Of a stretch of DNA of 64,000 bases, positions 1 through 64,000 are shown piece after piece (within the stretch, counting starts at the first letter, position 1; the number at the start of each line of letters is the position of its first letter). Source of the stretch: Sodiomyces alkalinus F11 (lineage: Eukaryota; Ascomycota; Sordariomycetes; Glomerellales; Plectosphaerellaceae); NCBI RefSeq assembly GCF_003711515.1, contig NW_021167081.1:2908483-2972482 (forward strand), in the 5' to 3' direction. The notes below the pieces were generated by a model. The model saw only the letters and a program-made list of their open reading frames with translations, did not search any database and was not told the DNA's origin. The translations under genes and the position numbers were made by a program.

Positions 1-1035
1 AATAACAGGAGGCTTTACAATAAGTAATAAAAATAGACTCCTTTGCGGAGATAACGACTGTAGCTTATACGGATTAGATAGTGCTGGAGCACCTATCCTA
101 GGATAGATAACTATGCTGTAGATTGCTATACCGTAGACTATGATATGGATAAATATAAATTTGTAGTCCACGGTTACTAATACTACGGGAATAATCACCA
201 CTACCGATATAAATATAACCGCCACGGGAATATAACCGTATTCCGAGAAACTAGTAAAACGTATAGTCGCCGATTACCGATTCGTAATTACTAATACCGA
301 TAAATCTATTACCTAGTATCTAACTACTAGAGTTAATTAACTAATCGGATCTATACTCTTTAACTAAACGATCTATTAGATAGACTAAAAACGAAAATAA
401 TAATAGATAATAAGGCCCTAAAGTATTATATTATCGTCTTAGCACTATATGATAGCGGTATAATCGGTATTAACTAGCTAAATACCCGAACCGGTATAGA
501 ATCGTCTAAGAGGTTATTAAATAGCAGTATAATAGTTTCTAAAAAGGCAGCGTAAAAGACTTCTATCGCCTAGCGATAATAATGATTTTATAAATACATA
601 ATATAAAGGATAATAAATAACGAATACCGGCAGTATTAGAAGCATTCGGGTAAATACACCTATATAGATACGTATAAATACGTAAACGACGTTCGTAACT
701 AGTCAAGTTGTATCGTACCCTAGTATAACCGTTGTAGACGTATTCGATCTTAAATATAGGTTTATAGACCAAATTAGGTAGTTATAGCGATAGTGTGACA
801 ATCTTAAGGTAACTATATAAAGTAATTTTACCCACTGCTACGACGATTATATATAGAAGATTAATAATATTAGAATACTCGCCGATACGAATATATAAAG
901 TATAACTCGTAAACTATAGGCGATAGAACGCAGAATAGTCGATATTAAGATATAGTAAGGAATTATGGCAATAAGAATTACTAAGATATAAGATAACCTT
1001 AATAAATTAACGTCTATAGCTATACTAGACATCCT
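1..1035 (+). pseudogene. Unidentified RIP-degraded coding remnant with C-terminal coiled coil
   Basis: On the plus strand a protein-like reading can be followed once TAG/TAA are taken as former Trp/Gln codons. The first 300 bases read through a Gly/Thr/Ile-rich stretch including CSLYGLDSAGAPILG. Bases about 780-1020 read as a heptad-like, charged segment (for instance LQAIERRIVDIKIQQGI) that looks like a coiled coil. CA and TG are nearly absent, so the region is strongly RIP-mutated. It is cut at the right by the LINE 5' end and at the left by the window edge. I do not recognise the family. It could be part of another transposon or a duplicated host gene. The short minus-strand frames here are shadows. 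Confidence 0.35.
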
Positions 1036-1403
1036 TTTTACAACTCACGTGGGGGGACCTACGTTGTACGCGCAAACGCCCTAAACCACTCAAAACCTGT
1101 CTTAATCGATAGCTCCTTTTAAGCTGTATATGTCTATCTATAGCCCCGTATCGCGTAGGCGCTAATTTAGGCGTATTTTGAGTGCGAAAATGCCTGGAAA
1201 TAGCCTTACTTTTCCCCGCGTGCGGTGGAAAAGTCTAACATGGCCCGTGCGCCCACGCTAACAAAGCAGCAGGCTTAGCCGCACAGAGCCGCACCCCCGA
1301 CCTCTATAAACAATAACCCACTAGCCATAACGCTAGCCATAACAACGCCCCTAACGCCCCTAACGCCCCTAACACCACTATAACTATAGAGAGCCTAGGG
1401 GAG
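1036..1403 (+). promoter_or_regulatory. LINE 5' UTR
   Basis: This stretch is GC-richer and keeps more CA/TG than its surroundings, with no convincing frame until about 1400. It begins with a G-run (about 1049-1055), as Tad1-type elements often do, and ends just before ORF1. It would hold the internal promoter of the LINE. That role is inferred from position only. Confidence 0.4.
1321..1372 (+). repeat. Short tandem repeats in the LINE 5' UTR
   Basis: Two copies of a 12-base unit (CTAGCCATAACG-like) are followed by three copies of the 9-base unit CGCCCCTAA. Repeated 5' UTR modules are common in LINEs. Here the arrays sit immediately before ORF1. Confidence 0.7.
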
Positions 1404-2017
1404 GTGGATATAGGTAATACCTCTAATATAGAGAATTTAACCCTCGCTCCGCCCCTGAATTCGAAAAGGCATCTTAGCCCCTTTATGCCGACCCCTAGAC
1501 GATTCTCTAGGACCCGAATCGAATCCCCCTCGGCCTCGGAAGCCGAAGGCGCTTTCGAAACGCCCTCTAAGGCCCCCCTGCTTCTAGGGGCCCCCCTGCT
1601 AAAAAACCGAGCCTTTTAGCCTCTAAATAGGCTAAAAGGGCGCCTGGAATAGCGACAGCCCCTGGAGAAACCTCGGCTAAGCCCCAGAAGTCGACTAGTT
1701 CCGCTAGTAAGGCATAGACTAAGAAACTACTCTAACAGGCTCTTCAGCTACTTTAATAGGCCTATACCCTTAACCCTGTCCCCTAGATTAAGGCCCTATC
1801 TGTAGGGCTTAAATCTACTATTAACGGAGTACTAAAACCCTCCTAGCCCCCTACCCTCGAATAGAAGGTCGACGAACTAGCCTAAGCAGTTCGCAGGCTT
1901 ATAGAACTACCTAAACCCCTTTATAGCGAGGCTGTAAAGGCGAAAAAAGGCCTTACCCAGGCCTCTATTTCAGGGGCTTCAGCAACTCTAGCAGCTCTAG
2001 CTCTAGGACTATTAGTC
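1404..2017 (+). pseudogene. LINE ORF1, 5' part (interrupted)
   Basis: N-terminal part of the gag-like ORF1 of the LINE. From 1404 an open, Ser/Pro-rich frame runs about 70 codons. After about 1600 the coding-like sequence continues in another frame (Lys/Ser/Ala-rich, then Leu/Gln-rich with LQQALQLLQQ-like repeats, then VDELAQAVRRLIELPK). A frameshift or a second start therefore lies near 1600. The frame stops where gypsy-1 inserted at TAGTC (2013-2017) and resumes at 9346. The true start codon is unclear: 1404 is a GTG and no ATG is obvious upstream. Confidence 0.55.
2013..2017. repeat. Left target-site duplication of gypsy-1 (TAGTC)
   Basis: TAGTC lies immediately before the LTR start TGTTACGG. 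The identical TAGTC lies immediately after the right LTR at 9341-9345. A perfect 5-bp duplication in spite of heavy RIP fixes both ends of gypsy-1. Confidence 0.93.
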
Positions 2018-2546
2018 TGTTACGGCCAGCAGACCTAACATATACCAAGGACATACTGGTTATAACGTACTAGGGCGGTCAGCGCACCAGGGCGTAACCA
2101 GAAGATAACTTAGGACGATATCACGTGCCGGGTTACGTGATGGATAACCGGTATAGTGTGCACCCGCACAGGGAACCTATTAGTATAGGAGGATCACTGG
2201 GATCACCAGGGGTCACTTAGTCCGAGAAGTGATCCGGCGTGATCCCGAACCAGGAGATTACCAGGATACCCGTGATCCCGTAGATATATATACCAGCATA
2301 TCCTAGGTCTTACTTCTATTAGAGAACAAAACATCGATTAATCTAAGTCTTTACCTGGACTAGTAGTCTACGCTCGACTCTACCTTATAAAGAAGACGCC
2401 TAGTCTTTACGACGTAATTACGATTAAATACTATAAACGATAGTTACTACTCTTTAGTTAATATCCCCTTCTTATTTTAAACTAAAACCCCGACGCTAAT
2501 CCCCTATTATCCGTTATACTATAAAGGGCCGGAAGCCGTCGTAATA
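2018..2546 (+). repeat. Gypsy-1 5' LTR
   Basis: 529 bp, aligned base for base with 8812-9340. It contains the same GTGATCC-rich palindromic block (about 2190-2280, several GGATCAC/GTGATCC copies) that may hold promoter elements. It starts TGTTACGG and ends GTAATA, where the partner keeps GTAACA, a direct CA-to-TA RIP difference. Confidence 0.93.
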
Positions 2547-2586
2547 TTTTAATCGATCCTATTCGGTAAGCTAACCTTAATAGCTA

Positions 2587-4640
2587 ATAAGTAGTACGCC
2601 CGAAGCAGAAGCTACTTCGCCTAAGGAAGAAGAAGTCACTTTATCTAAAGAAGAATTATCGTCTGAAGAATCTAGTTCCTCCGACGAAGAGGAAGGACTA
2701 GAATAACCTTAATAAGACGACGAAGTAGCCAGTAACCACTCTTCTAATATATCGAATAATAACCGTACCACGAACGCTATAAGCACCACGACGCCTACCA
2801 CTGCCACTAGAGGAAGTAACGACCTTTAGCAGATTCGCGATATAATTACTCAGCTTTAGGGGGAGAATACGACCCTAAGAGCTTAGTTAAACTATCCTGG
2901 AATCGGGGCTAAGTATAGATACCCTATACCCCCTAAGTACAACGGGACTCAAGGATAGCTTTAGAGCTTTATTACTTAGCTTAAAGGCTACCTCCTATTC
3001 TACTAGGATAGTATCCGTACGGAAGAAACTAAGGTACTCTATACCGCGGCACTCCTTACGGGAGATACGTATAAATAGTTCGAGTCTATCTATAGAGACT
3101 ACCTAGAGAATATAGGAATAAAGATCCTAAGGAAGCCCGGGACCACGGCAATCTTCGAGAACTTCGACGTATTCGTTAAGAGACTTAACGCTATCTTCGG
3201 CCAGCCCGATAAGGAACGAGTCGCGGCCGAATAACTAAGCTAGCTATATTAGACTAAGTTAGCTATAGACTATACTACGAGATTCCAGTAAATCTCGTTA
3301 AAGCTTAGCTACCCGGATAAGCCCCTTATAGATCGGTACTACTAAGGACTTAGGGAAGAAGTAAAGGACGAACTATACCGATTAGACTAACCTAAGACGT
3401 TTAGCGAATATACCGCGATAGTAATTCGTATTAATAACCGGAACTATAAATAACGCTATTAGAAGAAGTATTAAATAAGCGTTCTATTCTACACGGCTAA
3501 TCCGAAGAAGAAATAATTATACCTATACTAGTTCGGAAACACCTTATATAGATATTATAGTAGACCTATAAAGCTCGATAATATTAACCGACAGAGCGAT
3601 AAGCAGGGTAAAAGGGATATAACTAAAGTTAAGTGTTATAACTATAATAGGCCAGGTTACTACGCACGCGACTATTATAAGCCTAAAAAAGAACGACCGT
3701 AATAATAAGCAAACACGATTAAGAAAAGAAGACCCTAGAAGGAAATTAACGCTATTAAACACCTAGAAATTTATAAGGACGAAATACTATACGTTAACCT
3801 CTATTAGGCAACCTACTACGATAACTATTATCTAGCACACTAATCAGGGAAAGACGGAGCTAGGTACTACCCTAAAAGACCCTAAAAGATACTCGCTATA
3901 GTATCTAGTAATAAGTACGGTAATAACTATAGCCTTAAGATCCTCGACTAGGATAAGGATAAACTAGCTTTATAAACTATCGCAGAAATCCTTTAAAAAT
4001 ACGGATAGACGAAAGAAGAAGCTAAGAGGCAGAAGCAGATCTTAGAAATCTAGAAGGAAGGAGATTGTACCCGGGGGAGAATCGCCAAACTCAAAGAGCA
4101 AGATTAGGAAACGGAGTCCGATAAAACCCCGGATAATAACACGAACTTCTAGTATTAACCTATAAAAGCAGCCGACCTAATTAAGGAGGAAACTATCTAG
4201 CTACGGATACTCGATTAGCTTACGGAAGAACCCCTTAGATAGACCCACTAAGTTCGTTTTACTAAACTTAACTTCGATAACGCCTACCGTAGGATACCCA
4301 CGAATACTAGCGGGGAATAGCAGTAAACTATACGTTAGCGACCTTACCGTGCTTAGGAAAACCGAGACACTCTTACTAACCTAATAATAAGCCTATAAGG
4401 ATCGGACGATTAACTACCTAGGCATAACTACTACGGGTACTAGTTAGATAAATACAACACTACTAGCTACGCAGCACACGCTTCTAAGAAAATCCGACGA
4501 CTAGAACAAGACCAAGGAGCTTAGGAGTCACGCTTCTAGACCCTCGATAAGCGCCTACGATAAATAGAACGGCTCTTAACCTAGTACGGGTTCTTAGATA
4601 AGGAAATATCCCTTAAATACCGAACTAAACGGGCAAAAAA
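2587..4640 (+). pseudogene. Gypsy-1 gag remnant with CCHC zinc knuckle
   Basis: Structural protein of the retrotransposon that forms virus-like particles. The frame containing PEAEATSPKEEEVTLS begins near 2587, where ATA is a plausible RIP product of an ATG start. An acidic Ser/Glu-rich N-terminus is followed by a capsid-like helical region (about 2900-3450; YPIPPKYNGTQ then FDVFVKRLNAIFGQPDKERV). The zinc knuckle is at 3634-3675, where the pattern C-x2-C-x4-H-x4-C is still recognisable: the first Cys is intact, but the second Cys, the His and the last Cys are all Tyr. Those are the changes RIP makes in TGY and CAY codons. Many in-frame TAA/TAG replace Gln/Trp. Confidence 0.82.
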
Positions 4641-7600
4641 CTAGGAGTATACTATCGCTAGGAGTATATAAGAGGCACTCGATAGATATACTCTATAATA
4701 TATAGTAGTATAGGGCACTATTATATTAGAATACGACTTAATAAATATAAGATAAACGTATTATTAGATATAGGCGTAGCAGGAAACTTTATCTTACTAG
4801 TAGCCGTGAGAAAGTTCTTTATTCCCTAGGTTAGAAAACACCTAGAAAAGGAGTATAAGGTTACTCCGTATACGGGAAAGAACTAGTCCTACGAAGAAGT
4901 TATTATTAACTAGGAGATTATATACCTTTAGGTTAAAATCCAGAATAAGACTAGAATAATAAAGTTCGGTATATACGATATAGGTTATAAGGACGTTATC
5001 CTTAGCGAACTATAGTTTAACGAATAGAATCCTGATATAGACTAGAAGCTTAGCTAGCTCCGGTGGCGATTAGAGAGTAAGCAGGAGACTACGAAGGAAA
5101 CCTTACCTGATCCCGATATCCGTCGAAAACAGTATAAAGACTTACCGACGAAGGAGCCTTAGGGAGACTTAGACAGCCGCCAGAAGTCAGGGACTAAGGC
5201 GAAGGAAGTACGAAAGACTTTAAGACAGCAGCGACGGCATAACCACTAACGCGTAACTAATATTATTAAAGGAATCTACTAGATCGTCTAAGCAGAAAAA
5301 GGACTAGTAATAAGCGATTACGACAGACTCGCTAAGGTATTACTAGAATACCGTATATACGGAAAGCTATTTGCCGAAAATCTAGAGACCGGATTACCGA
5401 AATACCGATACTATAATATAAGATACCCTTAAAGGAAGGAATATACCTAAAATTCTTTCTAATTTACGGGCTAAACTAAAAGGAATTAGATACCTTAGAA
5501 GAATATCTCGAAGAGATACTAGTAAAAGGCTATATTAGAGTATTATAGTCACCGGTAGGATACCCGATCCTATTTATACTAAAGAAAAACAGTAAACTAC
5601 GACTATATATTAATTATCGATAACTTAACGATATAACTATTAAGAACCGCTACCTATTACCTCTTATCTTAGAAATACGAGATTAGCTAGTTAGAGCGTA
5701 ATAGTTCACGGTATTTAACTTAAAAGGAGCCTATAACTTAATCCGGATTAAGGAAGGAGAAGAGTGGAAGATAGCGTTTCGGACGAAGCGAGGATATTTC
5801 GAGTACCTCGTTATGCCTTTTAGACTAATAAATACGCCGGTATCGTTCTAAACACTTATTAACGACGTCCTAAGGAAGTATCTAGACCACTTTGTTATAG
5901 TATACCTGGATACTATCCTAATCTTCTCCAAAACACTTAAAAAACACCGATAACACGTTTACACGATCCTATAACTCCTATAAAACGCCGACCTATTAGT
6001 TAAACTAGAGAAAGTTTAATTCTATATATAAGAAGTTAACTTTTTAGGTTATATAATACGACCTAATAAGATCTATATAGATAAGGCGAAAGTCTAATAC
6101 GTCTTTAAGTAGCTATAGCCCTAGAATATTCGCGATATTTAGTCCTTTCTCGGACTTATAAACTATTATCGATAATTTATTAGAGACTATAGTAAGATTA
6201 CTATCCCTTTAACTAAAGTAACTAAAAAGGGACTCGACTTCGAATAAAATAAAAGAATAGAAGAAGTATTCTAAGCTCTTAAAGGAAGGGTCACCATCGA
6301 ACCTATCTTAGTAATACCAGACCCTGATAAAGAATACGAACTCGAAATAAACGTATCCGATTAGGCTCTAGGAGCATAACTCGGATAGCGCGACGTAGAA
6401 GGAAGACTACACCCTGTAGCCTTTATATCCAAGAAACTTAGTGGACCAGAACTTAACTATCAGATCCACGATAAAAAGTTAATAGCTATTATCGAAGTCT
6501 TTAAAGAATAAAGACCGTATCTATTAGGGATAAGATACCCAGTATAGGTCTATACGGATTATAAGAACCTCGCGTAATTCACCACTACTAAGGTTCTTAA
6601 TAAACGATAGATCCGATAAGTAGAGTTCCTAGTCGAATTCAATTTCTATATTTAGTATATAAAAGGGAGCGAAAATAGTCGCGTAGACGTACTTAGCCGA
6701 CTAGGGACACCTAATAAATCACCTAAACCGTAAACTATACTCTAATAGGAAGGAGAAGCTCTTACTCTAAAGGATAGAGAGGTAAATAGCATTAATCGGA
6801 TAACTAATACTATATTTAAAGAAGCACACGCCTCGCCGATATATAGATATCAAGGAATTTATAAAATATACTACCGATTACGCTAATAATACGGCTATAT
6901 AGGAACTAAAGAATAAGTCAGGGACTTTATTCGTAACTACGATATTTACTAGAAAGCAAAGAGCAGCCGATATAAACCTTACGAACTACTAAAGCCACTA
7001 CTAGTAGTAGACAGACTATAGAAATCGATTATAATAGACTTCGTAACAGGATTTCTACTATCTAAAGATCCAGTAATAGGAACCGCCTATAATAGTATAT
7101 TCGTGATTATCGACCGATTCACGAAATACACTCTTTATATTCTATATATTAAAAATATTATAGTAGAAGAACTAATAAGTATCTTTATCGACCGCCTAAT
7201 CAGGGATCACGGCGCACTAAATAAAATCATCACGGACAGAGATAAGCTCTTTATTAGTAACTTCTAGAAAGTAGTTATAAGCTAGCTAGGAACCAAATAT
7301 AAGTATTCGACAGGGTTTCACCCTATAACGGACGGATAAACCGAAATCATAAACCAAGTCCTAGAACAGTACCTACGATACTACGTAGGGTACGAATAAG
7401 ATAATTAGGTGTAATACCTGCCACTTACATAGTTTATATATAACAGCTCGTTAAACGAGTTAATAAAGAAAATACTATTCGAAGTAAAGTACGGATATAC
7501 ACCGATAGTATTTAGAAAACCTTTAGAAGGACTAGACGCACTAAGAGCGATAAAAATAGTTAAAAGCATAAAAAAACTATACGAAGAACTATAAACCGAC

Positions 7601-8062
7601 CTGGAGATAGTCAGAATATAAATAAGCAGGTACGCGAATTAATTAAGGATTAAGGGACTAACCCTTTTAAGGGGGGACCGCGTCTACCTTATTCGTAAAA
7701 ACATCAGAATATAACGACTAAGCGATAAATTGGATTTTAAAAAGTCAGGACCGTTTAAAATCCTAGAGAAAAAATCAGATACGAACTATATTCTATCACT
7801 ACCTCCGATAATAAGGATATATAATAATTTCTATATTTTACTACTTAAACTAGCACCCAAAAACGTAAAAATAATATAAGATACGATTATAGTCGATACT
7901 AGCGACGTGTATAAAGCAGAACGAATCCTTAACCACCGAGAGACGCTAGATAGCACCGAATATTTTATAAAATAGGAAAATTACGACCACGGCGATAATA
8001 TATAGGAACCTAAAGAAAACCTGATTAATTATAAGCAACTCCTAAAGCAATACCGATAGAAC
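4641..8062 (+). pseudogene. Gypsy-1 pol remnant: protease, RT, RNase H, integrase, chromodomain
   Basis: Polyprotein readable almost end to end if stops are read through. Protease: VLLDIGVAGNFI near 4755 (D-x-G active-site region). RT: about 5440-6010, with MPFRL and a catalytic box at 5903-5930 reading YLDTILIFS, so the second Asp of YxDD is Thr here. RNase H: about 6330-6720 ([10 protein letters not shown], then DVLSR). Integrase: about 6930-7450, with the three acidic residues in IIIDFVTG, ITDRDKLF and TEIINQVLE. Chromodomain: 7907-8055 (VYKAERILNHR, both Trp codons now TAG). Chromodomains direct such elements to heterochromatin by binding methylated H3K9. gag and pol appear to be in different frames. 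Confidence 0.88.
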
Positions 8063-8159
8063 ACTATCAGGACCCAGAACCGGACGCCGCGGTCTGCGTA
8101 AAATTAATATCCAGAAAATCACCTATATCCTGCGATAGGATTAGATTCCAGTTAATTAT

Positions 8160-8640
8160 ATTAACCGCACCCGCCACCCGCGCATCAACCACCGCTTCGG
8201 ACTCCTTACGATCCGCCCTCTAAAGTATTAAGGGACTTAAGGCCACGGGCCACTATAGTTATACCCTTAGAACGAAGAGACTCCCTCTGACGACGGATTC
8301 GGGCTAGACGGGCTAAAGACTCAGAAGCTTCCTTCTATGCCTTCTCTAACGCGCGATAAGCAGATAGAAGGGAAGCCTCGGTCACCTCCTCCTCCGTTTT
8401 AAGACGCTTTATTTCCTTATTAATACGTGTTAGTAGGGAGAGCGGTTAGTAAGAAGAAACGGCTCGCGGAGAATAGGAAGACACCCATAAGAAGATAGAG
8501 GGATACCTAAACTATCGCACGAGCGACCATAACGAATATATTCCCTATAACGAGAGATACTCTCAATTATAAGGCACCGGAAGCCTTTCGACTCGTAAAA
8601 GGAATAAGGCATAACTTCTACTCCAGAAAGCTTAATAGTA
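8160..8640 (-). pseudogene. Antisense Cys-cluster/coiled-coil frame in gypsy-1
   Basis: Read on the minus strand from about 8640 down to 8160, between the end of pol and the polypurine tract. It gives a Cys cluster degraded by RIP (RCLI... SRYREYIRYGRSCD, where the Tyr residues look like former Cys). This is followed by a charged coiled coil (EEEVTEASLLSAYRALEKA, then LARLARIRRQRESLRSKG). The first 61 codons are still open (8430-8612), and the rest is broken by a few stops. The arrangement resembles uncharacterised Cys-cluster plus coiled-coil proteins that I recall as widespread in annotations of fungal genomes. Its function is unknown. It runs opposite to gag-pol, so it is either an accessory gene or a host-derived passenger. 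Confidence 0.55.
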
Positions 8641-8795
8641 CGCGATAACTTAATTCGATACTACGTTTTACGAGAAAGCTATAACTTCTATATACGACCG
8701 GATATAATAGTTAGCTATAAGAGAAAAGAAGAAAACCCGGGGGGTTATAAACCCGGGGTAGGCAACCTATTTATACGACCGCTAGGATAGCGCTT

Positions 8796-8811
8796 AGAAG
8801 GGGGAAGGTAA
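8796..8811 (+). promoter_or_regulatory. Gypsy-1 polypurine tract
   Basis: The purine run GAAGGGGGAAGG lies immediately upstream of the 3' LTR start at 8812. This is the expected primer site for plus-strand DNA synthesis. Confidence 0.75.
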
Positions 8812-9340
8812 TATTACGGCTAGTAGACCTAATATATACTAAGGATATACTAGTTATAACGTACTAGGGCGGTTAGCGTACTAGGGCGTAACTAGAAGAT
8901 AACTTAGGACGATATTATATACCGGGTCACGTGATAGATAACCGGTATAGTATACACCCGCATAGGGAACCTATTAGCATAGGAGGATCACTAGGATCAC
9001 CAGGGGTCACTTAGTCCGAGAAGTGATCCGGCGTGATCCCGAACCAGGAGATCACCAGGACACCCGTGATCCCGTAGATATATATGCCAGCATATCCTAG
9101 GTCTTACTTCTATTAGAGAACAAGACATCGATTAATCTAAGTCTTCACCTAGACCATTAGTCTACGCTCGACTCTACCTTATGAAGAAGACGCCTAGTCT
9201 TTACAACGCAACTACGACCAGACACTACGAACGATAGTTACTGCTCTTTAGTTGACATCCTTTTCTTATTTTAAACTAAAACCCCGACGCCAGTCCCCTA
9301 TCGTCCGTTATACTATAGAGGGCCGGAAGCCGTCGTAACA
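8812..9340 (+). repeat. Gypsy-1 3' LTR
   Basis: 529 bp, same length as the 5' LTR. It starts TATTACGG (RIP-altered TGTTACGG) and ends CGTCGTAACA. It keeps some CA/TG bases that the left copy has lost and vice versa, so the two copies were mutated independently. Confidence 0.93.
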
Positions 9341-9345
9341 TAGTC
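9341..9345. repeat. Right target-site duplication of gypsy-1 (TAGTC)
   Basis: Exact copy of 2013-2017, directly after the 3' LTR end. Confidence 0.93.
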
Positions 9346-10190
9346 CCCCTCCCCCTCCCACCCCTCCTAACAGACCCTAAAAAGGTCCCTAAGGTTATTC
9401 TATAGCCTAGGGCAGGGGCAGCGATGCCTAGGGAAAACCTTGACCCCCTCGCGCTTCGGAATAAGATAAATAAGGCCCTAAAAATCCCTATACCTAAGGC
9501 TATTAGCCGGTCAATTAACGGGAACCGTATTTTTACCCCGGGGCCAAAATATAGCGTTTAATAGCTCCTAGACTCGTAGAATTAGTGGTTTAAAGAGCTA
9601 AACCTCCCTCTCTAGCCCACCTAGCCTATAGGCAACTGATTTAAGCTTATTATTAAATAGGTGCCTTCTAGAGCCTTTAGGGCTTGGGGTAGCAATACCC
9701 CTTTACCCGACTCTTCCGAGCCGCTGTAAAAGGCCCTAAACCGAAGCCTATAACAGGGCCTAGGTCTACAGGACCTAGCCACCGAAATCGGCACCTTTAA
9801 CCCTATTAGGGTAGTAGGGAAGCCTCGGTGGCTAGGGGCTCTAAACGCGTTTTACGGTATAGTGGTTATTTCTATGCCCTCTAGTAAAAAACAGAAATAC
9901 TACCTAAAACAGGGGCTCTAAATAGCCGGCCAGCGGCTAAACGTCTATAAATATAGGCCTATAACCCCTAGAACCTAGTACTCTAACTGCTAGAGATTCG
10001 GGTATATCCGCGGGACCTATAAAGGCCTAGTTACCTGCCCTATCTACACCGTTAAAGGCTATAGGGAGAAATACCACTACTACAACAAGTATAAAGAATA
10101 CGGAGACTACGAGTATAAGACCTATAAGTGCTATAACTACGAGGGAGATCACCTCCCCTTTACCAGGGACTATACGGTCTTTTAAGCTAT
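9346..10190 (+). pseudogene. LINE ORF1, 3' part with zinc knuckles
   Basis: Continuation of the LINE gag-like protein after the gypsy-1 insertion. It reads through a basic/Pro-rich stretch, then LGALNAFYGIVVISMPSSKK, and ends in a Cys/His-rich region at about 9990-10185 (FGYIRGT, CPIYTVKGYREKYHYY, KCYNYEGDH). Several Tyr positions there probably were Cys or His before RIP. This fits the nucleic-acid-binding C-terminus of Tad1/I-type ORF1 proteins. ORF2 follows within a few tens of bases. Confidence 0.65.
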
Positions 10191-10214
10191 GAAACCCTAA
10201 ATTGTATAACTAAA

Positions 10215-13200
10215 GGGCCTTTTAGTTTAAAAGATATCCGGTTTATTTAATATAATATCGATAAATAGGCCCCGGCGTAAAAGGCTATCCTAGAATAGGC
10301 TTTAAAGGCTTCGGCTAATATAGTCCTTATTCAGGAACCAGCCTGCGTCTCAATACTAGAAGGGTAGTTTATTCGGAACCACCCTGCTTTCTATACCGTT
10401 ACGCCTATATTCTCCGAAGCCTAGTTCGTCCCTATTAAGCCTAGGGTCCTTACTTATATAAGAAAGGGCTCTAGTATTGATTTCCTATACCGCGATAACC
10501 TTCCAGACGATATAGACGTGTAGATTATAGAGGTTTATTATCTATAGACCATTTATATTCTACACGTCTATAATTAGATAGAATAGGACCCCGAAATAAT
10601 AGGCTGAGGGCGGCCCCCTAGCCCTACCCCTTCTACCTCTTCCACTTCTTCTTCTTCTTTCCCCTCCTTTTTAGGCCCTAGAAGCCGGCCCTAGACCAAG
10701 GATCGAATGCTATAGGGCCTATAGGTCCCTAAGCCTACTCTTATTATAGGGGACTTTAATAGAAACCACTAGTAGTAGAACGGAGCTACTACTAACCAGG
10801 CTTCTATTAGGGCCTAGGGTCTAGTAGACTAGTTAGATAGCCTTAGAGCTACCTATTTAGTGGATTCTAAAGAAGTTAACTAAACGGGGGGACCCTTTTT
10901 AGGTCTAATCTTCGTCAAGAGTCGCTTATAGACCTAGCCTTTTATAAGCCCGGCTTTAATCGTCTCCGCTTCGATAAGTAGGAATATATCGAAAACACTA
11001 CCTCTCTACACCGCGCTATCCTCCTTTCGGCTACTATTTAGGCTTTAAAGGTTCTATAAATAAGTTCCTCCCGCCGGCTTATAACTGTAAACTGGTAGAT
11101 TAAGACCTATTTTCTAGTCCCCTAAAGAGCCTAGAACCTAGCCTTGATCAGGACATTTAAAAGGCTATTAATGCCTCGGACTAGGATTCTTTAGGCGGCT
11201 ACCTTTCGGATACTATTACCCTAGCGCTTCAGACTTGAGTGCCTAAGTTACGGGTCATAGGGCGTTCAAAGTCGTAGTGGACTAAAAAGCTAAAGGCCAT
11301 ACGAAAATCAGCTAACAGGGTCTTTAGGGCTTTATGAAAGGCAAAAAAGGGGGCCTCGGCTACCCAGGCGCCTTTACAAGCCTCCTAGAAAGAAGCTCGA
11401 AACGCCTACTATCGGGTGGTGAAAACAGCAAAAAGCGACCACTAGGAGGCCTTCCTAGCCCACGCCGAAGGCCCTGAAATCTTTAAGGCCTACAACTATA
11501 CGAAAATCGGCCTTAACGCGAAAATCCCACCGATTCAAACGCCTACGAAGCAGAAGGCCTACGCCTTCGAAGATAAATACAACGCCCTACTTTAGGACTT
11601 TTTTCCTATACCCTCCGGTACCGACGCCCCCGAAGCCCCTGTATTTATAGGCCCTTCGGGGGACCCAGGCCCCTCTTACCCTTCTAATAGTCCCTAGAGC
11701 CTAACTAGACCACGCAGTAAGGGCCTTAGAAGACCGTGGGAGTGGACTAGCCTTTAGGCTGCCGAACTATAACGCGCTATTTTTGGTGCTGCTAAGGGGA
11801 AAGCCCTAAGGCCTAATAGGATTAGTCTAAAGCCAATCTAGTAGGCCTATAAGGTTATCCCCGCGTCCTTTTTATAAGCCTATATAGCACTATTTATAGT
11901 AGGCTACTACCCTACCTACTTGAAAGAAGCCCTAGGAGTTATTTTACCGAAGCCGGGAAAGAAGGACTATTCTAATTCTAAGTCTTACAGAATTATAGCC
12001 CTTCTAAACTGCCTAGGTAAAGTCCTCAACTGTGTTATAGCTACTAGGCTTAGCTATATAGCTAATACCCGCGACGACCCTCTCTACCCTGGTTAGATAG
12101 GGGGAAGAAAGTAACGCTCTGCTATCGATATAGCCCTTCTACTCCTCCACTATATCGAAAAACAGCGTAAATCACGCTAAATTCCTGTGATTTCTACGCT
12201 ATTTTTAGATATTAAAGGAGCCTTCGATTACGTCGCCCGTCCCTAGCTACTTAGAACCCTTTAGAAACTCTAACTACCCTTAAACCTAGTTAAATAGGCA
12301 GCCTTTCTTACAGAAAACAGGCGAATCCAACTAACCTTCGAGGGGCAGGTCTAGCAGCCTACCCCCTTAAATATAGGTGTTCTAGAAGGCTCCCCGGTTT
12401 CCCCTATCCTTTTCCTCATTTATATTAGAAAGGTTTATAACAGGACCGGATTTTCAGGGTCTTTAGTTATCCTATATCGACGATTTTCAGCTATCTATAG
12501 CGTCTACGTCGACTAGGAAAAACTATAAAACCCTAGAAAAAGCCGTAGCCTCCCTTTTCGACGTAGTAAACGTTAACTAAGTCCTCTTCGACCCTAAAAA
12601 AACAGAGCTTATTCACTTCTATCGACAACGCTCTAAAGAAGATACTGCGGTTATTATAGGGGGGCACCTACTTAAACCCGCGTTAGGTGCTATTAGATAT
12701 CTAGAGATCTGGTTTAATCGTAAGCTATCCTTTAAAACCTATATCGAAAAACGATTAAACTCGGCTTTAGGGGCCCTAAACAGGCTATACAGGTTAGCTC
12801 GTTCGTAGAAGGGCTTTCTTTTCAGGCTTTGCTAGAGCTATATATAGCCTATATAGCCTCCCTAGCTGATTTTGGCTCGTAGCTCTAGTAGGACCCTAAA
12901 TCACGGAAAAAACACCTTGTGGATCGCCTAGAACGATTATAGTACGGGGCCCTAGTTAGACCCTTAGGTGCTTTCAGGGCGGCCCCTTTACGGCCTCTAG
13001 AACTCGAAGCAGTAGTCCCCCTAGCAGTGGTTCGGTTAACTATATTTAATAGGCTTTATGCCTTTAGAACCTTAAAGTTCCTACCGAACCACCCTATTAG
13101 ACGCTAGCTCCTACTAAGCGAAAACCACGAAGGCCTTAACCGGCTATAGAACCTTCTGCCTAGTATATAGCTATTTAGGGTAGGCCTAGAAATAGCGGCT

Positions 13201-14400
13201 TTAATAGGTTAGTCTTAGGCTATCGAGGGCCCTTCGCCTAGGTAGGACGCCCCCTGGGCTTCGGAACCCTTAGCGGATCTAAGGCCTTTTCCCCTAAAGA
13301 CCGGCCTATTATAGCTATTAACCCTGGCCCTGACCCTAACCCTGGCCCCGATACCCTCGATTAGAAAATAGCCTACCTCGAAGCCCTCGCTAAAATATAA
13401 TAAGGTCTAGGGGAATAGGCTACTGTGTTCTACACCGACGGCTCCCTAGGCCACCCTACTAGGCCCCCTAAAGGACCCTCGTAGGCTGTAGCCGCTATAA
13501 TATAGTGGACTAATACCGGAAGGCCCTGTAAAGCTATAGGCTTTAACCTAGGGGCCGCTACCGAAGTCGCGGACGCTGAATTATACGCTATTCTCCAGGC
13601 CCTTTACGCTTCCCTAGAGCAGACGCCGAGGCCCCTAGAGTGCTATATTTTTAGTGATTCCTAAGCGGCTATTGAGGAGCTTTAGCGCCCCTTATAGTAG
13701 CCTATAGAAGCTACAAACCTTATTTCACGCCTCAAATAACTAGGTATATCGGTTTCTGTGTAGTAGTGCCCCTCGTATATAGGAATAGAAGGGAACGAAC
13801 TAGCGGATAAGGTGGCTAAAAGGGCGTTAAACCCCGAAAAAGCTCCTAAATCCGTTAGCTTAGTTACCCTTAGCTACCTAAAACGCCGGGTAAATAAAGC
13901 CCTTATTTAAGACTAGAAAACCCTATAGAATCACGAAGAGGAGGAGGAGAAAAGAGGTAAATCGGTTCGATTAGGCCGCCTATATAGGCGATTAGTCCGC
14001 GATAACCTCCGTTTCTCCCGAAAACCACTACTAATATAAGGCCCTAGGTGGGTAAAATCGGCTTTTACGTAGTTAAAAACCGGCTTTGGATACCTAAAAA
14101 CGCACTAAAAAAGGGCCTAAAACTACGCTAATGACCGCTATTCCTGTCCCGGCTCCCCTATACAGGATACAGTATACCTTATTCTTTCCTGCCCTTTTTA
14201 TAAAGACTAACTAAAAGCCCTACGGGAAGCCCTAGCAGGCCTACCGCTATCTCTACTGCTATTATTTAGTACTAGAAAAGGAATACAGGCTCTACAGGCC
14301 TATCTTTTAGGTACTAAGATAGCTTCGGCGGAGTGGTACAGGGCGCAAACCACGATTCCTGCGGTCTAGTTATTTGGCCTTGGTTTATTATCTATTAGGT
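10215..14400 (+). pseudogene. LINE ORF2 remnant: endonuclease, RT, RNase H
   Basis: The replication protein of the LINE, which nicks the target and reverse-transcribes from the nick. APE-like endonuclease is at about 10225-10920 (NIVLIQEPA near 10318; TLIIGDFNRNH near 10740). A Ser-rich linker is encoded by a pyrimidine tract at 10620-10670. RT is at about 11760-12650 (RIIALLNCLGKVLN; LFLDIKGAFDYVARP near 12205; YIDDF near 12470). RNase H is at about 13420-13880 (FYTDGSLG, DAELYAILQA, IFSDS, GIEGNELADK). A Cys-rich tail lies near 14140-14220 (YSCPGSP, LSCPFY). At least one frameshift seems to lie around the YIDDF box, and many TAG/TAA interrupt it. Non-functional. Confidence 0.85.
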
Positions 14401-14551
14401 TAATTAGGCAGATTATTACGGAGGACTTTCTTTGTTTATTACTACTACACTTTATTTTACTATACCTAGCTTCTGATAGCGTTTAGTCCTTAGGGCGATA
14501 GGCGCCGCGCCATAGCTTTATGGCTGCATTCGCGTAATAAATCAAAACAGA
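14401..14551 (+). other. LINE 3' UTR
   Basis: Sequence between the end of ORF2 homology and the inferred LINE 3' end. The last part (CATAGCTTTATGGCTGCATTC, AATAAATC) still has CA/TG bases. No poly(A) longer than a few bases is visible. Confidence 0.5.
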
Positions 14552-16290
14552 AAAAGAAGTATCCAAGAAGCCCTAACACAGTACCTCGCGTTAAAGAATA
14601 ATAGCTATATCGTTTTCCATATAATAAGCTTTCTCTTCTTTAGTTATTTACTACAAGATCTCGTAAAAGACTATAATGCCCTTCTTTTTATGGGCCTTAT
14701 AGTAGCGTGTGATTATAGCGGCATATCGAGTTATTATTTTAGCTAGGTCCGTGTTATTAACGTAGTGCTTAGCTAACTATTCCCGCTTATATCCTCTAAC
14801 ACACCGAGTATATTACGCTTAGCGAGGTATACTAACTTACGTATACACTAAAGCCCCACGAGTAAGCCTAGTTCTACGGTATTCTATAATATTATAGTCA
14901 ACTATATTTTTATTAAGGGACGCTACCGCCTAGATAGCGACCGGGAGTAATAGTATAATAGCTCGGGAATACTGTTTAATCTCGCGAAACGTTTAATCTC
15001 TATACGTAAACTTAGTAAAATATACTAACTAGGATAGGTCCTTTAGACTAACCCCGGAGCCTTTAATAGCCTAGGTATTTAGTATTTTGAGACTAGAGCG
15101 GGCGAATATACGTTTAGCTAGAGGCGATAACGTATAACCCTAGTAAGGGCGTTTAGTGCCCGCGACTGGCGATAGCGCGCTAATAGTAGACCATATAGCA
15201 GTACCTAAATGTAAACCGGCCAGAATATCTACCACGCTTTAGATAACTAGCACGGGTATAGCCTATAGTAATCATAGGAAGCTTTTTACCTCGGCGATAC
15301 GTGGCTTAATATTGGCTAAATAGCCGGCTATTTTAGCTAGGAAGTCTGCCCCGCTAGTTTTATTACTTTATAAGCGGTCTACCGAGTTTATAAGCTTAAT
15401 ACTTAGCGATGCGAGCTTATAGACTATCTAGAGAATATAGGTGGGGATTATCGAGTCTTATAGCTATAACGGTAGCGTGTTAACTTTAGCCGGTATACCC
15501 GTGGCCGTGGGAGTGCTAGTCCGTGGTAAAGAGGAGCCTAATAAGGTCATAGTAGTACCTAAACGGCGATAGAAGGCGGGGTTTAATAGGCATTAGCTAT
15601 TAAAGGCCTTAGGAGCCTTATAGCGGGCTATCGCGAGGTATTACTCGAAGGTTTTGGAGTATTAAGGCTAATTAGCGATGTTGATATTATTATCTAATAA
15701 AAACTACGGCTAAGGGTATAGGGTAGTAATCTACTCCGCGATATCGACGGTGATAGCACGCTCCGCCTCCTTTACTAGGGCGAATACTATATAGCAGAGT
15801 CGACAGTTAAGGGAGTTATTATACCCGGCGTTAATAGCTTCTTGATAGTACCGTGCGACTATGCTTTTATTATCTTAGCATTATTAATTAAATACTAAAC
15901 TAGTAGATTATAGCGTAGTAATAATATAGTTCTTATTACTAAATAGAGTAAATGCCCTAAAGTATCCTTTAAATATAAGCCCGGCCACTAACTTATCTTT
16001 AGCAAAGTACTAAGAGAACTCTCACTAAAACTCAGGATCTTTAGACCTATAGATATCGGTTAGGTATTTAATAATATAGTATAATAGAAGGCTTATAATA
16101 AATAAGGGGTTTACGGGGTAAAAGCCTAATAAACTAAGGAAGTGGAAAGGGTATATACGGGATATAACGAGATAATAACTAAGGAACCACGGCGTATTCG
16201 CTTTATAAGTTATAATAGTGATTATATACGAGAATTAGGGATCAGGTTACTTATAAAAATAGCTGTAATAATAAAGAGTAGGAGAAGATT
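14552..16290 (-). pseudogene. Unidentified RIP-degraded minus-strand coding remnant
   Basis: On the minus strand a coherent protein-like reading is visible, best at about 15770-14900. It includes ITVDIAE, an Ala/Leu/Pro-rich part and a basic stretch GTKRPYQGYTLSPLAKRIFA, then KILNTQAIKGSGVSLKDL. Stops are almost all TAG/TAA at likely Gln/Trp positions. It lies downstream of the gypsy-3 chromodomain on the same strand and could be an accessory frame of that element or a separate sequence truncated by the LINE at its left. I do not recognise the family. The plus-strand open frame at 16142-16360 looks like a shadow of the gypsy-3 tail. Confidence 0.35.
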
Positions 16291-19200
16291 GGTAAGCGTG
16301 GCCGGCGTACAGAGAATTCTTCATAGTCGGGCAGGAGGGCGGGCTAATCTAGCAGAATAGCGCGGTTTATATGATTATTATTATTATTTCGCGCCGTTTT
16401 CTTTTATATACCTCCTATTCGAAGATCGGATAACCCTTATACTTTCCTTTATTCGAGTTCGAGGTTATTCTCTATACGTAAATAGCGCGTGGTTACCTCG
16501 GGTAACTTATTTTCCTTATTCGGTGCCGGGCAAGGCTATAAGGCTAAGCCGGTATTCCTTAAAGGCTTTTTACTTTAAGTGTCTTTTAAGTCTTTAGTCC
16601 TTTTAATATCCCCTAGTCCTAATACTTTATCCAGTTTTACTCCTTTCGTTACTGCCCGTAAAGTCTCTAAGGCTTTTTATTATTCTTTAAAGGCCTTAAC
16701 TATTTCCGGTACGTTTATAGCTTCCTTTAGTATCTAAATATTATACTAATTACGCTATCCGTTCTATCGGGTTAGGTGCTAGATATAAGGCTTACCGCGG
16801 CCTTTCGTAGTGACTCTTCTATCTAGGATAGCTCTAATCTCGTAATACTTATATAGGTTGCACTATTCGTGTCTATCCTTATTAAGGTCGCCGGGCTAAA
16901 TAGGCGCTTTCTTAGCAGTCTAGCTAGGAAATAAGTCTATATCTAGTTCCTTCGCCGGTTATAGATAGGTAATACTAATAACGGGATAGGTATTAAGCGT
17001 TATAGATAGTTTTATAGGGTATACTAGTAGTAAGACCTATTTCTTAACCTTAAATAGGCCTATCCGCTACTAACCGAGCTTTATTAAGGGCTTACTAAGT
17101 AATAAATAGCTATACCTAAGCTTAATAAAGATAAAGTCCCTTCGGGCAAACCGAATACTTTAATACTTCTTATTATATAGCCTTTTTCTATATATCCAAG
17201 CCAGGGCGATAAATTGCTTAGGGCCTTTCTAAAATAGTTCTTAGGCGAATTACGGATTAGTATATCTGATTATATTAAGGGGGCTATTAGTTCGGATACT
17301 ATATAGTAGTTTATTTAGCGAGTAGCCTGGAACTTTGCTAAAGGCGTTATTCAAGTGAAACTATAAGGCGATAATGCCCTGTATTTGTAGGATATCCGGG
17401 TAAGTAGCGAGGAATATACGGATAGCGATCTTAATAATCTAAATCTTCTAATCTAATAGACTATCTATATACAGGTACTATACCGTGGAGAACTTAAATA
17501 GCGTGCCCGCCTTTTTCTAGAGTGCCGTCTAGAATGTTAATAGGAACTTTAGATTATAATCCGAGATAATATCTTCAGAAATACCCTAGTTCCCGAGTTA
17601 GAGAAATTAAAAGAGGATATATGCCTAGTCCTTAGCTATATAAGTACTATAGCTAGAGATAAGAAGGGTAGCTTTGGTAAACTTATCTATTACTATAAGG
17701 AGGGAGTTAAATAAAAGGAATCCCTCCTTTTATTAGGGAGAACCGGCTAAGGGCACCTCGGGTAGCCTAATACTAAAGTCTATAGCGACAGTATAGAATA
17801 CAATAAAGGGAGTTATAATTAGCTATATTTCGCGAAGTAGGCGTTAGTGATTAGTCTAATTAGTAGCGTAGGTTAAGTAGTTAGCGATATAAGACTCGAT
17901 CTCCTTATAAAGCCTAGGAATAGCGAATCGGCTAACTGACTCGGACTAGGTTCTTTTAATACCGAATTAGTAGCGCCTATTATAGGCGGCCTAGATAAAC
18001 TCTTAATAGAAGGAGAATAGGATATAAAAATAACGCTTCCCGCTCTGTTTTAGGTAATAAAGGAGACTATTATCTAACTTAAAGAGGATCTTAACGGGTA
18101 AATTATAGTCCTATAACTAAATAAGGATAAGCCCTTATTTAGAGTTATTAGCGTAACTATCGCTCATTCTTTATTATAGGTCGGCGTTTATCTTAAGCTT
18201 AAAGAATTAGTAAATAGCGTAATCGCGCTAAATCCGTTCTAGCTCCTTATTATCTTCCGCTTCCGGAGGGTCTGTTATAGGTAGTAATAAAAGGATATCG
18301 GCTACGATATTTATTTTACTAGGGATATACCGATAGTCTAACTAAAACTAGCTAAGGAACTCCGAGGAGAGAATAAGCTTTATATTTAGCCGGATTTTAT
18401 TAGTACTAGATACCGTAGTCGACTTTATAATCCTAATAATAGCGGTATAATCTATAAGAATAATAGTTAGATTATAATGGGCGGAATAGATAATAGTCCG
18501 GGTCTTATAAATAGCCCATACTAGGGAAGTACCCTTTAATTCGGCCGGCTAGTACTTTTACTTAGCGGTATTAAGACTCTTATTAATATAAAGTACCGGA
18601 CGGATAAGGGTCTTATTAATAATACCCTTAGCGAGCTATTTAGTTTCGTTAACGAGTTAGAATAGTATAGCTAAGAACCCATACTCCTTAAAGGCGTTTA
18701 GCTAAATAAAGAGAATCTTTCCTCGGTTATAGTAGAAAAGGCAGATATTAGAGGTAAGGGCGCCTTTAATATCTATAGATTACGCCGATTCTTGAGCTAT
18801 AAGTTCGAATACCCTACGTTTAGTATAGGGCTGACACGCTTATACCTTATCCTTACTAAGCTAATAAGCTTCGGCGAGTAGAGTAATCTTTTATTGCTAA
18901 GAGGAGGCGATTCGGTAAGCAAACCTCGGGATAAGGTACCGTGACTATCCGGTTATACTAATCTAATACTTAAGCGATTCGAGCGATATTAGTAGGCGGA
19001 CTTTCTGTAGGGCCTTAGTGCGTTCTTTGGTATTAAAGAGGCTTAAACCGTTAACCTTAAATCCTAGGAGCTAGACTAATAGGTAGCCGATAAAGGATTT
19101 ACCCGGGTAATAAAGATCCGCTTTTAATTAAATAGCGATAAGACGGTCTTTAAATACTAGGCGTATTCTATTTCGGTATCGGGGGCTATAATAATATCAT

Positions 19201-20451
19201 TAATTAAGGCGGCGGCCAATATTTTATACGGTCGAAGCAGCCTATCTATATAGCGTGAAATATAGACTAATAAATTACGGAAGCCTATAAGCGCGATCTT
19301 CGAATATTCCTATCCCCGATATATAATAATAGTAAACCTTTTACGGCACGGCTTATATACTAGGAATTAGTAAAAGAAAGCTTAGGCGTTAGTAACGGAG
19401 ATAGACTTCTTCCCCCGGAGCCGCCGGATTACCTTATCTTATAACGGTATCGGGTACACGTTAAGAGTAATAACTTTATTTAGGGCATAAAGGTTAACCA
19501 CTATCCGGCCTTTATATTTCCCGTTTATAGTTTACTATATAATAAATACTAGGGCTCTAAATAGTCTAGGCTATATTAGCTACTCTATTCGTCCTTACTT
19601 ATAGAGTTCCTTAGGGTCTTAGCTAAGAAGTTTTAGTCGTCGCGACTAAGCGGGTATAGCTTTTAGCTAATCTTCTAGTTATATTATCCGTCGACTAAAA
19701 AGACCTTTATATATTCTTCGAGAGGTATATCGATAACGCCTTAATTAGTCTAAACCTTCGCATACTTCTTGATAATCCTCCTAAACCTGTATATAAAGCG
19801 GTTACTATATCGGTAAATCATTACTCCCTTTTTAATACTCTTCGTAAGAGCGTTTAGGCCTTTAGTGATATTTAGCTTACCTTCGGACGTGATATACCTA
19901 TAAAAGATATTACCTTCGCCCTTAATAGGCGGTTCCTCCTTTATACGCTTAAGCGGGATATCTTAAGTGTTGTCGCGGTCGGTATACTAATAGCCTTCCG
20001 CGTAGAATAGCTTTATATAGCCTAGCTTAGTGCCTTATAGCATAACTAATAGTCGGGTATCGGCGTTAAATATAGGTATTATAGCTTAGTCGTTAAGAAT
20101 ACAACTCGGGGAGCCTTCTATATCCGGGAAAGACTCTAGGAAATTAAGGCTAATATCAGGTTTATTAATCGGTATAACCCTATACGCTTATAGCGGAATA
20201 ATTAAGTGTTTAGCGGCCTTAGGCTTCCGCTAGATTAAAGAATATTTAGTATATACACTTATAGAAACCGTTAGGCCTTAGTAGGCACTAATACGAATAA
20301 CTTCCCACGTATTAAGGATATCTAGGCTATTGGGATAGTTAAACTCCTATTCTAGGAGAAGACCGGCGTTAAGCTTAGGTATAACCTAAGCCCTAATATA
20401 TAGGCGGCTAATCTTTATCGTATTCTCTATTATACCTCGAACTATCACGGT

Positions 20452-20456
20452 AAAGG
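20452..20456. repeat. Left TSD of solo copia LTR (AAAGG)
   Basis: AAAGG precedes the LTR start. An identical AAAGG is at 20732-20736. Confidence 0.85.
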
Positions 20457-20731
20457 TATCGTATAGGGAAACGGACCACGATATAGTTCCTAGGGGATCT
20501 ATGCCTTACTAAGGGCTTCCGATCTTAGGGACCTCGGGTATTAGGATATAATAAGGGCGGATACCGGAAAAGACCGGATAGGATCTAAATAACATAGTAT
20601 CTATAACAGAGTCTTCACCACCTAAATCAAGGGTATAAGAGACTTATATAGATATAACGTAATTTAATACACATATACGAGATTTCTGCTCTATTAAGTT
20701 AATTATACAAGTGCTATTTTAACGTGCCATG
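20457..20731 (+). repeat. Solo LTR of the copia-A/B family inside gypsy-3
   Basis: 275 bp matching the copia-A/B LTR in plus orientation (TATCGTATAGG start; GGATACCGGAAAAGACCGG and ACGAGATTTCTGCTC blocks). No copia internal sequence follows, so it arose by LTR-LTR recombination or is a remnant. It is flanked by AAAGG on both sides. Removing it with one TSD copy rejoins the gypsy-3 protease reading frame. Confidence 0.88.
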
Positions 20732-20910
20732 AAAGGTAGCCTATCCTAAGCTCTTTATCAATCCTATACCCTATGATATAGCGCATTTAGGGGAATCGGT
20801 ATACTTATCAGGGAATCGACTAAGGAGCTACTAGCTTACTATATAGCGAGAGGCTCCTAAGTTAATATAAATATTGAATATTACGCTTATAGGGGAACTA
20901 TAAGCTTAGA

Positions 20911-22070
20911 TCCGGGCGTATATATACCCGTAAGGATTATTAAAGAGATCCCTAACTTCCTGGATAACGCTGTTAATTAGCGGCGAGTCCTATGCGTCCT
21001 GCCTGTTTAATTAGTATAGGTAAGAGTAAGTCTTCTTATATCGGATAGTGTCTGGATTTACTCTGGTAGGTTAATAGTATTTACTATACTTTTAGCGTAC
21101 TTAGTAGAGATCGGTATACTTAGGTATAAATTCGGGTTTATCGGCGATTTAGTATAGTTAATTACCCTGTTTATTTTCCACGTTATCCTTATCCTCGGAC
21201 TTTATAAAACCCTCGGAGTTTATCTCGGTATTGTAATACTTATTTTCGGGCTTTATATTAGTATTATATCCGGATATAGGTTTGGTAAATATCATTTTAG
21301 TGGAGGCGTTAACCTAGTATCGGAGTTAGTCCCGGCGATAATCCCTATACGGATAATTGGACTACTTATTAGCGTTATTAGTTAAGAGTCGCTAACCCTT
21401 ATTATTAGTAAGGTAATTAGCGTTTAATACTAATAGCACGCGATTTTTGCTTTAGTAGCAGAACTAGCTTAGTCCCGGGGAGCGATAGTTAGGCTAAGGG
21501 GTATAGCGATACTCCGGTGTTAGGCTACAGCATTAGGTATAATACTACGAAGTAGGCTACTAAACTACTATAACAGATAACGGAGCGCTATATATTCCGC
21601 GGTCGGTCTTAATAAGATTATATTAGCTAATAAGCTAGCGTTAGGTTCTCTGTGTATAGTTCTGATACTATCCGGGTATTAGACTAGCTAGGTTATCTGT
21701 AAAGTAGGCCTAATTTATATCGGGTCGTAGGCGAATTTTTATTATAGCTAGATTAGCGTTTAGCTTATCCTAGATAATAGATAAGTATTTCCCCTTAGGT
21801 TTATCGGCTACCTTAGCTAGTTAGACTACTCCGTTAGTGAATACAGGGAGGTTATAACGGTTAACGATATTTTTTAGGGTATACTTTTCTCGGCGTAGCT
21901 TATATTCGCCTTCTTCGTGCGGGAGTTAGAACCGTCTTTTAAGGATATCCTTTTAGTCTTTTAGGGTGGTTTACTAGTTATAGAATATACGGTTACCGCT
22001 ATCTAGACTGTACTCTCTCTGTTCTCTTAACAACTACTCGTTTAGGAGAGCTAGACTCTCCCTTGAATGT
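20911..22070 (-). pseudogene. Gypsy-3 gag-like remnant
   Basis: Minus-strand frame between the 5' LTR and the protease. Readable parts include RRFQLPHEEGEYKLRREKYT, FTNGVVQLAKVADKPKGKYL and a long Gln/Tyr/Pro-rich region (about 21700-21300). Position between LTR and protease suggests gag. No zinc knuckle was identified, so this rests on context. Confidence 0.5.
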
Positions 22071-22287
22071 TTTTATTAGTCTAATCAGGTCAAAAACCAC
22101 TAAGGACGCCGAGTAAATCCGCCTCCGAGCACTATATTAAGACCGTTGACGCATAATCTGGCTCAGAATCGTAAACAGGATATTAAATAGACAGGGAGGG
22201 TAATCCAGATATATCACGTAGTATAACTAAAACAGGACCTATAAAACTACGATCTTTAAGGAAGACATCGAATTATTGGTCTTAGGT

Positions 22288-22497
22288 TGATGAGGGTAAC
22301 GTAACTTAAACTAAACTAATACCTTAATTGTGGCAAAAGATATAATAAGAAGGGATAATAATAGATAACATAGTCTACTAAGGGACCGTCTAGCTAGTAT
22401 TCATTATACAGGAGGGTCGTAGCCGTGCCGGAACCCGTTTTTCTAGGTTATATAACCAGCCGTAGCCTTGCAGTAAAAGCGTATCTACGCGGTTATA
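22288..22497 (-). repeat. Probable 5' LTR of gypsy-3
   Basis: On the minus strand this begins TATAACCGCGTAGATACG, nearly the same as the first 20 bases of the gypsy-2 LTR (24344). It also shares a TTATATAAC block further in. It is relatively rich in CA/TG compared with the rest of gypsy-3. The inner boundary (about 22288) is an estimate, as no partner LTR was found. Confidence 0.55.
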
Positions 22498-24220
22498 ATA
22501 CCTAGTAGTTAGTAGGTATTATTAGTATTAAGAATATTAACCTAAGAACCTTAGCTAGAAGCCAGATAGTTAGTGAACAGACAGTATAAACCTATATTAG
22601 GAGGTTAATAGTTATAATATACCGGATAGATATTAGCTTATCTAGTATAAATCGGTTAGTCTAAGAACGTTAGTAATAGAAGAATGATATAGAATAGCCG
22701 GCGAATTTATAATAGCGGCGGTAAGAGCTCGCCGAACCTTATTAATAGCTTTACGAAGCTACTTATAAGCGGCCTAGAGCCGTAAATAGGAATATCAGCG
22801 ATTAACTGCTATTAGTTAGCCTTTATTCTTACGGGTAGTGATATATTTAGTCGTGTTCTAAATATACTAGGTAGCGCTTATAAGCCTTTTAGGAATTTAT
22901 TAGGATTAGAAGCAGATATTTAGCGGAAAAAGAAGGAGACGTATAGAGGTATAGGCCTAGTAAGACTGTATATAAATAACGTACCTAAATATAGTAGTAT
23001 TAAAATAATTAATATATTCTAGATATACGTTTATATCCAAGAAGTTTATATACTAAGTATAGGGCCCCTTTTCAGCGCTAATACTAGATCTTTATACTTT
23101 ATCTACATTAGACGATACAGTTATAAGGATACGAGCCGTATTTAGCGAAACGGATATACCGGTGATTAGACGATATTAGGAGAAAATTAGTTACGAAAAT
23201 TATAAAAAGAAGGAGGGAATATAACGAGGAAATATAATGTTAAGAATAAACATTACGTGAAGAGAAGAAGAGGAATAGAAGAACAATTACGAATAGAACT
23301 AGGAAAAGACTTATCTACGCGGTAAACGGTTACCGTGGATACTAATCCAGCCAGCAAAGGGGCAGGCATAAAGAATAACGACTATAAATTTAGTAGTAGT
23401 ATATACTATAATAATACAGGACGAATACGTATAGCGATAAGCTATAATAGTATAACGGCGAGTAAATAACGCCTATTATGCGACAAACTGGAAATAAGCT
23501 AAGGAGACATTAGTAAGAGAGTCGGCCACGTAATTACGCTTAACGGTTTGCCGATTATTTAGCTACGTATTAGAAAGGAGTCGTGATATTTAGAAGGAGG
23601 CTTATAGCCTTACTAGTACGGACTAAATATAAGCGCTAATCGGATAGCGGGGTTTATATAAGTCTTAAGCTTATAGGTATACTCTGCGTAGTAGGGTGAA
23701 TAGAATCGGCCTAAAGAACTAGCCCTATTAGAGAAAGGGTAGTATAAGGAATGGAGTAGAATTATAGATTAGCACTATATAGAATCGGAGATACGCTCGG
23801 ACCGCTATGTACTCGGCGAGACTAGATCTCTATATTAGTGTAAAAGGGGAAAAGTCTCCTTTTTCCTCCTTAAGTTAAAGTCTTTATAAAATACGACTAT
23901 TAAGTTATAATTATATTATCTGTTATAGTATACCTTTTTCCGAGTATTATAGCCTAGTCCTTAATATTATTATAGAATCACGACTACGCCTACTACCTAA
24001 TAATAAACGAAAAGCCATATCTGATATTGACTAGCTAAGTATAATAAGCCTGTCTAATATTAATTTTCTAATTAAGCACCTTTTTACCGATAATATATAT
24101 CTTTTACTAGTTAGTTTATTATAGGCCTGTCTTAAAGGTATAGGCTATGTTATCTACTATATAGCATCTATTATACCTATATCACTGACGACTTAACACT
24201 TCTATACTCTAATTAGCACC
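22498..24220 (-). pseudogene. Unidentified RIP-degraded region between gypsy-3 and RRP46 3' end
   Basis: No element boundary or known domain found. A minus-strand protein-like reading is visible at about 23800-23310 (LHSLYYPFSNRASSLGRFYS; AEYTYKLKTYINPAIRLALI; SFLIRSQIIGKPLSVITWPT), and weaker ones at about 23000-22560. CA/TG are depleted. It may be a degraded transposon or the ancient neighbour of RRP46, since in the pre-inversion arrangement it lies just downstream of that gene. Confidence 0.3.
23950..24090 (+). repeat. ~140-bp repeat shared with 36205-36370
   Basis: ATTATAGAATCACGACTACGCC...CTACCTAATAA, the GATATTGACTAGCTAA-like block and TAATTAAGCACCTTTTTACCGAT are matched at 36205-36370 in the same orientation. 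Both copies lie within otherwise unrelated contexts and diverge after the final CCGAT. It may be the end of a degraded mobile element. Identity unknown. Confidence 0.6.
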
Positions 24221-24263
24221 CTATGCCTTAATTAATATCCGGAAGAGTTGGGCTGGCTGAAGC
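24221..24263 (-). pseudogene. RRP46: Displaced native 3' end of RRP46 (inferred)
   Basis: A low-RIP stretch on the minus strand directly abutting the left LTR of copia-A. It begins GCTTCAGCC. GCTTC matches, 4 of 5 bases, the GCTTA that ends the RRP46 fragment at 53632-53636. Joining that fragment to this one keeps the RRP46 frame open until a TAG at 24223-24221. This supports an insertion of a copia element here followed by inversion. Whether these last codons were truly coding is inferred from frame continuity only. Confidence 0.5.
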
Positions 24264-24343
24264 TGTCGCACGTCAAATACGCACTTGGATGATTAACTTA
24301 GTAGAGCAGAAATCTCGTGTGTGTATATTGTGTTAAGTTATAT
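24264..24343 (-). repeat. Copia-A left (3') LTR, outer part
   Basis: TGTCGCACGT...CTCGTGTGTG: minus-orientation copia LTR start, cut after 80 bp by gypsy-2 and continued at 39138-39324. It keeps many CA/TG bases. Together the parts make about 263 bp. Confidence 0.88.
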
Positions 24344-24701
24344 TATAACCGCGTAGATGCGGTATTGGTGTGATGTCGGCAGCCGGTTATATAACCCCCC
24401 TTTTGAGGCTACGGGATCCGCCTCCTATATACATATTAAGGACAGGCTCTAGATATCCCTATCGAGGGACGATTATTTAATTATTATCCTCTTTTATAAT
24501 TACTTATTCTATATTTAAGGTATCTTTCTAGTTCGACTTACGTTATCCTAATCAGAATAATAACTACCGATCTACTTCTTCGCTAAAGGTTATAGCTGTG
24601 TTAGTTATATTTTAGTTATACATCGTGGTTTTACTACACTAACCTCTTTATCTGGTCTTTATCTTAATAATCTAGTGCTATTACGTCTTTATCCAGTTAT
24701 A
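24344..24701 (+). repeat. Gypsy-2 5' LTR
   Basis: 358 bp starting TATAACCGCGTAGATGCGG (ancestral TGTAACCGCG) and ending GTTATA (ancestral GTTACA), giving a TGTAAC/GTTACA terminal inverted repeat. It aligns throughout with 38780-39137. Confidence 0.9.
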
Positions 24702-24921
24702 ATATAGTGCTTAGAGACGGATTTATTCGGCGTCCCTAAAGTATTCTAACTCTAATCAGAGTAACGGAGGCGCTTAAGGGAGGTTCCGGCCCTCCTAAAC
24801 GAACTAACCGTTAATAACCCTAGAAGGATATAAAGATAACGACTAAGGAAGGACTTAACGCTTTAAGACCCAGGGGAGATTAATACGCCTATAGCGCACT
24901 ATAGATTTTAGATAAGGTATA

Positions 24922-25095
24922 AGAACCGTGTTCCACGGCGGTCCACTATTAGAACCGTTTTCTACGGCGGTCTACCGTTAGAACCGTATTCTATAGCGGT
25001 TTACCGTTAAAGCCGTGTTCTACGGCGGTCCACCGTTAGAACCGTGTTCCACGGCGGTCTGCTATTAGAACCGCGTTTTATAGTTACCGAGCCGA
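24922..25095 (+). repeat. Six copies of a 29-bp tandem repeat with internal hairpin
   Basis: Units start at 24922, 24951, 24980, 25009, 25038 and 25067, exactly 29 bases apart. The least altered unit contains CCGTGTTCCACGG, a 5-bp inverted repeat around TTC. Other units show CTACGG or CTATAG in place of CCACGG, so RIP changes can be read directly between copies. It lies in the gypsy-2 leader between LTR and gag, where packaging or promoter functions are expected. There are no unique spacers, so it is not a CRISPR array. Confidence 0.93.
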
Positions 25096-25469
25096 ATTAT
25101 CCCCGGGGTTCCCCCGTAGATATATTAGTTCGGGGCTTCGCCCCTTAGTTTAGAGAAGATATCTTTATTATACCCTATTTTCTATACCTAAAGGTCGCTA
25201 TTCCGAACCCTAGAAGCCCTAGGTCCGATAGTACTAACTGGCCAGAGATATGCCTGGATAGGGCATATTAGAGATTTACCCTAATAGATTTAGAAAAAGA
25301 AACGACTATATAGGTAAAATAGGAAGCACCTTTAGCACTTTTAATTATAAGACCCGCCTCCGCGGAGGTAGTAACTATAGGAATAGAAGAAGCCGATTAG
25401 ATCGTGATAGAGTTAGATTCCGGATATAGAATAGACTTAATAGGGGGCTTATAACCCCTACTACTAATT

Positions 25470-27980
25470 AAGATAGACTCTTGTATAATAGCGAAGAAAA
25501 GATAAGACCGCTAAGAGTAGCTTACCCGGATTAGCGTAATTAACCCCCCATAGACCTAATAAAAAGCTAATACCGAGTATAGGAGCGAAATAATAATACC
25601 TTATATAAGCACCCGATAATCTAGAAAAGACTTTTATAGACCCCGTAAGCAAGTTATAATACTTCTTTATAAGACTTAGCGCGTATTATTACTAATATTA
25701 ATATCCGTGAGTATAGCCCCTTTACTAATAGGTAATCTCCTAATCGTGGGAGGCCTTTTCCTTTAAGGTGAGTTAGAAAAGCTAAACCCCGAAGATAAAT
25801 ACTATAGAGTGAAATCTAGGACCGCTATTACCCTTTTATTAAAGACTTTATTACTCTTATTAAGATAAGATAATATATATACTAACCTGGCTAGTATCTA
25901 GAATACCTATAGAATCTTCGTATTAGACGATTAGTTCGAAGAACCTTTCCCTAAACGCCTTAACCCTATTATTATTATTCGCCTACCCCCTTATACTTAT
26001 ACTTAAAATACTATAGATACTTAGACTTAGCACCGCGAGCCTAACCCCGTTATCGTTATTAGCGACTCCGACGATAAGTCTCCCTGGCCGGCTATTCCCC
26101 TTATGCTTACGCCCGGTACTTCTACTACCCCTAATTAGGGGAACCACGATATCGGGGCTATAGTCTTACCTCCGCCCGCTCTTAGGCCGATTAGTACGTC
26201 TACCACGGCTCCGATAGCTATTTCGATAACTACCCCTAATACTACCTAGCCTATCCTTACTACCTAGCCTACCCCTAAACGTTAGGAGCCCCTTACTACC
26301 GCTAAAGACCTAATTAAGCTACTATAAGCCCTAATAAGCCGTGACTAAGAAATCACTATCGCCGAGGTCGTTAAAGCCCTACCCATTACTACTACTACGT
26401 TAAAAGCACTCCTAAATCCCTTTACTACTAGAGCTCCCCATTTTAGTAGTAAGTCTCTCTCTACGTTCCTTTAGTAGTACGATAACTATACTAAGCTTAA
26501 CCGCCTTAGTAAAGCCGATAAAATCACCTATATTAACCTATACACGGATATAGCTATTCGTCCCGCTATTAAACGCTTAGTTAAAAAGGTTTAAGCCGTT
26601 AACGGTAGTTAATCTAATCTAATCGAGAAGCTTATTAAAGAGTACTCTTATCTAGATCCTGACTACTAACTTAACTTCTCTTATAAGGTTTATTAGCTTC
26701 GGGTAAAATATAAGACGTATAGGATTTATACCGTTTATTAGGTTAGGGACTGATTATAGTAAATTACTATCTAGAAGGCTAAGGTAGAGCGGGTTTAAGG
26801 TACTTTTATCGAGGACTCCGAGCTTTACGGTATTATCCTTACTATTCTGTATAGGGATATCTATATATTTATCGCTAATAAGCTTAAGATCCGAGGCACC
26901 GACCCAAGAAGGATAGTTAAGAGCTATAGGCTACTTTCGGACCTACTACGCGAGTAGTCTACGGATATCTAGGAAGTAAAGGGTAAGCCTATAAATAAGG
27001 ATACCATATTAGGCGTGGCTAAGTCTAATTAGCCTAATAATACCGCTTTCCAGCCCACGATCTTAAGGCGGCCTATTATAGTCTAAGAGTCTATAGCCAC
27101 TTAATCGGATATAGATAAGCTCGCCGACCTCCTCGAGAAGTATACTATTTCCCTTATCTATAATAGAGCTAAAGGCGTTAGGGGTATTACTACTTCAGTG
27201 CTCGCCCTATCTAAGAGTATAGGCATCGAAAAGGTCTAAGCCCTCCTCGCTATAAAGTCTAATCTGAAGAACGCCTTTTACACCGTCCTTAAGCACGCCC
27301 CTTAGCCTACGATAACTACTTTAGTATACTGCGCTACCCTTAATTAGGCTAATAGTACCGCTTACTGGCCTAATAACGCTTAGTATACCGAGGAGATCTA
27401 CTACGAAGGACCCCGCCCTGGATATAATAACTAATATAATAATAACCGCCCGACCTAATAACACGATAACCGCCTAGGATAGTAAAGATGTGCCTAGAAT
27501 AACGGCTAGCCCCTACTAGCTCGCTACTACTACTACGGCTAAGAAGGGTATTATAGAGATAACTACCTTATCCTAATCTACGATAGCGCCTATAACCTTG
27601 TTAAGTAGTAGTTCCCCGAATATATAGTAATAGATTAGACCGGTACCTAGGTAGCCTGCCTAGAGAGCGAGCTACGGGTTAACTAGTATTAGCTATACCG
27701 ACGCCGTATACTATATTAGCTAGCTACTAAGCTCTATAGCCGATTTAAAGAGCTCGTAGACCTCTATATCAAGACCTTCTAGCCCGCCATCCTCCCCTAT
27801 AAGACTAAAGAGACTAATAGACTTATAATTAAGTACGTAGATAAGTAGGTATAGAAGTAGTAGGCCGGTTAGAGTAGTTAGGCTAACTAAGCTACTTAAG
27901 CCTTAAGAGTTACTAAGGTCACGGGATCTATGAATTTTATTACTATTAGAGTATATATTACGTCTATATCTCGATATACT
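25470..27980 (+). pseudogene. Gypsy-2 gag remnant
   Basis: Plus-strand frame with a Pro/Thr/Ser-rich N-terminal half (VIVISDSDDKSPWPAIPL near 26045; TTTAPIAISITTPNTT-like repeats). A helical capsid-like region follows (about 26330-27060: NLYTDIAIRPAIKRLVKKV; DPDYQLNFSYKVYQLRVKYK). A degraded zinc-knuckle region is at about 27515-27560, reading ARYYYGQEGYYRDNY, where Tyr occupies probable Cys/His positions and one ligand reads Arg. A Gln/Ala-rich region follows. Stops are nearly all TAG/TAA. Typical gag layout for a large gypsy element. Confidence 0.72.
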
Positions 27981-30764
27981 TTAACCGACCCCTTAGACCG
28001 TCTTTATACTACTAGAAGCGGGAGAATTAGTAAACCCACTCTAAGAGTAGCTAGTTCCCCTAATTAGACTATTTAATAGACCCTATCGACTCTAGAAAGC
28101 TCCTAAAGGGTTATAGAAATAGTTAATAACGCCGATATAGAAGATAGATTAGCCCCTAATTTAATAGCCCTTATATCTAGACCCGCTATTACCACGACTA
28201 TTACCCGGCCTACCTTATAGGCCTCGGCTTAGAAAGATACCCTTAATTTATTTATCTTAGAGGCTATTTTATGGAAAGTCCGCAAGAAAAGCCTAAAGCA
28301 CCTTTTAGAGATAAAGGTTAAGATTCCTATAGTTTACCTCCTCTTTACTAATAGAGGTATCCTTATAGACTACGAAAAGATACTATAGTTAATCGGTAGC
28401 TAAGTAAAGCCTTATAGAGTTATCTACTTAACCCCTAAAAAAGCCTTTTGTATAAACTCCTTACCCCTTAGACCTAAACGCCTTATATAGTTTACGAATA
28501 CTATAACTATAGCCTTCACGCCTAATAGTGCCCTATCTATTACGCCCGCCCTAATAATTAATAAACTAAAGCCTCCTACTATTTACGCTAAGTATATAAT
28601 ATTACGGGTTAGCCTAACTAAGCAAAAAGCCAAGGCCTACGCTATAAAGGATTATTTCTACGTAGTTATCGATATAGGAGCCGTCTTTAATATTATCCGG
28701 CTAAACCTTATAGAGAAGCTAGGATTACGGGGCCGTATAGGGAAAAGTAATATCGCGATTAAAGGAATTAACGATATAGATAGGGTAAACTATATAGGGT
28801 ATTAAGGGAAGCACCTCTAGGTCGGGGACTAGCACGGAAAGGTCTATTTTATGGTGATTAAGCGGATAGGACCCGGAATACTCTTTAGCCTATTATTCTT
28901 ACTCGATAGTTACGCCTTTTTTACCTATAAGGATAGATAGATCGATATAGACTTTACTTACGGGGATACCCGTATTATCGTTCTTATCACTAATAAGAAA
29001 TAGGTTAACGACCGCCCTTATAGATAAAGCTACCCTAAGTTTAAAAAGGATGAGAAACGCTAAGAGGAGGAGGATTTAATTAATTAAAGTATCGGATAGT
29101 AAGGGGAGGATAGCGTCCCTTATAGTTAGTCCGGGGCCGCTACCTTAATATCGAGTAACGATAGGACTAGTACTTCACCCGACTAAGGGGCGAAAAAGAA
29201 GGAGGAGATAAAGGAGGAGAAGGAGAAAGGCGATAGCGATATTTTCTTTTATTTAAATAATAAGGATACTACTACTTTAATCGCCTTCCTATTTACGGAG
29301 GAGGTAAAGCCTTTAACGTAGAGAATTTATATAGCCTTAAGGCCGATACTACGAAACTAGGGCCGAGGATATAAAAGGTGTGTCGCGGAGGCTCCCTATA
29401 TACTAACTACGACTATATAATAATAACTCATTCACACTAACCACTTATCTTTTTCGACTTTTCTATACTACTATTAGCCTAATCACCCTAATAGCCTCTT
29501 AGTCTTATATTTTCGGAAGAACCGGATAACGTAGGATAATTCCTAGGTAAGAGCGCTCGAGGCTTTAAAGAAAGAGGAGGATAATATCACTAATATAGCC
29601 GCGGTTACGACGAAAAGGCTATAGCACCTAAAGAGGAGGAAATCCTAGGATCTTAGTAAAGAAGTATACTATCCCCCTAATCCCGGAGGAGTCTTTACTA
29701 TATAAAAGCCTAAGGCTCTTAAGGTTTACCCTCTTAACGATATTCTATCTAATAGAAATATCCCTAATAAAGACCCCTACTAGAAGAAAAGTATCCTCGT
29801 AGAAATTAAAGAGGAAGATTAGGAGCTAGAAGATAAGCGGTTCGTTAGCCTAATTATACGAAAGTTTTCTAAATTTATACCTCGTTCGTGCTTTATAGGA
29901 GCTTCTAATAAAGGTCCTCCTAAACCGCGAGATAGCTATTACGTAGGATTAGACTAAGTACGGCCGCCTCGATAAACGGGTAGCTCCTTTATAGAAGATT
30001 TAGGCTGTTCCTTATAAGGTCTAGTAGGCGAAGGGGATCCTTATCCCTAAAGCTCTAGAGTCTATAGTTGTGTAGATAATAAAGGACCGCCTTAAGAAAG
30101 GTATAATTAAGGAGAGCTACGTAGCCTATTATAACCCTTTATTCCTAGGTAAGAAGAAGGACGGTAATATACGGCTTATTAACGTAGCCACTAAGCTTAA
30201 CGTAATAACCCTTTAAGATACCTTTATACCGCCTAAGGCCGACGAGTTCTCCGAGGATTTCGCTATATATAAGCTTATATCCCTCTTAGACCTTTTCTCC
30301 GGCTATAATTAGATTACCCTTAACGAGGAGTCTCGAGATCTAACTATTTTTACGACTATTATTAGACTCTTTAGGATATATACCCTTCCTTAGGGGGCTA
30401 CTAATTTAGCAGTCTAGTTTATACGTATTATAACCCATTTCCTTTACCACTTTATTCCTTAGTGCTATAGACCCTTTATTAACGATATTATAGTAAAAGA
30501 ACCGATAACCACCTATAAGAATACCCTAATTAGGCCTCGAATTCGCCGTTGTATAGCTAAGTATATTACTTATATCGATAAAATACTTCTTAACGTGGAG
30601 CTAGTTGAAGGTATTATCGGAGGTATCAAAAGCTAGTAGTATTAGAAAGTAACTATTATTATAGGCTACGTCTACGGTACTCATAGTTATTCCCCTAAGT
30701 AGGCTAAGATAGCGAAGGTCTAAGAGTAGGAAAGGTATAGTACGGTCTCTAATATGTATTCGTT

Positions 30765-30769
30765 CCTCG
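30765..30769. repeat. Left TSD of solo copia LTR (CCTCG)
   Basis: CCTCG is repeated exactly at 31044-31048, flanking the LTR. Confidence 0.93.
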
Positions 30770-31043
30770 TGTCGTATAGGCAGGACCATGACATGGTCTA
30801 TAGGGGATCCAGGGGGGATCCACTCCCTGACTAAAGGCTTCGGACCTCGGGTATTAGGATATAATAGGGGCGGATACCGGAAAAGACCGGATAGGATCTA
30901 AATAATATAGTACCCATAACAGAGTCTTCACCACCTAAAGTAAGGGTATAAGAGACTTATATAGATGTAACCTCATATAATACACACACACGAGATTTCT
31001 GCTCTACTAAGTTGATTATCCAAGTGCTATTTAATGTGCGATA
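30770..31043 (+). repeat. Solo LTR of the copia-A/B family inside gypsy-2
   Basis: 274 bp starting TGTCGTATAGGCAGG and ending GTGCGATA. It carries the longer (A-right/B-right) LTR variant with the GGACCTCGGG block. It is less RIP-mutated than surrounding gypsy-2. Perfect 5-bp TSD. It must have arisen after gypsy-2 inserted, so this copia family was active or recombining late. Confidence 0.92.
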
Positions 31044-33330
31044 CCTCGGTCTCGCTACTCTTTACCGAGTCTGGATTTATAAGTTTGTTATTATCGCTAG
31101 ACCCCTAACCGACCTACTACGGAAGAATACTGCCTTTAAGTAGGATGAGCCTTAATAACACGCTATAAACGCCCTTAAGAAGGCCTTTACCACTACCCCT
31201 ATCATAATCACTATTTAATATAGCGAAGGCGTAGGAGTTATCTACGTTATCGTTAATACTAGTATAGATAGATAGGGTAGAATACTTAATAAGTACGTTA
31301 AGGATAAAAAAGCCGTGGCACGGTATAAAAGCGGTCGCTAGTCTTTTACGGAAAGGGTCTATAATACTAGTAAGCTACAACTAAGGGGAGTCCTAAAGAC
31401 CCTTCGGCGCTTATATAACTACCTTTATAGGGTTTACTTTATCCTTAAGACCGATACATAAGCCCTCTTATATTTAGTTAAAAGGATTTACTACTAATCT
31501 CTTTAGTACCCTAATTACCTAATAGCTTACTTAGATCCGGCTTTTCGACTTCGACGATAAGTGTATTAAAGGATCTAAGAATACTATAGCCGATAGACTC
31601 TCCCGGATACCCGGAATACTCTTTAATTAGACTAATAACGATACCGAGGGAGACCTAAACGACTTCGTGGACGATAGAATCTTCCTTACGGAAGCCGAGA
31701 AGCAGTTCCATAACCCTACCCTAGCTAACGATATCCTCGATATGGACCTTACCTAGAGTTAGCTTTCCCGATAAATAGCCACCTTTTTAATAACCTTTCG
31801 TGTGCCTAAAGGAATAAATCCTAAGGAAGCCCGTAGAGTTAAAGATAGGGCTACCCGTGTATTCCTTAAGGATAGACTATTATAGACCCGAGTAACTAAG
31901 GCCGATTTAACCCCTAAACGCTAGATAGATAATAAGGATACCTAGGTTAACCTAATTAGGAGAGCCAACGATAAATCCGGATACCGAGGAAGGTAAAGGA
32001 CTTATTATCGCCTCGCCGCTAATTACTTCTAGGATAATATCTATAAAAGCGTTTAGAGGTTTATTAAGTTCTATTCCGAATACTAAGCCCGTTATAGCCG
32101 TTCTTAGGAGGACCCCTTAATCTTAATAAGCCTACCTAAAACCGCCCTCCCTTTTACTTAGGTTAGCCTAAACATTTAATATCTTTAAGGGTAGTATCTT
32201 ATAAAGGCCCGCTATATATTTATAGGTTAGGTCAAGGCTCGACTACTAAACAAGAATACGTCTAAGGCTATTACCTTATTCCTATAGGAAGATATAATCT
32301 ATAGGTATAGGCTTTATATAATCCTCCTTATAGATAGAGGTCCTAAGAATAAGGGTTATACAATCGAGCTAAACCATCGCTATAAGGCTACTCGAAAGCT
32401 CGCCTCGGTCTATTACCCCTACACTAATAGCCTTAATAAGGTAGGGTATAAGGCCATTACCTATACTCTATCTATTTAGTCGAAGCTTCACCCTAAAGCC
32501 CTTTACGAGATCCTGCCGATAATCCTCTTCGCTAACCGTATAACGGTAAAAGCTTCTACTAGCTGTACCCCTTTCTTCCTTTTACACGGCTATAAGGCTA
32601 TTACCCCGATTAAGATAACCTACCTAACCTGAAGAGTATTAGACTAAGGCCGCGTTAAAACCCCTAAGGATAATATAATACTTTAGTGAAGGGCTTTTAC
32701 CTAGCTTAATACCGACCAACGTGCTACTATTACTATAATCACTAAATAATAAGGGCGATAGAGAGACTATATTAACGCTAGCCGTGCCCGGGTACTCCGT
32801 AAGTAAGGCTATAAGTTAAGGATCTTATACTAGTTAACGATACTAAGAAAGCTATCGATATAAGCTATAAGGCTAAGCTTAACTACTAACAGAATAGCCT
32901 ATATCGTATCCGGAAGGCTAATCACGATAAGGAGTCCTTTATCCTTAAGACTCTTACTAGGGAAGAACTAAAAAGAATTACTTTTACCACTAACCGCTTA
33001 AAGAAGTTTTACTAAAACGATAATAGGTATTAGGAGCCTAAGGACTAGACTATACTTAAATAAGACTATAGCGAGGAGCTTAGGATTATATACCCTACTC
33101 GAGGAGCGCTTATCACTAAAGAAGTCACCGAAGCACCCCTTTTACCTAATAAGGACCCTAAGGAAAATACTAGGGCCGAGGATAATATTAGTTCCCCTAA
33201 TTATATTATTAATAGTCTTTTACGCCGCTCCGAGAGACTAAGACAGTTATTAAGGGAGTATTATAAGAAGTTAGAGGAAGAGTTAAAAAAGATAAGGGAG
33301 TCTAGTACTCTTAAGGTATAGATTCTATAG

Positions 33331-34739
33331 CGCCTAGATTTTAACCCGAGTAAGTATAAGAATTATACTAACGAGCTATATTGTATTCCTTATTATCACT
33401 TTCCCTAATATCCTTTATTTTTAAAGCCTATACTCGCTAGGAGGCTAGTATATAGTCTTAGGGCCGTGGGTAAATAAAGCTAAGTCTTTTATCTACCCAG
33501 AGTCGCGATATACGCTAGTATAAAGGGCGTAAACCTATTAATAAATCTTCCTAACTACTACCCTAGTCCGTTTCTTTTTTAAACTTTTACCTTTATTACC
33601 CTAATTAGAAACACTATAAACCTATCTAGACTTATTTCCCCGACTAGAAGACTTTTCCCTATATTTATTATGTATTATATTTATAAGTAAGCCAAACTAT
33701 ATAGACGTTATAAAGATATCCAACTATATATACTCTTTTCTATAATAAGTATAGGTTTCTTTGATTATAATTTCGAATTCTTTACTTCTATTCCCCTAAT
33801 CACCGTATAATTTATCGGACCTAAGCTAAATTACACTTAGTTTAATATAAGCTACCTATTCTATAGAAAGGAGTTATAATCGGGAATAACTAATATAAGG
33901 ACGGTCACTAAGGGTATAATATAATCAAGAAAGATACCGTCAAAGGCTATAAGCCGTCAATAGTAAATCCCTTCTTTACTAACCCTAGTACTAGTAACTT
34001 ATTAAGTTATTACGTTATCGTAAAGGCCCGATTTTAGAAGTATAAGAGCCCTCTCCTTTCTACTACTTAAAGCCCCTTTTCCTAATCTCTATTACTAATC
34101 GCTCTCCCTATTACTAATATTATACCCTTATTCCCTTAACCACGCCTATATATATATTACCCTTAAACCTACTGTACGTAAGTTCCTTATCCAGAAAGAA
34201 AAGACTAATACGGTACCTATTACTAGAAAAGTAAGTTTAAGACACTAAGTTAACGGCGTTAAGAGCCCTGCTAGAAAACCCCCTAAAAAAGAATAATATA
34301 ATATCACGACGATAACGGCGATAATAATACTAAAAACCGGAAAATCCGGGGATTCCCTAGCTTTATTAGCCTAATTAAGCGACTACCGGTCGTTACCTAT
34401 AAATCTTATTCTTCTTATACGGCCTATAAAGTCTACTTATATAGAGTAGAAAACGGATTACTATAAAGAGAAGGAAAAAGAGAAGAAGATAAGCCACGAA
34501 GAAGACCTCCTTTTATACCTTTTTCCCCCTAACCCTATTATCTATTCCCCTAATTAGACCTATCACGAAGTTCTCGCGAAAAGAGTAAAAGCCCTGGTTA
34601 CTAGGGAACGTTATTTCTTAGAAATCCCGTTTATCTATTAGAGTTATATTATCTAGATAATTAACTATCTAATTCCCTTCCCTATAAGCGACCTAGTAAA
34701 CCACGCACCTATCCTTACCACCTATTCCCTTAATTATAA
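33331..34739 (+). other. Gypsy-2 interior after integrase, no firm gene
   Basis: RIP-mutated sequence downstream of the integrase tail. Weak plus-strand coding character appears in places (for example around 34150-34300), with a Lys/Glu-rich purine stretch at about 34440-34510. No domain was recognised and no element boundary found. Confidence 0.35.
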
Positions 34740-36000
34740 AACACCCCATTAAGTAAGTAACTTAGTTTCTAGGTTAGGGTCGCTTTTATAGTCAGCTTCC
34801 TCCGGGCCGTACTTCTCGGAAACCCGGCTCTAGATATAAGCCCCTTTAGGGAGCGGAATAGTCTACTAAATAACTATTTCCTCCCGGTTAGGCACCTCCT
34901 TAGCCTTACGAATAATATTATAATACCCGTCCACGGTCTTCATATATCGAGCTAGGAGTACTAGGATAAGTTTAAGTAAGCTATTATAAGCTTTAAAAGT
35001 CTGACCGCTATAAGCCTAGCGTATTTAGTAAGCGATTTCGTGGCCTATAACGGTTATATTTACTAGGAAAATACCGGTCTAAGGCGAGTAGATCGGGTAC
35101 TATTTATCGTTATATAAGGACTAAGGTAGTACTAAGTTATCCTTAGGGAGGGGATTATAGTATTTAAAGCCGGGGTAATTACTATTAGGCTAGTTAATCT
35201 TATACTTAGCCTACTAGAACTCCTTATAAAGGCAATTATCCAGGAACGTGTAAGTAGACTTATAGAATAAATAGTTAGCGTGGTCGGGGAAGCCTGGATT
35301 CTATAGTAGGGAAACGCACTTATAGAATAGGTATATAATCTTATTATCAACCCGATCTATTATAGCTATCTAGTATTCTTCGTAGTAGTAGCAGGGCACC
35401 TTATTACCTACGCTATATACCTATACGATAAGTGCTTTTGCGGTATAAGGCCTTACCACGATCTTTATAATATACTCTCTCTAAGGATCTATAAGGTCCT
35501 TAGCTATAAAGATACGATAACGGAATAAAGACGTCTTAAAGAAGTCGTGTATCTTCTTAAATAAAGACTATTCTATATCTCGGTTAGTAATAAGGTATCC
35601 TAAAACCGGTTTATAACGGTAAGCCGGGTATCTAAATTAACGACCGAAGATAGGAGGTTAAGCTTAACGTATAAAACGCCGCCCTTATTAGCCACTTCGA
35701 ACTAACTGATATAGGTATTAACCTTAGCACTAAAGTCAGTATCCCCTAATTAGGGTAACTATAAGAAACAGGGAAGCAAAACTTATAGTTATATCTATAG
35801 GCATTACCTAAATGTTATACTTATTAGGAGTACCCTTTATTAGACACGTTTTAGGCTAAAACCACGGAATAGGCTTAACGCACTCTTACCTCCTAATAGC
35901 CTTCTTACGTTTATACGGCTCTGCCTTATTTAATATTCTAATTATACACTTAGAGGCTATAGTATATATTTAAGAAGTTAAGAACTTATAGTGCTATCTA
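34740..36000 (-). pseudogene. Antisense Cys-containing accessory frame in gypsy-2
   Basis: A coherent minus-strand reading of about 400 codons. It includes SKCIIRILNKAEPYKRKKAI, PCYYYEEY, YLFYKCVSLLQNPGFPDHAN, NCLYKEF, YYNPLPKDNLVLPQSLYND, VNITVIGHEIAY and, at the C-terminal end, KAKEVPNREEIVIQQTIPLP and GAYIQSRVSEKYGPEEADYK. Many Tyr residues next to surviving Cys suggest a former Cys-rich (zinc-binding) region. Opposite orientation to gag-pol and position between pol and the 3' LTR recall the antisense frame of gypsy-1, though I see no direct sequence match. Family not recognised. Confidence 0.5.
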
Positions 36001-36204
36001 AGAGATATCTAAAAAAGTGACGAAATTACTTAAAAAAAGAAAAACGAGGAGCCGGGACCCTACGACTTTCATATTTAAGAGACTAGTAAGTAAAGGTATT
36101 AGCGGCACGGCTTATAGCTTCTATAAGTTAAAGGAAGCGTTATTAACGAAGTAATCACGACTATTTAACCTACCTTTATAGCCATTTATAGCTACCTCCT
36201 TTTA

Positions 36205-36370
36205 TTTCCCTTTATTATAGAATCACGACTCCGCCCACTACCTAATAAATAAAAAGCCTTATCCGATATTTACTAGCTAATTATAGTAAGCGCTAAAGCT
36301 AGTTAGCTAATTATAGTAAGCGTTTGTAATATCGATTTCCTAATTTAGCACTCTTTTTTCCGATTTACGA
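36205..36370 (+). repeat. Copy of the 23950-24090 repeat, with a 30-bp internal duplication
   Basis: Same ATTATAGAATCACGACT start and TAATTTAGCAC...CCGAT end as 23950-24090. It contains TAGCTAATTATAGTAAGCG twice (about 36274 and 36304, period 30). It separates the minus-strand frame from the plus-strand accessory frame and could mark an insertion boundary. Confidence 0.6.
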
Positions 36371-36639
36371 AGACTATCTTTATTATAACCTAGGAAATAA
36401 CCTCCTTTAACGACTAAAAGACCGTTCGGGCTATAGTTATAAGCTAAGGACTCTTACTTTAAGGAGAGAACCTTTAAGAGATATCCTCGGAGGATAAATA
36501 GAACCCTCCTCGGCCTTAGTCCTAATCTTCCCCTTCGATATATCCTTATAAACTCAGGTTTACCTATTCTCCCCTATTTCTATTTCTATCCCTCTAAGTT
36601 TTCCTAATACTTCTCCCTCGTCTCTTTTTCTTTGTTCTT

Positions 36640-38580
36640 TATAAGAAATCATTACTAAAGAGCCTGATTAGGGTAATATAAGTAACCGTAAACGCTAGAA
36701 CCCGTAAGCATTAACGCTATAGCCGCTAATAACTTAGTAAACTACTAGGTCACCGCCCCTAATGGCTTAGACCTAAATAAGAACGTTTAACCTAAAGGAT
36801 AAACCGCTATTAAACTAAGTACTAGGCCTTATAAGAAGTATAACCCTAAGAAGAGTAGATAGGTATTCCTAGTAAGTAGTTTACCATACCGCCTTTTTAA
36901 GGCCGTAGATAACGATACCCCTTACACTGGGTTTAGAGCTATCTTAAAGGAAGGCTAGTAGATAGTCTAAGGACTCCTAAGCTAGAATAAGAATAACGGG
37001 CTAGACGTAGAGATCGTAGGACTAGCCGCGTTATAGTCCCCTCTAATAATCTCGTATAGCGAGTACTACCTTAAAGTATATTCTATTTTAATATTAGCTT
37101 ACGGACTACGTAAAGATAATAACGCTAATAGGTAGTAAGAGAAGGGCGCTATAAAAGAGGTAGTAAGTACGGTGGTTAGCTATAGGTAAGGAGATTTAAG
37201 GCCTACGGTATTCCTTAATACGATTCCGTGCTAGGGAATAAATACTAAGGGTAAGGCGGAGTTCATAACTCTCTCCGATAAGGCACGGTAATATACTATA
37301 ACTAGCCGCTTTATCCCTATCATCTACAACGTTAACGGTAACTATTTCGTTAGCCTAATTATCCATTAGGCGACTTAGATTATATATAGGTATAATAGTA
37401 TATAGTCTAATAATACAGGTACATAACGCCTCCTCGAAGTCGCCCGTCTTACGATATAGTAGATAATTTCTATTAGAGCTACTAAGGAAGCCGTTAATAG
37501 TATAGCTAAGAAGTTCTATATTATCCCTAGCCCTATATAGCTAGACGGCTACTTATAGAGTCCTTTTATTATAGAATAGATTAAAGCTTTAGTCTAAAAA
37601 GGATACCTATTCCCTTAGGGCTCTAAGATTTATAGATTTACTTAAGGTTATTACGGGAATAATATAAGGGAATATACTCGGTATATTAAAAAAGACTAGG
37701 TGATTTATATTAGTAAACTCTTCGGCTTCGGTCACTATATAGACCTAACTATAAAGCCCGCGATACCGCCTCTTAAGGCCCCTAAAACGATTAGATTCTA
37801 GCCTATTAATAAGACTAAGAAGTGGACACCGGTTAACCCGCCTAAGGGTCCTAAGACTCCTAAGACGCCTAAAGTCGAAAAGGAGTCTATTAACCTTATT
37901 AGTTCCCCTAATCCCGAGGTTATAGATCTTATTAATACATTAGCCTAGAGTTTCTAGGACCGCCTAGTATTATCCGATAGTAATAGTAACGTCGATAACG
38001 CAGGTCTTAGTAGCCTTAAGCTCTAGACGCTAAGGGGTAAAAAAGCCGTGAAGTAAACGCTACTAGCCGTTAAGAAAACGCCGCCCCCGAAAATACCTAA
38101 AACGCCTAAGATTCCTAAGGCGGCGCCTAAGCCTATTATCGTCTTAAAGAAGAGGAGCTATAATATCTCAGATAAATAGCAAAAGGAGGTAAAGTACTAG
38201 GCTAAGGGTATAGAGATATCTTATTACCTACTTTACTATAGACTCATAGATATACGGCCTCTAGCTAAGCGTGTTAGTCCTATTAGGCTAAGTCTATACA
38301 CGAAGGAAAAATAGATTTAGTCCTTTAATAACATATACTAAGTAGGCCTCTATAACGTAGTGGCTAATAGCGCGCTATATCTACTACTGCCTGAGGCTAT
38401 ACCTGAGGAAGGATAGCGTTAATATAACACGGGGATTAAGTAGGAGGCGGATAAAGCTACCGCTAACTAAAAGGCTAGGAAGGCTAGTAAGCCTAACTAT
38501 ATAGTTAGAGAGAGAACTTTACGAAAGCGTAAGTAAAGGTATATATAGAGGATTAGACGGGTAACGTCTTAAGGAAGTGG
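36640..38580 (+). pseudogene. Long accessory frame of gypsy-2 (unknown protein, ~640 codons)
   Basis: Plus-strand reading from about 36640 to 38580 with relatively few stops, nearly all at likely Gln/Trp codons. The N-terminal two thirds look globular (PNGLDLNKNVQPKGQTAIKL, SSLPYRLFKAVDNDTPYTGF, ISYSEYYLKVYSILILAYGL, YGNNIREYTRYIKKDQVIYI). The C-terminal third is a Lys/Pro-rich tail of repeated PKTPK/PKIPK units (about 37760-38170) ending in basic residues (RKASKPN, RTLRKRK). It occupies the position where envelope-like or other extra genes sit in some gypsy elements, but no signal peptide or membrane segment is evident. Family not recognised. Confidence 0.5.
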
Positions 38581-38779
38581 CTGATAAAGATAGTAAGGGA
38601 ACGGTATATACGGAGGAACTAGAACTAAGAGGATCCCTGACTTAGTATATATAGAGGACGGGGTGATTAGAGAAATAAGGATATATAATAGCTCTTTACT
38701 TAGTTTATTTACTTATATCTACTTATTTTTAGGAGTTATCTACGCTATAAAGGCGTAAAAAAGACAACTAGGGCCGTAT
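38581..38779 (+). other. Gypsy-2 3' untranslated stretch
   Basis: No coding reading. A purine-rich AAAAAAGACAACTAGGG precedes the 3' LTR and may be a degraded polypurine tract. Confidence 0.4.
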
Positions 38780-39137
38780 TATAACCGCGCAGATACGGTA
38801 TTAGTATAATATCGGTAGCCGGGTATATAACCCCCCTTTTTAAGGTACGGGATCCGCCTCCTATATATATATTAAGGACAGGCTCTAGATATCCCTATCG
38901 AGGGACGATTATTTAATTATTATCCTCTTTTATAGTTACTTATTCTACGTTTAAGGTATCCTTCTAGTTCGACTTATATTACCCTGATTAGAATAGTGAC
39001 TACCGATCTACTTCTTCGCTAAAGGTTATAGCGGTGTTGGTTATATTTTGGTTATGCATCGTGGTTTTACTAGACTAACCTCTTTATCTAATCTTTGTCT
39101 TGACGATCTGGTGCCATTACGTCTTTATCCAGTTACA
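38780..39137 (+). repeat. Gypsy-2 3' LTR
   Basis: 358 bp, starting TATAACCGCGCAGATACGG and ending AGTTACA. It has the same length as the 5' LTR. Its last part (39035-39137) keeps TG/CA bases lost in the 5' copy. Confidence 0.9.
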
Positions 39138-39324
39138 ATATCTGTAAGAGTCTCCTATGCCCTTAATTTAGGTGGTGCAGACTCTGTTATGGGTACTATA
39201 TTATTTGGATGCTATCCGTTCTTTTCCGGTATCCGCCCCTATTATATCCGAAGCCCTTAGTTATAGCGTGGATCCCCCCTGGATTCCCTATAGACCACGT
39301 CGTGGTCCGTATACCTATACGACA
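39138..39324 (-). repeat. Copia-A left (3') LTR, inner part
   Basis: Continuation of the LTR broken at 24343, starting with the duplicated ATAT and ending ATACGACA. It shares with the copia-B left LTR the CACACGGACC-type insertion near its outer end and the absence of the GGACCTCGGGCATC block that the two right LTRs have. Confidence 0.88.
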
Positions 39325-39479
39325 CACCCCCTTAGTTAAGGTGGGTCCTCTTAGGTTAACTGACTAATTAGAGGCCTCCGTCTAAACTAAACGCTCTTAA
39401 CTTTTCTATCGTAGAATTAATAGTTAAGGGAAAACTCCCTTATAAAAGGGATGTAAATCCGCCCTATTTAACTGTTTAA

Positions 39480-42400
39480 ATTAAATCTATCCTAGTTAGT
39501 TCCTCGATCCTGAGTAGCCGGATCTGCTTAATTGGATTTATATCTATCGGATCTGCTACGCCCTTAGGGGCCCTCGTCGTCGCTACGGCTTTAGCGCGGT
39601 TAATCTCTTCGTGCAGTTATTTTAACTACTTAATACGATCCTTTTAATTCGTTAAATTAAGCTATTACTATAGTCTTTTAATCCCTGCCTCCGGTAGTGC
39701 CTTCGTTAACCCGTCCGCCATTATATCCTTTGTGTTAATATACGTGACCTTAAAGAGGCCTTATTATACTAACTGGCGCGCTTACTAGTTATAAATATCG
39801 ATATACCGTAGACTTATTCGTAGGCGTTATACCTTCTTATTAACGAGCTTAATAGTCTACTAATTATCGTAGTATAGCTATAGTTATTATTAATCTAACC
39901 GAAGCTTTAGATCCCTTAATATCCGACTAACGAATAATATCTCCTTAGCGGCCTTTATAAGAGCGAGTAGTTCTAACTCTATTAACGACGTCGTAACTAT
40001 TGGTTACTTACCCGCCTTTTAGTTAATAGTGACGCCGAAGAGCTTTATCGCGTATCCTTAGCAGCTTTTACGGTCTGGATTATCCCCGAAGGACGCGTTA
40101 TTTACGGTTTGGAAGAGTCTATCCCCACCGAATTCTAGGTAGTAATGCCGTATATAGTATAAGAATAGCAGCACTTATTAAGCCCTTTTAAGATGGTTAG
40201 AGGAGGGGTTAACGTTATATTAGGAAAGCTTCGAATAGGCGAACGAGATATCGGGTCTTATCACGATAGCGGTATATAGGATAGAACCGATTATACCCTA
40301 ATACTAATAGACCTCGGGAATTAACACGCGTATACCATCGCGTGGTATTAACGGCTCTATAGATAATAGGACCTTTAGTGGTTTTCGGTAGAGGATATCT
40401 ATATAGTATTTAACCGCGATCTTATCCACGTAGGAGGATTATAATAGCTATAACCTACGGCTGGCTCTATCCCTTAGGACCTTAATTCCTAGGAACTAAC
40501 GGATTTCTTAGCCTCTTAATAACCTATAGCTTCGCTTAAGGGCGGCCTTAAGGTCGTCGGCGTTAGTTTTACGGTCTCTATAGTATATAAGTCCGATATC
40601 GTCGACGTAGAAGAATAGGATTAAACCGTCGCGGAGTATAATATAGGGGTTATTAGGCACGGCCGTGAATCCTATCTTTTATAGCGTGCCGCTAAATTCG
40701 TTCTACTATAATAGTAGCGATACCCATAAACCGAAAACGGCTTTCCGTAGTAGTAGTACCTTACCTGGTACTTCGTAGCCTTACAGTATCTTTATAAACA
40801 CTTTCTCTTTAAGGCTAGCGTTAACGAACGCGTTAATAGCATTAAACTGCCTTATTTCTAGGTTAAATCGGGCGGTGATCGTTATTAGTATACGAAAGGA
40901 CTGTGAGGCTAACGTGGCGGCGTAGTTATCTTTAGTTTCTAACCGTTTTCATTAATCCCCTTATACTATAAGGCGTGCCTTATAGTTAAGGAGGGTGCCC
41001 TCGTTATTGAATTTATAGGTATATACCTATCTATAGGCGAGGACTTACTACTTATTAGCCTGATTACTACCTACCTCCTATTAGTAGCCTATCTATCGGT
41101 AACCGTTAAGGTACTCCCCCTTGGCCTATAACCACCGCTCCCGTAACGGGTAAAGGTATATATCGCGGTAGTAGTTTAGCGGAGGCGGGATATCCTCGCG
41201 GGTTAGACGTGATAGCCGCTTGGAGGCGTTAAATGGAGAGGGATCTATAGTACCGATATCGCCGTTATTAATAGCTTACTTCCTCGCGTGTATGGGGTTA
41301 TAAGTCCTTCCGGCGTTAAAGAATGCCTTCTAGGCGTTATTATTCTATACCTTCTTAGTCGTGTAGAGGCTTACGATAGATAGGCACGTGGGTAATAGGC
41401 ACCCCTTAGAGGTATCCGCGGCTGCCTATTAGTAGTTATCGTCTTCTTCCACCTTAACGCCCCTGACCACCGCTAACGCTATAAGGAACGCGCGCGCAGG
41501 ATCTTTAAGGGATATTAGAGGCGTGGGAAACGGTTTAAACCTTATAGTGGTAAACCGCGGAGTATCCGTAATAGTATCGGTATCTATAGTAATAGCGGTA
41601 GCCTCTCCCGTAGTAACAGCGGTAGCGTTTTCCTCGCCTATAGTAATAGCGGTGGTATTAGAGTCTTCTAACTCGAGATCTAATACGCTTACGGCTATAC
41701 CCCTTAATAGCAGTCTATTCGCGGTCCTGATATTATTAGATTAGGTGATACGGATGGATTATTGGTATTTCCTGATTTCCTCAGCGGAAGCTATAGCTTA
41801 TAGCTTTTTAATCCTGCCGTTAAAAGTCTTCTCTTCGTTAAAGATTATATCTTTTATAGTAATAAGATCCGTTAGGTATAGTAGCTATACGCGGAAGCTA
41901 TTTAAGGAATAGTATCTAACGTGATAACCGATCTATACCTTCGGTTTTAGCCTTTATAGGCGGTTCCTTTTAGCTTAGGTATCGCGCGTTTTTATAAAGG
42001 CTTTATAGCCGTATACTTATAGGTGCGTATGGTTAGGTTAATGGCCGCGTAGGCCTTTATATAGCGTTCGCTAGTCGTCAATATATCGTAGCGTCCTATT
42101 ATATAGATATAGAGTAGTCTTAAAGATCATAGGCTACATAGATATAGGCAGATTAGCTCTAATTCTTATAGCCTTCGCCCTTCTCTTAATAATACCTTTA
42201 ATCCGTTCTATAACACCGTTTTAATCCTATAAGTATAGTGCCGACGGCTAGCCCTTTACCCCTTAGTAGCGAGGAAAGTAACGACTTCTAGGTACTAAAA
42301 TATCTTGGAATCGGCCCGTAGAACGCGTGGCCTAACGTCGAATTAGGTCTTAAGCAGGGTAAAAACGTCTTTTAACGCGTGTAGGATAAAGCCTTAGTGT

Positions 42401-44700
42401 CTCTTCTATAAGTAGTAATCCTACGTATAACCTATATACATGTCTATAACGAATATAATAGACTTATATAGGCCGCCTAGCGATTCCGACTCTTCTAGAT
42501 CGTGAAAATTAGTAGCTAGGGCCTCTCCGGGCTTTAACGGGTAAAAGGATAGTATCCGCCGGATCTACGTAGGTACTTACGACTACCTATACGCGTTATA
42601 GCCCGATATACGTGGTCCCTTTATCTTTACCCCCTAAGTGGCGTTAACGATCTTCGCGAGAACATCGGTACCGTAATAGCCAAGGTGTTTATACTACCGT
42701 TATACTATAGTCTTCTACGGTTACCGCGGTTATCGTGATCTTCTATACGGGTTATCACGGGGGTGTCTTACTAAGACCGCGAACGCGGTGGCGGCTATAG
42801 CTTCCGCGCGCTTAATTATATACTGGCCGTGGATATCTAGTAGCTTATAGATAGGCCGGGTATCGGCGGAGCTAATAATAGTAATATTTACGGTATCCTA
42901 GCGGTAACCTTATAGGTATAGCTGGCGTTCCGAGACGATATTAGTGATAAATTTCTTATAGTATACGATATCACGGAGGCGTAGCAGTCTTTTTATACCC
43001 GACGGTGATTATACACGTAGCTTAACGTCTCCGTATCCGAGGATAGAAGCCTTATAAGTACCTACCTAAAGGGATAAAGATAAAGTATCTATAGGTAGTC
43101 TAACGGCCGTAAAACGGCCTCGATTATTAAAGATATAGATTAACGATCCTAAGTCTAGGATCGCGTAGTATAATAGCGCTCTGGCTTAGTTAATACAAGA
43201 GGATACCTCTTATTTTTATTATAATCTTAATAGTATCGTCGTACGACGACGCGCTACCCCCTAGGTTAGGTAGGCTCTTAGTCCTATCGCGGTAACGGAT
43301 AAGTCTTTATAAACTATTATAGTAGTAGGCGTAGTATTATAGAATTAATATTCCTAGACTTCCTCTATCCTATTAGCGGTAGTAGCTATTACTTCCCGCC
43401 TTTTTTATATCGCGGTATCCACGCGGCTTTTAAAACTATAAATACGTATTTTCTTTTCTGCGACCTTTATAATATCTTCACGACTATACTAGGTATAAGG
43501 GCGTATATCCGGCCTTACGTACTAATAGGCGGCGGTAGTATAGGGGTTCTTATATATCTTATAAGGCCTTTTTATTATAGGAGGGATAGCCTTTACGGAC
43601 GTATCGCTACGAGGACGCTTTTTATTATCTTTATTATTAGTAGTATCCTTAGTATTAGGGAGGTTCCTGAGGGTCATAAAGGTGCCTCTCCCGACTCTAG
43701 GCTTTATAGCGCAGGATTATAGGCTTTTTATATTACTAAGAACCGCCCTTAAAGCCTTTACGAAGTTATTAATTATTAGCTTATTTTCCGTAATCTTATT
43801 ATAGTTATTTACTAGGTAGTTATTACTCTATTCCTAGGTAATAGATCTTATAGCTTTTAACGCGTCTTCTACCTAATAGTCCGCGCTTAATAGCTCTAAA
43901 ACGCCTATATATTGATAGTATATTATCGCTATATTCTAGCTTATAACCTAGCCGTCTATATTTTTAGGTATAGCGTTTACTGGCGTAGTATATCGTTAAT
44001 ATAGGGCTAAAGCTTCCTTATAGAGGTTTATAGGGGTTAGTCCTATATACGTGTATAGGAGAGTAATCTAAGCCTATAAGTTATTTACGGTATTATTCTA
44101 TAATTAAGCGAGGAGGCTATATAATATAGTATAGATAGTCCTTTCGATATAGGAGCGTACCTTATTAAATTTCTTCTACTATATATTATAGTCTGCCTTT
44201 TCCTCGCGGTATACGCGGTAATCTTATAAGTAGTGTGTACGCCCCTTTTCGGAGAGGTTATTAATAGACGTAGGCGTCCTGGTTAGTAGTTCTTTTATTA
44301 CGGCCGTAGCCTTCCGGCGAGCGGCCGTCTTCCTTTTACCGGCGGCCGTGGCCGTTATAATACTAGCCGTGGTAGCCGTGGCTATAGCGTCCGTGGCGTT
44401 TATAGCCTTATCGCCCTTTAGTATAATAGTGGAGGACGGAGTTACCGTAATAGTAGAAGATAGGGTGGCTATAGCCTCCTCCGTATCGGGGTTTATAGCA
44501 AGGGCTTTATATTTACGGATATTAGGTAGTATAGGTATAGGGAGGAGATAAGCGTTAGCCTCCTTATCACTTAGCTTTAGATTAAGGTAGTTATCTTAGT
44601 AGGAGGTAGATATACTATATACGGCGCGCTCCTAGACTACCTAATCCCTTTAGTTAATAAGGGTAGTAACGGCCGCCTTTTGTTTAGCATTAAATACGTT
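39480..44700 (-). pseudogene. Copia-A gag-pol remnant
   Basis: Single-polyprotein layout read right to left. gag is at about 44700-43500, starting with an Ala/Thr-rich segment whose antisense gives the open frame at 44348-44551. Protease/GAG-pre-integrase is about 43350-42750, integrase about 42700-42050, a low-complexity linker about 41760-41520, RT about 41150-40230 and RNase H about 40150-39600. The RT box at 40595-40609 is intact (FFYVDDIGLIYYRD), unlike copia-B. The tail ends in a basic/Pro-Ile-Arg rich segment (about 39600-39480) that keeps CA/TG. Stops from RIP throughout. Confidence 0.8.
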
Positions 44701-44884
44701 AGAATATAGCTTTACTAGTCTATTATTTATCGGTTAGTTAATTAATAGGTAGGTTAATTAACTTTTTAATTGCCTTAATTAGGTTAATAGTAGTTATTTA
44801 AGAGTGCTTATATAAACGTGATTACTTTTTAGTAGTAGAATATAGGTAGCCTTATTAATATCTATCGTTTAGACGTTATAAACC

Positions 44885-44895
44885 GGGCTTATAAC
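44885..44895 (-). promoter_or_regulatory. Copia-A primer-binding site (initiator-tRNA half-molecule type)
   Basis: On the minus strand GTTATAAGCCC directly follows the 5' LTR with no gap. It is the complement of GGGCTCATAAC, the anticodon-loop segment of initiator tRNA-Met, with one RIP-type change. Drosophila copia is known to prime from such a half-tRNA. The same 11-mer occurs in copia-B and copia-C. Confidence 0.75.
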
Positions 44896-45170
44896 TATCG
44901 CACGTAAAATAGACACTTATATAATTCACTTAATAGAGCAGAAATCTCGTGTGTATATAATATATTAAGTTACATCCTTGTATTTCCCTTATACCCTTAA
45001 TTTAGGTGGTGAAGACTCTATTATGGGTACTATGTTATTTGGATCCTATCCGGTCTTTTCCGGTATCCGCCCCTGTTATATCCTGATGCCCGAGGTCCGA
45101 AGCCCTTAGTCAGGGAGTGGATCCCCCCTGGATCCCCTATGGACCACGTCGTGGTCCTGCCCATGCGATA
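44896..45170 (-). repeat. Copia-A right (5') LTR
   Basis: 275 bp starting TATCGCACGT on the plus strand and ending CATGCGATA. It has the long-variant features (CCTGATGCCCGAGGTCC block, GGCAGGACC outer end) shared with the copia-B right LTR. Its half nearest RRP46 is rich in CA/TG, which implies little RIP. Confidence 0.92.
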
Positions 45171-45361
45171 ACAATTCCGCGTACATTATTTATATTCTGA
45201 CAACAGTCATAATAGTACATAATTGCCTTAAGTAATTTTGACCTATTTTGTGACAATTTTGACTACGCTTTATCTGACAATTACCCTTACTTCTCCTTGT
45301 TCTTCGGACTGGCATTTTTTCACTCATAACCAACTGCGACCAAGGGACTGACTGCATAGCG
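45171..45361 (+). promoter_or_regulatory. RRP46 5' flank/promoter, squeezed to 191 bp
   Basis: RIP-free DNA between the copia-A 5' LTR and the RRP46 start. It contains an in-frame TAA at 45326-45328 and no ATG in frame before 45362. No clear TATA box is seen beyond the AT-rich ATTATTTATATTCTG at about 45186. The natural upstream region is cut off by the LTR, so transcription must start within this short piece or in the LTR. Confidence 0.5.
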
Positions 45362-46226
45362 ATGATGAAGTCACATCCCAACGGGCACCTCTCCCATCTC
45401 AACCGAACAGATGGTTCAGCAACACTTTCTAATGAAGGGTATCAAGTGGTTGCAAGCGTGAACGGGCCGATGGAGGCGCAGAGACGTGAGGAAAACCCTT
45501 TCGAGGCGATCATCGACGTCGTATTACGGCCATTGGCTGGCATTGGGGGTAGGATCTTCAAGACGCTCCTTCTCACTGGCTGCTGGGCCCATTTGTAAGA
45601 ACATACAATAGGGTATTGATATGCATGCACCTCTACAGGCACAAGGGAACGACAGCTCGAGTCCATAATTGAAAGAGCTCTGCGGCAGCTGATACTCGTC
45701 AAAAGGTATCCTCGTTGTGTTTTCCAGGTGACCCTCCAGGTCACCCAAACACATCGGGGCGACTTGATAAACGACAAGGCCGTCCAAGCCCACAAAGTGA
45801 GTTCATTTTGCTATTTTCTGCTGTGTTTCTCGCCAAGATGACTAGCACCCAAGACGAGGTGGGCTAATTCAACATTGCACAACGCAGAAACTTGCCTGGG
45901 TTGCTTCGCTGCTCCACGCTGCGATCCTTGCACTGCTGGCCGCCGCCGTACCACTCAAGGAGATAGCTACTTGCGTGGTTATAGCGACTCCAAGAGAAGC
46001 GATGGGTCGCGAACCCATTAGGAACCCTTCCGCTGAGATAATGAGCAAAGCGAAGTCTCTACACCTACTGTGCTTCACAACCAGTGGTGCACTTCTCTTG
46101 GCCGAAAGTGAAGGAGAATGTACACTAGAGGAGTGGGACGCAGCCATGTGCGCGGGTCGCGCTACGTGTTGCCGCCAATTACCGATAGGAGAGATAGGCC
46201 CTAATGTTGGGTTGACGGGCGTGTGA
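45362..46226 (+). CDS. RRP46: Rrp46-like exosome complex subunit (3 exons), 3' end replaced by LTR
   Basis: Predicted subunit of the RNA exosome ring (RNase PH fold, non-catalytic in eukaryotes) for nuclear and cytoplasmic 3'-5' RNA processing. Join 45362-45548, 45639-45796, 45888-46226. The introns are GT...AG (90 and 91 bp). The product is 227 aa, close to the usual Rrp46 size (about 220-250). Family signatures in order: NRTDGSATLSNEGYQVVASV (about 14-33), NGPMEAQRREENP, VVLRPLAGIGGTRERQLESI (across intron 1), LRQLILVKRYPR, FQVTLQVTQ, ILALLAAAVPLKEIA, and SLHLLCFTTSGALLLAESEGE near the end. Start: first ATG after an in-frame TAA at 45326. Exon 3 runs straight into the copia-C LTR at 46205 and gains the residues NVGLTGV before TGA. 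Codon use and CA/TG content are normal, unlike everything around it. Whether this is the only RRP46 copy cannot be told here. Confidence 0.88.
45549..45638 (+). other. RRP46: RRP46 intron 1
   Basis: 90 bp, donor GTAGGA, acceptor CTACAG, phase 1. Splicing joins ...AGIGG to TRERQLE, which matches the Rrp46 family. The alternative donor GTAAGA at 45595 would leave only 44 bp and shift the frame. Confidence 0.8.
45797..45887 (+). other. RRP46: RRP46 intron 2
   Basis: 91 bp, donor GTGAGT, branch-like GCTAAT about 25 bp before the acceptor ACGCAG, phase 0. It joins QAHK to KLAWVASLLHAAILALL. Confidence 0.82.
46200..46204. repeat. Left TSD of copia-C (CCTAA) inside RRP46 exon 3
   Basis: CCTAA before the LTR versus TCTAA at 53615-53619 after it, one C/T difference. 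It sits in the Pro-Lys codons of RRP46 and dates the copia-C insertion after the gene. Confidence 0.8.
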
Positions 46227-46401
46227 TCCGGCCGGAGCATAGATACAGAAGATGTATGATTGTATTCGTCACACAAAAGAAAAGAAAAAAAGGAAGGTAT
46301 AGGTGTTCTAAATATATCTACCCCTTTTCCAAAGAGGAATATAGGTCTAGTAACAACCAATAGAAACACAGGAAAGAGGCTCACGTGTTTTTAGTGCGAC
46401 A
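46205..46401 (-). repeat. Copia-C 3' LTR, almost free of RIP
   Basis: TGTTGGGTTGACGGG...AGTGCGACA. Against its partner at 53416-53614 I count about 16 C:G-to-T:A differences in which the partner carries T or A, and only one the other way (TTTTTAG here, TTTTCAG there). It abuts RRP46 and supplies its present stop codon (TGA, 46224-46226). Confidence 0.92.
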
Positions 46402-46850
46402 CACCCCCTAATTACTATACCCTGATTAGCTTAGTAATTACTTAGCCTGACCTCGCCAGCGCCTTATAGTTAATCTTAAAATAGCTTTAAAGAGTAGTTA
46501 TGTATCCCTTAAAGTCGAGTTAAAAGGCAGGTAAGGAAGCTTATAAAATAAGAAAGAATAATAATAATAGTAGTTAATAATAAAGGAAAGTGCTATTTAA
46601 AGTATTTAGTAGATAGGGGAGGTGCCGGATATAAATAAAAGGGTTTTCAGGCTTTTTTTAGCCTTCTTTTCCTTCTTATAACCACGATCCTTTTTTAACG
46701 ATTTTTCGTGGATTTCGTGCCTCGCCTAATTTTTCGGACTTTTTTCTTCTCTTCCTTTCTTAAATAGCCGCTTTTCCCCTTATAAACGCGCTATAGTAAG
46801 TTACCAGAGCTCTAAATCTTAATATAGGTGCTAATAGTAGGCGTTATTTT
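46402..46850. other. Copia-C 3' noncoding stretch
   Basis: Holds the polypurine tract complement, an AATAATAATAATAG-type simple repeat near 46558 and a pyrimidine-rich section at 46650-46780. It has no coding reading in either orientation that I could follow. Confidence 0.45.
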
Positions 46851-46859
46851 AGGCCCCCT

Positions 46860-47860
46860 TAACCCGTTCTTCTAGCGCTAAGGTCGTTAGTGCTAGTCTA
46901 ACTAAGCCTTCCGGTATAACTAAGACCCCCGGTAAAAAGCCTAATATAAGTGCTCTAGTCCCTTAGCTTCGTGCTTTCGTTTATAGTCGTAAGGCTCCGG
47001 TTACTAATAGAGTAGCAGACTCCCAAGAAGCCGACTAAGAAGTCGACTAAGGCCCCGATCTAAATTTTATAACCGTGCCCCTTAATCCCCCTTATATTAG
47101 TGTATAAAGGGCATTTATTCTAGAAAACAAAGCTTATTTAAGACCTATATTACTATTAAGGGGCGCTTAACTTATTACCGTAAGTATTATAATAGTAACT
47201 ATATATACTCCTAGGTATAGGTTCCTACCCCCTAGTTATCGAGATTTACGACCGTGGATAAGAGCTCCGGTTTAAATCCGGATTAAGAATCCGTGCTCCG
47301 TTATATTCTAATTACTAATAATAGATCCTAGTTACTTTAGTATACTCCCTCTTATTAATATATTAGTTAACGCCGTGTCTGTTATAAGATTAGACCTAGT
47401 TCTACGGATAACGACCGTAAAGTACTTTTTATCGTTTTATTCCTTAATTAACGTGCTCCGGCTAACCTTTCCGGCGTAGTTCCTAGCTAAATTAAAGCAG
47501 TATATTAAGCAGGAAATCAAATACCTAGAGGATAATAATACTAAGCGCTTTTTCGACGACAAAGCTCTTAAGTGTATCCCCACGCCCGGGGAAAAGGTCT
47601 CGGCCAAGCCTAGCTTCTCGGCTTATTTTAAGAGTTTAGTAGAAGAGGTAGTGGCTCGTCGCCTCGGCGACCAGCTTTAGCAGTAGTAGTAATAGCAAAA
47701 TATTACGCCTACCGTGGTTTCCGGAGCCCCTTAGGGGCAAGTTATCGCGCCGATTATTAGAAATAGCGCTATTATTAATAATGGTTCGGCTATAGCAGGT
47801 AGTAGTGAGATTAGCGGTGGCGGTAAAACCGCTGCTCCGGTCGCTTAAAATAAAGCATAG
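46860..47860 (+). pseudogene. Antisense accessory frame in copia-C
   Basis: Plus-strand (antisense to gag-pol) protein-like reading between pol and the 3' LTR. Near 46875-47100 it includes SASLTKPSGITKTPGKKPNI and RAFVYSRKAPVTNRVADSQE, and near 47470-47860 it includes QYIKQEIKYLEDNNTKRFFD, SAYFKSLVEEVVARRLGDQL, a Gln run (CAG/CAA to TAG/TAA) and a Ser/Gly/Ala-rich end. The reading resembles a basic N-terminus, a short helical domain and a poly-Gln tail. Copia-A and copia-B lack it. Family not recognised. It may be a captured host fragment or an accessory gene. Confidence 0.5.
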
Positions 47861-48049
47861 TAATAGTATTTAGGTTCGCCGGACATTAGTTTTTATATTT
47901 TACTTTTAGCTCTTAGGAGTTAGTATATAGCTTAGGCGTTAGGTTAGTACTATAGAGAGATACCACTTTTGCTTTTGCCCTAATCTTACTATTCCGCCGG
48001 CGTGCGGTGCGCCTCCGGCGCCTGATTCTTAACGTTAACTTCTCCGGTC

Positions 48050-51000
48050 TACCCCCTCCGTGCACTCGTTATATTAAGATATATGCGGAAGATCTCGAAC
48101 TTTTATCGTGGGAGTACCTTCGTTATTCCGTCTACCGGTATAAGGCTCGTAGCTAAATAAACCACCCTGAAGGTCCCTTTACCATGCTCCTATTAAACCT
48201 ATAAGCGTCAAATATCTATATATCTAAGCCGGGTTTCGATCCTATAGCCGTTATCTACTATCAGCCTAATTATTTAAGTGTTATCGTAATTAATATCCTA
48301 AGGGGATTCGGGGTCAAAGCGTATCTCTGCGAATAGGCGCTTTAATCCTATCGTTTCCTTCGCGACTTACTCTAGAGCGAGTAGCTCTATTTTAGTTATA
48401 GATATAGTAACGGTTACTTACCTTATCATTTTCTATACTACTAGACCTCTCAATAAGCTAATAAGATAGCCTTATAAAGATTATCGTGTATCGATATCGT
48501 TAGTAAAAGAGGCGTTACTCGCGATTACTATAGCCTATAAACTAGTGCTCGATCCGTACTAAATCGAGAGGTCTCTAGTTATATATAAGTAACGGATAGC
48601 TTAGTCCGCTGCCTTATAATACTCCGGGGAGGGGTTTCTAAGAAAGCGGGAAAAGATAGATACTGTAAAGGCTATATTAGGACGTATTATAACTACTATA
48701 TATAGTAATAATCCGACCCTTTCCTAGTACGATTTAACCTCTTAAGCCGTGGTCTCGTCTTCTCTCTTCCGGTATTCTATAATAGGAATAGGAATCGCTA
48801 GGTATATATTCGTAGTATCTAAATTAAATCTAACTACGATCTTCTCGATATATAAGTCGTGACTAAGTAGAATCTTACGCCGGGAGCGATCACGCGTGAT
48901 CTTAATTCCTAGAAACTACTCTACATTACCTTTTCTAATACTTTAAACCTTTTCCTGATATCGTTAATAATTCTAAAGGCGTTTATAGCCGTGTTCGTAT
49001 AGAATATGACGAGGATATCGTCTATAAAGAAGATAATAAACGTGTCTTAAGCCGCTATATAACATAGATATAGCTCTTCTTTACTAGGCTTTATCCCTAG
49101 ATCCGATAACGTCGCTATAAAGGTCTAGACCTATAATCGAGGTGAATCTCGTAAGCCGTAAAGTACTTTATCTAGCTCTAAGTATTTATCTGGCTACTTA
49201 AACCTATCTAGAAGCTTATATATAACGGGCGTACCTATTCTATTCCTCTCGGCGTTAACGAAGGCGTTAACGATATCCAGTTACTTAATCTCTAGGTTAA
49301 ATTAAGCGGCTAAAGCTATAATAATACGAAACGACCTTAAAGCGAGCGTTACTGCGTAGATTCCCTTAATCGTTAAGCTTTCCTGGAGATTCCCTCGGAT
49401 ATATAGCCTTACCATATATCTCTTAAGATACCCGCCTTAGTCGAACTTATAGATAAATACCTATTTAAGTAAAAGAGGCTTAGACTTCGCCGATACCCTA
49501 TTAATTTCCCTTTATATACGTTTCTGAATTAGCTTATTAACCTCCTTCTACGCCGCTTCCTTAAACTAGTCGCGTATAGGATGGTTATAAAGCTCTCTCT
49601 AAGGCCTTAGTATAGCCTTTAGGTGGTCGTGATAAACCCTGCCGTCGAGTAAGGACTTCGGTTCCTCTGTTAGTTTCGAATAAGGTTTTATTTTTATATC
49701 GGCTACTCCGAATATCACTAAGTAAAAGGATAGGAGCCCCTATATCTTATCGTTATACACTTTTTATCAATTAGATAGGAAGAACGTATATGTTAAGGGT
49801 ATATCTGGCTCTACTACGTGCGTCCGTGGATTAATCCGAATAGTCTTCCCCTAAGCACGTTAATCTATAATTCGGGCGCTAACCCTTATTATATCCTTAA
49901 CCTATATACTCCGTTTACGTTAGTGCGTGGTCACCTTAGGATTATTAGTTCGAGATCTAGACGTTAAGGGCTAGTTAATACCGTGACCTGGATTAGGAGT
50001 AGCTAGTTCCCGTGCCTTAGTCTATATATTCCTCGCTCCTCCTTATTACTCCAGATTATCTATATTAAGATCTAGTATATATAGCTCTAGCGTGTTAATA
50101 GCAGCGTCTCCTTCGGGTACCGTAGTATATATAGACGATAGCTTAATTAAGAGTTCCTCCTATAGCTATGGCCCGGCGCCTTAGTCCTAGTTATTCCGGC
50201 TTTACGGATCAGGTATAGCGAATAGAGCTTAGAGGCCTATTAGCACGGGCGGTTCGGGTAGCCTATCGTTAGGACTATTAGTGGTTACATCGGCATTTAG
50301 TGGTTCCGGCGCCTCTAGAATAGTACTAGCTACTCCTACCCCCGAGTCTAAACCCGTAGACTCTACTTAATCTTTAGAAGGTGCGCTACTAGATAGGCCG
50401 GCGGGCGGTGCTACTTATAGGATAAATTCGGTATCTTTATCTTTATAGTCTTCGTAGGTTATAAGCTAGTTCCTGGGCTCCGGCTCCATAATCTACTCTA
50501 CTTCTTCGAGCTTCGAGTTATAAAATAACCGCTCGTTAAACTACACGTTACGCGTTATTATAACCTTCTAATACTACGACATCTATATCCTATAGATATT
50601 ATAGGTAATATATTCTATAAGATACCTAATATAGCCCCTAGGTTAAACCTTATATATCTTTCTCTCCCTTCTAGTCTCCCTATTCCTATCTAAGGGATAA
50701 GCGCGGTAACCGTAGGCATACATACCACTCTAATCTAGCCGTAGGTCGGCTGAATACTCTCTTATCTTAAGCGGCGCGTGCCTTTTAAACTATAAGTCTA
50801 GTACCTTAATAGGAGACTTCTAACCTAGGCGCTATAATAGAATTATATTATAAAGTTACGCTACCGCTCTTATACTCTCTGGCTATATAAAACCTAGAAT
50901 ACCTACGCCGTTTAGTATAGTGTTAGACTTTATAACGATAGCTTCGCCTGCCCTCTTAATAGCGCTATTTGGTTTTTAGGTATATAAAGGCGCGATCTTT

Positions 51001-53300
51001 ATATCGATACCCTTTATACTCGCCTATAGCTAGGTCCGCGAATCCCCTACTATATACACGATTAAAGGCTTATTATCACTACGTATCTTATAGACGTATA
51101 GATTAAACTAACGCGTAACCTATCTCTTAAACGCTTTAAGGGCGTTATAGACTATAACCCTATTTTTCGACACTAAAGGCAGTATATAAATCTAACCGCT
51201 ATACTCCTCCTTAATCATAAGGAGATAACTTATACTATTATAACTCTCCGGTAATTCCTATAAGTCCTAATAAATACGCTAGAACGGCCTAGGCGAGCGG
51301 TAATCTAATAGTCGACGAGACACGACCTAACGAACCTATATTCGAGCATAGGTCTTATACTTAATCCGCTTAATACCTTATATTAATATATTTCTAGCGT
51401 TACGAACTAGTGCTCGAAGAGCTTCTAGTCCTAGGTAGCCGGCCCTTAGATACTATAGCCTCTCTTCGTTAATATATAGATAACGGGAATCTCGAGATAG
51501 TCGAAATAGCTTCGGAAGCGGCGCTCTTATCGGTTAATCGATAGCTACTATTAGTATATAAATATAATCGTAGCTTACGGGAATCACGCCTTATAGTATT
51601 AGTTAAATATATGGGTAAAAAGAAAATGAGAATAAAGTTAGCTTATACTAAGGAATAATTATATTAAAGCGTTATAATAGCTTTAATAAAACCACGCTCT
51701 TATCCGCTATTCCGTATCGTAGTGAGTAGTTATATCCCGAATACTAGATCCTAACCTTATATAATAAAGCTTCCGAGATAATATTCGTGTAAAGTCCCTC
51801 TACCACGACGACGTCGTTAAGCTCTAAGTCGACTTTCGGGGTACCTAATAGTCTATTAAGAAGGCCCTTAAAGATCCGTTTACCTTTACCGATAATAGGG
51901 AATTCCGTGGTGCTGGATTTAATAGTACCGTCTATTAGGACGAAAGATCCGGGAATAAGCAGGTCGATTAAATTAACTAAGTATATCGCGCCGTAATTAT
52001 CTAAAAGGGTACTATATAAGAGCGGGTAAGCGCTAAATCATAGCGCCGCGTAGATACCGGGAACTTCCCCTATGTCGTAAATAAGGGTTAGGTCTAAGAT
52101 AGTTATAATAACCTTTAATGGATATCCGTTACCCTTATCGCTACTCTTACCGGCGCTTCCCTATCCCTTCTTTAATAGGGTTTCTTATAGGCTTTTCTAC
52201 TTTTATTACTATAGCTTTTTCCGGATTCGTTCGATATAATTATCGCTTATCTACACAGATAGCTACTACTCGTATTTACCTATAAGAGTATACTCCACTC
52301 TATTATAGAGCTCCGGTTTCCACGAATAGGTCCTATTATAGGGGTATTTATGCCCCTTACCCTTCCCTTTCTTCCCTTTTCCGTTATCGTCGTCTTTATC
52401 GGAGCGGTCGCCCAGGGTAGCGTAAACGCCGTGCTTGGTTCTATTAAGGCTAGGAGCGCTTATAATCGCGTTAAATTCGCGGCCGTATATCAGGATATTA
52501 TTAATTACTTTATCCTTATTCTCCTTACGGGTTAGTTCGTGGAACTTAGCCTCTACCTAAGCCGGGGTAAAACGCTACCTAACTACGACGAGGAAGTTAC
52601 GGATAGCTATAGAACCCTTAACGTCGTTTACTTTATACTAATAATAGCGCCGGATAAGAGTATTCCACTCTGTATACTACGCTACCACCTTCGTGTTAGC
52701 GTTTCGAGTATCCTAGAGGTGCTTATCGTATACTCGATAAATCTCCTTGGCTAAGAATAGTACGCTAGGAGTGAAGTATTTCTTTAATTCCTTTATCACT
52801 TATCATATCGTGAAGTAACGGTTTTATTTCCCCTTTTCGTAGTTAGGGTACTTCTTAATAGCTTCCTCGACGGCTTATTAATAGGTAGAGGTTTCGATAG
52901 TCGCTTTAAGTATATAATTAACTTTATTAAGTGCCTTAATCGATCGGGCGAGCTTTTAATTACGTGCTATAACCTTATAGCCTTCTAGCTTAGCGAGCTT
53001 AATTAATTCCGATATAGTAGGAGGGGTTAGCACCCCGTTAATAACCTAGGTATATTTTTCGCGTAGCTAGTCGATAGATATAGGCATAACATACTCGGGT
53101 CGGTCGTCTAGCTACTTCGGCCTATTAGGGTCGAGTAAGGCCTAGACCTCTATACCCTACGTATATAACTTAATATAGAAGGTCTAATCGGCCTCTTACT
53201 TAGTAGACTCTAGCCGCGGGATACCGAGCGCTGCGGCGGTGACTTTAAGCTTCGTGGACATAGTTTATAGTAAGGGTTTAGCGAATAAGGGCTTTTCTTA
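48050..53300 (-). pseudogene. Copia-C gag-pol remnant
   Basis: Right to left: gag about 53280-52000 (the open plus frames at 52350-52754 are its shadows). GAG-pre-integrase/protease is at about 51900-51500. Integrase is at about 51450-50780 (PLVSKNRVIVYNALKAFK, IRSDNKPLIVYIV, then KPNSAIKRAGEAIV with the catalytic Glu). A Ser/Pro/Glu linker is at about 50600-50000. RT is at about 49800-48900 with IDDILVIF at about 49005-49026. RNase H ends at about 48080 (IDIYDAYRFNRSMVKG, then VDGITKVLPR, the copia ADGLTK-type box). Stops are mostly TAG/TAA. Confidence 0.82.
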
Positions 53301-53404
53301 GCGAGAGAATAGGGTCTATAGATACTCCTTAATTAGCTACGGAAGCACACGCAAAATAAACGTAGATAATAGATTAGCAGGAAGTTACTAGTTACTGCTA
53401 CTAC

Positions 53405-53415
53405 CCGGGCTTATA
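53405..53415 (-). promoter_or_regulatory. Copia-C primer-binding site
   Basis: Complement of GGGCTTATAAC, abutting the 5' LTR with no gap. Same initiator-tRNA anticodon-loop sequence as in copia-A and copia-B. Confidence 0.75.
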
Positions 53416-53614
53416 ACTATTAGATTAACGGGCGTGTAATCCGGTCGGAGTATAGATACAGAAGATATATAATTATATTCGTCATATAAAAAAAAGGAAA
53501 AACAGGAAGGTATAGGTATTCTAAATATATCTACCCCTTTTCCAAAGAGGAATATAGGTCTAATAACAACTAATAGAAACACAGGAGACAGGCTCACGTG
53601 TTTTCAGTGCGACA
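53416..53614 (-). repeat. Copia-C 5' LTR, RIP-mutated
   Basis: 199 bp, TATTAGATTAACGGG...CAGTGCGACA. It aligns along its whole length with 46205-46401 but shows TG-to-TA and CA-to-TA changes at many sites. Confidence 0.92.
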
Positions 53615-53636
53615 TCTAAGGCTACGGACAGGCTTA
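53615..53636 (+). pseudogene. RRP46: RRP46 exon 3 fragment beyond copia-C
   Basis: 22 bases between copia-C and copia-B: TSD TCTAA, then GGCTACGGACAGGCTTA. Read in the RRP46 frame after the CCT codon it continues KATDRL. Its last five bases GCTTA are the half-TSD that pairs with GAAGC (minus strand GCTTC) at 24259-24263, not with the other side of copia-B. Confidence 0.6.
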
Positions 53637-53900
53637 TATCGCATAGGCACACGGACCACGACATAGTCTATAGGGGATCCAGGGGGGATCCACGCTATAA
53701 CTAAGGGCTTCCGATATAATAGGGGCAGATACCGGAAAAGACCGGATAGGATCTAAATAATATAGTACCTATCACAGAGTCTTTACCACCTAAATTAAGG
53801 GTATAAAAGACTTATAGAGATATCACTTAATATAATATCTATATATATAAGATTTCTGCTTTACGAAGTTAATTATCTAAGTGCTATTTAACGTATGATA
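53637..53900 (+). repeat. Copia-B left (5') LTR
   Basis: 264 bp, TATCGCATAGGCACACGGACC... to ACGTATGATA. It is the short variant: it has CACACGGACC and CACGCTATAACTAAGG, and it lacks the GGACCTCGGGCATC block. The same variant is found at the copia-A left LTR, not at copia-B's own right LTR. Confidence 0.92.
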
Positions 53901-53911
53901 GTTATAAGCCC
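53901..53911 (+). promoter_or_regulatory. Copia-B primer-binding site
   Basis: GTTATAAGCCC starts at the base after the LTR. It is complementary to the anticodon-loop part of initiator tRNA-Met, with a TG-to-TA change. Confidence 0.75.
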
Positions 53912-54179
53912 GGGTTATAACGCTTAAACGATAGATATTAATAAGGCTACTCTTATTCTACTATAAAAGTAATCACGTTTATATAAGCACTCTTAAATAA
54001 CTATTATCGACCTGATTAAAAAAATTAAGCACTTAATTAACCTACCGACCTACCTATTAATTAATTAATTAATCAATAAGTAAGTAAAGATATCTTTTAA
54101 TATATCCTATATCGAATAGAAGGCGGCCGCTATTACTCTTATTAACTGAAAGGATTAAGTAGTATAGGAGCGCGCTATA

Positions 54180-55470
54180 CGCGGTAAATCTACCTCCAAC
54201 TAGGATAACTATCTTAATCTAAAGCTAAGCGATAAGGAGGCTAACCCCTACCTCCTCCCTATACCTACGCCGACTAATATCCGTAAATATAAGGCCCTCG
54301 CCGTGGACCCTAACGCGGAGGAGGCCACGGCTACTATTATCACAGTTACTTTATCTTCTACTATCACGCTAAAAGGCGATAAGGACGCCGCGGACGCCGC
54401 CGCTACCACGGCTACTATAGCCGCCGGTAAGAAGAAGACGGCCGCCCGCCGGAAGGTTACGACTACGGCCGTAACGAAAGAACTAACGACTAAAACGCCC
54501 ACGTCTATTAATAACCTCTCTAAAAGGGGCGTATAGGCTACCTATAAGATCGCCGTGTATACTATAAAGAAAAGGCAGACTATAACGCGTAGTAAAAGGA
54601 GTTTAATAAGGTATACTCCTATATCGAAAAGACTATCTATACTATATTATATAGCCTCTTAGCCTAGCTATAAGACGATACTATAAAGAACCTATAGGCC
54701 TAGATTACTCTCCTATACGCGTACGTAGGACTAATACCTCTAGACCTCTATAAGGAAGCCCTAGTCCTATACCGATAATACACTATGCCTATAAAGGGTA
54801 TACCTAAGGATATAGACGCTTAGGTAGTAAGCTAGAAAATAGCGATAATATACTATAAATCTATAGGGGTTTTAGAGCTATTAAGCGTGGACTATTAGGC
54901 AGAAGACGTGTTAAAAGCTATTAGACCTATCGCCTAGGAATAGAGTAATAACTACTTAGTAAATAACTATAATACGATTCCGGAAAATAAGCTAACGATT
55001 AACGACTTCGTAAAGGCTCTACGTACAGTTCTTAGTAATATAAAGAGCCTATAATCCTCTACTATAAAACCTAGTGTCGGAAGAGGCACCTTTAATACCC
55101 TTAGGAACCTCCCCGATACTAAGGATACTACTAATAAGAAAGATAATAAGAAGCGTCCTTATAGCGATATATCCGTAAAGGCTATCCCTCCTATAACGAG
55201 GAGGCCTTATAAGATATATAAGAACCCCTATACTACTACTACCTATTAGTACGTAAGGCCGAATATACGCTCTTATACCTAGTATAGCCGTGAAGATATT
55301 ATAAAGGTCGTGGAAAAGAAGATATATATTTATAGTTTTAAAAGCCGTGTAGACACCGCGATATAGAAAAGGTAGGAAGTAATAGCTATTACCGCTAATA
55401 AGATAAAGGAAGTCTAGGAAGATTCACTCTATAATACTACGCCTATTATAACTACTATACCGTAATAATA
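54180..55470 (+). pseudogene. Copia-B gag remnant
   Basis: N-terminal part of the copia polyprotein. An Ala/Thr-rich start is still open at 54303-54536 (DPNAEEATATIITVTL, AADAAATTATIAAGKKKTAA). Next comes a helical gag-like region with many TAA/TAG at Gln/Trp sites. A basic segment follows near 55200-55400. Position directly after the PBS supports gag. Confidence 0.65.
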
Positions 55471-58400
55471 GAATTAGGGGTTTGCTACTCTGCCCGTAAG
55501 TATAGTTTTAAAAGACCTTTCTATTACCGCGAGTATACGGCTAGGCGTCCACCCCTCCTAAGATAAGGGGGTACCGCGCCCTTATACGACGATACTATTA
55601 AGATTATAAGTATAAGGAGTATCCTTATCTATTAACTAAGCTAAAGCACTATTATACTACGCTATCCTAAACTTGGGATTATTAATCCACGTCTTTAATA
55701 TTCGAGGTCGTTTTACGGCTATTAGACTACCCACGGATACTTTATCTTTATCCCTTTAGGTAGGTACTTATAAGGCTTGTATCCTTAAATACGGAGACGT
55801 TAAGCTACGTGTATAATCACCGTCGGGTATAAAAAGACTGCTACGCCTCCGTGATATCGTATACTATAAGAAATTTATCACTAATATCGTCTCGGAACGC
55901 CAGCTATACCTATAAGGTTACCGCTAGGATACCGTAAATATTACTATTATTAGCTCCGCCGATACCCGGCCTATCTATAAGCTACTAGATATCCACGGCC
56001 AGTATATAATTAAGCGCGCGGAAGCTATAGCCGCCACCGCGTTCGCGGTCTTAGTAAGACACCCCCGTGATAACCCGTATAGAAGATCACGATAACCGCG
56101 GTAACCGTAGAAGACTATAGTATAACGGTAGTATAAACACCTTGGCTATTACGGTACCGATGTTCTCGCGAAGATCGTTAACGCCACTTAGGGGGTAAAG
56201 ATAAAGGGACCACGTATATCGGGCTATAACGCGTATAGGTAGTCGTAAGTACCTACCTAGATCCGGCGGATACTATCCTTTTACCCGTTAAAGCCCGGAG
56301 AGGCCCTAGCTACTAATTTTCACGATCTAGAAGAGTCGGAATCGCTAGGCGGCCTATATAAGTCTATTATATTCGTTATAGACATGTATATAGGTTATAC
56401 GTAGGATTACTACTTATAGAAGAGACACTAAGGCTTTATCCTACACGCGTTAAAAGACGTTTTTACCCTGCTTAAGACCTAATTCGACGTTAGGCCACGC
56501 GTTCTACGGGCCGATTCCAAGATATTTTAGTACCTAGAAGTCGTTACTTTCCTCGCTACTAAGGGGTAAAGGGCTAGCCGTCGGCACTATACTTATAGGA
56601 TTAAAACGGTGTTATAGAACGGATTAAAGGTATTATTAAGAGAAGGGCGAAGGCTATAAGAATTAGAGCTAATCTGCCTATATCTATGTAGCCTATGATC
56701 TTTAAGACTACTCTATATCTATATAATAGGACGCTACGATATATTGACGACTAGCGAACGCTATATAAAGGCCTACGCGGCCATTAACCTAACCATACGC
56801 ACCTATAAGTATACGGCTATAAAGCCTTTATAAAAACGCGCGATACCTAAGCTAAAAGGAACCGCCTATAAAGGCTAAAACCGAAGGTATAGATCGGTTA
56901 TCACGTTAGATACTATTCCTTAAATAGCTTCCGCGTATAGCTACTATACCTAACGGATCTTATTACTATAAAAGATATAATCTTTAACGAAGAGAAGACT
57001 TTTAACGGCAGGATTAAAACGTTATAAGCTATAGCTTCCGCCGAGGAAATCGGGGAACGCCTATAATCTATCCCTATCACCTAATCTAGCGATACTATAA
57101 CCGCGAATAGGCTACTATTAAGGGGTATAGCCGTAGACGTATTAGATCTTAAGTCGGAAGACTCTAACACTGCCGCTATTATTACGGATAAAGGCGAGGC
57201 TATCGCTATTACTACGAGAGAGGCTACTGCTATTACTATAGACTATACCGTTATTACTACGGGTACCGCTATTACTACAGATACTGCTATTACTATAGGA
57301 GAAGACTATACCACCGCTATTACTGCGGGTAAAGGCGATAATACTGCTATTACTACGGAGGAGGCCACCGCTATTACTATAGGAGAGGCTAGCGTTATTA
57401 TTACGGACACCGATACTATTACGGACGCTCCGCGATTTAGCGCTACGAGGTTTAAACCGTTTCCCACGCCTTTAATATCCCCGGAAGATCCTGCGCGCGC
57501 GTTCCTTATAGCGTTAGCGGTAGTTACGGGCGTTAAGGTAAAAGGAGACGATAACCACTAATAAGTAGCCGCGGAAACCCCTAAGGGGTGCCTATCGCCC
57601 GTACGCCTATTAGCCGCGCGCCTATTACCCGCGCGCCTATCTATCGCGAGAAGTATTATAAGTATCTATAAGACCGAGAAGGTGCAGAATAATAACGCCT
57701 AGAAGGCGTTCTTTAACGCTAAAAGGACTTATAACCCTATACGTAGGAGGAAGTAAGCTATTAATAACGCTAACGTTATTAGCACTAGTATTATAGATCC
57801 CTCTCCCTCTAACGCCTCCTTATCGCGTCTAACCCGTAAGGATCTCCCGCCTCCGCTAAACCACTACCGCGATATACATCTCCACCCGTTACGGGAGCGG
57901 TGGTTATAGGCTAAGGGGGAATACCTTAAGGGGCACCGATAAACAGGATACTAGTAGGAGGTAGGCGGTGATTAGGCTAATAAGTAATAAGTCCTCGCCT
58001 ATAGATAGGTATACACCTATAAATTTAATAAGGAGGGCACCCTCCTTAAGTATATGGCACGCCTTATAGTATAAGGGGATTAATAAAAACGGTCAGAGAC
58101 TAAAGATAACTACGCCGCCACGCTAGCCTCGCGGTCCTTCCGTATACTAATAGCGATCGCCGCACGATTTAATCTAGAAATAAGGCAGTTTAATACCGTT
58201 AACGCTTTCGTTAACGCTAGCCTTAAAGAAGAGGTATTTATAAAGATACCGTAAGGCTGCGAAGTACTAGGTAAGGTCCTACTACTACAGAACGCCCTCT
58301 TCGGCTTAAGGGTATCGCCACTACTATAATAAGTGGAACTTAGCGGCACGCTATAGAAAATAGGATTCACGGCCATGCCTAATAACCCCTAGATTATAAT

Positions 58401-59480
58401 CCGCGTCGGTTTAATCCTATTCGTCTACGTTAATAATATCGGACTTATATATTATAGAGACTATAAGACTAATACCGATAACCGTAAGGCCGCCCTTATG
58501 CGAAGCTATAGGCTATTAGGAGGCGAAGAAATCCGTTAGTTCTTAGGAATTAAGGTCCTAAGGGATAGAGCCACCCGTAGGTTATAGCTATTATAATCCT
58601 CCTACGTAGAGAACATCGCGGTTAAATACTACGTAGATATACTCTGCCGAAAACCACTAAAGGTCCTATTATCTATAGAGCCGTTAATACTACGCGACGG
58701 TATACACGCGTTAATTCCCGACGTCCGTTAGTATTAGGGTACAATCGGTTCTATTATATATACCGCTATTGTGATAAGACCCGATATCGTGTTCGCCTAT
58801 TCGAAGCTTTTCTATTATAATATTATCCCCTCCTCTAACCACCTTAAAAGGGCTTAATAAGTGCTACTATTCCTATACTATATACGACACCACTACCTGG
58901 AATTCGGCGGGGATAGGCTCTTTCTAATAGTAAGCGACGCGTCCTTTAGGGATAATCCAGACCGTAAGAGTTTATAAGGATATACGATAAAGCTTTTCGG
59001 GGGAACCGTTAACTAGAAGACGGGTAAGTAACCGACGGTCACGATATCGTTAACGGAATCGGAACTACTCGCTCTTATAGAGGCAGCTAAAAAGACGTTA
59101 TTCGTTAGCCGGATATTAAGGGATTTAGAGCTTCGGTTAGACTAATAGTAACTATAACTATACTACGATAATCAGCAGACTATTAACCTCGTTAATAAGA
59201 AGGCATAACGCCTACGAATAAGGCTACGGTATATCGATATATATAACTAGTAGGCGCGCCAGTCAGTATAATAAGGTCTCTTTAAGGTTATATACGTTAA
59301 CACGAAGGAGATAATCGCGGACGGTTTAACGAAGGCACTACTAGAGGCGGGCATTAAACGACTATAATAATAGCTTAATTTAACGGATCAAAAGGATCGT
59401 ATCGGATACTTAAAACAACTACACAAAGAGATCGAACGCGCTAAAGCCGCAGCGATAATAAGGGCCCCCGCGGGCGTAGT
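55471..59480 (+). pseudogene. Copia-B pol remnant: protease, integrase, RT, RNase H
   Basis: Protease-like region about 55600-55930 (KLRV, LRLRDIVYYKKFITNIVSER). GAG-pre-integrase about 56090-56200 (YKHLGYYGTDVLAKIVNAT). Integrase about 56260-56850 (IIFVIDMYIGYT, RPRVLRADSKIF). Thr/Ala/Ile repeat linker about 57175-57440. RT about 57900-58760, whose catalytic box near 58417-58440 reads YVNNIGLIYYRD, both Asp codons being AAT. The copia-A copy keeps YVDD. RNase H about 58900-59370 (RDNPDRKSLQGYTIKLFGG, TESELLALIEAAKKTLF, IIADGLTKALLEAG). A charged tail ends near 59480. Inactive. Confidence 0.85.
57175..57440 (+). repeat. Degenerate TAITT-type codon repeats in the copia-B linker
   Basis: Repeated ACCGCTATTACTAC/ACTGCTATTACTA units, alternating with acidic GAGGAGGCC/GGAGAAGAC blocks, encode Thr-Ala-Ile-Thr-Thr repeats between integrase and RT. 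Copia-A has a shorter version of the array (about 41540-41700), so the array length changes between copies. Confidence 0.7.
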
Positions 59481-59708
59481 AGATCCGATGGATATAGATC
59501 CGATTAAGCAGATCCGGCCAATCAGGATCGAGGAACCAATTAAGATAGATTTAAATTAAACGGTTAAATAGCGCGGATTCAGATTCTTTTATAAGGGCGG
59601 TTTTCCCTTAACTATTAATTGTACGATAGAAGTTAAGAGTATTTAGTTTAAACCGAAGCCTCTAATTAGTCAGTTAACCTCGGAAGACCCACCTTAACTA
59701 CGGGGGTG
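59481..59708 (+). other. Copia-B 3' tail and polypurine tract
   Basis: End of the polyprotein tail (DPMDIDPIKQIRPIRIEEP near 59485-59545) and an untranslated stretch, with the tract ACGGGGGTG immediately before the LTR start at 59709. CA/TG content is higher here than in the rest of copia-B. Confidence 0.6.
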
Positions 59709-59983
59709 TGTCGTATAGGCAGGACCACGACGTGGTCTATAGGAGATCTAGGGGGGATCCACTCTCTAACTAAGGGCTTCGGACCTCGGGCATCAGGATA
59801 TAACAGGGGCGGATACCGGCAAAGACCGGATAGGATCCAAATAATATAGTACCCATAACAGAGTCTTCACCACCTAAATTAAGGGCATAAAGAACTCATA
59901 CGGAGATAACTTAACAAAATACACACACACGAGATTTCTGCTCTACTAAGTGAATTATACAGGTGCCTATTTTACGTGCGATA
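59709..59983 (+). repeat. Copia-B right (3') LTR
   Basis: 275 bp, TGTCGTATAGGCAGGACC... to ACGTGCGATA. Long variant, same length as the copia-A right LTR. The following bases ATTAT pair with ATTGT (complement of 45171-45175) flanking copia-A's right LTR. Confidence 0.92.
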
Positions 59984-59991
59984 ATTATATA

Positions 59992-60150
59992 TGTATTTAT
60001 CTAAGTGAAGTTTGTGATACTTTATAGAGATATCTAACTATTCGGAAAAAGCAGGGAAAATAAGGGTGGATATATAGGACCGAGGTACTCTATACGTCTA
60101 ATATAATATAGTTTATCACGCCTCGATAAAGTGGCTATGGGTATCTAACA
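59992..60150 (-). repeat. Probable 3' LTR of copia-D
   Basis: On the minus strand starts TGTTAGATACCC right after a TAGGGGGGTA purine tract (complement of 60151-60160). It probably ends ATACA near 59992, about 159 bp. The partner LTR lies outside the window, so the outer boundary is an estimate. Some TG/CA bases are retained. Confidence 0.6.
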
Positions 60151-63100
60151 TACCCCCCTAAAATAGTAGGATTAATCCTAACTATTCTTGCTCATTAAAT
60201 TAATACTTAAAATCCAGGGTAAATCGGGCTTAGATATTAGTTAACGTCGTTATAGGCGTTAAAGCTACAAAGCAGTTAAAAAAGTGTTAAAAATAGTACC
60301 TAAATAATAGTCTATTGGGGCATAAAAACACTTACAATAACAGTCTAATCGAGCGTTTTCCTTTACTTAAACCGTAATAGAAGGATCTTTTCCTGCTAAT
60401 TGCTTTAATCCTATTTCGGCGGGACCTTTATATTAAGCAGATATATAAACGCCCTGCGTTTTTACGAGGGTAGTACCTTTATAAGGCTATCGCCGACTAT
60501 ATTATTAGTAGCGATCGAATTAATCGCGATAATCCCTTTTTAAACGGTTTATCGGATCTAAAGGGCGTGGATCTTAAGATACTTTAATTTCGAGGTAACC
60601 TACGGCCGCGGCGACTCTAGTAGTTACTTAGTTTATTAATTATCGTAGTATATAGTTAGCGGTTTCTCCTTAAAAGTAAGGGTAAGGTCCTTTATTAAAC
60701 GCCTTATCGCGATATACTACTTAGTAGTAGCAGAAAGCGTTATAAGCTCGGCTTTAGTATTAGAGGTCACGACGCTTATTTGCTTATTTACCTTCTAGTC
60801 TATAGGACCCCCGAAAAGGAGGGTCGTATAACCTTACGAGCTATACCTAGTCTTACAATTATCCGCAAAGGCGGCGTCGGAGGTATAGAAGAGTATAGAC
60901 TTTTAGTGGTCTTTACGTGGTCCGAAGTAAAGGTATAGGGTCTTTATTAAGCCGAGATCCTTAGGCACCTATCGGTAGCCTTATAATACTATTTTAAAGG
61001 GTTAGTGCTGAATTCGGTAAGCCTCGAAGCGGCTTTAGAGATATTAGACCGGGTCTAATAGGCAGCGTAGTTAATAGAACCGACCTTCCGAAGATATAGA
61101 TAGATTAATTCTTCGGAGGCTTATTAGTCGGTAGTAGATAGTTCTAAAACGTTAGGATAAGGAAGAGGGCTCTTAACCCTACGACCTTTATAATCCACCT
61201 ATATCGCCTTTATCTTATCGGTCATATAGTTCTTAAGGGAAAGCTAAAGCCTGCGTTATTAGCGATCTCGAATCACCCTAATCCCTAGGAACCACTTAAT
61301 CAGGCCTAGACCTTTAATCTAGAAGTGCTATTATATCCGTTATATAAGGTTATTAATAGTAGATTAATATTCCCTCCTATAGATTAAAATACTATCGTCT
61401 ACGTAGAAGGACGCGATTAGTTCCTAGCTTTTAAAGACGTAATCGTCTTTAGTTAATTACTTTAAGTCGTACTTACCTAAGACGGAAGAGAGCTATTCGT
61501 GCTATAGCTTTAGGGAATAGCGGAGGCTATATAACGCTCGCCGCAGCCTTTAAATCCCTTTACGTTATTTAGGGATATATATAGATTGCTTTAAAATGTC
61601 CTCGAGCTAATCGGGGGCTTTAAGGCCTATAGCCGATTAAAATACTTACTAACTAGGAGGGTCCTTAATATAGATCTTTTCGTTAAGCAGGGTATTAGTG
61701 AATACGTTAACGGCGTGAAGTTACCGAGTCTCGAGATTGAAATAGGCTATAATACCTATTAAGGACCTAAAGGTCCTTCTATCGAGGGTAGAGGTATAGG
61801 CGTTAAGGTGATTATTTAGTTATTCATCCCCTCGAACGCATAGGCGTTCCTTAAACTTATTAACATAGCCTATAGGATAGACCTTATACTTAAAAACCTA
61901 TTGGAGGTCTAATAGCCTTAGAATCAATTTAGATAGTTCCGAGCCTTACCTCTACTAGTAGGACTATTCCCACCGTTTAAAGATGCCTATTAATCTAAGC
62001 GTACTAACCTCTAGTAAGGCGGCCTTGATCTATTTCAATTTATAGGGACTCTTTAGTATTTAAGACTAGTTCAGAGGTTCCTTAGGTATATCGCGGCGTA
62101 GTAGCGGCTTCTTCGGTATCTTAATCTGATTATAGAAGGTATAAAAGGAAGGAGGGGTATAACGGTCGGTTAAACGCCTATTACGGGTAGGCCGGTTAGT
62201 AGCGGCCGTCGGAATAATAGGAGGGCGGCTTTTTCTGCTAATAGAAGAGGAATGTTAGTTAATAGTGGCAGTGGAAGAAAAGGGTTATAAAGACTTAGCA
62301 GGAGCCGTGGATACCGGATTAACGGCGGTGGTAGTAGTGGTTAATTCCTCTTTAAGAACCGATTAGTCAGGGGATAATAATCCTATTTCGACGGTATCGC
62401 CGGTTATGGCCGTATCGTTAGATTAATCTTCGTTAGATCGTTTAAAAACAGGCGGCAGATCCGTAGTTCTAGTTAGTGGTATAGGAAGGCCGTTTATAGT
62501 TATTTAAGGAGGGAAAACAGGTGCCGTTAGAGGCATAATTATAGGTGTAATTATAGAAGACGTTAAAGCAGGTGCCACCGGAGGCGTGGAAGGCGTTATA
62601 GGGCTTATTTACCCTATTCCACGTGTCTCTTAATTAAGTGCCTCCTACTATTATTCTTCTGCAGATTCTGTAGTGGTTATTAAACCTGTACCTCTATCCA
62701 CCCCCCTAGAAGTAACGGCAGTAATAGCGGCGATAGCTATAGTGGCCGTTGTAGTAGTAGCCTCCGGTATTACCTCCCTTATGGTATTCTAATCTAGTAG
62801 CGTTTAAGGGTAAAGATTAACCACGTTAATAGTAAAATCCAGAGGATTATAGAGTTAATAATCTATAGGCAGATTAAGCTACTCGAAAACATTAATTAAT
62901 ATCTTAGGTTCGTGGTCACGATCTTTATATAGTAGTTTTTTATTAAAGCTAACGTCTTTTATACGCAAGATCCTCCCTAATTTTAGCACCTAAATCCGAT
63001 ATATATTAATACTCTCGTAGCCGATTAAATAGCCGATATATACGCTCTTCGCGAGCTTAGCGTTACGGTTACGACCTCGTTAATAATCCGCGGTTAGTAG

Positions 63101-64000
63101 ATAGGCTGTATAACTATACCTTTTTAGGTAGCTAACGATAGGCTTTATCAGGATCTTCTTTAGGCCTTATTTATTAATCTACTCCTCTATCTACCCTTAA
63201 GGGGTTTTCCACTAGAGGTCCTTCCGAGGGATAAGGTTATATAGCTATACTATAGCAGCCATTAGTTCTAGCTATATATCCTATTAGATACCTAAGGCCG
63301 TTACGAGGGTCCTCGCGATAGTAAAAATACCGCCGCCGTGGCATTCTGCCCTCGGATTCTACGCGGCTATATATAGCGATAACCTCTTAAGCAAAATCCC
63401 TCTCTTATCGGCCTATTTATCGAAGCCTGTCTAAAGGGATCTTTCTCTATCCAGTCGGATCACTACAATTATATAGTGGTAGTACCTCTAAAAGAAGAAC
63501 TTATAATTCACTAACGTGGGTAAGGCCGATTTATAGTTACGTAGGAACCGTATAATAGCCTAACGAGTACAGGGATCGTATAAAAGCATCACGACCTTTA
63601 TACCATTATAGGCCTCGTTAAGGCTAAAGAGGTTAACCCCAACCCTATACCACCGCCTTATCGTTTAGTAATTAGGTGACCTTCTTAAGATAAGCTTCTT
63701 TACATTACTAAGGGTATAGGTATTATAATCCACTATAAGAGGGCCTTTTTAATATCCTTTAATCACGCCTCTAATAAGGGTATTGTTAATTTTATCGAGG
63801 GCAGTAGCGCCGGCGTGCCTTAGCCTCTCGTGCTATAAACGAGCGTCTACTACGCTTATAGTAGGCGTTATAGAGCTATTAAAGAAGCTGCTTAGTAGAT
63901 GCTATTAACAATCCGTTAGAACGAGAGCGTATTAATCGTTAACGTTATTAAGAGGTAGGGCTAATAAGCCCTCTCCAGAGGCCACCTTTAGGACTTCGAG
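60151..64000 (-). mobile_element. Copia-D: minus-strand Ty1/copia element, truncated by the window end
   Basis: Polypurine tract at 60151-60160. Then, moving right, RNase H, RT, a long low-complexity linker, integrase and GAG-pre-integrase. It is copia order read from the 3' end. Sequence and LTR differ from copia-A/B and copia-C, so it is a third copia family. gag and the 5' LTR should lie beyond 64000. Confidence 0.85.
60480..64000 (-). pseudogene. Copia-D pol remnant (partial)
   Basis: Minus-strand reading, from its upstream end: GAG-pre-integrase at about 63850-63700 (L-stop-HERLRHAGATALDKI, where the stop is a former Trp). Integrase is at about 63650-62900. A Pro/Ala/Thr/Val-rich linker is at about 62800-62150, RT about 62100-61000 and RNase H about 60950-60480. 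The RT box at about 61391-61409 is intact (SFYVDDSI). Stops of RIP type throughout. Confidence 0.8.

Follow-up and report, generated by a model that had tools for sequence, protein, structure and literature searches.

A probable inversion by exchange between two RIP-decayed LTR retrotransposons in Sodiomyces alkalinus F11

Inversion 2z3 of Drosophila buzzatii was generated by the transposon Galileo; ectopic recombination is held responsible, and the target is described as a single copy in the non-inverted chromosomes (PMC2775673). In yeast, Ty1-mediated rearrangements arise by recombination between dispersed LTR retrotransposons, as we propose for the locus described here (PMC3102749, PMC9879454). 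Disparate ends are reported for 7 of 150 full crapaud copies in Podospora anserina, for which conversion or ectopic recombination has been proposed (PMC10787394). The locus described here lies in the soda-lake fungus Sodiomyces alkalinus F11, where two copies of one LTR-retrotransposon family, A and B, lie in opposite orientation at two breakpoints. With a probability of roughly 85%, exchange with crossover between them inverted the intervening segment, with the gene RRP46 and the element copia-C inside, and left both elements chimeric. The ancestral elements are called E1 and E2. The basis of this reading, all of it read from the sequence, comprises unlike LTRs, crosswise-matching flanks, a near-identical tract, a split repeat and a decodable gene tail. 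Our literature search, thin in its coverage of subscription journals, found no paper on this inversion among those listed.

Terminal repeats and target duplications

The window, i.e., the whole stretch of 64,000 nucleotides analysed (C3:2908483-2972482), belongs to a genome of 43.4 Mb in 22 contigs. Most of it has a composition like that left by repeat-induced point mutation (RIP), with TA/AT of 1.71 and (CA+TG)/(AC+GT) of 0.32, in contrast to 0.79 and 1.26 in RRP46. A (minus strand, 24264-45170) and B (plus strand, 53637-59983) belong to a family with terminal repeats, TG..CA ends, 5-bp duplications and a purine tract before the 3' LTR, as in LTR retrotransposons. The family ends are TGTCG..TGCGACA, RIP-altered in many copies, and the tract preceding the 3' LTRs is G-rich. 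Seven short open frames, of which four lie within A or B, had no Pfam match; "copia" is a label taken from the earlier note. A later insertion, bounded by direct repeats at 24341-24640 and 38777-39076 and a 4-bp duplication ATAT, interrupts A's 3' LTR. Elsewhere in the window, a pair of 300-bp direct repeats (2020-2319 and 8814-9113; 92% identity, about 6.8 kb between them) probably represents the LTRs of a further element. The parts of the locus are as follows.

24259..24263, minus: target duplication outside A's 3' LTR, GCTTC; matches B's 5' flank at 4/5 and A's own 5' flank at 1/5
24264..24343, minus: outer piece of A's 3' LTR (A-left)
24344..39137, no strand assigned: nested LTR element inside A's 3' LTR, a later insertion; duplication ATAT/ATAT
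39142..39324, minus: inner piece of A's 3' LTR
39325..44895, minus: interior of A, RIP-decayed
44896..45170, minus: A's 5' LTR (A-right), 275 bp, with a 16-bp block
45171..45175, minus: target duplication outside A's 5' LTR, ATTGT; matches B's 3' flank at 4/5
46205..53614, minus: copia-C, within the segment read as flipped; duplication CCTAA/TCTAA
53620..53636, plus: host piece separating copia-C from B, ending in B's 5' target duplication GCTTA (53632-53636)
53637..53900, plus: B's 5' LTR (B-left), 264 bp, without the 16-bp block
53901..59708, plus: interior of B, RIP-decayed
59709..59983, plus: B's 3' LTR (B-right), 275 bp, with the 16-bp block
59984..59988, plus: target duplication outside B's 3' LTR, ATTAT, which doubles as the next bases of repeat R

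The LTR classes of A and B are distributed crosswise. An earlier note on this DNA had given LTR lengths of 263 (A-left), 275 (A-right), 264 (B-left) and 275 bp (B-right), all reproduced exactly, and its crosswise variants hold: of the four LTRs, only A-right and B-right contain the 16-bp block. The same division is shown by an extra ACG and by the GCTAT/TCYCT transversions. The outer end of A-left reads TATACGG, correcting the CACACGG given earlier. The flanks agree with the note's crosswise scheme, matching at only 1/5 within A and 1/5 within B and at 4/5 in both crosswise comparisons; the target duplications are exchanged between the elements, with imperfect matches. The difference between GCTTC and GCTTA, which the note had paired, is a transversion and not a RIP-like change. 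Among non-partner flank pairs, a 4/5 match was reached by 4 of 182.

Unlike LTRs with unmatched flanks are not the rule in this family. As controls, 20 other copies were taken whole from 38 other scored interior matches (305 first-look candidates); both LTRs were visible in 14, and exclusion of L025 and L035, in each of which one LTR is disturbed by another insertion, left 12. Nine of the 12 retain their own flanks at 4/5 or 5/5, and in all nine the two LTRs belong to one class, judged for L026 from two remaining markers because a deletion covers the block in its 5' LTR. Both solo LTRs in the window have flanks matching at 5/5. The remaining controls, L030, L031 and L043, have own flanks matching at 1-2/5, with LTRs alike in L030 and L043 and unlike in L031. 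L031 (C1:40660-48012) combines a short-class 5' LTR with a medium-class 3' LTR between the unmatched flanks CCTAG/ATTCC, and is a further candidate recombinant. L030 and L043 (C17), inverted and about 8 kb apart, were considered as a second inversion on the strength of one crosswise match (TACTG/TACTA, 4/5); the pair was dropped, as the other flank is unmatched and no identical tract is present. Across L025-L044, A and B, RIP seems to fade towards the outer edge: counted by eye and excluding L035_5 from the 5' set, CGCA near the outer start is kept in 8 of 19 5' LTRs and, at the corresponding inner place, in none of 17 3' LTRs.

LTR relationships support one crosswise pair better than the other. 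Among 38 LTRs compared by transversions and indels, with RIP-type changes set aside and L035_5 excluded, A 5' and B 3' are mutual nearest neighbours, the rank of A 5' for B 3' being tied with L030 3' and L035 3'. The LTRs of A rank each other only 28 and 36 out of 37, and those of B 35 and 34. A 3' and B 5' share a class, yet are only rank 24 and 14 neighbours out of 37. One private transversion common to A 5' and B 3' is a weak marker, as private changes are common to 12 of the 703 LTR pairs, 7 of which are neither partners nor A 5'/B 3'. In the likelihood tree, from which L035_5 and L026_5 were excluded, A 5' and B 3' are sisters with moderate support (82/89), and the free tree places B 5' with L034 5' and A 3' with L026 3'. 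The topology test rejects A's own pair (p-AU 0.00785), disfavours without rejecting B's own pair (p-AU 0.119), and neither shows nor rejects a clade of A 3' and B 5' (p-AU 0.334). The LTR pairs of L034 and L027, whose duplications match, are likewise missed by the free tree; thus, RIP blurs the LTR tree. The original pairs proposed in the earlier note therefore fare differently: A-right/B-right is moderately supported, whereas A-left/B-left is not positively joined by the tree. The tree that the note had named as contrary evidence, joining A-left to A-right and B-left to B-right, was not obtained. Chimerism of both elements is favoured by the crosswise classes and by the nearest-neighbour relation, with ties, of A 5' and B 3', but the tree does not join A 3' with B 5' and the interiors reveal no plain change of subfamily at the tract.

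The near-identical tract

The scan of A against B for a crossover point, which the earlier note had proposed, found a tract in which A 43036 to 41806 corresponds to B 55789 to 57019.

41806..43036, minus: exchange or conversion tract in A (1231 bp, differing from B at one position)
55789..57019, plus: exchange or conversion tract in B

Outside the tract, the identity of A to B in 150-column bins is about 75-94%, and the sole difference within it is a transversion. In the same region each of the 20 other copies differs by about 11-14% from A and from B. In an all-against-all comparison of 22 copies (the 20 plus A and B), no other near-identical stretch between different loci exceeded 185 bp, at 96%. 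A stretch common to A and B alone and lying mid-element in both is as expected of a conversion tract at a crossover. The absence of transitions says that RIP would have been hardly active there since the exchange, with only 36 CA/TG sites left in the tract. Meiotic conversion tracts without and with crossover are given as 539 and 432 bp in Zymoseptoria, 950 and 284 bp in Neurospora, and 1681 and 1841 bp in yeast; the 1231 bp of A and B exceed the first two sets of values and fall short of those of yeast (PMC10294615).

The interiors beside the tract carry little subfamily signal. By transversion distance to A minus distance to B, with copies below 60% segment coverage excluded (19 sequences in the 3' half and 22 in the other segments), grouping by LTR class reveals no consistent closeness to A or to B across the 5' half. 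Across the 3' half there is a weak tendency in the predicted direction, with means of about -0.0016 for 6 short-class and +0.0016 for 4 medium-class copies. The direction of C-to-T and G-to-A differences, compared by element half, gave no asymmetry.

Within a single locus, the all-against-all comparison had one exception, 490 bp at 100% in L032 (C2; 5422-5911 and 6862-7351). This copy sits in an inverted copy of its own family and has at least 490 bp of perfect stretch in common with it, starting where it inserted and reaching the limit of the DNA examined; the opposite flank is 89% identical. L032 likely represents a second conversion between close inverted copies.

Repeat R, RRP46 and the old junctions

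The old junctions are legible indirectly, one through other copies of a repeat, R, and the other through the RRP46 frame read against an orthologue. Their components are as follows.

24221..24262, minus: relic of the C-terminal tail of RRP46, immediately beyond the far end of A, reading LQPAQLFRILIKA then stop
45171..45202, minus: head of repeat R, its first 32 bp, beside A and severed from the body
45362..46226, plus: RRP46, three exons (45362-45548, 45639-45796, 45888-46226), borders read by eye
59984..60600, plus: body of repeat R, beside B, starting where the head is cut off

Repeat R, present in high copy number, is cut in the window and contiguous elsewhere. A query from 59984 on gave 39 other scored places out of 268 first-look candidates, and in the R copies L059, L041 and L030 the sequence upstream of ATTAT continues as TCAGAAYAYAAATAAGGTAYRCGGA. 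This head is absent beside B's 5' flank and lies, reversed, directly to the right of A; 45171-45202 is the window's best site for each of these three uninterrupted copies, with 23-24 matches of 29. Genome-wide, a 30-mer of the head has 145 matches at three mismatches or fewer, and a reversed control pattern has 0. The head stands directly upstream, uninterrupted, at 27 or more of the 39 other scored places, a lower bound since 100 of the 145 head places were among the matches listed and several of the 12 headless places match R only from a later position. With the head beside A, the body beside B and the two contiguous in other copies, E1 would have inserted 27-32 bp into R, whose parts were then separated as an inversion predicts. 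Upstream of RRP46, 45196-45283 belongs to a short repeat of 80-90 bp, which may be a MITE and has 39 or more other copies (304 first-look candidates).

RRP46 has a displaced tail. The gene in the window is 100% identical to the annotated S. alkalinus F11 protein of 227 aa, and lacks the C-terminal tail conserved in its relatives. The copia-C LTR provides the end of the gene (46205-46226) and encodes about the last seven residues of the annotated protein. When the target duplications of copia-C and E2 are counted once each, the frame runs through 46204, continues in 53620-53631 and then in the reverse complement from 24263, where it yields the relic before a stop. Against the tail of the RRP46 protein of S. 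alcalophilus JCM 7366, the relic scores 30 (QLFRILIKA*GA / QLLRTLVKAKTA). A score of 30 or more occurs in 4 of 5118 equal-size background windows, and none of the other 23 flank-and-frame readings exceeds 19 against the same tail. Tails from other relatives also score no more than 19 against the relic, and a tail profile run over the whole window did not place it among its 12 best sites; in the control for that profile, 6 of 20 random windows contain a site equal to the window's best. The weight therefore rests on place, frame and the same-genus match. A genome search with the S. alcalophilus protein as query did not find a second RRP46, the only other match being weak (E 0.079).

Proposed history, rival explanations and known systems

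The claim that exchange between inverted copies caused an inversion is supported by three lines absent from the earlier note, the near-identical tract, the split repeat R and an RRP46 frame continuing outside A, and RRP46 and copia-C lie inside the flipped segment as that note had stated. Its limits for that segment, 45171-53636, are too narrow. An exchange within the tract implies a segment reaching from tract to tract, at minimum 43037-55788 (12.75 kb) and at maximum 41806-57019 (15.2 kb), i.e., 12.8-15.2 kb.

We infer the following order of events. E1 would have inserted into the start of R, upstream of RRP46, and E2, in opposite orientation, into the last coding exon of RRP46, so that the two flanked most of the gene. 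Copia-C would have inserted 12 bp before the E2 site, and E1 and E2 would have decayed by RIP. Recombination within the interiors, inside 41806-43036 / 55789-57019, would later have left the 1231-bp conversion tract and a crossover that inverted the intervening segment. Present A would then consist of E1's 5' end and E2's 3' end, and B of the reverse. Copia-C and the element nested in A's LTR may each predate or postdate the inversion. We further infer that one event produced both the tract and the crossover and that the chromosome itself has the orientation seen in the assembly.

A variant inside this explanation, whose odds are not to be added to its own, makes the exchange stepwise or repeated: one or more non-crossover conversions made the tract, and a later crossover flipped the segment, perhaps more than once. 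Strong suppression of exchange is expected between copies that are about 85% identical; a tract made identical beforehand would ease the crossover, and the perfect stretch of L032 and its inverted host copy suggests that conversion alone may occur. A conversion followed later by a crossover agrees with the observations no less than one event does. A single event nevertheless accounts for everything, and we regard the stepwise course as possible but doubtful. That the inverted tract is an active switch, by which the segment carrying the sole RRP46 gene found keeps flipping within the species, seems unlikely. If it were one, repeated exchange would keep the tract identical despite a divergence of about 11-14% in the other compared copies, and RIP, regarded as protective against exchange between repeats, would fail to protect where inverted copies lie close.

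The main rival, given one assembly of one strain, is a misassembly in which the exchange had no crossover and the assembler was misrouted through the inverted 1231-bp tract, so that the flip exists in the assembly only. A near-identical inverted repeat is the expected site of such an error, which would reproduce the crosswise LTRs, the flanks, the split repeat and the displaced tail alike, and N runs, either gaps or withheld stretches, occur in 5 of the 64 fetched loci. The window, however, is without any N, 1.2 kb is short relative to long reads or jumping libraries, and a genuine conversion between A and B would still be required; we consider such an error improbable. A further rival does without an inversion and has A and B undergo LTR conversion or chimeric insertion independently. 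The unlike LTRs and unmatched flanks of L031 and the 7 of 150 crapaud copies (PMC10787394) are reminiscent of it, but it is very improbable, for it leaves the split R, the RRP46 tail and the long tract confined to A and B among the copies compared unexplained and requires two chance 4/5 flank matches, at about (4/182) squared.

The probable inversion with crossover is unusually completely recorded: one genome shows the tract, the duplications that were exchanged, LTR ends that differ within each element and the two old junctions. It indicates recombination between copies that RIP had already decayed and that were no more than about 85% identical, and so bears on whether RIP shields fungal genomes against rearrangement between repeats. 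The exosome gene RRP46, for which no second copy was found, would have lost its C-terminal tail to insertions and then been flipped away from it.

The mechanism is already known and carries the Galileo signature. As described for 2z3 (PMC2775673), A and B are opposite-orientation copies at the breakpoints, with exchanged target duplications and, probably, chimeric structure. Galileo is a transposon, and non-inverted lines were sequenced in that account, whereas A and B are LTR retrotransposons bounding about 13-15 kb in one assembly; their old junctions are read from other repeat copies and a gene, and a conversion tract still marks the exchange. The yeast Ty1 cases are experimental events between highly similar elements, whereas A and B would record a natural event between RIP-decayed copies about 85% identical. 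The crapaud elements resemble A and B in being RIP-affected LTR retrotransposons with two LTRs from different subfamilies; their cause is left open in that description, whereas for A and B the partner, the exchange point and the structural result are identified (PMC10787394). At the A/B locus, this known mechanism is joined by two further features, an exchange tract that is still preserved and partners decayed by RIP.
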